Positions 1-64,000 of a DNA stretch of 64,000 bases are shown here, in pieces. How positions within the stretch are numbered: the first letter of the stretch is position 1; every line of letters starts with the position of its first letter. The notes under the pieces were generated by a model. That model was not told the origin of the DNA. It did not search any database and saw only the letters and a program-made list of their open reading frames with translations. The stretch lies in contig OX359198.1 in NCBI GenBank assembly GCA_947172415.1, forward strand, positions 3,255,401 to 3,319,400, in the 5' to 3' direction. A program made the position numbers and the translations under genes. Origin of the DNA: Chondrosia reniformis (taxonomy: Eukaryota > Porifera > Demospongiae > Chondrillida > Chondrillidae).

Positions 1-3000
1 TTCGAAATCGGTGGCCATTTTTATCTCGGTGATAGGTCGTGGAGCTTCAGGGACCCTTTAATCCGATTCGGCGGCCATTTTAATCCTAGAAATGGTCTTC
101 GTTACGGCTTCATAGACCATATTTTCGAAATCGGCGGCCATTTTTAACTCGGGGATAGGTCGTAGAGCTTCGGTGACCCTTTAATCGGATTCGGCGGCCA
201 TTTTTTTTCTAGAAACTATCTTCAGTACGGCTTCATAGCCCATATTTTCAAAATCGGCGGCCATTTTTAACTCGGGATAGGTCGTAGAGCTTCGGGGACC
301 TTTTAATCGGATTAGGCGGCAATTTTTTATCCTAGAAACGGTCTTTGTTACAACTTCATAGCACATATTTTCGAAATCGGCGACCATTTTTAACTCAGGA
401 ATAGGTTGTAGAGCTTCGGGGACCCTTTAATCAAATTCGGCGGCCATTTTTATCCTAGAAACGACCTTCATTACGGTTTCATAGCCCATATTTTCGAAAT
501 CGGTGGCCATTTTTATCTCGGTGTTAGGTCGTGGAGCTTCGGGGACCCTTTAATCAGATTCGGCGGCCATTTTTATCATAGAAATGGTCTTCGTTACGGC
601 TTCATAGCACATATTTTCGAAATCGGCGGCCATTTTTAACTTCGGGATATTTCGTAGAGCTTCGGGGACCCTGTTATCGGATTCGGCGGCCATTTTATCC
701 CAGAAACTATCTTGGGTACGGCTTCATAGCCCATATTTTCAAAATCGCCGGCCATTTTTAACTCGGGATAGGTCGTAGAGCTTCGGGGACCCTTTAATCG
801 GATTCGGCGGCCATTTTTATCCTAGAAATGGTCTTCGTTTCGGTTTCATAGCTCATATTTTCGAAATCAGCGACCATTCTTAACTCGGGGATAGGTCGTA
901 GAGCTTCGGGGACCCTTTATTCGGATTCCGCGACCATTTTTATCCTAGAAACTATCTTCGGTTCGGCTTCATAGCCCATATTTTCAAAATCGGCGGCCAT
1001 TCTTAACTCGGGATAGGTCGTAGGGCTTCGGGGACCCTTTAATCGGATTAGGCGGCCATTTTGATCCTAGAAAAGGTCTTTGTTACAACTTCATAGCCCA
1101 TATTTTTGAAATCGGCGGCCATTTTTAATTCAGGGATAGGTCGTAGAGCTTGGGGGACCCTTAAATCAACTTCGGCGGCCATTTTTATCCTAGAAACGTC
1201 CTTCATTACGGTTTCATAGCCCATATTTTCGAAATCGGCGGCCATTTTTAACTCGGTGATAGGTAGAAGACCTTCGGGGATCAGTTCATCGAATTCGTCG
1301 GCCATTTTTATCCTACAAAACTGTCTTCGGTACGGCTTCATAGCCCATATTTTCGATATCGGCGGCCATTTTTATCTCTGTGATAGGTCGTAGAGCGTCG
1401 GGGATCCTACATTCTGATTCAGCGGCCATTTTATCCTAGAAATGGTCTTCGTTACCGCTTCATAGTCCATATTTTCGAAATCGGCGGCCATTTTAAACTA
1501 GGGGATAGGTCGTAGAGCTTCGGGGACCCTTTAATCGGATTCGGCAGCCATTTTATCCTAGAAACTATCTTCGTTACGGTTTCATAGCCCATATTTTCAA
1601 ATCGGCGGCAATTTTTAACTTGGGGATAGCTCGTTGAGTTTCGGGGACCTTTAATCGGATTAGGCGGCCATTTTAATCCTAGAAACGGTCTTCGTTACAA
1701 CTACATCGCCCATATTTTCGAAATCGGCGGTCATTTTTAAGGCAGGGATAGGTCGTAGAGCTTCGGAGAACCTTTAATCGGATTAGGCGGCCATTTTTAT
1801 CCTAGAAACGGTCTTCGGTAAGCCTTCACAGCCCATATTTTCGAAATCGACGGCCATTTTTAACACAAGGATAGGTTGTAAAGGTTCGGGGACCCTTTAA
1901 TCGGATTCGGGGGCAAGTTTTTTCCTAGAAATGATCTTCGGTACGGCTTCAGAGCCCATATTTTCGAAATCGGCGGCCATTTTTAACTTGGGTATGGGTC
2001 GTAGAGCTTCGGGGACCCTTTAATCGGATTCGGCGGCAATTTTTATCCTAGAAACTATCTTCGGTACGGCTTCATAGCCCATATTTTCAAAATCGGCAGC
2101 CATTTTTAACTCGGGATAGGTCGTAGAGCTTCGGGGACCCGTTAATCGGATTAGGCAGCCATTTTATCCTAGAAACGGTCTTTGTTACAACTTCATAGCC
2201 CATATTTTTGAAATCGAGGGCCATTTTTAACTCAGGGATAGGTCGTAGAGCTTCGGGGACCCTTTAATCAAATTCGGCGGCCAATTTTATCCTAAAAACG
2301 ACCTTCATTACGGTTTCATAGCCCATATTTAAGAAATTGGCGGCAATTTTTATCCTGGAAACAGTCGTCGGTACGGCTTCATAGCCCATATTTTCAAAAT
2401 CAGTGGCCATTTTTGCCTTGGTGATAGGTCGTAGAGCTCCGGGGACCCTTTATTAGGTTTCGGCGGCCATTTTTATCCTAGAAACGTCTTCGGTAGGGCT
2501 TCATAGCCCATATTTTCAAAATTAGCTGCAATTTTTAACTCAGTCATAGTTCGTAGAGCTTCGGGGACCCTTTATTCAGATTTGGCGTCAATTTTTACCC
2601 TAGAAAAGGTCTACGGTACGGCGTCATAGCCCATTTTTTCGAAATCGGTGGCCATTTTTAACTCAGTGATAGGTCGTAGAGCTTCAGGGACCCTGCATTT
2701 GGATTCGGCGGCCATTTTTATCCTGGAAACGTCTTCAGAACGGCTTCATAGCCCACATTTTCAAAATTGGCGGCAATTTTTAACTCGGTCATAGGTCGTA
2801 GAGCTTCGGGGACCCTTTATTCGAATTCGGCGGCCATTTTTATCCTGGAAATGGTCTTAGGTACGACTTCATAGCCCATATTTTCAAAATCGGAGGCCAT
2901 TTCTAACTCGATGATAGGTCGTAGAGCTTCGGGACCCTTCATTCGGATTCGGCGGCCATTTATATCCTGGAAACGTCTTCGGTACTGCTTCATAGCCCAT

Positions 3001-3437
3001 ATTTTCAAAATAGGCGGCAATTTTTAACTCGGTGATAGGTCGTAGGGCTTCGGGGACCATTTATTCGGATTCGGCAGCCATTTTTTCCTAGAAAAGGTCT
3101 TCGGTATGGCTTCATAGCCCATATTTTCGAAATCGGCGACCATTTTTAACTCGGTAATAGATTGTAGAGCTTCGGGGACCCTTTATTCGGATTCGGTGGC
3201 CATTTTTATCCTTGAAACACGGTTTTCGGTACGGCTTTATAGCCCATATTTTCGAAATCAGCGGCCATTTTTAATTAGGAGATAGGTCGTAGAGCTTCGG
3301 GGACCCTTTAATCGGGTTCCGCGGCCATTTTTACCATTGGCAAGGTCTTCTGTACGCTTCATAGCCCAAAGTTTCGAGATTGGCGGACATTTTACTTGGA
3401 AATAGGTTGTAAAGCTTCGGGGACCCTTAAATGCAGG
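1..3437 (-). repeat. 122-123 bp satellite array (about 28 units)
   Basis: The whole stretch is a tandem repeat. The motif GGCGGCCATTTTTAACTC recurs at about 136, 259, 382, 628, 750 and 872, giving steps of 122-123 bp (246 = two units). Each unit holds two related halves of about 61 bp, each starting with CGGCGGCCATTTTTA; one continues AACTCGGGGATAGG and the other TCCTAGAAACGG. When the unit is exactly 123 bp (41 codons), the minus strand reads as a repeated peptide containing MAADFENMGYE and SRIKMAAE, which yields several open frames of 60-106 residues. Single-base indels and stops break the frame often, so I treat it as satellite rather than a gene. The array continues beyond the left edge. 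Confidence 0.93.
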
Positions 3438-3581
3438 TTCGGCTATATACAACACACAACTACTACATACAACTAGTACATACAAGTAGTATATACAAGT
3501 AGTACATACAACTAGTATATACATGCAACTAGTACTACAACTAGTACTACAACTAGTACATACAACTAGTACATACAACTA
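3438..3581 (+). repeat. 13-bp array, left arm, first short block
   Basis: Right after the 123-bp satellite the sequence changes to degenerate copies of ACTAGTACATACA, read on the + strand and called + orientation here. The block is cut at its right end by the insertion of a Tigger/pogo-like element at a TA dinucleotide. Confidence 0.85.
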
Positions 3582-3787
3582 CAGTGGAACCTCTCTACAA
3601 CGGACACTTTGGGAACTGAAAGAAAGGATGTTATACAGAGGTTTCCACTATTCAGAGGTTTTCATTGAAGTCAATGAATATATAAATATGAATATATATG
3701 ATTAACACTAAACCAAAATGACAGTTTATAAAGGCTATAATGATAAACCAAAACTATTGTAACAGTTACTACAATAATATAGTATAT

Positions 3788-4034
3788 TAGAGAACAATAA
3801 AAATTTTCTACAAAAATAGTGAAGATGTAGGGATGGCACAAAAAGCATAGAAACAAGAAAGGGATGTTACACAGTGAAGCATTAGCTATATATGCATGAA
3901 TCATACAACACCCTTGCTACTAGGATTCATGCATAGCTAATGCTTCACTGTGTAACATCCCTTTCTTGTTTCTATGCTTTTTGTGCCATCCCTACATCTT
4001 CACTATTTTTGTAGAAAATTTTTATTGTTCTCTA
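3788..4034. repeat. Long hairpin, arms of about 113 bp
   Basis: The left arm starts TAGAGAACAATAAAAATTTT and the right arm ends with its reverse complement. The arms are near-perfect apart from a 2-bp indel close to the short loop around 3900-3922. If transcribed, it would fold into a long double-stranded RNA. Confidence 0.93.
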
Positions 4035-4293
4035 GTTTCTGTACTTTTTATGGAGCATAAGCTAGGAATTCGTTGTATTTTAAACCACTTTGGTTTCGCA
4101 ATCTTCGACTGATTATGACGTCATTAAAATGGCGATTTTATTGAGGTCTTGACTCTGGAGCCATGAAAACTGTCATACTCAATAATAGCGTTATCGCTCT
4201 CGCTTCTACAAAAGAATACAGCTCGGAAAATTTAGAGTAATTTCGATTAAGAAGTAGTCCGAAGGCTTATTTCTTTTTTTAGTTACAGCGGGC

Positions 4294-4334
4294 GAAGAAG
4301 ATGAAGAAGAAGAAGAAGATGAAGAAGAAGAAAA
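4294..4334 (+). repeat. GAA-rich microsatellite
   Basis: A run of GAAGAAGATGAAGAAG-type triplets sits in the body of the fold-back element. The second copy carries a shorter, reversed version (TTCTTC-rich, around 39820-39845). Confidence 0.85.
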
Positions 4335-4720
4335 CGAAAATGGGAGATTTCAAAGTTGGTTCATTTGCCAACGATACACGGTCGCTTGCCTTCAAGGCCA
4401 ATTTATAGCATGGCTGTTCTATATTTAACTCTACATAGTCTCGTTTCGGCGATTTTCAGCCTAATTCGGAATTTTGCTCCTATACTAATGTATGGGGAAA
4501 ACGAAACAACCCGTACCATCCCTACATAGAGAGTACTACCGTACTCTCTGATAGTGTTATGCTAAAGAAAACAAGATACCATAGAAGGTTAGATCCTGCC
4601 AAAAAATAGTGTCCAAACTTGTTTGACTTTTACTACTGTTAATACAAAAAGTGGTAACTACATCCAATAGCTAGTTTCGTTCGTGTCCCAGTAATGCCAA
4701 ATTGAAAAAGGAGGCATGAC

Positions 4721-4803
4721 GGCGTCTAGTCTTGTGAACGTGAACCAGACCCCTGGCAGTTCTTCGAACCTTTCAGGGGTGTGGTCCACAAGGCTAGACG
4801 GCC
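4721..4803. repeat. Stem-loop inside the Tigger-like element
   Basis: GGCGTCTAGTCTTGTG at 4721-4736 pairs with CACAAGGCTAGACGGC near 4788-4803, and ACCCCTG pairs with CAGGGGT further in, forming an imperfect stem of about 35 bp. It lies in the GC-richest part of the element. The function is unknown; it is not a tRNA. Confidence 0.6.
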
Positions 4804-5118
4804 GCGGCACTAAATGAGTCTAGATCGTCACAGGAAGGATGTTAACTAGTGGGCACTTTGACGCCGAGTTAGCGCGGAGTCGTGCGATCTATCTTTATAT
4901 AATTCATTTTAATACGATTTTACATCTTTTCCGTTTCATAGAGGTTTTATTGGGGCTATATCATTTCTTTAGCGTTCGTTATACGGGATATAGAGATTTC
5001 GTTATTCGGAGGTTACGTAAGTATGGAATCCTATGACAACTATTCGGGCCACAGAAAAATGTCTGTAGTAGAGAGATTTCCGCTATTCAGGCAGTCCGTT
5101 ATAGGAGGTTCCACTGTA

Positions 5119-5424
5119 GTTAACCATTTTATTATAATAAGATAATTGTACAATAATATGACTATATATAGATAATAGATTTATAGTTTGATAAGTTTAT
5201 GTATATATAAAAACAATGTCAGATTCTAGCCTCAGAATTTGTTAGCTCGATAAAATCTGGTACACTTAGCTTTTTGGATTAGTGTCTGGATCCTCTTAGG
5301 CATGTCACGGCAGATCACAATAGTAAGAAATTGAGCATATATCTAATCCAGTAAATTGTAGTTGCGTATGGTTGCCTCTTCTTTTCTGAAATCATGTGTG
5401 CTAATCGTTTCTAATGGTTTGTAC
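5119..5424. other. AT-rich unique sequence, nothing recognised
   Basis: About 300 bp between the right end of the Tigger-like element and the return of the 13-bp array. I see no open frame, inverted termini or repeat units. It could be part of another insertion that now separates two array blocks. Confidence 0.5.
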
Positions 5425-5704
5425 ATACAACTAGTACATACAACTAGTACATACAACTACTACATATAACTATATAGTACACACAAGTGGTACATACAAC
5501 TGGAACATATATACAACTACTAAATACGTTTAGTAAATACAACTAGTAAATATAACTAGTACATACAACAATTACACACAACTAGTACATAAAACCAGTA
5601 CATACAATTGTACACACAACCACTACATACAATTGAGTACACACAACTAGTATATACTTACAACAGGTAAATATAACTAGTACTAGTACATACAACTAGT
5701 AAAA
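5425..5704 (+). repeat. 13-bp array, left arm
   Basis: Degenerate ACTAGTACATACA units in + orientation. Common variants are ACTAGTAAATATA and ACTAGTACACACA. The block is cut at 5705 by a short element. Confidence 0.9.
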
Positions 5705-6065
5705 ACAAGGAGTTCGAGGCGCCCCTAAGTAAACTCAAACTACTTGGCTGCTTCTCATAGATATCCGGTTAACAGATTTCCGATCGACTCTTGTTGGCCG
5801 TCAATTTTTCAAGGCCATATCTCGTAGAAAACGTTTTTACGCAAGCTTTACGTTACATAGTATTAGTAAGGGTGGTTTTTAAGTCCATTTCGTTCGTTCA
5901 CTGTTCTACGCTAAGGAAGAGAAAGCTAATTTTCAGCTAGAAAACGAAAGCTAGCCGAACGTCCGCCATTTTTTGACAGATATATATATATATACAAGAC
6001 TACGAACAGGAAGCCATATGTTAACATAATTTCTGAAAACAATATAGGGGCGCCTGTGGCACCCC
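5705..6065 (-). mobile_element. Short non-autonomous element, copy 1 (GGGGYGCC family)
   Basis: Read on the minus strand it starts GGGGTGCCACAGGCGCCCC and ends CTCGAACTCCTTGT. The element at 16040-16431 starts GGGGCTGCCACAGG and ends CTCGAACTACTTGT. Both also share an inner CTATTGTTTTCA-like stretch, a TATGGCTTC motif, a TA-dinucleotide tract and AAGTAGTTTGAGT near the end. Inside the termini AGGCGCCCCT (5717-5726) and AGGGGCGCCT (6046-6055) form an inverted repeat. It is flanked by 13-bp array on both sides. There is no coding capacity and the superfamily is unknown. Confidence 0.7.
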
Positions 6066-6068
6066 AAC

Positions 6069-6412
6069 AACTAGTAAATATAACTAGTATAGCACATAAA
6101 ACTAGTACATACAACTAGTAAATACAACTAATACATAGAACTAGTACATAAATACAAATAGTAGACACAACTAGTACGCACAACTAGTACATACAACTAG
6201 TACATACAACTAGTTTCTAGCACATATAACTGTTACATACAACTAGTAAATATAACTAGTATAGCACATAAAACTAGTACATACAACTAGTAAATACAAC
6301 TAATACATAGAACTAGTACATAAATACAAATAGTAGACACAACTAGTACGCACAACTAGTACATACAACTAGTACATACAACTAGTTTCTAGCACATATA
6401 ACTGTTACATAC
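6069..6412 (+). repeat. 172-bp tandem duplication within the 13-bp array
   Basis: The segment starting AACTAGTAAATATAACTAGT at 6069 repeats from 6241 with almost no differences, including rare variants such as TTTCTAGCACATATAACTG. The step of 172 bp is not a multiple of 13, so this was not simple unit slippage. Confidence 0.85.
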
Positions 6413-8399
6413 AACTAGTACATATAACTAGTACAAATAACTACTATACCTAATACATAAAAAGTACATACATCTAATACATACAACTAGTGCATACAAC
6501 TAGTACAAACAACCAGTACAAACAACTAGTAAATATAACTAGTAAATATAACTAATATATATAACTGGTACTAGTGCATACAACTAGTATATATAACTAT
6601 TAAATATAACTTGTACTAGTACATACAATTAGTTCATCCAACTAGCACATACAACTTGTACATACAACTGGTACGCAACTAGCACATACAACTAGTATAA
6701 GCAATTAGCACATATAACTAGTACCTACTTAGTACCTAGTCTTACTAGTACTAGAACTTACAACTAGTACCTATAACTAGTACCCAACTACTACATATAA
6801 CTAGTACATACACATAAAACTGGCACCTATAAATAGTACATACAATTAGTACATACAATTAGTCCATAAAACTAGTACATACAAGTAGTACATGAAACTA
6901 GTACATACAACTAGTACACAGAAATACTACATAAAACTAATACCTATAATTAGTAAATATACCATGTACTAGTACATACAACTAGTGCATAAAACTAGTA
7001 CCTACAGCTAGTAAATATTACCAGTACTAGTGCAAACAACAAGTTATTAGAACAAGTACCTGCAACTAGTACATAACTAATACATACAGTTATTACATAC
7101 CACTAGTACACACAACTAGTACATACAATTAGTACATACAAGTAATACCTGCAACTAGTATATAACTAGTACATACAACTAGTACATAAAACTAGTTCAT
7201 TAAGTTAGAACATACAACTACTACATTCAACTAGTTCATACAACTATTACATTCAACTATATCATACAACTAGTACCTACAACTAGTAAATATAACCAGC
7301 GCTAGTATGTACAACTAGTACATACAACTAGTGCCTACAGTTAGTAAATATTACTGGTACTAGTACATACCTCTAGTTATTCCTACTAGTACATACAACT
7401 AGTACACACAACTACTGCATAACTAGTGCATACAACTGGTACATACAACTATTATATACAATTAGTACAGGAAACTATTACATTCAACTAGTACATATAA
7501 CTAGTACCTACAACTAGTTAATATAACTAGTACTTTTACATACAACCAGTGCATAGGACTAGTACATACAACAATAACACACAACTAGTACATAAAACTA
7601 GTCCATGCAATTAGTGCATACAACTACTACAAACAATTGAGTAAGTACAACTAGTATATACTTACAACTAGTAAATATAACTAGTACTAGTACATAAAAC
7701 TAGTACATACAACTAGGATATACAATTAGTACCTACAACTAATATATACATACAACTATTTCTTACAAGTAGTACATAAAACTACTACATACAATTAGTA
7801 AATACAACTAGTAGATACAACTATATAGTGCATAAAACTAGAACATACAACTAGTATTACAACTGGTACATAAAACTAGTACCTACAACAAGTTAATATA
7901 GCTAGTACTCGTACATAGAACTAGTACATACAACAATTACACACAACTAGTACATACAACTAGTACATACAATTAGTGCATACAACTATAACATTCAACA
8001 AGTACATGCACCTAGTACGTACAACTTAACTAGTGCTAGTAGATACAACTAGCACCTACCTAGTACCTAGTATAACTAGTAGTAAAATCTACAAGTAGTA
8101 CATATACTAGTATATACAACTAATACATACGAGTAGTATATACAAGTAGTACATACAACTAGTACACAGAAATAGTACATAAAACTATACATATAACTAG
8201 TAATTAACTAGTACAAACTATTAGTACATACAACTAGTACACACAACTAGTACATACAACTAGTATATAACTAGTACATACAACTAGTACATAAAACTAG
8301 TTCATACAATTAGACCATACAACTACTACATACAACTAGTACATACAACTAATACCTACAAAATAGTAAATATAACCAGTGCTAGTACGTACAACTAGT

Positions 8400-8850
8400 A
8401 CATATATACAACTAGTACATACATTAGTATATAACTAGAACATACAACTAGTACATAAAACTAGTTCATACAATTAAACATACAACTACTACATACTCTA
8501 GGACATACAACTAATACCTACAAGTAGTAAATATAACTTGTACTACTACATACAACTAGTTCATACAACTATTACATTCAACTAGTACACACAACTAGTG
8601 CCTACAGTTAGTATATATTACCAGTACTAGTACATTCCACTAGTTAATCCTACTAGAACATACTACTATTACATACACCTAGTACATAACTAGTACATAC
8701 AAATGGTACATACAACTATTATATACAATTAGTACATGCAACTATTACATTTGACAAGTACATATAAGTAGTACCTACAAATATTTAATATAACTAGTAC
8801 TTGTACATTCAACTAATACCTACTTATTATCTAGTATTACTAGTACTATT
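8400..8850 (+). repeat. Left-arm segmental duplication A, copy 1
   Basis: Matches about 17060-17540 in the same order of rare variants, for example ACATTAGTATATAACTAG, a GGACATACAACTAATACC variant and ACATTTGACAAGTACATA. The copies differ by scattered substitutions, so the duplication is older than the right-arm HOR. Confidence 0.7.
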
Positions 8851-10770
8851 GCCTACAACTAGTACACATAACTAGTACATACACCTAGTACATACAACTA
8901 GTACATACTACTAGTACATACTACTAGTACATACAAGTAGTACATTCACTTAGGACTTACAAGTAGTAAATACAACTAGGACATACAACTAGTACACACA
9001 ACAAGTACATACACCTAGTATATAACTAGTCCATACAAGTGGTACATACAACTAGTTCATACAATTAGAACATACAACTACTCCATACAACTAGTAAATG
9101 CTACTAATACCTACAACTAGTAAACATAACTTCTACTAGTACATACAACTGGTACTTACAACTAGTATATCCAACTAGTAAATATCACCAGTATTATTAC
9201 ATACAAGTAGTTAATACAACTACTACCTACAACTAGTACATAACTAGTTCTTACAACTAGTACATACAACTAGTACATACAATTAGTACATACAACTATA
9301 ACATTCAACAAGTCTATGCAACTAGTACCTACAACTAGTAAATATAACTTGTACTACTACATACAACTAGTACCTACAACTAGTAAATATAACCAGTGCA
9401 ACTAGTGTCTACAGTTAGTAAATATTACCAGTACTAGTACATACCACAAGTTAATACTACTAGTACATACAACTAGTACATACAGCTATTACATAACTAG
9501 TACATACAACTGGTACATACAATTATAATATAGAATTAGTACATGCAACTATAACATTCAACCAGTACATACAACTAGTACCTACTAATAGTTAATATAA
9601 CTAGAACTTGTACATACAACTAATACCTACTTAGTATCTAGTGTTACTACTACTAGAACTTACAACTAGTACACATAAATAGTTCATACACCTAGTACGT
9701 ACAACTAGTACATACAACTAGTGCCTACAGTTAGTAAATATTACCAGTACTAGTACATACCACTAGTTAATACTACTAGTACATACAGCCAGTACATACA
9801 GCTAGTACATAACTAGTACATAAAAATGGTACATACAATTATTATATATAATTAGTACTTGCAACTAGTACATACACCTAGTACATACAACTAGGACATA
9901 CAAATAGTACATACAACTAGTACATACAAGTAGTACATTCAATTAGGGCACAAAACTAGTTCATATAACTAGTACATAACTAGTACATACAACTACTACA
10001 TACACCTAGTACATACAACTAGTACATACAACCAGTACGTACAACTAGTACAAACAACTAGTATATACAACTAGTTCATACTACTTGCACATACAATTAG
10101 TAGTAAAAAGTAGTTCTTACAATTTGTACTTACAATTAGTACTTATGACTAGAACATTCACATATAACTGGTACATATAAACAGTACATACAACTAGTAC
10201 ATCAAACTAGACCTCCAACTAATTCAACTACTGAATATAATTAGTACTAGTACATACAACTTGTTCATACAACTAGAAGTACAACTACTACATACAACTA
10301 CTACATACAATTAGTACATACACCTAGTACTTACAACTAGTTATTAGAACTAGTATATACAACTAGTACATAACTAATACATACAGTTATTACATGCAAC
10401 TTGTACACACAACTAGTGCATAACTAGTTCATACAACTAGTACATTCAACTAGTACATATAATTAGTACATACAACTATTGCATTCAACTAGTACATCCA
10501 ACTATAACCTACAACTAGAAAATATAACTAGTCCTAGTATGTACAACTAGTACAAACAACTAGTGCCTACAGTTAGTAAATATTACCAGTACAAGTACAC
10601 GCCACTAGTTAAAACAACTACTACATACAACTAGTTCATACAACTAGTACATAACTAGTACATACAACTATTATATAGAATTATAATAAGCAATTAGTAC
10701 ATATAACTATTACATTCAACTAGTACATATATCCAGTACCTATAACTAGTTAATATAACTAGTACTTGTA

Positions 10771-10925
10771 CATACAAATAGCACCTACTTAGTAACTAGT
10801 TTTGCTAATACCAGAACCTACAACTAGTACATATAACTAGTATTTGTACATACAAATAGTACCTACTTAGTAACAAGTTTTGCTAATACCAGAACCTACA
10901 ACTAGTACATATAATTAGTACATAC
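10771..10925 (+). repeat. 78-bp tandem duplication
   Basis: The segment with TAGTTTTGCTAATACCAGAA is present twice, about 78 bp (six 13-bp units) apart, near 10800 and 10878. This is in-phase slippage, unlike the 172-bp case. Confidence 0.7.
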
Positions 10926-11239
10926 AACTAGTAAATACAACTAGTACATCAAATTAGTGCCCACAACTAGTACATGGAACTAATAACAAGTACATATACC
11001 TAGTTCATACAACTAGTACATTTAAGTGGTACACACAACTAGTACACACAACTAGTACATACAACCATAACATAAAACTAGTAGACACCAACTACTACAT
11101 ATAACTAGTATATTCACATATAACTGGTCCATATAAATAGTACATGCATCTGGTACATACCACTAGAGCATACAACTAGTACATACAACTATAACATAAA
11201 ATTAGTACCTACAACTAGTACACACTACTAGTACATTCT

Positions 11240-12615
11240 ACTAGTACGTATAACAAGTACAAACAAGTAATACATATAACTAGTACAAACAACTAATACA
11301 TACAACTAGCACATACAACTTGGCTAACAACTACTTCATACAACTTGTATTTACAACTAGTACCTATGATTGAAACATACACATTAAATTAGTACATGTA
11401 AATAGTACATACAACTAGGACATTAAACTAGAACTCCAACTTGTATTATATTTTACTAGTGCCTACTTAGTAAATAGATTAACTAGTACTCAAGCTTACT
11501 AGTACAAGTACATACAAATAGTCCATACACATATATATATAACTAGTACACACAGCCTATATTAGTACATATAATTTGTACCTACAACTAGTAAATATAA
11601 CTAGTACTAGTACATACAACTAGTTAATAAAATGTATAGAAAATATAGCTAGTACAAACACCGAGTACATACAACTAGTACATACAACTTGTACATACAA
11701 CTAGAACATATAACCAGAACATGCACATAAAACTAGTACGTTCAACTAGTTCATACATCTAGTAAATATGACTAGTACTAGTATATAAACTAGTACATAA
11801 AACTAGTACACACAGGTAGCAATGAGTACACACTACTAGTACATAAAACTAGTACATACGACTTGTACATACAACTAGTAAACACAACTAGTACATACAA
11901 CTAGTACATATAACTAGTTCATACAACTAGTGCACACAACTAGTATACACAATTAGTGTATACAACCAGTACATTCAACTAGTCCTAAGACTAGTTCATA
12001 TCACTAGTACTAGAAAGTACTTCCAATTAGTACATAAAACTAGTTCATACAATTAGAACATACAAGTAGTACAATAACCCAGTACATAGAACTAGTACAT
12101 AGAAGGACTACATAAAACTGATACATACAACTAGCACATGCAACTATAGTATAATAATTAGTACATAAAAATGGTGCATATAACTAGAACATAGGACTTT
12201 CAACTAGTACTTACAACTAGCAAACATAACTTGTATATACTACTTGCACATACAAAAAGTACATATAATTAGTACCTAAAACTAGTAAACATAACTAGTT
12301 CTAGTACAAACAACTGGTAAAGTACATACAATTGGTACATACAACTAATACATATAACTAGTACATACAACAATTACCCACAACTTGTCCATACATCTAA
12401 TACATATAATTAGATCATACAACCAGTACATACAACTAGTATTAAGCACATACAACTAGTACTTCCCTAGTACATAGTATAACTAGTTTTAGAACCTACA
12501 ACTAGAACATACAAATAGTGCATACAAATAGAATATACAACCAATAGGTACAAGTAGCACATGTAACTGGTCCACACAACTACTACATATAACTAATACA
12601 TGTAAATAGTACATA
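11240..12615 (+). repeat. Left-arm segmental duplication B, copy 1
   Basis: Shares an ordered series of rare variants with about 17650-19566, including GGCTAACAACTACTTCATAC, CACAGGTAGCAATGAGTACA and CTTCCCTAGTACATAGTAT. The offset grows from about 6.4 to 7.0 kb because copy 2 has extra internal duplications. Similarity in copy 2 stops at the orientation flip. Confidence 0.75.
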
Positions 12616-15600
12616 CATCTAGAGCATAAAACTAGTATATACAATTTGTGCATACAACTGATTCATATTTAGTGCATACAACTAGTACATACAACTTGTA
12701 CATACAACTGATTCATATCTTGTGCATACAACTAGTACATACAGCTAGTGCATACAACTAGTACTTATAACTAGTTCACAAACATATAACTAGTACATGC
12801 AAATTGTAAATACAACTCAACTACTATATACAACTAGTTCATAAACTAGTACATACAACTAGTACATAAAACTAGTTTCTAGTACATACAACTAGTACCT
12901 TACTAGTACCTAGTATAACATGTACAAGAATCTACAACAAGTACATAAAACTAGTACATACAACTAGAACATACAACTAGTACAAAGCTAGTACGAACAA
13001 CTAGTATATACATACAAATAGAACACAAAACTAGTTCATACAATTTGTACATAGAACTACTACATACAACTACCACATACAACTAGTACCTACAACTAGT
13101 AAATATAGCTAGTACTAGTCCATACAACTAGTGAATACAACCAGTACTTGCAACTAGTACGTATAACTAGTACACACACCTACTACATATAACTCATACA
13201 TAAAAATTTAACTAGTACATATAAATAGTACATACGCATATTACATATAAGTAGTACATAAAACTAGTGCCTACAACTACAACCTAGTACATATAACTAG
13301 TTCATACAACTAATAATTAGAACATATAACTAGTACATACTTCTAATAAATACAACTAATACATACAACTAGCACCTACAACTAGTAAATATAACTATAT
13401 AGTAATAGTACTTACATCTAGTATGTGCAATTAGCATATACAACCAGTATATACATACAGCTAGTTCATACACATATATTTAGTGAATATATATAGTAAG
13501 TACAACTAGTACGTATAACTAGTACATACAACTACTACATATATCTAGTACATAAAACTAGTACATATATCTAGTACATACAAATATAACGAGTTCATAT
13601 AAGTAGTTCATACAACCAGTACATACAACTAGTGCTTATAAATAGTATATACAACTAGTACATACAACAATTACATTCAACTAGTGCATATAACTACTAC
13701 ATACAATTGGTACATATAAATAGTACAAACAACTAGTACCTACCTAGTAACTAGTATAACTAGTACTGGAACCTACAACTAGTATATACATCTGGTACAT
13801 ACATCAAGTGCATAGAATTAGTACACATAAATAGTACACACATAGTACATACAACTAGTGCATACAACTGGTACATATAAATAATAAATACAACTAATAC
13901 ATAGCTAGTACAAACACCTAGTGGATAAAACTTGTACATACAACTGGTTCATATCTAGTACACACAACTAGTACATACAACTAGTAAATATAACTAGTGC
14001 TAGTGCAGAAAACTAGTGTATACAACTAGTTCATAAAATTAGTACATACAACTAGTACATGCAACTAGTACATACAACTAGTACATATAACTAGTACACA
14101 TATATATAACCAGTACTAATACACAAACATATAACTAGTACATACACATATAACTGGTACTTATGAATAGTACATACCCATAGTACATACGAAGAGTTCA
14201 AAAAAATATTACATATAACTAGAAACTAGTACATACAAGTATTTCATAGAATGAGTACATAATACTAGAATGTACAACTTGTATATACAACTAGTAGATA
14301 GCTACTACATACAACTCTTATATACTTGCAACTAATACATACAACTCGCACATAACTAGTACATATAACTAGTACATACAACTAGTATCTAGTACAAAGA
14401 ACTAGTGCCTACCTAGGTCCTAGTAAAACTAGTATTTGAACCTATATTTAAAACATACAACTCATACATACAACTAGTACATACAACTATTACCTACATC
14501 TAGTACATATAAATAGTGCATGCATCTAGTACATACAAATATAACGAGTTCAGAGAAGTAGTTCATACAACCAGTACATACAACAATTACACTCAACTAG
14601 TACATATAACTACTACATATGAATAGTACTTATAAACATAACTAGTACATAACAATAGTACATACAACAAGTACAAAAAATTAGTTCCTTCCTAATACCT
14701 AGTATAACTTGTACTGGAAACTACAAGTAGTTCAAACAACAAGTACATACAACTAGTACATACAATTAGTCACTAGTACATACTACTAGCATATACAACT
14801 AGTACATACAATTACCCACAACTGTTACTTGCATGTAATACATATAATTACTACACACAACTAGTACGTACAACTAGTATATAGCACATAAAACTAGTAC
14901 TTCCCTGGTAATTAGCATAACTAGTATTAGAACCTACAAATAGGACATACATCTAGTACATAAAACTTCTTCATGCAACTACTACATACAACTTATACAT
15001 ACAACTAGTGCATGTAACTAGTACACACAACTACTACATATATCTAGTACATACAACTAGTACATACAACTAGTAAATACAACTGGTTCATATCTAGTAC
15101 ATACAACTACCACATACAACTAGTTCCTAAACCTAGTACCTACAACTAGTAAATATAACTAGTACTAGTACATACAACTAGTACATGCAATTAGTATATA
15201 CAGCAAGTACATACAGCTAATACATATAACTGGTACATACACATATAAATAGTACATATAGATAATACGATCAACTAGTACATATATCTAGTTCGTACAA
15301 ATATAACAAATACATATAAGCCGTACATACAACTAGTACAAAGGACTAGTACATACACATATATCTAGAAATTATAAATAGTTCATACAACTAGTGCATA
15401 CAGCTAGTGCATACAACTAGTAGAGATAACTAGTACACAAGCATATAACTAGTACATACACATATAACTGGTGCTTATAAATAGTACATACACATAGTAC
15501 ATGCACCTAGTACATACAACTAGTATATACAACTAGAAACTAGTATATACAACTAGCTCATAGAACGAGTACAGAATACTAGAACGTAAAACTTGTATGT

Positions 15601-16006
15601 ACAAATAGTAGATAGCTACTACATACAAGTAAAAGCAACTAGTACATTCACCTACTACATATAACTAGTACATACACATATATCCAATTATTATAAATAG
15701 TACGTGCAACTAGTACATACATCTAGTTCATAAAACTAGTACATACAACTAGTACATAGAACAAGTACCTTCCTAGTACCAAGTATAACTAGTACAAGAA
15801 CCTACAACTAGTACATTCAACTAGTACATACAACTAGAACACAGAACTAGTATATACATACAACTAGTACATATAACTAGTACACACACCTACTACATAT
15901 AACTAATACATAAAAATGTAACTAGTACATATAAATAGTACAAACACCTACTACATATAACTGATACATAAAAATATAACTAGTACATATAAATAATACA
16001 AACAGG

Positions 16007-16039
16007 GGACCCTTTAATAAAGTTCGGCAGCCATTTTTA
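16007..16039 (-). repeat. Stray 123-bp satellite fragment, left part
   Basis: GGGGACCCTTTAATAAAGTT and CGGCAGCCATTTTTA match the 123-bp satellite at 1-3437 in the same orientation. The unit is interrupted here by the element at 16040 and resumes at 16432. Confidence 0.85.
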
Positions 16040-16431
16040 GGGGCTGCCACAGGAAGCCCCCTCTATTGTTTTCATAACGCGATTTATGTATGGCTTCATG
16101 TTACGGATATATATACATATATATATATAATACGAGTTCATACGCAACTATTATAACACATTTTATACGTCGATAGATGTATAATATGAGTTCATATGCA
16201 ACTATTGTAACACTTAATTTATACGTCAATACATCGTTTTTGCAAATGGTGGCGTTCAGAAAGCTTTAGTTAACGAAGCTTTTCTGTCGCTATTTATCAT
16301 TTTTAGGACACTTAAGCGTCCTCAATCGTTAGGATTAAGAGTAATATGTCAAAGCCCAACGATGCGGCTAAGTAGTTTGAGTAAATTCGGGGGTCGGCAG
16401 CCCCACGAGTTTTTAAACTCGAACTACTTGT
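16040..16431 (+). mobile_element. Short non-autonomous element, copy 2 (GGGGYGCC family)
   Basis: Starts GGGGCTGCCACAGG and ends CTCGAACTACTTGT, matching the reversed element at 5705-6065. Inner inverted repeat: GGGGCTGCC at 16040-16048 and GGCAGCCCC at 16396-16404, followed by a small palindrome around CGAGTTTTTAAACTCG. It splits a 123-bp satellite unit between CCATTTTTA and TATCCTAGG, with a possible TA duplication. A direct repeat of about 65 bp (GAGTTCATACGCAACTATT and GAGTTCATATGCAACTATT) lies within it at about 16130-16240. No coding capacity. Confidence 0.75.
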
Positions 16432-16582
16432 TATCCTAGGAACAGTCTTCATTACATATATAGCCTATATGTTTGAAATCGGCAGCCATTTTAACTCCGA
16501 GATAAGTCGTAGGGCTTCGGGGACACTTTTATCGAGTTTGGCGGCCATTTTTATCCTAGGAACGGTCTTTGGTACGCTGGTT
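16432..16582 (-). repeat. Stray 123-bp satellite fragment, right part
   Basis: TATCCTAGGAACAGTCTTC, GAAATCGGCAGCCATTTT, GTCGTAGGGCTTCGGGGACA and TTGGCGGCCATTTTTATC follow the order of the 123-bp satellite. Together with 16007-16039 about 1.5 units are present, embedded in the 13-bp array and diverged from the main block. Confidence 0.85.
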
Positions 16583-19566
16583 CATTCAATTTGTACTTAC
16601 AATTAGTACCTATGACTAGAACATTCACATATAACTGGTACATATAAATAGTATATATAACAAGTACATCAAACTAGACCTCCAACTATTACAACTACTG
16701 AATATATCTAGTATTAGTACTAGTACATACAAGTAGTTCATAAAACTAGTATCTACAACTAGTAAATATTACTACTACTGGTACATATTAGAACTAGCAC
16801 ATGCAACTAGTACATAACTAATACATACAGTTAATACACACAACTAGTACACACAACTAATACATACAGTTAATACACACAACTAGTACACACAACTAGT
16901 ACATACCACTAGTTTATACAACTAATACATACAACTAATATATAACCAGTACATACAACTAGTACATAAAATTAGTTCATGCAATTAGAACATACAACTA
17001 ATACCTACAAATAGTAAATATAACCAGTGCTAGTACGTACAACTAGTACATACAACTAGTACATACATTAGTATATAACTAGTACATACAACTAGTACAT
17101 AAAACTAGTTCATACAATTACAACATACAACTACTACATACACTAGGACATACAACTAATACCTACAAGTAGTAAATATTACTTGTACTACTACATACAA
17201 CTAGTTCATACAACTATAACATTCAACTAGTACAGACAAGTTGTATGTACAACTAGTAAATATAACCAGTGCTAGTACGTACAACTAGTACATACAACTA
17301 GTGCCTACAGTTAGTATATATTACCTTTACTTGTACATTCGACTAGTTAATCCTACTAGTACATACAACTATTACAAACAACTAGTATCATAAATAGTAC
17401 ATACAACTGGTACATACAACTATTATATACAATTAGTACATGCAACTATTACATTTGACAAGTACATATAAGTAGTACCTACAAATATTTAATATAACTA
17501 GTACTTGTACATTCAACTAATACCTACTTAATATCTGGTATAACTAGTACTAGTACATACAACTAGTTTATAAAACTAGAAAATATAGCTAGTACTAACA
17601 TCTAGTATATACAACTAGTACATACAACTATTACACACAACTAGTAAATTCTACTAGTACGTATAACAAGTACAAACAAGTAATACATATAACTAGTAAA
17701 TACAACTAGTACATACAACTAGCACATACAACTAGGCTAACAACTACTTCATACAACTTGTATTTACAACTAGTACCTAGGATTGAAACATACACAAAAA
17801 ATTAGTACATATAAATAGTACTTACAACTAGGACATTAAACTAGAACTCCAACTAGTATTACATTTTACTAGTGCCTACATAGTAAATAGATTAACTAGT
17901 ACTCAAGCTTACTAGTACTAGTACATACAACTAGTCAATACACAGCCTATATTAGTACATATAATTTGTACCTACAACTAGTAAATATAACTAGTACTAG
18001 TACATACAACTAGTTAATAAAATGTATAGAAAATATAACTAGTACAAACACCGAGTACATACAACTAGTACATACAACTAGTACATACAACTTGTACATA
18101 CAACTATGACATATATATAACTAGAACATGCACATATAACTAGTATATAAAACTAGTACATAGAACTAGTACACACAGGTAGCAATGAGTACACACTACT
18201 AGTACATAGAACTAGAACATACAACTAGTACATAGAACTAGAACATACAACTAGTACATGCAACTTGTACATACAACTATGACATATATATAACTAGAAC
18301 ATGCACATATAACTAGTATATTAAACTAGTACATAGAACTACTACACACAGGTAGCAATGAGTACACACTACTAGTACATAGAACTAGAACATACGACTT
18401 GTACATAGAACTAGTACATACGACTTGTACATACAACTAGTAGACACAACTAGTACATACAACTAGTACATATAACTAGTTCATACAACTAGTACACACA
18501 ACTAGTATACACAATCAGTGTATACAACCAGTACATTCAACTAGTCCTAATACTAGTTCATATAACTAGTACTAGAAAGTACTTCCATTAAGTACATACA
18601 ACTAGTTCATACAATTAGAACAAACAAGTAGTACATTAACCTAGTACAGAGAACTAGTTCATAGAAGGACTACATAAAACTGATACATACAACTAGTACA
18701 TGCAACTAGTACATAATAATTAGTACATAAAAATAGTGCATATAACTAGAACATAGGACTTTCAACTAGTACTTACAACTAGCAAACATAACTTGTATAT
18801 ACTACTTGCACATACAAAAAGTACATACAATTAGTACCTACAATTAGTATATATAACCAGTACTAGAACATAAAACTACAACGTACAACTGGTACATACA
18901 ACTAGTAACGGGTACTTACAAATAGTACATAGAACTAGTACATACAACTTGTACATACAATTAGTACGTACATCGATTACGTACAATTTGTACTACAACT
19001 AGTTCATATAACTAGTATATACAACTCAAACATAGAACTAGTATATTCAAATAGTATCTATAATTAGTAAATTTAACTAGTTCTAGTATATAAACTAATA
19101 CATTGAACTAGTACATACACGTAGCAACGAGTACATACAACTATATAATACCTACAACTGGTTCATACAACTAGTAACAAGTACATACAACCAGTAATTA
19201 GTAAATACAAGTAGCAACGAGTACATACAATTAGTACCTAAAACTAGTAAATATAACTAGTTCTTGTACAAACAACTGGTAAAGTACATACAATTTGTAC
19301 ATACAACTAATACATATAACTAGTACATACAACAATTACCCACAACTTGTCCATACATCTAATACATATAATTAGATCATACAACCAGTACGTACAACTA
19401 GTATTATGCACATACAACTAGTACTTCCCTAGTACATAGTATCAATAGCATTAGAACCTACAACTAGAACATACAAATAGTGCACACAACTAGTATATAT
19501 AACCAATAGGTACAACTAGCACATATAACTGGTCCACCAAAACTACTACAAATAACTAATACATGT
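16583..19566 (+). repeat. 13-bp array, left arm, last block before the flip
   Basis: Degenerate ACTAGTACATACA units. It holds second copies of segmental duplications A (about 17060-17540) and B (about 17650-19566), and a local tandem duplication of about 180 bp near 18080-18360 marked by ACTATGACATATATATAAC. No gene is visible. Confidence 0.93.
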
Positions 19567-19575
19567 ACATAGTTG
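19560..19575. other. Head-to-head orientation switch of the 13-bp array
   Basis: To the left every unit reads ACTAGTACATACA; to the right every unit reads TGTATGTACTAGT. The change takes place within ATGTACAT (19563-19570), an 8-bp perfect palindrome. Up to here the left matches 12600 (AACTAATACATGTA) and from AGTTGAATGTAC the right matches 36420, so the junction is defined to a few bases. Confidence 0.9.
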
Positions 19576-20092
19576 AATGTACTAAATTTATGTACTAGTT
19601 GTACGTACTAGTAAGTGCTTGCATGTACTAGTTGTATTAATTAGTTGTTTGTAGTTATATGTACTAGTTGTATGTGCTAATTGTGAATATATAATTGTTG
19701 TATGTACTAGTCATATGTACTAGTTGTATATACTAATGGTATGTACTAGATGTATGTACTAGTAGGTAATTACATGGCATGGTTGAATGTACTAGTTGTT
19801 TATACTAATTTTATGTACTAGCTCCATGTACTAGTTGTATGTACTAGTCGTAAGTAGTATTTGTTTGATCTAGTTTTATGTAGGTATGTGTACCACTGCT
19901 ATGTACTAGTTACATTTACTAAGTATAGTTACTGATTGTATGTACTACTTGTATATACTAGTGGTGTGAATTTCTGTATGTACTAGTTACATACACTAGT
20001 TGTAGTTACTGGTCGTATGTACAAGTTGTTTGTACTAGATTTATGTACTAATGTATAGATATATGTAGTAGTTATATGTACTAGATCTATGT
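19571..20092 (-). repeat. 13-bp array, right arm, start
   Basis: TGTATGTACTAGT units, the reverse complement of the left arm. It aligns with 36420-36939 of the next HOR unit with few differences. Confidence 0.93.
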
Positions 20093-20222
20093 ATCTTTGT
20101 AAAGATTCATTGGCAGAGAGAAGAGTCCACTAAACTTTGTTTCTAGACACTCCCAAAGTCGCAAGATAAACCGTTACAAAGATAAGTTCGGCGCATTTAG
20201 AAGATTCCATTCTAGATCTGTG
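20093..20222. other. HOR island (iii), copy 1
   Basis: About 130 bp of non-13-bp sequence beginning ATCTTTGTAAAGATTC. ATCTTTGTAA (20093-20102) and TTACAAAGAT (20174-20183) are inverted repeats, suggesting a small inserted element. It is repeated at 36940, 46190 and 55428. No coding potential or known RNA fold was recognised. Confidence 0.85.
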
Positions 20223-23200
20223 TACTAGGTTTATGTACTAGTTGTATGTACTAGTTGTATATATGTTCTAGTTAGTAGTTGTATGTGCTAGTTATATGCA
20301 CTAATTGTATGTACTAGCTGTATGTACTAGTTGTATGTATTAATTGTATGTATTAGTAACAATCTGAATTTACTAGTTGAATATACTAGTTGTATGTAGT
20401 AGTTGTGTGTAATTGTTGTATGTACTAAGTATATGTACTAGTTTTATGTACTAATTTTATGTCCTAGTTGTATGTGTACTAGTTCTATGTACTAGCTGTA
20501 TTCTCTAGTTGTATGTACTACTAGTAACAATCTGTATTTACTGATTGTATGTACTATTTGTATGTACAAGTTGTCTTTGCAAGGTATTTGTACTGGTTAT
20601 ATGTACTAGTTCTAAATACTACTTATAGAACTAGTTGCATGCACTATTTGCATTTAGTAGTTGTATGTATATATATACTAGTAACCAGTTGTATGTTGTT
20701 AGTTGTACGTACTTGTTGTGTGTACTAGTTGTAGGAACTAGTCGTATGTACTAGTTGTATGAACTAGTAATTAGTTGTATATAATAGTTAGATATACTAG
20801 CTGTATGTACTACTAGTAACAATCTGTATTTAATACTTGTATGTACTAATTGTATGTACAAGTTGTAAGAGCAAGTTATATATACTAGTTATATGTACCA
20901 GTTCTATGTACTACTTATATTTACTAGTTGTAGTTACTAGTTGTATGTACTAGTTGTATGTACTAGTAACTAGTTGTATGTATTAATTGTATGTACTAGT
21001 TATATGAACTAGTTGTAAGAGCTAGTTATTGTATGTACTAGTTGTATGTACTAGTAACTAGTTGTATGTACTAGTTAGATATACTAGTTGTATGTACTAG
21101 TTCCTAGTTGTATGTACTAGTTAGATATACTAGTTGTATCTACTAGTTGTTTATAATAGTAACTAGTTGTATGTACTAGTTAGATATACTAGTTTTATGT
21201 ACTAGTTGTTCGTACTAGTTAGTTGCATGTCCTAGTTGTAGATAGTAGTTGCATGTACTAGTAACTAGTTGAATGGACTAGTTATATGTACTAGTGGTAT
21301 TTACTAGTTGTATACACTAGTTGTATATACCATTTCTATGCACTATTTCTATGTACTAGTTGTAATAGTTGTATGTACTAGTAACTAGTTGAATGGACTA
21401 GTTATATGTACTAGTGGTATTTACTAGGTGTATGAAGTAGTTGTATGTATTAGTAACAATAAGTATTTAATACTTGAATGTACTAGTTGTATGTACTAGT
21501 TAGATGTATTAGTTGCATGTACTAGTTGTATGTACTATTTGTATGTACTATTAGCCATCTGTGTGTACTATTTGTATGCCCTAGTTGTATGTATTAGTTG
21601 TATGTACTAGTTGTATATACAAGTTATATGTACTGGCTATATGAACTAGTTCTATATAATACTTATTGTACTAGTTGTTAGTACTAGTTGTATGGAGTAG
21701 TTGTATGTTCTATTTGTGTGTAGTAGTAACTAGTTGTATGTACTAGTTATATGTACTCATTGTATGTACTAGCTGTATGTACTAGTTGTATGTACTAATT
21801 GTTTATTATACTTGTATGTAAAAGTTGAATTTACTAGTAACTAGTTGTATATACTACTTGTAAGTACTAGTTGTGTGTACATGTTATATGTACTAGTTGT
21901 ATGTACTAGTTATAGTAATAGTTGTACGTACTAATTGAATGCACTATTTGTATATTCTAGTTGTATGTACTAGTTGTATGTAGTAGTAACTAGTTATATG
22001 CAGTAGTTATATGTACTATTTGTATATAATAGCTTTATGTACTAGTTGAATGTACTAGTAACAAACTGTATTTACTACTTGTATATACTAGTTGTATGAA
22101 CTAGTTTTATATAGTTATATGTACTAAATATATATTCTAGTTATATTTACTAATTGTAGTTACTAGTTGTAGGGACTAGTTGTATGTACTAGTTGTATGT
22201 ACTAGTTAGATATACTAGTTGTATATACTAGTTCTATATATTAGTCCTATGTACTAGTTATATCTTCTAGTTGCATGTACTAGTTGTATGTACTAGTAAC
22301 TAGTTGAATGTACTGGTTATATGTAGTAGTTGTATGTACTAGTTGTACAAACTAGTTGTATGTACTAGTAACACTCTGCATTTAATACTTGTATGTCCTA
22401 GTTGTATGTACTAGTTGTATTTACCAGTTGTAGTTACTATTTGTATATACTAGTTGTATGTACTACTTGTATGTACTACTTGTATGTACTAGTTGTGTGC
22501 AATTGTTCTATGTATACTTATTTGTACTAGTTGTATATACTAACTTTTAGGTACTAATTATATGTACTAATTGTATGTACTAATTGTGTGTAATAGTTGT
22601 GTGTTCTAGTTATTTGTACTAGTTATTTGTACTAGTTGTAGTTATTAGTTGTAACAATTGTATGTACTAGTTGCTTTTATTAGTAACTATCTGTATGTCC
22701 TAGTTGTATGTACTAGTTTTATGTCCTAGTTGTAGGACTAGTTGTATGTACTAGTTGTATGTACTGGTAGTTGTTCTAGTTTATGTACTATTTATATGAA
22801 CTAGTTATATGTATATGTATTGGTTAAATATAATAATTGTATGTACTAGTTATATGTACTCGTTATATGTACTAGGTCTATGGACTAGTTGTAGTTCTAG
22901 TTGTATTTACTAGTTGTATGTACTAGTCGTATGTACTAGTTGTATGTACTAGTTGTTTGTACTCATTGAATGTACTATTTAAATGTACAATGCAGTTGTA
23001 TGTACTAGTTGTAAGTACACACTAATAGTTGCTTGTTCTAGTTGTATGCACTAGCATTTGTTGTATTTACTAGTTGGAGGTTCTATTTGTATTTACTCAA
23101 TTGTAAGTAATGGTTGCATGTTGTAATTATTTGTAGTAATTTTAGGTACTACTTTTGTGCTAGTTGTATGTTCTGATCGTATGTAATAGTTTTATGTACT

Positions 23201-24980
23201 TGTTATATATATTAGTTGCATGTATAAACTAGTTCTATGTACTAGTAGTATGTTCTAGTTTTATGTATTATATATAAGTACTAGTTATATGTATAAGTAC
23301 TGGTTGCATACACCAGTTGGATGTATTAGTTATATGTACTAGTTATATGTACTGGTCATATGTACTGGGTATATGTACTAGCTCTATGCCTTAGTGTTAG
23401 TACTAGTTGTATGTACAAGAAACTATCTGTATGTCTTAGTTGTATGTACTAGCAGGCTAGTTGTATATAGTTATATGTACTAGTTGTATGTACTAGTTAT
23501 TATGTACTAGTTGTACCTACTAGTTCTATGTACTAGTTCTATGTACTAGTTCTATGTATTAGTAACTATCTGGATGTACTAATTGTAGGCACTAGAAGTA
23601 TGTACTAGTGGTATATAGGTATACGTTCTACTTGTATGTTCTAGTTGTACGTAATTGTTGTATGTACTATTTATATTTACTAGTTGTATGTACCAGTTGA
23701 AGTCCTAGTTGTATGTACTAATAACTAGTATTTGTACTAGTTATATGTACAAGTTGTATGTACTAGTTGTATGTACTAGTTATATGTACTAGTGGTATTT
23801 ACTAATTGTATGTACTAGTTGTATGTACTAGAAACAATCTGTACTTACTAGTTGTATGTACTAGTTGTATATACTAGTTCTAGGTAATAGATCTATGTAC
23901 TAGTTGTATATACTAGTTCTAGGTGATAAATCTATGTACTAGTTGCAAATACTTGTTGTATGTACTAGTTGTATGTACTAGTTTTATATACTAGTTCTAG
24001 GTAATAGATCTATGTACTAGTTCTAGGTAATAGATCTATGTACTAGTTGTATATACTAGTTGTATGTACTAGTTGTATGTACTAGTAACTAGTTGTATGA
24101 GCTAGTTATATGTACTAGTTGTATGTACTACTTGTATGTACTAGTTGTATTTACTGGTTACATGGACTAGTTGTATTTACTAGTTATATGTACGGGTTAT
24201 ATGTACAAGTTCTATGTATTAGTTCTATGTACCAGTTGTATGGACTAGTCGCATGAACTAGGCGTATGTACTAGTTGTATGTACTAGTTGTATGTACTAC
24301 TTGTATGTACTAGTTGTATGTACTAGTAAGTCAATGTATGTACTAAATGTGCATAGCGGATGACTGTAGTAGTAACCAGTTGTATGAAATAGTTGTATGT
24401 ATTAGTTCTTTGTACTAGTTATAGTAATAGTTGTTCGTATTAATTGAATGTACTATTTGTATATACTAGTTGTGTGTACTAGTTGTATGTGCTATTAACT
24501 AGTTGTATGCCATAGTTATATTTACTATTTGTATATAGTAGTTTAATGTACTATTTGAATGTACTAGTAACAATCTGTATTTACTACTTGTAAATACCAA
24601 CTGTATGTACTAGATGTATGTAATTATATGTACTAAATATATATACCAGTTATATTTAGTAGTTGAAGTGACTAGTTGTATGTACTAGTTGTAGGGACTA
24701 GTTGTATGTGCTAGTAACTAGTAGTATGGGCTAGTATCTAGTTGTATATGTACTAGTTAGATATACTAGTTGTATGTACTAGTAACTATCTGTGTGTACT
24801 AATTTGTTGTACTATTTGTGTGTACTAGTTGTATGCAGATATATGTACTACTTTTATGTATTAGACGTGTGAAATGGTTGTATGTACTTATTATATTTAC
24901 TAGTAGTAGTTATTAGTTGTATGTACTAGTTGTATTTACTAGTTGTATGTTCTAGTTGTATATACTAGTTCCATATACTA
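20223..24980 (-). repeat. 13-bp array, right arm
   Basis: About 4.8 kb of TGTATGTACTAGT units with the right-arm signature CTAGTAACTAGTTG and periodic AGTAACAATCTGTATTTACT. No gene is visible. Confidence 0.95.
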
Positions 24981-25260
24981 GACCAGAGATCATCCACAAA
25001 ATCAGCTTCAGAGAAATGCTTAAATGATTGAACATCGAGCAGGTTTAGTGACAGGAAGGGCAAGATCTAGAAGGATAGGAAGATGATTGGAGATAACACA
25101 GTCAAGTACCATTGATTTGGAGATTGGGACATCGGGCGTGGTAAGGAAGAAGTCAATGAAAGAATTGGAAGATTCAGAGATTCTTGTAGGCTGGGAGATA
25201 GGTTGAATTAAGGAGTGGAAACTAGGAAGCCATACAAAAGTTTAGTGTTAGCTTTCGCCA
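24981..25260 (-). pseudogene. HOR island (i), copy 1: LINE endonuclease fossil
   Basis: Translated on the minus strand, the island reads LIQPISQPTRISESSNSF, then IDFFLTT, then VLDCVISNHLPILLDLALP. This is the C-terminal pattern of an apurinic-type endonuclease domain of CR1/L2/Jockey-like non-LTR retrotransposons (family pattern: QPTR-TESS--IDHIFTN---V--G-(I)SDHLPI). The catalytic SDH is SNH here. A frameshift separates an upstream LLYGFLVSTP segment from this frame, and an in-frame stop follows. It covers only about 90 codons, with no reverse transcriptase nearby, so it is a dead fragment captured by the array and copied with the HOR. Confidence 0.75.
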
Positions 25261-25654
25261 AGTACTAGTTGTATGTACTAGTAAGTAGTTGTATGTAGTA
25301 GTTATATATACTAATTTTATGTACTAGCTGTATATACTAGTTCTATGCACTAGTTGTATGTTATAGTTGTATGTACTAGTTGTATGTACTAGTTATTTGT
25401 ACTAGATGTATGTACTAGTTGGATGGAATAGGTGTAAGTAATAGTAACAATATGTATTTACTAATTGTATGTACTAGTATGTACTAGTTGTATGTAGTTA
25501 TATGTACTAATTTTATGTACTAGTTGTGTGTAATTGTTGTATGTACTAGTTATATGTACTAGTTGTATGAAATAATTTTATGTACTAGTTGTATGTACTA
25601 GTAAGTAGTTGTATGAACTAGTTGTATGTACTAGTAAGTAATTGTATGTACTAC
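25261..25654 (-). repeat. 13-bp array between islands (i) and (ii), copy 1
   Basis: About 390 bp of TGTATGTACTAGT units with no coding content. The same spacer recurs in the later HOR units without length change. Confidence 0.92.
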
Positions 25655-25662
25655 GCATGTGT

Positions 25663-26768
25663 AACATGTCCACAAATTTCCCATTTTGTAAATCGTCTTA
25701 TTAGCGCTTTCAGAGGTGTCACATTCCAGGCGGAAGTGTCTCTAGCATGTGACCTGCACGTGAACCGAAGCACCAGCCACTGAAACGTCACGAGCCATCA
25801 CTAGTCGTTACCATGTTAAATTATCAATTGTGAAAACTTATGAGCAAATTATATAGTATAGTGGAGGAAGGCCAACGACGGAGGAAGGCCAAAAAAGGCC
25901 TACGTGACCGAAACATTCTATTTTTCTTTTGATTATACTACGTTAATAATCAAAGGAAGAATAGAACGTTTTTCTTTTGATTATACTACGTTAATAATCA
26001 AAAAAGAATAGAACATTTCTGTCACATAAGCCGTATTATAATAGTTGAGGAATTGAGGCTTACGTGACCGAAACGTTCTATTTTCTTTTGATTATACTTC
26101 ATTAATTGCTCATACATTTTCGCCATTGATAATTACGTAGATATTAGTAGACATGCATTATGCTTACGGTTTCCACTTACCTCTTACAACAACAAAAAAC
26201 TCCGATCAAAGAAACTGTATCGCTACCGAGAAGCCTTACTTGACATATCAACTTCGGAAGTCTAATGTTTGTACCAAATATTTGGGTGCCTGTTAAACGT
26301 CATAAGACGTCATTTTATGATGGCTCAACTATACTACTAATTTTGGCTGACAATCACGTGACAATACCATTACTTGAAGGAGAAGAGACAAATGGAAAAC
26401 GAACCGATTATTAGACAGTGGAGAATTGTATATCTAACCATTTTTTGACATCAATCTCTTCAGTAAGTAACAGCCTAAAAGTTGTATGTATACTCCTGGA
26501 ATATTCCCTTGTTTAACTGAGATATGAAGTACTAGAGGCGCCTGATAAAGGTACGAAAATACGTTTTCAATTATAATTCAAAAACTAAAGGGAATTTAAA
26601 AGGAATATACATACCATTGTTAGATATCATTATCCTTCATAGATTGGTGTCACCATTTATTCTATATTCGTATTTTCCACTATCTAATAAAACATTTTTG
26701 GGGATTTGGCACCTATCACTTACGGCCGCTTAAGTTCTCCTTTAAGACTGCAATCGTGACGCTGTTGT
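25663..26768. mobile_element. HOR island (ii), copy 1, right end missing
   Basis: Starts AACATGTCCACAAATTTCCC as in the three later copies and follows them to GACTGCAATCGTGACGCT, then departs at about 26769 into the transposase element. Because the right terminal repeat is absent, this copy is broken. It contains the hairpin tandem near 25897-26032. No protein is encoded. Confidence 0.8.
25897..26032. repeat. Tandem hairpin units inside island (ii)
   Basis: Two tandem units of about 55 bp each contain TTTGATTAT and ATAATCAAA arms around ACTACGTTA. The whole is framed by an outer inverted pair, TACGTGACCGAAACATTCTA and TAGAACATTTCTGTCACATA. A third partial unit follows near 26060-26100. The later HOR copies have the same structure. 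Confidence 0.8.
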
Positions 26769-27107
26769 TTTTAATCAGCATCAGAATATTAATATTGTGT
26801 TTTATGTTAATTTGATTGTTTAATAGAACGTACAGGTTTAGCTTTTCTTCATTGCAAAGGTATAAGCCTGCTCTTTCTTCTCAAAGTTTGTTTTAAACTT
26901 TCCTTTAAAGGAATAGTGAGATATTCGCAACTAAGCGTTGGCCGCGTACTCGGAAACAAAACACTTTATTCTTTTCTTCGCGTACGTGAAAGACTTTTCA
27001 GTAATGAGAAGAAAAGAACACAGTATTTCGGCCTGCGCTTTTTTAGGTTAATAAAGCATGACAAACACTCTGCACTATGTTTAAACTTGAACTTAAAGTA
27101 GTAGGTA

Positions 27108-28964
27108 ATGGCTAACAAGTCCCCTTGGCATCGTAAGAGATATGGCTTGAACAAAGTTATGGAAGTGAACAGGGCAAAGATTCGGCGTAATAATGAAGAT
27201 ACTGACTCTGAGCTTGAAAGCCTTGTTATGGGAGCTCAAACCGAAAGTGAAGCAGCTTCTGTAACACCTACTTTAGCGGGAACTTCCACTCCCAATCCTA
27301 TTTGCTCAGAGGAAGCCAGCCTGACAATCCCATTCGCTGCAGATTATGGCACTGATGACAGTGATGAAGCCGAAGATGATGAGGTTAATGATCCTGACGT
27401 GGTAGGGGGAGATCTTACAGTGGATGATATGTTTAGAGAATGGGCAAATTCACTCCAAGCCGATGATTTGCGTATGTTGACAATGCTTCTGATCCATATT
27501 CTTGTTTCAGTTTTAAGCTGGAAAGTATTGCCTGCTGCAGAGTTCGTAGGTAAAATTGTTGGACACAGTGAAAGAACTATTCGTTCTTGGAGGCGCTCTT
27601 TTTTTTACAAAAATGCATTTTCTTTTCCTCAATCTCTAAAAGGGAAATATACACGTTATTGTATATTAGACGAGGAAGATGTAAGAAGTCGAGCTTTGAA
27701 TTGGCTGAGGAAAGAGAGTGGTAAGAAGAAAGGTCCTAAATTGACAGTTCATCGTTTCCATCAGTGGATTAAGTCTGAATTGTTAGCCACCTCATCACTA
27801 CCGGAAAATGCTCCCAAGTCAATATCATTGCGAAGTGCTTATAGATGGATGCATTTTTATGGGTTCAAATATGAACATTACAGGAAAGGGTTGTACCATG
27901 ACGGCCACGAACGAAATGATGTTGTAACCTATAGGAAAGAATACTTAAGAAGACTTGAGATCTTGCAAGCAACCCACAAACCTCCACCCCTACCATCCGA
28001 TGGTGAAGCATCATTGCCAATTGGCAATTCCAGTGCATCTAAGGAATTGGTATTAATATACCATGATGAATCTGTGTTTCATGCAAATGAGGATCATGCA
28101 TATTCCTGGGCAGAATCAGGCAGAAGAATTATTAAACCGAAGGGACAAGGACAAGGTTTGATGGTTAGTGACTTCATTGATGAACACCAAGGCTACCTTA
28201 GACTGACAGTAAACCAATTGAATGCTGCTAACTATACAGGGCCACCACAGGCAATGCAAATTCTGAAAATAGGTGCTAATGCAGAGGGATTTTGGACAAA
28301 TGACAAGTTCATGAAGCAAGTGGAAGTTGCAGCTGACATAGCAACTGTAAAATATCCCAAAGAAAGCCATACAGTAGTCTTTCTATTTGATCAGAGCAGT
28401 AATCACCGAGCTTTTGCAGAGGATGCATTAAATGTAAAGGCTATGAATGTTCAATTTGGTGGGCAGCAGCCAAGGATGAGAGACACATTATGGAATGGCA
28501 AACCTCAAAAGATGGTCTTACCAAATGGACTACCAAAAGGCCTAAAATTAGTGTTGCAGGAGAGAGGAGTAGATACTACTGGTATGAAGAAGGATGAAAT
28601 GCAACGGAGGCTAGGGAACATGGACGACTTTAAGTATGAGAAGAGTAAGGTTGAAAAATTTCTAAATTCAAAGGGTTATCGCGTGTACTTCATCCCAAAG
28701 TATCATTGTGAAATTAACCCCATTGAGAGGGTATCGGGAAGGGCTAAACTTTTTACAAGGACCCATTGCGATTATTCATTTCCACAATTAGAGAGAACAG
28801 TTAAGCCAGCATTAGATTCTGTTACTTTGGATGACATCAGAAAATACTATAGAAAAGTTAGAGAATACCTGGAAGCATACCGAATGGGAAAAAATGGCGC
28901 AGAAGCAATTGATGAAGTTAAACTATACAAATCTCACCGTAGAGTTTATCCAACTGAATCATAG
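27108..28964 (+). CDS. DDE transposase, Tc1/mariner-IS630-like, intact
   Basis: A 618-residue, single-exon, uninterrupted frame starting at ATG after an AT-rich leader. Residues 1-105 are basic then acidic and low in complexity. Residues 125-200 look like a helix-turn-helix region (AAEFVGKIVGHSERTIRSWR), and 211-275 are a second DNA-binding-like region (LRSAYRWMHFYGF, then GLYHDGHERNDVV, a motif I associate with this transposase group). The catalytic core shows HDES (D320), LFDQSSNH (D428) and EINPIER (E540), matching a DDE triad. The D428-E540 gap is about 111 residues, far longer than in classical Tc1, and holds a SAP-like segment (LPKGLKLVLQERGV to MQRRL, about 474-502). It would cut and paste its own element's ends in the nucleus. 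All catalytic residues are present, so recent activity is possible. Superfamily confidence is good; exact family is unsure. Confidence 0.88.
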   Translation: MANKSPWHRKRYGLNKVMEVNRAKIRRNNEDTDSELESLVMGAQTESEAASVTPTLAGTSTPNPICSEEASLTIPFAADYGTDDSDEAEDDEVNDPDVVGGDLTVDDMFREWANSLQADDLRMLTMLLIHILVSVLSWKVLPAAEFVGKIVGHSERTIRSWRRSFFYKNAFSFPQSLKGKYTRYCILDEEDVRSRALNWLRKESGKKKGPKLTVHRFHQWIKSELLATSSLPENAPKSISLRSAYRWMHFYGFKYEHYRKGLYHDGHERNDVVTYRKEYLRRLEILQATHKPPPLPSDGEASLPIGNSSASKELVLIYHDESVFHANEDHAYSWAESGRRIIKPKGQGQGLMVSDFIDEHQGYLRLTVNQLNAANYTGPPQAMQILKIGANAEGFWTNDKFMKQVEVAADIATVKYPKESHTVVFLFDQSSNHRAFAEDALNVKAMNVQFGGQQPRMRDTLWNGKPQKMVLPNGLPKGLKLVLQERGVDTTGMKKDEMQRRLGNMDDFKYEKSKVEKFLNSKGYRVYFIPKYHCEINPIERVSGRAKLFTRTHCDYSFPQLERTVKPALDSVTLDDIRKYYRKVREYLEAYRMGKNGAEAIDEVKLYKSHRRVYPTES

Positions 28965-28980
28965 ACTTTCTATTTACTAT

Positions 28981-28986
28981 ATTAAA
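28981..28986 (+). promoter_or_regulatory. Candidate polyadenylation signal ATTAAA
   Basis: ATTAAA lies 17 bases after the transposase stop codon. The region is very AT-rich, so chance occurrence is quite likely. Confidence 0.3.
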
Positions 28987-29391
28987 TGCATTTGTTCACT
29001 TTGTTATTGATATATACATAATATTACCGTATTTGGGGATAATTCAAGATGTCAAACAAATTGCTAAATATTTCATGTTACAAAGAAATTTTGAAAAATT
29101 CGCTTCTACAGAGTTGTTTTATATAGATTGAACATTCATTAAACTGAATTTAAAAAAAATTGTAGAAGATAACTAAAGAAATTTCTTTTTGAAATTTAGT
29201 TTCTGCCATTTTTGATTACGCAATAATGCGTTGCCATGGAAACAAAAGTCGCAACTAAATTAACACTTGATCTATTTTACATCATTTTGGATAAATTTAG
29301 AAGTGTATCTATTACCAAATTTGAATAAGAGCCTATAAAATGGATCAATCTATCTGAAAAAAAAAGGAAATTTATGCTGGCAGGCACTATA

Positions 29392-32300
29392 GGAACTAGT
29401 CGTATGTACTAGTTGTATGAACTAGTAACTAGTTGTATATAATAGTTAGATATACTAGCTGTATGTACTACTAGTAACAATCTGTATTTAATACTTGTAT
29501 GTACTAATTGTATGTACAAGTTGTAAGAGCAAGTTATATATACTAGTTATATGTACCAGTTCTATGTACTACTTATATTTACTAGTTGTAGTTACTAGTT
29601 GTATGTACTAGTTGTATGGACTAGTAACTAGTTGTATGTATTAATTGTATGTACTAGTTATATGTACTAGTTGTAAGAGCTAGTTGTTGTATGTACTAGT
29701 TGTATGTACTAGTACCTAGTTGTATATACTAGTTAGATATACTAGTTGTATTTACTAGTTGTTTATAATAGTAACTAGTTGTATGTACTAGTTAGATATA
29801 CTAGTTTTATGTACTAGTTGTATGTACTAGTTAGTTGCATGTCCTAGTTGTAGATAGTAGTTGCATGTACTACTAACTAGTTGAATGGACTAGTTATATG
29901 TACTAGTGGTATTTACTAGTTGTATACACTAGTTGTATATACCATTTCTATGCACTATTTCTATGTACTAGTTGTAATAGTTGTATGTACTAGTAACTAG
30001 TTGAATGGACTAGTTATATGTACTAGTGGTATTTACTAGGTGTATGAAGTAGTTGTATGTATTAGTAACAATAAGTATTTAATACTTGAATGTACTAGTT
30101 GTATGTACTAGTTAGATATATTAGTTGCATGTACTAGTTGTATGTACTATTTGTATGTACTATTAGCCATCTGTGTGTACTATTTGTATGCCCTAGTTGT
30201 ATGTATTAGTTGGATGTACTAGTTGTATATACAAGTTATATGTACTGGCTATATGAACTAGTTCTATGTAATACTTATTGTACTAGTTGTTAGTACTAGT
30301 TGTATGGAGTAGTTGTATGTTCTATTTGTGTGTAGTAGTAACTAGTTGTATGTACTAGTTATATGTACTCATTGTATGTACTAGCTGTATGTACTAGTTG
30401 TATGTACTAATTGTTTATTATACTTGTATGTAAAAGTTGAATTTACTAGTAACTAGTTGTATATACTACTTGTAAGTACTAGTTGTATGTACATGTTATA
30501 TGTACTAGTTGTATGTACTAGTTATAGTAATAGTTGTACGTACTAATTGAATGCACTATTTGTATATTCTAGTTGTATGTACTAGTTGTATGTAGTAGTA
30601 ACTAGTTATATGCAGTAGTTATATGTACTATTTGTATATAATAGCTTTATGTACTAGTTGAATGTACTAGTAACAAACTGTATTTACTACTTGTATATAC
30701 TAGTTGTATGAACTAGTTTTATGTAGTTATATGCACTAAATATATATTCTAGTTATATTTACTAATTGTAGTTACTAGTTGTAGGGACTAGTTGTATGTA
30801 CTAGTTGTATGTACTAGTTAGATATACTAGTTGTATATACTAGTTCTATATATTAGTCCTATGTACTAGTTATATCTTCTAGTTGCATGTACTAGTTGTA
30901 TGTACTAGTAACTAGTTGAATGTACTAGTTATATGTAGTAGTTGTATGTACTAGTTGTACAAACTAGTTGTATGTACTAGTAACACTCTGCATTTAATAC
31001 TTGTATGTCCTAGTTGTATGTACTAGTTGTATTTACCAGTTGTAGTTACTATTTGTATATACTAGTTGTATGTACTACTTGTATGTACTACTTGTATGTA
31101 CTAGTTGTGTGCAATTGTTCTATGTATACTTATTTGTACTAGTTGTATATACTAACTTTTAGGTACTAATTATATGTACTAATTGTATGTACTAATTGTG
31201 TGTAATAGTTGTGTGTTCTAGTTATTTGTACTAGTTATTTGTACTAGTTGTAGTTATTAGTTGTAACAATTGTATGTACTAGTTGCTTTTATTAGTAACT
31301 ATCTGTATGTCCTAGTTGTATGTACTAGTTTTATGTCCTAGTTGTAGGACTAGTTGTATGTACTAGTTGTATGTACTGATAGTTGTTCTAGTTTATGTAC
31401 TATTTATATGAACTAGTTATATGTATATGTATTGGTTAAATATAATAATTGTATGTACTAGTTATATGTACTCGTTATATGTACTAGGTCTATGGACTAG
31501 TTGTAGTTCTAGTTGTATTTACTAGTTGTATGTACTAGTCGTATGTACTAGTTGTATGTACTAGTTGTTTGTACTCATTGAATGTACTATTTAATTGTAC
31601 AATGCAGTTTTATGTACTATATAGTTGTAAGTACACACTAATAGTTGCTTGTTCTAGTTGTATGCACAAGCATTTGTTGTATTTACTAGTTGGAGGTTCT
31701 ATTTGTATTTACTCAATTGTAAGTAGTGGTTGCATGTTGTAATTATTTGTAGTAATTTTAGGTACTACTTTTGTGCTAGTTGTATGTTCTGATCGTATGT
31801 AATAGTTTTATGTACTTGTTATATATATTAGTTGCATGTATAAACTAGTTCTATGTACTAGTAGTATGTTCTAGTTTTATATACTATATATAAGTACTAG
31901 TTATATGTATAAGTACTGGTTGCATACACCAGTTGGATGTATTAGTTATATGTACTAGTTATATGTACTGGTCATATGTACTGGGTATATGTACTAGCTC
32001 TATGCCTTAGTGTTAGTACTAGTTGTATGTACAAGAGACTATCTGTATGTCTTAGTTGTATGTACTAGCAGGCTAGTTGTATACAGTTATATGTACTAGT
32101 TGTATGTACTAGTTATTATGTACTAGTTGTACCTACTAGTTCTATGTACTAGTTCTATGTACTAGTTCTATGTATTAGTAACTATCTGGATGTACTAATT
32201 GTAGGCACTAGAAGTATGTACTAGTGGTATATAGGTATACGTTCTACTTGTATGTTCTAGTTGTGGGTAATTGTTGTATGTACTATTTATATTTACTAGT

Positions 32301-33375
32301 TGTATGTACCAGTTGAAGTCCTAGTTGTATGTACTAATAACTAGTATTTGTACTAGTTATATGTACTAGTTGTATGTACTAGTTGTATGTACTAGTTATA
32401 TGTACTAGTGGTATTTACTAATTGTATGTACTAGTTGTATATAATAAAAACAATCTGTACTTACTAATTGTATGTACTAGTAACTAGTTGTATGAGCTAC
32501 TTATATGTACTAGTTGTATGTACTACTTGTATGTACTAGTTGTATTTACTAGTTACATGGACTAGTTGTATTTACTAGTTATATGTACGGGTTATATGTA
32601 CAAGTTCTATGTATTAGTTCTATGTACCAGTTGTATGGACTAGTCGCATGAACTAGGCGTATGTACTAGTTGTATGTACTAGTTGTATGTACTACTTGTA
32701 TGTACTAGTTGTATGTACTAGTAAGTCATTGTATGTACTAGATGTGCATAGCGGATGACTGTAGTAGTAACCAGTTGTATGAAATAGTTGTATGTATTAG
32801 TTCTTTGTACTAGTTATAGTAATAGTTGTTCGTATTAATTGAATGTACTATTTGTATATACTAGTTGTGTGTACTAGTTGTATGTGCTATTAACTAGTTG
32901 TATGCCATAGTTATATTTACTATTTGTATATAGTAGTTTAATGTACTATTTGAATGTACTAGTAACAATCTGTATTTACTACTTGTATATACCAACTGTA
33001 TGTACTAGATGTATGTAGTTATATGTACTAAATATATATACCAGTTATATTTAGTAGTTGAAGTGACTAGGTGTATGTACTAGTTGTAGGGACTAGTTGT
33101 ATGTGCTAGTAACTAGTAGTATGGGCTAGTATCTAGTTGTATATGTAGTAGTTAGATATACTAGTTGTATGTACTAGTAACTATCTGTATGTACTAATTT
33201 GTTGTACTATTTGTATGTACTACTTGTATGCAGATATATGTACTACTTTTATGTATTAGACGTGTGAAATGGTTGTATGTACTTATTATATTTACTAGTA
33301 GTAGTTATTAGTTGTATGTACTAGTTGTATTTACTAGTTGTATGTTCTAGTTGTATATACTAGTTCCATATACTA
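29392..33375 (-). repeat. 13-bp array, right arm
   Basis: About 4 kb of TGTATGTACTAGT units, closely matching 20731-24980 of the previous unit and 37577-42472 of the next. No gene is visible. Confidence 0.95.
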
Positions 33376-33655
33376 GACCAGAGATCATCAACAAAATCAG
33401 CTTCAGAGAAATGCTTAAATGATTGAACATCGAGCAGGTTTAGTGACAGGAAGGGCAAGATCTAGAAGGATAGGAAGATGATTGGAGATAACACAGTCAA
33501 GTACCATTGATTTGGAGATTGGGACATCGGGCGTGGTAAGGAAGAGGTCAATGAAAGAATTGGAAGATTCAGAGATTCTTGTAGGCTGGGAGATAGGTTG
33601 AATTAAGGAGTGGAAACTAGGAAGCCATACAAAAGTTTAGTGTTAGGTTTCGCCA
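33376..33655 (-). pseudogene. HOR island (i), copy 2: LINE endonuclease fossil
   Basis: Nearly identical to 24981-25260 (for example CATCAAC in place of CATCCAC). It has the same minus-strand endonuclease remnant with SNH in place of SDH. Confidence 0.75.
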
Positions 33656-34057
33656 AGTACTAGTTGTATGTACTAGTAAGTAGTTGTATGTAGTAGTTAT
33701 ATATACTAATTTTATGTATTAGCTGTATATACTAGTTCTATGCACTAGTTGTATGTTATAGTGGTATGTACTAGTTGTATGTACTAGTTATTTGTACTAG
33801 ATGTATGTACTAGTTGGATGGAATAGGTGTAAGTAATAGTAACAATATGTATTTACTAATTGTATGTACTAGTATGTACTAGTTGTATGTAGTTATATGT
33901 ACTAATTTTATGTACTAGTTGTGTGTAATTGTTGTATGTACTAGTTATATGTACTAGTTGTATGAAATAATTTTATGTACTAGTTGTATGTACTAGTAAG
34001 TAGTTGTATGAACTAGTTGTATGCACTAGTAAGTAATTGTATGTACTACGCATGTGT
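33656..34057 (-). repeat. 13-bp array between islands (i) and (ii), copy 2
   Basis: TGTATGTACTAGT units, same length and order as in the other HOR units. Confidence 0.92.
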
Positions 34058-35323
34058 AACATGTCCACAAATTTCCCATTTTGTAAATCGTCTTATTAGT
34101 GCTTTCAGAGGTGTCACATTCCAGGCGGAAGTGTCTCTAGCATGTGACCTGCGCGTGAACCGAAGCACCAGCCACTGAAACGTCACGAGCCATCACTAGT
34201 CGTTACCATGTTAAATTATCAATTGTGAAAACTTATGAGCAAATTATATAGTATAGTGGAGGAAGGCCAACGACGGAGGAAGGCCAACGACGGAGGAAGG
34301 CCAAAAAAGGCCTACGTGACCGAAACATTCTATTTTTCTTTTGATTATACTACGTTAATAATCAAAGGAAGAATAGAACGTTTTTCTTTTGATTATACTA
34401 CGTTAATAATCAAAAAAGAATAGAACATTTCTGTCACATAAGCCGTATTATAATAGCTGAGGAATTGAGGCTTACGTGACCGAAACGTTCTATTTTCTTT
34501 TGATTATACTTCATTAATTGCTCATACATTTTCGCCATTGATAATTACGTAGATATTAGTAGACATGCATTATGCTTACGGTTTCCACTTACCTCTTACA
34601 ACAACAAAAAACTCCGATCAAAGAAACTGTATCGCTACCGAGAAGCCTTACTTGACATATCAACTTCGGAAGTCTAATGTTTGTACCAAATATTTGGGTG
34701 CCTGTTAAACGTCATAAGACGTCATTTTATGATGGCTCAACTATACTACTAATTTTGGCTGACAATCACGTGACAATACCATTACTTGAAGGAGAAGAGA
34801 CAAATGGAAAACGAACCGATTATTAGACAGTGGAGAATTGTATATCTAACCATTTTTTGACATCAATCTCTTCAGTAAGTAACAGCCTAATAGTTGTATG
34901 TATACTCCTGGAATATTCCCTTGTTTAACTGAGATATGAAGTACTAGAGGCGCCTGATAAAGGTACGAAAATACGTTTTCAATTATAATTCACAAACTAA
35001 AGGGAATTTTAAAGGAATATACATACCATCGTTAGATATCATTATCCTTCATAGATTGGTGTCACCATTTATTCTATATTCGTATTTTCCACTATCTAAT
35101 AAAACATTTTTGGGGATTTGGCACCTATCACTTACGGCCGCTTACGTTCTCCTTTAAGACTGCAATCGTGACGCTCTTGTAGCCAAGATATTAAGAAAGA
35201 ATAGCGCTTCAATTCTATATAACTTGTTTAGTGATACGATGTTTCTAAAGTAAAATAGAATAAATTAAAAAAGAGTGTTAGTTAGCGACTTTTATCGAAA
35301 CTTTCCGGAAGTATGGACATGTT
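34058..35323. mobile_element. HOR island (ii), copy 2, full length (1266 bp)
   Basis: Left end AACATGTCCA (34058-34067) and right end TGGACATGTT (35314-35323) are exact inverted repeats, with weaker extension inside (CACAAATTTCC against CATACTTCC). This suggests an inserted element that was later amplified with the HOR. It carries one extra 17-bp GAAGGCCAACGACGGAG unit compared with copies 1, 3 and 4, and the hairpin tandem at about 34307-34444. A 62-codon open frame here exists only because of the extra unit, so I do not call a gene. Confidence 0.75.
34255..34308 (+). repeat. 17-bp minisatellite in island (ii)
   Basis: GGAAGGCCAACGACGGA occurs twice here before GGAAGGCCAAAAAAGG. In copies 1, 3 and 4 it occurs once. 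This accounts exactly for the 17-bp length difference between copy 2 (1266 bp) and copy 3 (1249 bp). Confidence 0.9.
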
Positions 35324-36939
35324 CCACTAGCGTAGTTATATTTACTAGTTTTATGTACTAGGTGTATGTACTAATTGTATTTACTAGTTCTATGTACTAG
35401 TTGTTTGAACTAGCTGTATGTAGTTATATGTACTACATGTGTGCACTAGTTGTGTGTAATTGTTTATGTACTAGTTATATATACTAGTTGTAGTTACTAG
35501 TTGTATGTACTAGTTGTATGTAGTAGTTGTATGTACTAGTTGTACGTGCTAGTAACTAGATAATTGCACTAGTTCTATGTACTAGTTCTGTGTACTTGTT
35601 TTATGTACTAGTTGAAAGTACTAGTTCTTTATAAGTTCTAGTTAGTAGTTGTATGTACTAGTTATATGTAAAAGTTATATGTACTAGCTGTATATACTAG
35701 TTGTATTTACTAGTTGTATGTACTAGTTGTTTGAACTAGTTTTATGTAGTTTTATGTACTACTTGTTTGTACTAGTTGTGCGAAATTTGTGTATGTACTA
35801 GTTACTAGTTGTATGTACTAGTTGTTTGAACTAGCTGTATGTAGTTATATGTAGTACATGTGTGCACTAGTTGTGCGAAATTTGTGTATGTACAAGTTAT
35901 ATATACTAGTTGTAGTTACTAGTTGTATGTACTAGTTGTATGTACTAGTTGTATGTACTAGTTGTAAGTGCTAGTAACTAGATAAATGAACTAGTTCTAT
36001 GTACTAGTTCTGTGTACTTGTTTTATGTACTAGTTGAAAGTACTAGTTCTTTATAAGTTTTATTTAGTAGTTGTATGTACTAGTTATATGTACTAGTTAT
36101 AAGTACTAGCTGTATATACTAGTTGTGTTTACTAGTTATATGTACTGGTTGTTTGAACTAGTTTTATGTAGTTTTATGTACTACTTGTTTGTACTAGTTG
36201 TGCGAAATTTGTGTATGTACTAATTATATTTACTAGTTGTAGTTACTAGTTGTATGTACTAATTGTATGTACTAGATGAAAGTACTAGTAACAATCTGTA
36301 TTTACTAACTCTTTGTATTATTGTACGTACTAATTGTATATTCTAGTATCAATCTGTATTTAGTGGTGGACATGTACTAGTTATATGTACTAGTTGTATG
36401 TACTACTTATATGTACTAGTTGAATGTACTAAATTTATGTACTAGTTGTACGTACTAGTAAGTACTTGCATGTACTAGTTGTATTAACTAGTTATTTGTA
36501 GTTATATGTACTAGTTGTATGTGCTAATTGTGAATATATAATTGTTGTATGTACTAGTCATATGTACTAATTGTATATACTAATTGTATGTACTACATGT
36601 ATGTACTAGTAGGTAATTACATGGCATAGTTGAATGTACTAGTTGTTTATACTAATTTTATGTACTAGCTCCATGTACTAATTGTATGTACTAGTCGTAT
36701 GTGGTATTTGTTTGATCTAGTTTTATGTAGGTATGTGTACCACTGCTATGTACTAGTTACATTTACTAAGTATAGTTACTGATTGTATGTACTACTTGTA
36801 TATACTAGTGGTGTGAATTTCTGTATGTACTAGTTACATACACTAATTGTAGTTACTTGTCGTATGTACAAGTTGTTTGTACTAGATTTATGTACTAATG
36901 TATAGATATATGTAGTAGTTATATGTACTAGATCTATGT
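35324..36939 (-). repeat. 13-bp array, right arm
   Basis: TGTATGTACTAGT units with variants TTGTTTGAACTAG and TTGTGCGAAATTTGTG specific to this part of the HOR. No gene is visible. Confidence 0.94.
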
Positions 36940-37070
36940 ATCTTTGTAAAGATTCATTGGCAGAAAGAAGAGTCCACTAAACTTTGTTTCTAGACACTCC
37001 CAAAGTCGCAAGAGAAGCCTTTACAAAGATAAGTTCGGCGCATTTAGAAGATTCCATTCTAGATCTGTGT
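36940..37070. other. HOR island (iii), copy 2
   Basis: Same sequence as 20093-20222, with AGAGAAGCCTTTACAAAGAT in place of AGATAAACCGTTACAAAGAT. Confidence 0.85.
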
Positions 37071-39600
37071 ACTAGGTTTATGTACTAGTTGTATGTACTA
37101 GTTGTATATATGTTCTAGTTAGTAGTTGTATGTGCTAGTTATATGCACTAATTGTATGTACTAGCTGTATGTACTAGTTGTATGTATTAATTGTATGTAT
37201 TAGTAACAATCTGAATTTACTAGTTGAATATACTAGTTGTATGTAGTAGTTGTGTGTAATTGTTGTATGTACTAAGTATATGTACTAGTTTTATGTACTA
37301 ATTTTATGTCCTAGTTGTATGTGTACTAGTTCTATGTACTAGCTGTATTCTCTAGTTGTATGTACTACTAGTAACAATCTGTATTTACTGATTGTATGTA
37401 CTATTTGTATGTACAAGTTGTCTTTGCAAGGTATTTGTACTGGTTATATGTACTAGTTCTAAATACTACTTATAGAACTAGTTGTATGCACTAGTTGCAT
37501 TTAGTAGTTGTATGTATATACTAGTAACCAGTTGTATGTTGTTAGTTGTACGTACTCGTTGTGTGTACTAGTTGTAGGAACTAGTCGTATGTACTAGTTG
37601 TATGAACTAGTAACTAGTTGTATATAATAGTTAGATATACTAGCTATGTACTACTAGTAACAATCTGTATTTAATACTTGTATGTACTAATTGTATGTAC
37701 AAGTTGTAAGAGCAAGTTATATATACTAGTTATATGTACCAGTTCTATGTACTACTTATATTTACTAGTTGTAGTTACTAGTTGTATGTACTAGTTGTAT
37801 GTACTAGTAACTAGTTGTATGTATTAATTGTATGTACTAGTTATATGTACTAGTTGTAAGAGCTAGTTGTTGTATGTACTAGTTGTATGTACTAGTACCT
37901 AGTTGTATGTACTAGTTAGATATACTAGTTTTATGTACTAGTTGTATGTACTAGTTAGATATACTAGTTTTATGTACTAGTTGTATGTACTAGTTAGTTG
38001 CATGTCCTAGTTGTAGATAGTAGTTGCATGTACTACTAACTAGTTGAATGGACTAGTTATATGTACTAGTGGTATTTACTAGTTGTATACACTAGTTGTA
38101 TATGCCATTTCTATGCACTATTTCTATGTACTAGTTGTAATAGTTGTATGTATTAGTAACTAGTTGAATGGACTAGTTATATGTACTAGTGGTATTTACT
38201 AGGTGTATGAAGTAGTTGTATGTATTAGTAACAATAAGTATTTAATACTTGAATGTACTAGTTGTATGTACTAGTTAGATATATTAGTTGCATGTACTAG
38301 TTGTATGTACTATTTGTATGTACTATTAGCCATCTGTGTGTACTATTTGTATGCCCTAGTTGTATGTATTAGTTGTATGTACTAGTTGTATATACAAGTT
38401 ATATGTACTGGCTATATGAACTAGTTCTATGTAATACTTATTGTACTAGTTGTTAGTACTAGTTGTATGGAGTAGTTGTATGTTCTATTTGTGTGTAGTA
38501 GTAACTAGTTGTATGTACTAGTTATATGTACTCATTGTATGTACTAGCTGTATGTACTAGTTGTATGTACTAATTGTTTATTATACTTGTATGTAAAAGT
38601 TGAATTTACTAGTAACTAGTTGTATATACTACTTGTAAGTACTAGTTGTATGTACATGTTATATGTACTAGTTGTATGTACTAGTTATAGTAATAGTTGT
38701 ACGTACTAATTGAATGCACTATTTGTATATTCTAGTTGTATGTACTAGTTGTATGTAGTAGTAACTAGTTATATGCAGTAGTTATATGTACTATTTGTAT
38801 ATAATAGCTTTATGTACTAGTTGAATGTACTAGTAACAAACTGTATTTACTACTTGTATATACTAGTTGTATGAACTAGTTTTATGTAGTTATATGTACT
38901 AAATATATATTCTAGTTATATTTACTAATTGTAGTTACTAGTTGTAGGGACTAGTTGTATGTACTAGTTGTATGTACTAGTTAGATATACTAGTTGTATA
39001 TACTAGTTCTATATATTAGTCCTATGTACTAGTTATATCTTCTAGTTGCATGTACTAGTTGTATGTACTAGTAACTAGTTGAATGTACTAGTTATATGTA
39101 GTAGTTGTATGTACTAGTTGTATGTACTAGTAACACTCTGCATTTAATACTTGTATGTCCTAGTTGTATGTACTAGTTGTATTTACCAGTTGTAGTTACT
39201 AGTTTTATATACTAGTTGTATGTACTACTTGTATGTACTACTTGTATGTACTAGTTGTGTGCAATTGTTCTATGTATACTTATTTGTACTAGTTGTATAT
39301 ACTAACTTTTAGGTACTAATTATATGTACTAATTGTATGTACTAATTGTGTGTAATAGTTGTGTGTTCTAGTTATTTGTACTAGTTATTTGTACTAGTTG
39401 TAGTTATTAGTTGTAACAATTGTATGTACTAGTTGCTTTTATTAGTAACTATCTGTATGTCCTAGTTGGTATGTACTAGTTTTATGTCCTAGTTGTAGGA
39501 CTAGTCGTATGTACTAGTTGTATGTACTGGTAGTTGTTCTAGTTTATGTACTATTTATATGAACTAGCTATATGTATATGTATTGGTTAAATATAATAAT
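37071..39600 (-). repeat. 13-bp array, right arm
   Basis: TGTATGTACTAGT units matching the other HOR units, cut at 39600 by the second fold-back copy. Confidence 0.94.
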
Positions 39601-40352
39601 CAGGGAGTACGGTAGTACTCCCTATGTAGGGATGACACGGTTTTTTTCGTTTTCCCCATACATTGGTATAGGAGCAAAATCCCGAAATAGGCCGAAAATC
39701 GACAAAACAATTCTATGTATGGCTAAATATACACTATACATACTCTAAATAGTCATTAAAGGCAAGCGAATATGTCCCGCTGGCGAAATAACAAACTTTA
39801 AAAATTCCCATTTTCGTCTTCTTCATATTCTTCTTATTCTTCGTCAGCCATAACTAAAAAACTATACAAGCTTTTGGACTAATTGTTAAACGAAACTATT
39901 GCAAATTTTCCGAGCTGTATTCTTTTGTAGAAGCGAGAGCGATAACGCTATTATTGAGTATGACGGTTTTCATGGCCCCAGAGTCAAGGCCTCGATAAAT
40001 TCGCCATTTTAATGACGTCATATTCAGTCGAAGATTGCGACACCAAAATGGGTTTAAATGATACAATCGAATTCCTAGCTTATGCTCCATAAAAAGTACA
40101 GAAACTAGAGAAAAATAAAAAATTTCTACAAAAATAGTGAAGATGTAGGGATGGCACAAAAAGCACAGAAACAAGAAAGGGATGTTACACAGTGAAGCAT
40201 TAGCTATATACATGAATCCTACAAGCAAGGGTGTTGTATGATTCATGCATATAGCTAATGCTTCACTGTGTAACATCCCTTTCTTGTTTCTGTGCTTTTT
40301 GTGCCATCCCTACATCTTCACTATTTTTGTAGAAAATTTTTATTTTTCTCTT
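39601..40352 (-). mobile_element. Fold-back element, copy 2
   Basis: Reversed relative to copy 1 at 3788-4540. The left end is CAGGGAGTACGGTAGTACTC, with a perfect 8-bp stem GGGAGTAC / GTACTCCC; the right part is the long hairpin at about 40106-40348. The sister HOR unit at 31434-31460 gives the empty site (ATATAATAAT then TGTATGTACTAG), so the 752-bp insertion is defined to within one or two bases, with no clear target duplication. A 126-codon minus-strand open frame runs through hairpin and body; it is interrupted in copy 1 and has no recognised domain. Confidence 0.88.
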
Positions 40353-42472
40353 TGTATGTACTAGTTATATGTACTCGTTATATGTACTAGGTCTATGGAC
40401 TAGTTGTAGTTCTAATTGTATTTACTAGTTGTATGTACTAGTCGTATGTACTAGTTGTATGTACTAGTTGTTTGTACTCATTGAATGTACTATTTAATTG
40501 TACAATGCAGTTGTATGTACTATATAGTTGTAAGTACACACTAATAGTTGCTTGTTCTAGTTGTATGCACTAGCATTTGTTGTATTTACTAGTTGGAGGT
40601 TCTATTTGTATTTACTCAATTGTAAGTAGTGGTTGCATGTTGTAATTATTTGTAGTAATTTTAGGTACTACTTTTGTGCTAGTTGTATGTTCTGATCGTA
40701 TGTAATAGTTTTATGTACTTGTTATATATATTAGTTGCATGTATAAACTAGTTCTATGTACTAGTAGTATGTTCTAGTTTTATGTACTATATATAAGTAC
40801 TAGTTATATGTTTAAGTATTGGTTGCATACACCAGTTGGATGTATTAGTTATATGTACTAGTTATATGTACTGGTCATATGTACTGGGTATATGTACTAG
40901 CTCTATGCCTTAGTGTTAGTACTAGTTGTATGTACAAGAAACTATCTGTATGTCTTAGTTGTATGTACTAGCAGGCTAGTTGTATATAGTTATATGTACT
41001 AGTTGTATGTACTAGTTATTATGTACTAGTTGTACCTACTAGTTCTATGTACTAGTTCTATGTACTAGTTCTATGTATTAGTAACTATCTGGATGTACTA
41101 ATTGTAGGCACTAGAAGTATGTACTAGTGGTATATAGGTATACGTTCTACTTGTATGTTCTAGTTGTGCGTAATTGTTGTATGTACTATTTATATTTACT
41201 AGTTGTATGTACCAGTTGAAGTCCTAGTTGTATGTACTAATAACTAGTATTTGTACTAGTTATATGTACTAGTTGTATGTACTAGTTGTATGTACTAGTT
41301 ATATGTAGCTAGTGGTATTTACTAATTGTATGTACTAGTTGTATGTACTAGAAACAATCTGTATTTACTAGTTGTATGTACTAGTTGTATATACTAGTTC
41401 TAGGTAATAGATCTATGTACTAGTTGTATATACTAGTTCTAGGTGATAGATCTATGTACTAGTTGTAAATATTTGTTGTATGTACTAGTTGTATGTACTA
41501 GTTTTATATACTAGTTCTAGGTAATAGATCTATGTACTAGTTGTATATACTAGTTGTATGTACTAGTTGTATGTACTAGTAACTAGTTGTATGAGCTAGT
41601 TATATGTACTAGTTGTATGTACTACTTGTATGTACTAGTTGTATTTACTGATTACATGGACTAGTTGTATTTACTAGTTATATGTACGGGTTATATGTAC
41701 AAGTTCTATGTATTAGTTCTATGTACCAGTTGTATGGACTAGTCGCATGAACTAGTCGTATGTACTAGTTGTATGTACTAGTTGTATGTACTACTTGTAT
41801 GTACTAGTTGTATGTACTAGTAAGTCATTGTATGTACTAGATGTGCATAGCGGATTACTGTAGTAGTCACCATTTGTATGAAATAGTTGTATGTATTAGT
41901 TGTTTGTACTAGTTATAGTAATAGTTGTTCATATTAATTGAATGTACTATTTGTATATACTAGTTGTGTGTACTAGTTGTATGTGCTATTAACTAGTTGT
42001 ATGCCATAGTTATATTTACTATTTGTATATAGTAGTTTAATGTACTATTTGAATGTACTAGTAACAATCTGTATTTACTACTTGTATATACCAACTGTAT
42101 GTACTAGATGTATGTAGTTATATGTACTAAATGTATATATCAGTTATATTTAGTAGTTGAAGTGACTAGGTGTATGTACTAGTTGTAGGGACTAGTTGTA
42201 TGTGCTAGTAACTAGTAGTATGGGCTAGTATCTAGTTGTATGTACTAGTTAGATATACTAGTTGTATGTACTAGTAACTATCTGTATGTACTAATTTGTT
42301 GTACTATTTGTATGTACTAGTTGTATGCAGATATATGTACTACTTTTATGTATTAGACGTGTGAAATGGTTGTATGTACTTATTATATTTACTAGTAGTA
42401 GTTATTAGTTGTATGTACTAGTTGTATTTACTAGTTGTATGTTCTAGTTGTATATACTAGTTCCATATACTA
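40353..42472 (-). repeat. 13-bp array, right arm
   Basis: TGTATGTACTAGT units, collinear with 31450-33375. No gene is visible. Confidence 0.94.
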
Positions 42473-42752
42473 GACCAGAGATCATCCACAAAATCAGCTT
42501 CAGAGAAATGCTTAAATGATTGAACATCGAGCAGGTTTAGTGACAGGAAGGGCAAGATCTAGAAGGATAGGAAGATGATTGGAGATAACACAGTCAAGTA
42601 CCATTGATTTGGAGATTGGGACATCGGGCGTGGTAAGGAAGAGGTAAATGAAAGAATTGGAAGATTCAGAGATTCTTGTAGGCTGGGAGATAGGTTGAAT
42701 TAAGGAGTGGAAACTAGGAAGCCATACAAAAGTTTAGTGTTAGGTTTCGCCA
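42473..42752 (-). pseudogene. HOR island (i), copy 3: LINE endonuclease fossil
   Basis: Same fragment as 24981-25260. It shares GAGGTAAATG with copy 4, in place of GAAGTCAATG in copy 1, so copies 3 and 4 are closest relatives. Confidence 0.75.
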
Positions 42753-43154
42753 AGTACTAATTGTATGTACTAGTAAGTAGTTGTATGTAGTAGTTATATA
42801 TACTAATTTTATGTACTAGCTGTATATACTAGTTCTATGCACTAGTTGTATGTTATAGTTGTATGTACTAGTTGTATGTACTAGTTATTTGTACTAGATG
42901 TATGTACTAGTTGGATGGAATAGGTGTAAGTAATAGTAACAATATGTATTTACTAATTGTATGTACTAGTATGTACTAGTTGTATGTAGTTATATGTACT
43001 AATTTTATGTACTAGTTGTGTGTAATTGTTGTATGTACTAGTTATATGTACTAGTTGTATGATATAATTTTATGTACTAGTTGTATGTACTAGTAAGTAG
43101 TTGTATGAACTAGTTGTATGTACTAGTAAGTAATTGTATGTACTACGCATGTGT
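42753..43154 (-). repeat. 13-bp array between islands (i) and (ii), copy 3
   Basis: TGTATGTACTAGT units; spacer length is conserved. Confidence 0.92.
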
Positions 43155-44403
43155 AACATGTCCACAAATTTCCCATTTTGTAAATCGTCTTATTAGTGCT
43201 TTCAGAGGTGTCACATTCCAGGCGGAAGTGTCTCTAGCATGTGACCTGCGCGTGAACCGAAGCACCAACCACTGAAACGTCACGAGCCATCACTAGTCGT
43301 TACCATGTTAAATTATCAATTGTGAAAACTTATGAGCAAATTATATAGTATAGTGGAGGAAGGCCAACGACGGAGGAAGGCCAAAAAAGGCCTACGTGAC
43401 CGAAACATTCTATTTTTCTTTTGATTATACTACGTTAATAATCAAAGGAAGAATAGAACGTTTTTCTTTTGATTATACTACGTTAATAATCAAAAAAGAA
43501 TAGAACATTTCTGTCACATAAGCCGTATTATAATAGCGGAGGAATTGAGGCTTACGTGACCGAAACGTTCTATTTTCTTTTGATTGTACTTCATTAATTG
43601 CTCATACATTGTCGCCATTGATAATTACGTAGATATTAGTAGACATGCATTATGCTTACGGTTTCCACTTACCTCTTACAACAACAAAAAACTCCGATCA
43701 AAGAAACTGTATCGCTACCGAGAAGCCTTACTTGACATATCAACTTCGGAAGTCTAATGTTTGTACCAAATATTTGGGTGCCTGTTAAACGTCATAAGAC
43801 GTCATTTTATGATGGCTCAACTATACTACTAATTTTGGCTGACAATCACGTGACAATACCATTACTTGAAGGAGAAGAGACAAATGGAAAACGAACCGAT
43901 TATTAGACAGTGGAGAATTGTATATCTAACCATTTTTTGACATCAATCTCTTCAGTAAGTAACAGCCTAAAAGTTGTATGTATACTCCTGGAATATTCCC
44001 TTGTTTAACTGAGATATTAAGTACTAGAGGCGCCTGATAAAGGTACGAAAATACGTTTTCAATTATAATTCAAAAACTAAAGGGAATTTAAAAGGAATAT
44101 ACATACCATCGTTAGATATCATTATCCTTCATAGATTGGTGTCACCATTTATTCTATATTCGTATTTTCCATTATCTAATAAAACATTCTTGGGGATTTG
44201 GCACCTATCACTTACGGCCGCTTACGTTCTCCTTTAAGACTGCAATCGTGACGCTCTTGTAGCCAAGATATTAAGAAAGAATAGCGCTTCAATTCTATAT
44301 AACTTGTTTAGTGATACGATGTTTCTAAAGTAAAATAGAATAAATTAAAAAAGAGTGTTAGTTAGCGACTTTTATCGAAACTTTCCGGAAGTATGGACAT
44401 GTT
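43155..44403. mobile_element. HOR island (ii), copy 3 (1249 bp)
   Basis: AACATGTCCA at the left and TGGACATGTT (44394-44403) at the right. It has one 17-bp minisatellite unit. With copy 4 it shares TTGATTGTACTTC and ACATTGTCGCC, again pairing copies 3 and 4. Confidence 0.75.
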
Positions 44404-46189
44404 CCACTAGCGTAGTTATATTTACTAGTTTTATGTACTAGGTGTATGTACTAATTGTATTTACTAGTTCTATGTACTAGTTGTTTGAACTAGCTGTATG
44501 TAGTTATATGTACTACATGTGTGCACTAGTTGTGTGTAATTGTTTATGTACAAGTTATATATACTAGTTGTAGTTACTAGTTGTATGTACTAGTTGTATG
44601 TAGTAGTTGTATGTACTAGTTGTACGTGCTAGTAACTAAATAATTGCACTAGTTCTATGTACTAGTTCTGTGTACTTGTTTTATGTACTAGTTGAAAGTA
44701 CTAGTTCTTTATAAGTTCTAGTTAGTAGTTGTATGTACTAGTTATATGTATAAGTTATATGTACTAGCTGTATAGACTAGTTGTATTTACTAGTTGTATG
44801 TACTAGTTGTTTGAACTAGTTTTATGTAGTTTTATGTACTACTTGTTTGTACTAGTTGTGCGAAATTTGTGTATGTACTAGTTACTAGTTGTATGTACTA
44901 GTTGTTTGAACTAGCTGTATGTAGTTATATGTAGTACATGTGTGCACTAGTTGTGCGAAATTTGTGTATGTACAAGTTATATATACTAGTTGTAGTTACT
45001 AGTTGTATGTACTAGTTGTATGTAGTAGTTGTATGTACTAGTTGTACGTGCTAGTAACTAGATAATTGCACTAGTTCTATGTACTAGTTCTGTGTACTTG
45101 TTTTATGTACTAGTTGAAAGTACTAGTTCTTTATAAGTTCTAGTTAGTAGTTGTATGTACTAGTTATATGTATAAGTTATATGTACTAGCTGTATATACT
45201 AGTTGTATTTACTAGTTGTATGTACTAGTTGTTTGAACTAGTTTTATGTAGTTTTATGTACTACTTGTTTGTACTAGTTGTGCGAAATTTGTGTATGTAC
45301 TAGTTACTAGTTGTATGTACTAGTTGTTTGAACTAGCTGTATGTAGTTATATGTAGTACATGTGTGCACTAGTTGTGCGAAATTTGTGTATGTACAAGTT
45401 ATATATACTAGTTGTAGTTACTAGTTGTATGTACTAGTTGTATGTACTAGTTGTATGTACTAGTTGTAAGTGCTAGTAACTAGATAAATGAACTAGTTCT
45501 ATGTACTAGTTCTGTGTACTTGTTTTATGTAGTAGTTGAAAGCACTAGTTCTTTATAAGTTTTATTTAGTAGTTGTATGTACTAGTTATATGTACTAGTT
45601 ATATGTACTAGCTGTATGTACTAGTTGTGTTTACTAGTTATATGTACTGGTTGTTTGAACTAGTTTTATGTAGTTTTATGTACTACATGTTTGTACTAGT
45701 TGTGCGAAATTTGTGTATGTACTAATTATATTTACTAGTTGTAGTTACTAGTTGTGTGCACTAATTGTATGTACTAGTAACAATCTGTATTTTCTAGTGG
45801 CATGTGTTAGTTATAGGCACTAGTTGTATGAAGTAATTGTATAAACTAAATGTATGTACTAGTAACTATCTGTATTTATTAGTTGTATATATTAGTTGTA
45901 AGCAGTTATAAGTATTAGTTCTATGTACTAGTTGTATGTACTAGTCGTAAGTGGTATTTGTTTGATCTAGTTTTATGTAGGTATGTGTACCACTGCTATG
46001 TACTAGTTACATTTACTAAGTATAGTTACTGATTGTATGTACTACTTGTATATACTAGTGGTGTGAATTTCTGTATGTACTAGTTACATACACTAGTTGT
46101 AGTTACTTGTCGTATGTACAAGTTGTTTGGACTAGATTTATGTACTAATGTATAGATATATGTAGTAGTTATATGTACTAGATCTATGT
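44404..46189 (-). repeat. 13-bp array with a 421-bp internal duplication
   Basis: A segment containing TTGCACTAGTTCTATGTAC occurs at 44644 and 45065, a step of 421 bp. In the other HOR units it is single. No gene is visible. Confidence 0.88.
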
Positions 46190-46318
46190 ATCTTTGTAAA
46201 GATTCATTGGCAGAAAGAAGAGTCCACTAAACTTTGTTTCTAGACACTCCCAAAGTCGCAAGATAAACCGTTACAAAGATAAGTTCGGCGCATTTAGAAG
46301 ATTCCATTCTAGATCTGT
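46190..46318. other. HOR island (iii), copy 3
   Basis: Same as 20093-20222. About 300 bp of array that follows island (iii) in the other units is deleted here: the sequence goes from TTGAATATACTAG directly to TTGTACGTACTCGTTG. Confidence 0.85.
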
Positions 46319-49300
46319 GTACTAGGTTTATGTACTAGTTGTATGTACTAGTTGTATATATGTTCTAGTTAGTAGTTGTATGTGCTAGTTATATGCACTA
46401 ATTGTATGTACTAGCTGTATGTACTAGTTGTATGTATTAATTGTATGTATTAGTAACAATCTGAATTTACTAGTTGAATATACTAGTTGTACGTACTCGT
46501 TGTGTGTACTAGTTGTAGGAACTAGTCGTATGTACTAGTTGTATGAACTAGTAACTAGTTGTATATAATAGTTAGATATACTAGCTATGTACTACTAGTA
46601 ACAATCTGTATTTAATACTTGTATGTACTAATTGTATGTACAAGTTGTAAGAGCAAGTTATATATACTAGTTATATGTACCAGTTCTATGTACTACTTAT
46701 ATTTACTAGTTGTAGTTACTAGTTGTATGTACTAGTTGTATGTACTAGTAACTAGTTGTATGTATTAATTGTATGTACTAGTTATATGTACTAGTTGTAA
46801 GAGCTAGTTGTTGTATGTACTAGTTGTATGTACTAGTACCTAGTTGTATGTACTAGTTAGATATACTAGTTTTATGTACTAGTTGTATGTACTAGTTAGA
46901 TATACTAGTTTTATGTACTAGTTGTATGTACTAGTTAGTTGCATGTCCTAGTTGTAGATAGTAGTTGCATGTACTACTAACTAGTTGAATGGACTAGTTA
47001 TATGTACTAGTGGTATTTACTAGTTGTATACACTAGTTGTATATACCATTTCTATGCACTATTTCTATGTACTAGTTGTAATAGTTGTATGTACTAGTAA
47101 CTAGTTGAATGGACTAGTTATATGTACTAGTGGTATTTACTAGGTGTATGAAGTAGTTGTATGTATTAGTAACAATAAGTATTTAATACTTGAATGTACT
47201 AGTTGTATGTACTAGTTAGATATATTAGTTGCATGTACTAGTTGTATGTACTATTTGTATGTACTATTAGCCATCTGTGTGTACTATTTGTATGCCCTAG
47301 TTGTATGTATTAGTTGTATGTACTAGTTGTATATACAAGTTATATGTACTGGCTATATGAACTAGTTCTATGTAATACTTATTGTACTAGTTGTTAGTAC
47401 TAGTTGTATGGAGTAGTTGTATGTTCTATTTGTGTGTAGTAGTAACTAGTTGTTTGTACTAGTTATATGTACTCATTGTATGTACTAGCTGTATGTACTA
47501 GTTGTATGTACTAATTGTTTATTATACTTGTATGTAAAAGTTGAATTTACTAGTAACTAGTTGTATATACTACTTGTAAGTACTAGTTGTATGTACATGT
47601 TATATGTACTAGTTGTATGTACTAGTTATAGTAATAGTTGTACGTACTAATTGAATGCACTATTTGTATATTCTAGTTGTATGTACTAGTTGGATGTAGT
47701 AGTAACTAGTTATATGCAGTAGTTATATGTACTATTTGTATATAATAGCTTTATGTACTAGTTGAATGTACTAGTAACAAACTGTATTTACTACTTGTAT
47801 ATACTAGTTGTATGAACTAGTTTTATGTAGTTATATGTACTAAATATATATTCTAGTTATATTTACTAATTGTAGTTACTAGTTGTAGGGACTAGTTGTA
47901 TGTACTAGTTGTATGTACTAGTTAGATATACTAGTTGTATATACTAGTTCTATATATTAGTCCTATGTACTAGTTATATCTTCTAGTTGCATGTACTAGT
48001 TGTATGTACTAGTAACTAGTTGAATGTACTAGTTATATGTAGTAGTTGTATGTACTAGTTGTATGTACTAGCAACACTCTGCATTTAATACTTGTATGTC
48101 CAAGTTGTATGTACTAGTTGTATTTACCAGTTGTAGTGACTAGTTTTATATACTAGTTGTATGTACTACTTGTATGTACTATTTGTATGTACTATTAGCC
48201 ATCTGTGTGTACTATTTGTATGCCCTAGTTGTATGTATTAGTTGTATGTACTAGTTGTATATACAAGTTATATGTACTGGCTATATGAACTAGTTCTATG
48301 TAATACTTATTGTACTAGTTGTTAGTACTAGTTGTATGGAGTAGTTGTATGTTCTATTTGTGTGTAGTAGTAACTAGTTGTTTGTACTAGTTATATGTAC
48401 TCATTGTATGTACTAGCTGTATGTACTAGTTGTATGTACTAATTGTTTATTATACTTGTATGTAAAAGTTGAATTTACTAGTAACTAGTTGTATATACTA
48501 CTTGTAAGTACTAGTTGTATGTACATGTTATATGTACTAGTTGTATGTACTAGTTATAGTAATAGTTGTACGTACTAATTGAATGCACTATTTGTATATT
48601 CTAGTTGTATGTACTAGTTGGATGTAGTAGTAACTAGTTATATGCAGTAGTTATATGTACTATTTGTATATAATAGCTTTATGTACTAGTTGAATGTACT
48701 AGTAACAAACTGTATTTACTACTTGTATATACTAGTTGTATGAACTAGTTTTATGTAGTTATATGTACTAAATATATATTCTAGTTATATTTACTAATTG
48801 TAGTTACTAGTTGTAGGGACTAGTTGTATGTACTAGTTGTATGTACTAGTTAGATATACTAGTTGTATATACTAGTTCTATATATTAGTCCTATGTACTA
48901 GTTATATCTTCTAGTTGCATGTACTAGTTGTATGTACTAGTAACTAGTTGAATGTACTAGTTATATGTAGTAGTTGTATGTACTAGTTGTATGTACTAGC
49001 AACACTCTGCATTTAATACTTGTATGTCCAAGTTGTATGTACTAGTTGTATTTACCAGTTGTAGTGACTAGTTTTATATACTAGTTGTATGTACTACTTG
49101 TATGTACTACTTGTATGTACTAGTTGTGTGCAATTGTTCTATGTATACTTATTTGTACTAGTTGTATATACTAACTTTTAGGTACTAATTATATGTACTA
49201 ATTGTATGTACTAATTGTGTGTAATAGTTGTGTGTTCTAGTTATTTGTACTAGTTATTTGTACTAGTTGTAGTTATTAGTTGTAACAATTGTATGTACTA

Positions 49301-51577
49301 GTTGCTTTTATTAGTAACTATCTGTATGTCCTAGTTGGTATGTACTAGTTTTATGTCCTAGTTGTAGGACTAGTCGTATGTACTAGTTGTATGTACTGGT
49401 AGTTGTTCTAGTTTATGTACTATTTATATGAACTAGTTATATGTATATGTATTGGTTAAATATAATAATTGTATATACTAGTTATATGTACTCGTTATAT
49501 GAACTAGGTCTATGGACTAGTTGTAGTTCTAGTTGTATTTACTAGTTGTATGTACTAGTCGTATGTACTAGTTGTATGTACTAGTTGTTTGTACTCATTG
49601 AATGTACTATTTAAATGTACAATGCAGTTGTATGTACTAGTTGTAAGTACACACTAATAGTTGCTTGTTCTAGTTGTATGCACTAGCATTTGTTGTATTT
49701 ACTAGTTGGAGGTTCTATTTGTATTTACTCAATTGTAAGTAGTGGTTGCATGTTGTAATTATTTGTAGTAATTTTAGGTACTACTTTTGTGCTAGTTGTA
49801 TGTTCTGATCGTATGTAATAGTTTTATGTACTTGTTATATATATTAGTTGCATGTATAAACTAGTTCTATGTACTAGTAGTATGTTCCAGTTTTATGTAC
49901 TATATATAAGTACTAGTTATATGTATAAGTACTGATTGCATACACCAGTTGGATGTATTAGTTATATGTACTAGTTATATGTACTGGTCATATGTACTGG
50001 GTATATGTACTAGCTCTATGCCTTAGTGTTAGTACTAGTTGTATGTACAAGAAACTATCTGTATGTCTTAGTTGTATGTACTAGCAGGCTAGTTGTATAT
50101 AGTTATATGTACTAGTTGTATGTACTAGTTATTATGTACTAGTTGTACCTACTAGTTCTATGTACTAGTTCTATGTACTAGTTCTATGTATTAGTAAATA
50201 TCTGTATGTACTAATTGTAGGCACTAGAAGTATGTACTAGTGGTATATAGGTATACGTTCTACTTGTATGTTCTAGTTGTGCGTAATTGTTGTATGTACT
50301 ATTTATATTTACTAGTTGTTTGTACCAGTTGAAGTCCTAGTTGTATGTATTAATAACTAGTATTTGTACTAGTTATATGTACTAGTTGTATGTACTATTT
50401 GTATGTACTAGTTATATGTACTAGTGGTATTTACTAATTGTATGTACTAGTTGTATATACTAGAAACAATCTGTACTTACTAGTTGTATGTACTAGTTGT
50501 ATATACTATTTCTAGGTAATAGATCTATGTACTAGTTGTATATACTAGTTCTAGGTGATAGATCTATGTACCAGTTGTAAATACTTGTTGTATGTACTAG
50601 TTGTATGTACTAGTTTTATATACTAGTTCTAGGTAATAGATCTATGTACTAGTTGTATGTACTAGTTGTATGTACTAGTTGTATGTACTAGTAACTAGTT
50701 GTATGAGCTAGTTATATGTACTAGTTGTATGTAGCACTTGTATGTACTAGTTGTATTTACTGGTTACATGGACTAGTTGTATTTACTAATTATATGTACG
50801 GGTTATATGTACAAGTTCTATGTATTAGTTCTATGTACCAGTTGTATGGACTAGTCGCATGAACTAGTCGTATGTACTAGTTGTATGTACTAGTTGTATG
50901 TACTACTTGTATGTACTAGTTGTATGTACTAGTAAGTCATTGTATGTACTAGATGTGCATAGCGGATGGCTGTAGTATTAACCAGAAATAGTTGTATGTA
51001 TTAGTTCTTTGTACTAGTTATAGTAATAGTTGTTCGTATTAATTGAATGTACTATTTGTATATACTAGTTGTGTGTACTAGTTGTATGTGCTATTAACTA
51101 GTTGTATGCCATAGTTATATTTACTATTTGTATATAGTAGTTTAATGTACTATTTGAATGTACTAGTAACAATCTGTATTTACTACTTGTATATACCAAC
51201 TGTATGTACTAGATGTATGTAGTTATATGTACTAAATATATATACCAGTTATATTTAGTAGTTGAAGTGACTAGGTGTATGTACTAGTTGTAGGGACTAG
51301 TTGTATGTGCTAGTAACTAGTAGTATGGGCTAGTATCTAGTTGTATGTACTAGTTAGATATACTAGTTGTATGTACTAGTAACTATCTGTATGTACTAAT
51401 TTGTTGTACTATTTGTATGTACTAGTTGTATGCAGATATACGTACTACTTTTATGTATTAGACGTGTGAAATGGTTGTATGTACTTATTATATTTACTAG
51501 TAGTAGTTATTAGTTGTATGTACTAGTTGTATTTACTAGTTGTATGTTCTAGTTGTATATACTAGTTCCATATACTA
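46319..51577 (-). repeat. 13-bp array with a 928-bp tandem duplication
   Basis: TGTATGTACTAGT units. The stretch from CCATCTGTGTGTACTATTTG at 47271 is repeated from 48199 (step 928 bp), about 47250 to 49105 in total, and is not duplicated in the other HOR units. No gene is visible. Confidence 0.9.
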
Positions 51578-51858
51578 GACCAGAGATCATCCACAAAATC
51601 AGCTTCAGAGAAATGCTTAAATGATTGAACATCGAGCAGGTTTAGTGACAGGAAGGGCAAGATCTAGAAGGATAGGAAGATGATTGGAGATAACACAGTC
51701 AAGTACCATTGATTTGGAGATTGGGACATCGGGCGTGGTAAGGAAGAGGTAAATGAAAGAATTGGAAGATTCAGAGATTCTTGTAGGCTGGGAGATAGGT
51801 TGAATTAAGGAGTGGAAACTAGGAAGCCATACAAAAGTTTAGTGTTAGGTTTCGCCAA
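51578..51858 (-). pseudogene. HOR island (i), copy 4: LINE endonuclease fossil
   Basis: Same minus-strand endonuclease fragment as the other three copies, closest to copy 3. Confidence 0.75.
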
Positions 51859-52259
51859 GTACTAGTTGTATGTACTAGTAAGTAGTTGTATTTAGTAGTT
51901 ATATATACTAATTTTATGTATTAGCTGTATATACTAGTTCTATGCACTAGTTGTATGTTATAGTTGTATGTACTAGTTGTATGTACTAGTTATTTGTACT
52001 AGATGTATGTACTAGTTGGATGGAATAGGTGTAAGTAATAGTAACAATATGTATTTACTAATTGTATGTACTAGTATGTACTAGTTGTATGTAGTTATAT
52101 GTACTAATTTTATGTACTAGTTGTGTGTAATTGTTGTATGTACTAGTTATATGTACTAGTTGTATGAAATAATTTTATGTACTAGTTGTATGTACTAGTA
52201 AGTAGTTGTATGAACTAGTTGTATGTACTAGTAAGTAATTGTATGTACTACGCATGTGT
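51859..52259 (-). repeat. 13-bp array between islands (i) and (ii), copy 4
   Basis: TGTATGTACTAGT units; spacer length is conserved. Confidence 0.92.
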
Positions 52260-53507
52260 AACATGTCCACAAATTTCCCATTTTGTAAATCGTCTTATTA
52301 GTGCTTTCAGAGGTGTCACATTCCAGGCGGAAGTGTCTCTAGCATGTGACCTGCGCGTGAACCGAAGCACCAACCACTGAAACGTCACGAGCCATCACTA
52401 GTCGTTACCATGTTAAATTATCAATTGTGAAAACTTATGAGCAAATTATATAGTATAGTGGAGGAAGGCCAACGACGGAGGAAGGCCAAAAAAGGCCTAC
52501 GTGACCGAAACATTCTATTTTTCTTTTGATTATACTACGTTAATAATCAAAGGAAGAATAGAACGTTTTTCTTTTGATTATACTACGTTAATAATCAAAA
52601 AAGAATAGAACATTTCTGTCACATAAGCCGTATTATAATAGCGGAGGAATTGAGGCTTACGTGACCGAAACGTTCTATTTTCTTTTGATTGTACTTCATT
52701 AATTGCTCATACATTGTCGCCATTGATAATTACGTAGATATTAGTAGACATGCATTATGCTTACGGTTTCCACTTACCTCTTACAACAACAAAAAACTCC
52801 GATCAAAGAAACTGTATCGCTACCGAGAAGCCTTACTTGACATATCAACTTCGGAAGTCTAATGTTTGTACCAAATATTTGGGTGCCTGTTAAACGTCAT
52901 AAGACGTCATTTTATGATGGCTCAACTATACTACTAATTTTGGCTGACAATCACGTGACAATACCATTACTTGAAGGAGAAGAGACAAATGGAAAACGAA
53001 CCGATTATTAGACAGTGGAGAATTGTATATCTAATCATTTTTTGACATCAATCTCTTCAGTAAGTAACAGCCTAAAAGTTGTATGTATACTCCTGGAATA
53101 TTCCCTTGTTTAACTGAGATATGAAGTACTAGAGGCGCCTGATAAAGGTACGAAAATACGTTTTCAATTATAATTCAAAAACTAAAGGGAATTTTAAAGG
53201 AATATACATACCATCGTTAGATATCATTATCCTTCATAGATTGGTGTCACCATTTATTCTATATTCGTATTTTCCACTATCTAATAAAACATTTTTGGGG
53301 ATTTGGCACCTATCACTTACGGCCGCTTATGTTCTCCTTTAAGACTGCAATCGTGACGCTCTTGTAGCCAAGATATTAAGAAAGAATAGCGCTTCAATTC
53401 TATATAACTTGTTTAGTGATACGATGTTTCTAAAGTAAAATAGAATAAATTAAAAAAAGTGTTAGTTAGCGACTTTTATCGAAACTTTCCGGAAGTATGG
53501 ACATGTT
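52260..53507. mobile_element. HOR island (ii), copy 4 (1248 bp)
   Basis: AACATGTCCA at the left, TGGACATGTT (53498-53507) at the right. One base shorter than copy 3 near an A-run. Hairpin tandem and one 17-bp unit are present. Confidence 0.75.
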
Positions 53508-55427
53508 CCACTAGCGTATTTATATTTACTAGTTTTATGTACTAGGTGTATGTACTAATTGTATTTACTAGTTCTATGTACTAGTTGTTTGAACTAGCTG
53601 TATGTAGTTATATGTACTACATGTGTGCACTAGTTGTGTGTAATTGTTTATGTACTAGTTATATATACTAGTTGTAGTTACTAGTTGTATGTACTAGTTG
53701 TATGTAGTAGTTGTATGTACTAGTTGTACGTGCTAGTAACTAGATAATTGCACTAGTTCTATGTACTAGTTCTGTGTACTTGTTTTATGTACTAGTTGAA
53801 AGTACTAGTTCTTTATAAGTTCTGGTTAGTAGTTGTATGTACTAGTTATATGTATAAGTTATATGTACTAGCTGTATATACTAGTTGTATTTACTAGTTG
53901 TATGTACTAGTTGTTTGAACTAGTTTTATGTAGTTTTATGCACTACTTGTTTGTACTAGTTGTGCGAAATTTGTGTATGTACTAGTTACTAGTTGTATGT
54001 ACTAGTTGTTTGAACTAGCTGTATGTGGTTATATGTAGTACATGTGGGCACTAGTTTTGCGAAATTTGTGTATGTACAAGTTATATATACTAGTTGTAGT
54101 TACTAGTTGTATGTACTAGTTGTATGTACTAGTTGTATGTACTAGTTGTAAGTGCTAGTAACTAGATAAATGAACTAGTTCTATGTACTAGTTCTGTGTA
54201 CTTGTTTTATGTACTAGTTGAAAGTACTAGTTCTTTATAAGTTTTATTTAGTAGTTGTATGTACTAGTTATATGTACTAGTTATATGTACTAGCTGTATG
54301 TACTAGTTGTGTTTACTAGTTATATGTACTGGTTGTTTTAACTAGTTTTATGTAGTTTTATGTACTACTTGTTTGTACTAGTTGTGCGAAATTTGTGTAT
54401 GTACTAATTATATTTACTAGTTGTAGTTACTAGTTGTACGCACTAATTGTATGTACTAGTAACAATCTGTATTTTCTAGTGGCACGTGTTAGTTATAGGC
54501 ACTAGTTGTATGAAGTAATTGTATAAACTAAATGTATGTACTAGTAACTATCTGTATTTATTAGTTGTATATATTAGTTGTAAGCAGTTATATTTACTAG
54601 TTGTATGTACTAGTTGTGTGTAATTGTTGTATGGACTAGTTATAAGTATTAGTTCTATGTACTAGTTGTATGTACTAGTAAGTAATTGCATGTACTAGTT
54701 ATATGTACTAGTTGTATGTACTAGTTGTATGTACTAGGTGTATGTACTAATTGTATGTACTAGATGAAAGTACTAGTAACAATCTGTATTTACTAACTCT
54801 TTGTATTATTGTACGTACTTATTGTATATTCTAGTATCAATCTGTATTTAGTGGTGGACATGTACTAGTTATATGTACTAGTTGTATGTACTACTTATAT
54901 GTACTAGTTGAATGTACTAAATTTATGTACTAGTTGTACGTACTAGTAAGTACTTGCATGTACTAGTTGTATTAACTAGTTATTTGTAGTTATATGTACT
55001 AGTTGTATGTGCTAATTGTGAATATATAATTGTTGTATGTACTAGTCATATGTACTAATTGTATATACTAATTGTATGTACTAGATGTATGTACTAGTAG
55101 GTAATTACATGGCATAGTTGAATGTACTAGTTGTTTATACTAATTTTATGTACTAGCTCCATGTACTAATTGTATGTACTAGTCGTATGTGGTATTTGTT
55201 TGATCTAGTTTTATGTAGGTATGTGTACCACTGCTATGTACTAGTTACATTTACTAAGTATAGTTACTGATTGTATGTACTACTTGTATATACTAGTGGT
55301 GTGAATTTCTGTATGTACTAGTTACATACACTAGTTGTAGTTACTGGTCGTATGTACAAGTTGTTTGTACTAGATTTATGTACTAATGTATAGATATATG
55401 TAGTAGTTATATGTACTAGATCTATGT
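53508..55427 (-). repeat. 13-bp array, right arm
   Basis: TGTATGTACTAGT units, the longest version of the island (ii)-to-(iii) spacer. No gene is visible. Confidence 0.94.
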
Positions 55428-55556
55428 ATCTTTGTAAAGATTCATTGGCAGAAAGAAGAGTCCACTAAACTTTGTTTCTAGACACTCCCAAAGTCGCAAG
55501 ATAAACCGTTACAAAGATAAGTTCGGCGCATTTACAAGATTCCATTCTAGATCTGT
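55428..55556. other. HOR island (iii), copy 4
   Basis: Same as 20093-20222, with TTTACAAGATTCC in place of TTTAGAAGATTCC. Confidence 0.85.
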
Positions 55557-58500
55557 GTACTAGGTTTATGTACTAGTTGTATGTACTAGTTGTATATATG
55601 TTCTAGTTAGTAGTTGTATGTGCTAGTTATATGCACTAATTGTATGTCCTAGCTGTATGTACTAGTTGTATGTATTAATTGTATGTATTAGTAACAATCT
55701 GAATTTACTAGTTGAATATACTAGTTGTATGTAGTAGTTGTGTGTAATTGTTGTATGTACTAAGTATATGTACTAGTTTTATGTACTAATTTTATGTCCT
55801 AGTTGTATGTGTACTAGTTCTATGTACTAGCTGTATTCTCTAGTTGTATGTACTACTAGTAACAATCTGTATTTACTGATTGTATGTACTATTTGTATGT
55901 ACAAGTTGTCTTTGCAAGGTATTTGTACTGGTTATATGTACTAGTTCTAAATACTACTTATAGAACTAGTTGTATGCACTAGTTGCATTTAGTAGTTGTA
56001 TGTATATACTAGTAACCAGTTGTATGTTTTTAGTTGTACGTACTCGTTGTGTGTACTAGTTGGAGGAACTAGTCATATGTACTAGTTGTATGAACTAGTA
56101 ACTAGTTGTATATAATAGTTAGATATACTAGCTGTATGTACTACTAGTAACAATCTGTATTTAATACTTGTATGTACTAATTGTATGTACAAGTTGTAAG
56201 AGCAAGTTATATATACTAGTTATATGTACCAGTTCTATGTACTACTTATATTTACTAGTTGTAGTTACTAGTTGTATGTACTAGTAACTAGTTGTATGTA
56301 TTAATTGTATGTATTAATTTTATGTACTAGTTATATGTACTAGTTGTAAGAGCTAGTTGTTGTATGTACTAGTTGTATGTACTAGTTAGATATACTAGTT
56401 TTATGTACTAGTTGTATGTACTAGTTAGTTGCATGTCCTAGTTGTAGATAGTAGTTGCATGTACTACTAACTAGTTGAATGGACTAGTTATATGTACTAG
56501 TGGTATTTACTAGTTGTATACACTAGTTGTATATACCATTTCTATGCACTATTTCTATGTACTAGTTGTAATAGTTGTATGTACTAGTAACTAGTTGAAT
56601 GGACTAGTTATATGTACTAGTGGTATTTACTAGGTGTATGAAGTAGTTGTATGTATTAGTAACAATAAGTATTTAATACTTGAATGTACTAGTTGTATGT
56701 ACTAGTTAGATGTATTAGTTGCATGTACTAGTTGTATGTACTATTTGTATGTACTATTAGCCATCTGTGTGTACTATTTGTATGCCCTAGTTGTATGTAT
56801 TAGTTGTATGTACTAGTTGTATATACAAGTTATATGTACTGGCTATATGAACTAGTTCTATGTAATACTTATTGTACTAGTTGTTAGTACTAGTTGTATG
56901 GAGTAGTTGTATGTTCTATTTGTGTGTAGTAGTAACTAGTTGTATGTACTAGTTATATGTACTCATTGTATGTACTAGCTGTATGTACTAGTTGTATGTA
57001 CTAATTGTTTATTATACTTGTATGTAAAAGTTGAATTTACTACTAACTAGTTGTATATACTACATGTTATATGTACTAGTTGTATGTACTAGTTATAGTA
57101 ATAGTTGTACGTACTAATTGAATGCACTATTTGTATATTCTAGTTGTATGTACTAGTTGGATGTAGTAGTAACTAGTTATATGCAGTATTTATACGTACT
57201 ATTTGTATATAATAGCTTTATGTACTAGTTGAATGTACTAGTAACAAACTGTATTTACTACTTGTATATACTAGTTGTATGAACTAGTTTTATGTAGTTA
57301 TATGTACTAAATATATATTCTAGTTATATTTACTAATTGTAGTTACTAGTTGTAGGGACTAGTTGTATGTACTAGTTGTATGTACTAGTTAGATATACTA
57401 GTTGTATATACTAGTTCTATATATTAGTCCTACTAGTTGTTCAAAATAGTCGTATGTACTAGTAACACTCTGCATTTAATACTTGTATGTCCTAGTTGTA
57501 TGTACTAGTTGTATTTACCAGTTGTAGTTACTAGTTGTATATACTAGTTGTATGTACTACTTGTATGTACTACTTGTATGTACTAGTTGTGTGCAATTGT
57601 TCTATGTATACTTATTTGTACTAGTTGTATATACTAACTTTTAGGTACTAATTATATGTACTAATTGTATGTACTAATTGTGTGTAATAGTTGTGTGTTC
57701 TAGTTATTTGTACTAGTTATTTGTACTAGTTGTAGTTATTAGTTGTAACAATTTTATGTACTAGTTGCTTTTATTAGTAACTATCTGTATGTCCTAGTTG
57801 TATGTACTAGTTTTATGTCCTAGTTGTAGGACTAGTTGTATGTACTAGTTGTATGTACTGGTAGTTGTTCTAGTTTATGTACTATTTATATGAACTAGTT
57901 ATATGTATATGTATTGGTTAAATATAATAATTGTATGTACTAGTTATATGTACTCGTTATATGTACTAGGTCTATGGACTAGTTGTAGTTCTAGTTGTAT
58001 TTACTAGTTGTATGTACTAGTCGTATGTACTAGTTGTATGTACTAGTTGTTTGTACTCATTGAATGTACTATTTAAATGTACAATGCAGTTGTATGTACT
58101 ATATAGTTGTAAGTACACACTAATAGTTGCTTGTTCTAGTTGTATGCACTAGCATTTGTTGTATTCACTAGTTGGAGGTTCTATGAGTATTTACTCAATT
58201 GTAAGTAGTGGTTGCATGTTGTAATTATTTGTAGTAATTTTAGGTACTACTTTTGTGCTAGTTGTATGTTCTGATCGTATGTAATAGTTTTATGTACTTG
58301 TTATATATATTAGTTGCATGTATAAACTAGTTCTATGTACTAGTAGTATGTTCTAGTTTTATGTACTATATATAAGTACTAGTTATATGTATAAGTACTG
58401 ATTGCATACACCAGTTGGATGTATTAGTTATATGTACTAGTTATATGTACTGGTCATATGTACTGGGTATATGTACTAGCTCTATGCCTTAGTGTTAGTA

Positions 58501-60437
58501 CTAGTTGTATGTACAAGAAACTATCTGTATGTCTTAGTTGTATGTACTAGCAGGCTAGTTGTATATAGTTATATGTACTAGTTGTATGTACTAGTTATTA
58601 TGTACTAGTTGTACCTACTAGTTCTATGTACTAGTTCTATGTACTAGTTCTATGTATTAGTAACTATCTGTATGAACTAATTGTAGGCACTAGAAGTATG
58701 TACTAGTGGTATATAGGTATACGTTCTACTTGTATGTTCTAGTTGTGCGTAATTGTTGTATGTACTATTTATATTTACTAGTTGTATGTACCAGTTGAAG
58801 TCCTAGTTGTATGTACTAATAACTAGTATTTGTACTAGTTATATGTACTAGTTGTATGTACTAGTTGTATGTACTAGTTGTATGTACTAGAAACAATCTG
58901 TATTTACAAGTTGTATGTACTAGTTGTATATACTAGTTCTAGGTAATAGATCTATGTACTAGTTGTATATACTAGTTCTAGGTGATAGATCTATGTACTA
59001 GTTGTAAATACTTGTTATATGTACTAGTTGTATGTACTAGTTTTATATACTAGTTCTAGGTAATAGATCTATGTACTAGTTGTATATACTAGTTGTATGT
59101 ACTAGTTGTATTTACTGGTTACATGGACTAGTTGTATTTACTAGTTATATGTACGGGTTATATGTACAAGTTCTATGTATTAGTTCTATGTACCAGTTGT
59201 ATGGACTAGTCGCATAAACTAGTCGTATGTACTAGTTGTATGAACTAGTTGTATGTACTACTTATATGTACTAGTTGTATGTACTAGTAAGTCATTGTAT
59301 TTACTAGATGTGCATAGCGGATGACTGTAGTAGTAACCAGTTGTATGAAATAGTTGTATGTATTAGTTCTTTGTACTAGTTATAGTAATAGTTGTTCGTA
59401 TTAATTGAATGTACTATTTGTATATACTAGTTGCGTGTACTAGTTGTATGTGCTATTAACTAGTTGTATGCCATAGTTATATTTACTATTTGTATATAGT
59501 AGTTTAATGTACTATTTGAATGTACTAGTAACAATCTGTATTTACTACTTGTATATACCAACTGTATGTACTAGATGTATGTAGTTATATGTACTAAATA
59601 TATATACCAGTTATATTTAGTAGTTGAAGTGACTAGTTGTATGTACTAGTTAGATATACTAGTTGTATGTGCTAGTAACTATCTGTATGTACTAATTTGT
59701 TGTACTATTTGTATGTACTAGTTGTATGCAGATATATGTACTACTTTTATGTATTAGACGTGTGAAATGGTTGTATGTACTTATTATATTTACTAGTAGT
59801 AGTTATTAGTTGTATGTACTAGTTGTATTTACCAGTTGTAGTTACTAGTTGTATATACTAGTTGTATATACTACTTGTATGTACTACTTGTATGTACTAG
59901 TTGTGTGCAATTGTTCTATGTATACTTATTTGTACTAGTTGTATATACTAACTTTTAGGTACTAATTATATGTACTAATTGTATGTACTAATTGTGTGTA
60001 ATAGTTGTGTGTTCTATTTATTTGTACTGGTTGTAGTTATTAGTTGTAACAATTGTATGTTCTAGTTGCTTTTATTAGTAACTATCTGTATGTCCTAGTT
60101 GTATGTACTAGTTTTATGTCCTAGTTGTAGGACTAGTTGTATGTACTAGTTGTACGAACTAGTTGTTTTCACTAGTTCTATTTACCAGTTGTAGTTACTA
60201 GTTTTATGGACTAGGGTTATGTACTACTTGTATGTACTAGTTGTGTGTAATTGTTTTATGGACTACTTATTTGTACTAGTTGTAGTTAGTAGTTGTTTGT
60301 ACTACTTGTACTAGTTATATGTATATGTACATATGCAACCAGTCCATATACATGCACTGGTTGCATATGTGCTACTTGTATGTACTAGTTGTATGTACTG
60401 GTTGTATGGACTAGTTGTATTTACTAGTTATATGTAC
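55557..60437 (-). repeat. 13-bp array, end of the HOR
   Basis: Collinear with earlier units until about 59827, then jumps back to sequence matching about 57508 and continues to about 60155, where HOR similarity fades. The expected fifth island (i) is missing. No gene is visible. Confidence 0.9.
60329..60370. repeat. Perfect 15-bp inverted repeat
   Basis: ACATATGCAACCAGT (60329-60343) and ACTGGTTGCATATGT (60356-60370) flank a 12-base loop, CCATATACATGC. For a few units the motif runs in the opposite orientation, a small inversion at the end of the HOR. Confidence 0.9.
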
Positions 60438-61688
60438 CAACACCAAAAGTGCCCGGAGTGCTCAAAGCAGAGGAGGACTGTCTTAAAAAAGCCAGATTGA
60501 TGCTGAGAAGCCACGGAATAGAACTAGAACCGGAAATGTGGCTGAGGACAGATCCATCTCAAATTGTGTACGAGAATGGAGGAGAGTGGCATGTGAGCTC
60601 CGGGAGGCCCAGACTGAAAGGTTAAAAAGTATCCTAGCCGAAAAGTCTCACTAAGGCTCATACCAGAGACAAGTCACAAATAGGGAGTCTTATGTGTAGC
60701 TTTCTGAGGGGAGACTCAGACCTCAAACTGAGGGTCTGATTCTCGCAGCCCAAGATGATGTGCTGCATACTAGGTGGAACCAAAATAGGGTTATGAAGAA
60801 TTCTAGCCTCCAAATGTGCAGAGAATGTGGCAAGGCTATGGAAATTGTCAAACACATACTAAAGATGTGTGAGCCCAAGGGATTTTCTCTCTACAAAGAG
60901 AGACATGACCGGGCAATACTGATAGTGTTGTTGAGACGGTTGAAAGAATATGGATTCAAGCAGGAAGAGCCCTGGTACAAATTAGAAGCAAAACCAGTCT
61001 ATGAGAATAGGTCTGTCAAAATCTTGTGGGATCCTAGTATCCCTACAGATGAAGAAATGACAGAAAGAAGGCCAGACTTAGTGGTTGAGGATTGGCTATG
61101 TAAGTCCATCTGCAGTATTGAGATGTCAGTTCCTACTGACAGCAATATTAATGGAAGATGGCAAGAGAAGTTCCAAAAGTACCAGAAGCTGACGGCTGAT
61201 ATGAGGAAACAATTTAGGGGCTACCGAATTAAGGTAGTCCCAATGATAATTGGTGCTTTGGGGACAGTGGACACGCTCCTGGAAGACCTAAGGGGAATTC
61301 CAAAGCTGTCAAGAGGTGTAGTAGAAGTGATGAGAGCGATGCAGAGAACTGTTCTCTGCTCGGCTGTAAGGATATTGAGGCAACATCTATCTGTTGAGGG
61401 ATTGGGGCCTGGACGATAAGTAGTCCTGTCCCAGTCCTTGCCTGTCGACCTCTGGAAAGTAGTGGTGGATTTGTGTATGGAGGTACTCCCTCCTATTATG
61501 ACGGTCAACTTTGGCCCGACGTGCACCTGTCTTCTGCTGCTGGAAGGAGGCAAAGCCGAGGCTTCTGGCTAAAAACCCAAAGAAAGGAAAACATAACTGA
61601 CTGAGGGTTGTCCAAGCCAGATACTCCTTGCCTTAGTGAACTAAGGCAAGAAGTAACAAGGTTCTCCATTAAGGCTTTATTTCTAAAG
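60438..61688 (+). mobile_element. 5'-truncated RLE-type non-LTR retrotransposon
   Basis: About 1.25 kb of non-array sequence flanked by TATATGTAC on both sides (60429-60437 and 61689-61697). That could be a 9-bp target duplication but is also common in the array. It holds the C-terminal part of the retrotransposon protein and a 3' region of about 270 bp. The 3' part has a perfect stem (CTTGCCTTAG at 61627-61636, TGAA loop, CTAAGGCAAG at 61641-61650) and no poly(A) tail. Most of the element, including the reverse transcriptase core, is missing at the 5' side. Confidence 0.82.
60458..61419 (+). pseudogene. Retrotransposon C-terminus: zinc knuckle plus restriction-like endonuclease, broken
   Basis: The conserved part runs from about 60700 to 61419 in one frame: GLILAAQDDVLHTRW, then a CX2CX8HX4C knuckle (CRECGKAMEIVKHILKMC), then RRPDLVVED followed by SIEMSVP, a PD-X14-E pattern of restriction-like endonucleases of R2/NeSL/Hero-type elements, then KYQKLTADMRKQF, VVPMIIGALGTVD and RTVLCSAVRILRQHL, all typical of this C-terminus. 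No good initiation codon starts it; the frame is open only back to a stop at 60697. Just upstream, another frame (stops at 60623, 60635 and 60737) carries GSLMCSFLRGD, so a frameshift near 60710-60720 and nonsense changes have broken the gene. Catalytic residues of the endonuclease remain. It would nick target DNA for reverse transcription when intact. Confidence 0.85.
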
Positions 61689-64000
61689 TATATGTACTAG
61701 TTCTATGTACTAGTTCTATGTACATGTTGTATGTACTAGTTGTATGAATCAGTCGTATGTACTAGTTGTATGTAATAGTTGTATGTACTAGTTATGTGTA
61801 CTAGTTAACTGGACTAGTTATATGTACTGGTTAAATGTACTAGATCTATGTACTAGTCGTATGAACTAGTTGTATGTACTAGTTATTTACCAGTTATATG
61901 GACTAGTTATAAGTACGGGTTATATGTACTAGTTTTATGCCCTAGTTGTAGTACTAGTTTTATGTACTAATAGTGTTCGCTAGTTGTATGTACTAGTTGT
62001 TTATACTAGTCGTATGTATTTGTGGTATTTACTAATTTTATGTACTAATTGTATATAAAAATTGTTTGTACTAGTTGTATGTACTAATCGAATGTACTAT
62101 TTGAATGTATTACATAGTTGTATGTACTAGTTGTAAGTACACAATACTACTTGTATGTTCTAGTTGTATGTACTAGATCTTCCTATATTCACTAGGTGGA
62201 GGTTGTAGTTGTATGTACTCAATTGTAAGTAGTGGTTGCATGTTCTAATTGTATGTACTAATTGTATGTACTAGTTTTTCATGTAACAATTTTATGTATA
62301 TATACTAGTTTTATGTATATATCAGTTGTTTGTACTAGTAGTATGTTCTAGTTTTATGTACTATATATATGTACTAGTTATATGTGTATGTACTAGTTAT
62401 ATGTTATAGTTGTATGTACTAGTTATGTGTATTAGCTTTATGCAATAATGTTATGTACTAGTTGTTATGTACTAGTAAGTAGTTGCATGTACTAGTTGTG
62501 TGTACTAGTTGTATGTACTAGTAACTAGATGTATATACTAGCTGTATGTACTAGTTATATGTGCTCATTGTATATATTAGTTGTATGTACTAGTAAGTAG
62601 TTGCATGTACTAGTTATATGTACTAGTTGTATTTACTAGTTGCATGTACTAGTTGTTATGTACTAGTAAGTAGTTGCATGTACTAGTTATATATACCAGT
62701 TGTATGTACTAGTTGTATGTACTAGTTGTATGTACCAGTAACTAGATGTATGTACTAGCTGTGTGTACTAGTTGTATGTACTAGTAACTAGATGTATGTA
62801 CTAGTTATATGTGCTCATTGTATATATTAGTTGTATGTACTAGTAAGTAGTTGCATGTACTAGGTATATGTACTAGTTGTATGTAGTAGTTGCATGTACT
62901 AGTTTTATGTACTAGTAACTAGATGTATGTACTAACTGTATGTACTAGTGGTATGTACTAATTGTCTCTACTAGTTGTTTTTACTAATACGTAGTTGCCT
63001 GCACCAGTTATATGTACTAATTGTATGCACTAGTTGTATGTACTAGTTGTATGTACTACTTGTGTGTAATTGTTGTATGTACTAGTTATATTTAGTGGTT
63101 GTAGTTACTAGTTGTAAGTTTTAATTGTATTTACTAGTAAGTAGTTGCATGTACTAGTTGTGTGTACTATTTTTGTGTAATAGTTGTATGTATATACTAG
63201 TTGTATGTACTAGTTGTAAGTTGAGATATGTTCTAGTTGTATGTAGTAGGTTTGTGTAATTGTTGTATGCACTTGTTATATAAACTATTTGTATGTACTA
63301 ATTTTATGTACCAGTTGTATCTACTAGTGAGTTGTTGCACGTACTTGTTATATGTCCCAGTTGTATGTACTAGGTGAATGTACTGGTTGTATATACAAGT
63401 TGTTTGTTTATAATTATATGGACTAATTTTATATAGGTACTAGTTATGTGTAATTGTTGTATGTACTATTTATATGTACTAGTTGTATATACTAGTTGTA
63501 TGTACTAGTAACTAGATGTAAGTACTAGCTGTGTGTACTATATGTATGTACTAATTGCATGTACTCGTTGTATGTACTAGTAAGTTGTTGCATGTACTAG
63601 TTATATGTACTATTGTTGTTTAATAGTTTTATGTACTAGTAAATAGAACTAGTTGTATTTACTAGTAACTAGATGTAAGTTCTAGCTGTATGTACTAGTT
63701 TTATGTACTAGCTTTATATACTAGTTTTATGTACTAGATACTAGTTGTATATACTTGTTTTATGCACTAGTTATATGTATTAATTGTATTTACTAATTGT
63801 GTGCAATTGTTGTTGTTACTAGTTGTTGTAGTAGTAACTAGTTGAATGTACTACTTGTATTTACTAATTGTATGTACTAATTGTATGTACTAGTGGTATA
63901 AAGTTTTATGAACTAGATGTATATACTAGTAATATGTAATAGTTGTAAGAACTAATTGTATGTACTAGTTGTATATACTAGTTATATGTACTAGGTGTAT
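61689..64000 (-). repeat. 13-bp array, right arm, diverged flank
   Basis: TGTATGTACTAGT units continue to the window end, with simple local patterns (CTAGTAACTAGATGTATG, CTAGTAAGTAGTTGCATG). It lacks islands (i)-(iii). Around 62080-62250 a string of variants follows HOR order (compare 40490-40640) with clear divergence. No gene is visible. Confidence 0.93.

Follow-up and report, generated by a model that had tools for sequence, protein, structure and literature searches.

We provide evidence that in the kidney sponge, Chondrosia reniformis, every one of 14 chromosomes carries, in its middle part, one site of nested and mostly mirror-image satellite repeats, and that this site is very probably the centromere. 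The sequence features make it likely that these are regional centromeres built round a nested palindrome of 145-bp and 123-bp satellites, and that a 9.1-kb higher-order repeat (HOR) on chromosome 10 (C10) is a pericentromeric block. This HOR lies in the window analysed here, a stretch of 64,000 nucleotides situated 60 to 124 kb to the right of the C10 centre.

The higher-order repeat of the window

The features of the window are as follows.

1..3443, plus strand: array of the 123-bp satellite, GC 45% (TRF and genome-wide words); outlying array of the family that builds the inverted arms at the candidate centromeres
3582..5116, no strand assigned: passenger element of about 1.5 kb with ends CAGTGGAACCTC... 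and ...GAGGTTCCACTG (terminal inverted repeats judged by eye); insert at 3789-4552 (sequence match)
6067..19562, minus strand: 13-bp satellite in reverse polarity (TAGTACATACAAC), without HOR
19562..19563, no strand assigned: point where the 13-bp satellite flips in polarity; candidate inversion breakpoint
19563..26763, plus strand: HOR unit U1, left-truncated; island i 20101-20220, ii 24982-25262, iii 25652-26763
26764..29390, plus strand: DNA transposon private to unit 2 (ends set by eye from comparing units); ORF 27108-28964, 618 aa, DDE_3
29391..35338, plus strand: HOR unit U2; island ii 33377-33657, iii 34047-35334; without island i
35339..44416, plus strand: HOR unit U3; island i 36948-37067, ii 42474-42754, iii 43144-44414; private insertion of about 752 bp at 39599-40351
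44417..53520, plus strand: HOR unit U4, 9.1 kb, the reference unit; island i 46198-46317, ii 51579-51859, iii 52249-53518
53521..60440, plus strand: HOR unit U5, partial; island i 55436-55555; without islands ii and iii
60441..61690, plus strand: retroelement-like fragment (by eye) terminating the HOR block; 219-aa ORF 60760-61419
61691..64000, plus strand: 13-bp satellite beyond the HOR, median 76% to U4 chunks

The 123-bp satellite is nearly absent from the 1 kb directly left of the window, while the reverse polarity of the 13-bp satellite continues leftward to at least C10:3245401. A Pfam search with the 219-aa ORF returned no family above chance.

An initial annotation had described a HOR with three island classes in fixed order, and this structure, with the islands lettered differently, is confirmed here. 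Anchors lie at 20103, 36950, 46200 and 55438 for island i, at 24982, 33377, 42474 and 51579 for island ii, and at 25662, 34057, 43154 and 52259 for island iii. The distance from island ii to island iii is 680 bp in all four copies; the fixed spacing of 682 bp given previously reflects another choice of anchor. Successive units are separated by 8395, 9097 and 9105 bp, the shorter interval belonging to unit 2, which lacks about 2.4 kb of the HOR unit, including island i, and has the transposon of about 2.6 kb in its place. The four island sets thus stand head-to-tail in a single orientation with a spacing of 8.4-9.1 kb.

Identity between units was assessed by matching 45 chunks of 200 bp from U4 to the other units. 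This approach was chosen because indels threw global alignments of complete units out of register, giving 92.1% overall for U3 and U4 with the worst 500-bp bins at 42.7%, and 88-95% for the satellite segments of the U4 pairs; likewise owing to indels, strict BLAST of the units at 93% yielded a single match. Chunks at least 95% identical numbered 34/45 in U1, 31/45 in U2, 40/45 in U3 and 27/45 in U5, and those at 90% or more had median identities of 98.8-99.5% to the other units. The neighbouring non-HOR 13-bp satellite yielded none of 45 at 95% or more, with medians of 74.5 and 76%. The HOR signal exceeds chance by far. Islands are 96.7-100% identical between units of the window. The description of the copies as nearly identical is correct for the stretches that they have in common and fails elsewhere, owing to indels of 0.2-0.75 kb, the insertion in U3 and the truncation of U5.

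The proposal that satellite and mobile fragments were amplified jointly is supported by the passengers. Island iii is a terminal-inverted-repeat element of 1.27-1.29 kb, incomplete in U1, where it stops at the transposon, and island ii is possibly an endonuclease/reverse-transcriptase fragment, on a match below the curated cut-off. The 9.1-kb HOR is a block of 13-bp flank that was amplified locally, carrying along old transposon insertions.

Distribution and age of the HOR copies

Islands i and ii occur on 8 and 9 of the 14 chromosomes, respectively, in mid-chromosome satellite domains and often letter-for-letter. For each island, 22 of 26 copies fall in the zones that reach 150 kb to either side of the centres and make up 3.6% of the genome. 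The two outcomes that the initial annotation had set against its reading were a single genomic unit and dispersal without tandem arrangement. As judged from sequence, tandem clusters are instead present on several chromosomes (C2, C10 with two, C11 and C13), with at most four to five copies per cluster.

The block from island ii to island iii, compared in nine copies in all, diverges by at most 0.51-0.95% among C10 copies and by 0.51-1.18% between C10 and C13 or C2 copies, which is about the same. Island iii is at about 91% in the copies on C5, C9, C12 and at C8:3.17 Mb; these copies look older, so homogenisation was not uniform. Recent homogenisation, as formerly proposed, is supported for the compared copies on C10, C13 and C2. 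A tree of the nine copies contained no well-supported branch, the best uniting two C13 copies (88/87), and we therefore do not claim that copies cluster by chromosome.

The resemblance to centromeric HORs that had been noted stands for the centromeric address and falls for the HOR as the centromere array itself. We reject the latter, since the island ii word is found on only 9/14 chromosomes, the clusters are small and the HOR is off centre, its block lying about 80-121 kb from the C10 centre. Long arrays on every chromosome with an active core, the alpha-satellite type of organisation, are not what this HOR presents.

One nested site on every chromosome

The C10 centre, about 60 kb beyond the left end of the window, holds a different satellite, with a 145-bp unit. 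With up to two mismatches, its word gave 100 matches, all of them (100/100) at one site on each of 14/14 chromosomes, and a reversed-pattern control gave none. The chance of 14 sites falling one per chromosome, for 14 equal chromosomes, is 7.9e-6. This satellite thus marks one conserved site on every chromosome, as in monocentric satellite centromeres. These sites, here called centres, are at 0.38-0.55 of chromosome length; matches span 0.5-1.6 kb per site, and the array on C4 measures 1.9 kb, that on C10 no less than 1.9 kb.

Around the centres, the 123-bp satellite forms inverted arms. Its exact word gave 84 matches on 14/14 chromosomes, and all 64 matches within 20 kb of a centre, on 12/14 chromosomes, are minus on the left and plus on the right. 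A second word, with up to one mismatch, gave 276 matches; among the matches listed (C1, C2, C4-C7 and C13), 100/100 obey this mirror rule as judged by eye. Beyond 20 kb the rule holds for only 12/20 exact matches, and distant arrays occur at 2.57 Mb on C3, 2.74 Mb on C8 and 2.78 Mb on C12. Both arms are present on nine of the 14 chromosomes (C1, C2, C4, C5, C6, C7, C11, C13 and C14), where the core is flanked by inverted repeats in the manner of Schizosaccharomyces pombe and Candida tropicalis; on C9, C10 and C12 a single arm was detected, and the exact words used detected none near the centres of C3 and C8. One core was read whole and two in part. The C4 core is an 11-kb palindrome of 89% identity, the C14 core, cut at both ends, is a palindrome of at least 13.6 kb and 84%, and the partial C10 centre has the 145-bp satellite followed by the 123-bp satellite on the plus strand. 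The C4 and C14 cores contain no N; as the assembly consists of 42 contigs in 14 scaffolds, some cores may contain gaps. Core size, estimated from word positions, is about 15-25 kb. The centre of the core is a 145-bp tandem satellite and not a non-repetitive sequence.

The core is enclosed by a domain of 13-bp satellite extending up to about 1.2 Mb on either side. This family is present on all 14 chromosomes, with monomers about 63-70% alike; matches within the 13-bp array beside the HOR stand at 62-63%. Among the matches listed, 79 of 80 loci are no farther than 1.3 Mb from a centre, in zones that cover 31% of the genome; these loci were obtained by manual merging of the first 100 matches of a 50-mer (out of 166) and the C10-C13 part of 43 matches of a 63-mer. 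Three of 20 evenly spaced samples of C14 were positive, namely three consecutive ones around the centre. Short dyads exceeded one shuffle each by 4.5x in the 13-bp and 7.6x in the 145-bp satellite, and by 1.1-1.2x in two arm samples, counts that are not independent because a tandem unit holding one dyad repeats that dyad.

Polarity of the 13-bp satellite follows its orientation rule at 18/23 loci within 150 kb of a centre and at 29/57 beyond, and is only a tendency; the right flank directly adjoining the C4 core carries the "wrong" sign. On C10, the right flank has minus polarity between 3.2454 and 3.275 Mb, as this rule demands, and then flips. Of the island copies found up to 150 kb from a centre, those in the HOR block of the window are the only ones to break the rule; we propose that an inversion ending at 19562, whose other breakpoint was not seen, turned this block round. 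A recent inverted duplication at this position was rejected, as its sides match at only about 68-72% (among the matches listed) and 74.5%, i.e., satellite background.

A CENP-A-like histone

Six stop-free exons on C4 show 46-55% identity to residues 51-133 of H3, and the H3 histone fold is recognised (PF00125, E 1.8e-22). Loop 1 is three residues longer than in H3 in 6/6 fetched copies, and in all six a tryptophan, which is shared with an aligned H3.1/CENP-A chimera, replaces a phenylalanine of H3. Scores against PDB chains do not separate H3 from CENP-A because they are nearly equal (H3 3.3e-20, the best; CENP-A chimera 4.1e-20; cnp1 4.9e-20). We describe these exons as CENP-A-like. A six-frame profile search for CENP-C (PF11699) gave no match; introns could conceal the gene. 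We would expect the CENP-A-like histone to be deposited, and the kinetochore to form, on the 145/123-bp palindrome, and the 13-bp flank to be pericentromeric heterochromatin.

Alternative explanations

The domain may be centromeric with CENP-A on the 13-bp satellite, possibly on the youngest HOR blocks as in human alpha-satellite HORs, and the palindrome a by-product or boundary. The recent homogenisation of the C10, C13 and C2 blocks, the closeness of most island copies to a centre and the richness of the 13-bp satellite in short dyads lend this some weight; we nevertheless regard it as unlikely, in that the HOR islands are confined to 8-9 chromosomes in small clusters whereas the 145-bp core occurs on all 14, once each. 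It is more doubtful that the domains are heterochromatin where chromosomes pair or cluster, with the active centromere elsewhere or diffuse (holocentric). The failure of the CENP-C profile would agree with this, but a single conserved site per chromosome, always central and mostly mirror-symmetric, and the presence of CENP-A-like exons argue against it.

One site per chromosome would, by itself, also fit another once-per-chromosome element, such as a meiotic pairing or synapsis centre flanked by ordinary heterochromatic satellite. Known pairing centres, those of C. elegans, are near chromosome ends, which counts against such an element. Centromeres of multicellular organisms, moreover, are described as usually having a single family of tandem repeats that occupies one place within heterochromatin on every chromosome (PMC5844345). 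We find this reading highly improbable. An assembly artefact, in which one HOR unit was duplicated falsely, in tandem or by haplotype duplication, is judged very unlikely, to the point of being almost negligible. Such errors did occur, since curators removed four haplotypic duplications (PMC12181767), but the copies differ by 0.56-0.95% and carry private insertions (the U2 transposon and the 752 bp of U3), and the block is present on other chromosomes too. Furthermore, the mean HiFi read of about 12.9 kb (10.31 Gb in 0.80 M reads, symbiont reads included; PMC12181767) is longer than the HOR unit, and the assembly has a consensus QV of 69.8. Our preferred reading remains that of regional centromeres whose core is a nested palindrome.

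Comparison with known centromeres

In human alpha-satellite HORs, unit copies are far more alike than monomers, are common to non-homologous chromosomes and number hundreds per cluster. The Chondrosia HOR is similar in the likeness of its units relative to monomers and in its presence on non-homologous chromosomes; it differs in its 13-bp monomer, its passenger transposons, its handful of copies per cluster and its restriction to some chromosomes. Very short monomers near the centromere are also described for Drosophila (5-12-bp centromeric or pericentromeric satellites such as Prodsat and dodecasatellite; PMC5844345), each on some chromosomes only, whereas the Chondrosia 13-bp family is on all 14. 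A study of C. tropicalis and fission-yeast type centromeres (PMC4741521) likewise describes one site per chromosome with a core between inverted repeats, core and repeats being alike between chromosomes as in Chondrosia, a likeness that the study attributes to recombination within and between chromosomes. Kinetochore proteins there occupy 2-3 kb, and the middle of the core is free of repeats, whereas the candidate Chondrosia core is a 145-bp tandem satellite with kilobase 123-bp arms and a megabase-scale 13-bp surround. Among animals, Tribolium madens is described (PMC13081366) as having putative (peri)centromeric satellites with short dyads and with inverted subarrays that range in length from kilobases to tens of kilobases, the major and minor arrays intermingling with inversions across multi-megabase regions; in Chondrosia, unlike this, three satellite families are nested at a single central site per chromosome.

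Implications

Unequal exchange and conversion between centromeres may amplify and spread the HOR blocks. It is also possible, with a likelihood that we put slightly below even, that the centromere of this early-branching animal is specified by the form of its DNA. The same nested palindrome (145-bp core, inverted 123-bp arms and dyad-rich 13-bp flank) on every chromosome would then be a genetically defined centromere, fission-yeast-like and wholly satellite-built, kept alike by the exchange that also spreads HOR blocks and transposons.

The literature searched contained, by title, no description of sponge centromere DNA, and "centromer" occurs 0 times in the Chondrosia genome note (PMC12181767). 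If correct, our reading would provide 14 candidate centromeres from a single species that branches close to the root of the animal tree; their cores are short enough for end-to-end reading. It would make testable whether inverted or dyad DNA forms contribute to CENP-A placement in animals, and by what means the centromeres of different chromosomes remain alike. The HOR blocks, with passenger transposons both older and younger than the amplification, may serve as a clock for exchange between centromeres.

RESULTS

The repeat block in the window

The initial annotation had proposed a recent, centromere-like higher-order repeat (HOR) of 9.1 kb built on a 13-bp satellite, with passenger islands in fixed order. 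The repeat and its constant spacing are borne out: three island classes (i, ii, and iii) recur in the satellite in constant order, islands ii and iii lie 680 bp apart in 4/4 copies, and the units follow one another at intervals of 8395, 9097, and 9105 bp. When unit 4 is cut into 45 chunks of 200 bp, 27 to 40 of them, depending on the unit compared, have ≥95% identity to another unit (medians for matching chunks, 98.8 to 99.5%), whereas medians for the satellite beyond the block are only 74.5 to 76%. Island iii measures 1,270 to 1,288 bp and is bounded by terminal inverted repeats (TACGC....GTG.AACATGTCC; three complete copies), and island ii has a weak match to PF14529 (endonuclease/reverse transcriptase; E = 8.7e-4, below the curated cut-off). 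Both were inserted prior to HOR amplification. Unit 2 contains a DDE_3 transposon with a 618-amino-acid open frame at window positions 27108-28964 (PF13358, E = 8.3e-8); as this transposase frame is intact, the transposon is possibly recent. Two other insertions are as follows.

Window 39599-40351: ~752-bp element, private to unit 3
Window 60441-61690: retroelement-like piece, private

Because these two insertions and the DDE_3 transposon are private, they were inserted later than the amplification. An element of ~0.76 kb is present in the window as two copies, 87% alike and on opposite strands (39599-40351 and 3789-4552); the latter is hosted by a ~1.5-kb element at 3582-5116 with CAGTGGAACCTC-type terminal inverted repeats.

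A single centre on every chromosome

The window occupies C10:3255401-3319400 of the kidney sponge Chondrosia reniformis. We searched 117,379,552 bases in 15 contigs, namely chromosomes C1 to C14 and the mitochondrion, C15 (C10, 7,657,449 bp; C13, 6,903,244 bp; C14, 6,754,398 bp; C15, 17,451 bp); the report on this assembly, odChoReni1.1, gives 14 chromosomes, an N90 of 6,903,244 bp, and a mitochondrion of 17.45 kb (PMC12181767). The core was reached from the 123-bp satellite at the start of the window (1-3443). A 42-base word from this satellite had 84 exact matches across 14/14 chromosomes (control, 0) and 464 at ≤1 mismatch, 100 of them listed. Reading C4:3600001-3616000 gave the following arrangement.

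C4:3600917-3608929, minus: 123-bp array
C4:3608934-3610838: 145-bp satellite, turning round midway
C4:3610831-3615407, plus: 123-bp array, with 13-bp satellite after it

This core is an 11-kb palindrome (89%). The C14 core has the same plan, with a palindrome of at least 13.6 kb (84%) that exceeds the stretch read at both ends. The stretch read at the C10 centre (3193501-3198000) covers its right side, with 145-bp satellite to ~3195400 and then the 123-bp satellite on the plus strand. A 33-base word taken from the 145-bp satellite had 100 matches at ≤2 mismatches (complete list; control, 0), which define a single site on each of 14/14 chromosomes, at 0.38 to 0.55 of chromosome length; the random chance of 14 sites falling one each on 14 equal chromosomes is 7.9e-6.

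The 123-bp arms are arranged as mirror images, minus to the left and plus to the right of the centre. This rule was kept by 64/64 exact matches at ≤20 kb from a centre, on 12/14 chromosomes, and by 12/20 of those >20 kb away. A second 123-bp word had 276 matches, and among the 100 listed (C1, C2, C4 to C7, and C13) 100/100 kept the rule as judged by eye. Both arms are present on nine chromosomes and one arm on three; the word searches found no 123-bp arm near the centres of C3 and C8. Just left of the window, at 8138-8528 of C10:3245401-3255400, 13-bp satellite of reverse polarity contains a short, decayed array with a 121-bp unit that belongs to the 123-bp family.

The 13-bp domains

A 13-bp satellite domain, with a GC content of ~29%, is present on 14/14 chromosomes. 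A 34-base word (2.6 monomers) had 1,540 exact matches (reversed-pattern control, 0), and the 100 listed fell without exception within C1:3.82-4.68 Mb and C2:4.81-5.62 Mb. The first 100 of the 166 matches to a 50-base word (control, 0) covered C1 to C9 and marked one central domain per chromosome, with one exception at C3:7.0 Mb; absence of the satellite outside the domains was judged on parts of match lists. The complete list of 43 matches to a 63-base word brought in C10 to C13. C14 was sampled at 20 evenly spaced points (10 kb each); three samples (3.21, 3.55, and 3.89 Mb) were satellite-rich and 17 were not. The C3 exception, the sole outlier among these 100 of 166 matches, is a small perfect array of at least 8 monomers at 7.0035 Mb, far from the C3 domain. 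The polarity of the 13-bp satellite relative to the centre followed its rule at 18/23 loci within 150 kb and at 29/57 beyond; this rule is weaker than the 123-bp one.

Address and age of the islands

Island i (35-base word, ≤3 mismatches) had 26 matches, 24 of them inside the domains of C1, C2, and C8 to C13 and two outside with 3 mismatches each; island ii also had 26, with 25 inside the domains of C1, C2, C5, and C8 to C13 and one outside with 2 mismatches. For each island 22/26 matches lay within 150 kb of a centre (3.6% of the genome), and 18/22 of these had plus orientation left of the centre and minus orientation right of it, the four exceptions per island being the window's own HOR block. 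The rule is also broken on C8, where copies at 2.77-2.81 Mb (two of island i, three of island ii), 0.31 to 0.35 Mb left of the centre, are minus. At C8 2.741-2.810 Mb, 0.31 to 0.38 Mb left of the centre, another 123-bp array runs plus and is succeeded by HOR islands that run minus; this order is of the right-flank type, and the locus is a candidate displaced or relict half-centromere.

The four window copies of the ii-iii block (1,782 bp) differ mutually by 0.56 to 0.95%, and from copies at C10:3.15 Mb, on C13 (three), and on C2 by 0.67 to 1.18% (9 copies compared). As the two ranges are close, exchange among these chromosomes would be as recent as local amplification. Beside island ii, island iii is 91% identical on C5, C9, C12, and C8:3.17 Mb and 94 to 98% on C11 (40 of 269 candidates scored). 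Recent homogenisation, as first proposed, therefore holds for C10, C13, and C2 but not for C5, C9, C12, and C8:3.17 Mb. Judged by identity, the ~91% copies (C5 3.2606, C9 3.7012, C12 3.1958, and C8 3.1697 Mb) appear to be an older HOR layer relative to the 98 to 99% copies on C2, C10, and C13.

A candidate centromere histone

Querying the genome with H3 from the sponge itself yielded 20 matches. These comprise H3 genes or fragments thereof and, at C4 2.37-3.00 Mb, seven H3-fold stretches with 46 to 55% identity, one with two stops. In all six stop-free exons loop 1 is three residues longer than in H3 and tryptophan replaces the H3 phenylalanine (6/6 for each); a splice-acceptor-like TGCAG precedes them. 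In a PDB search with an exon, H3 and centromeric H3 variants scored alike, H3 being top by a hair. These exons are CENP-A candidates and may represent a multiplied centromere histone. A six-frame search of the genome gave no match for CENP-C.

DISCUSSION

Satellites and palindromes are directly observed in the arrangement described here. The overall plan resembles the inverted-repeat centromeres of C. tropicalis and fission yeast (PMC4741521), and differs from them in that the sponge core is made of satellite. Macro-dyad satellites are shared with Tribolium (PMC13081366); unlike those of Tribolium, the sponge satellites are nested round a single site per chromosome. Among the titles listed by our literature searches, none was on sponge centromeric DNA. 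In the passages of three papers that contain "centromer", a centromere is named in Ephydatia only for one chromosome likely split there, and Oopsacas yields only a centriole protein; the ctenophore-sister paper locates centromeres by Hi-C, and wherever its passages give a species these belong to unicellular outgroups, with one figure legend giving no species.

The 145-bp core inside its inverted 123-bp arms is the likely site of CENP-A binding; the palindrome itself may have a role, and the 13-bp domain is likely to be pericentromere. Short dyads exceeded the shuffled expectation 4.5-fold in the 13-bp satellite, 7.6-fold in the 145-bp core, and ~2-fold in the 123-bp arms (1.1- to 1.2-fold in two arm samples), these figures being based on one shuffle each and on non-independent repeats of one unit. 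The right flank of C10 is minus, as the rule expects, from at least 3.2454 Mb to window position 19562, past which the HOR block is plus, and an inversion would be the simplest reading of this flip. The HOR blocks themselves probably arose in the flank through unequal exchange, with copying from one chromosome to another.
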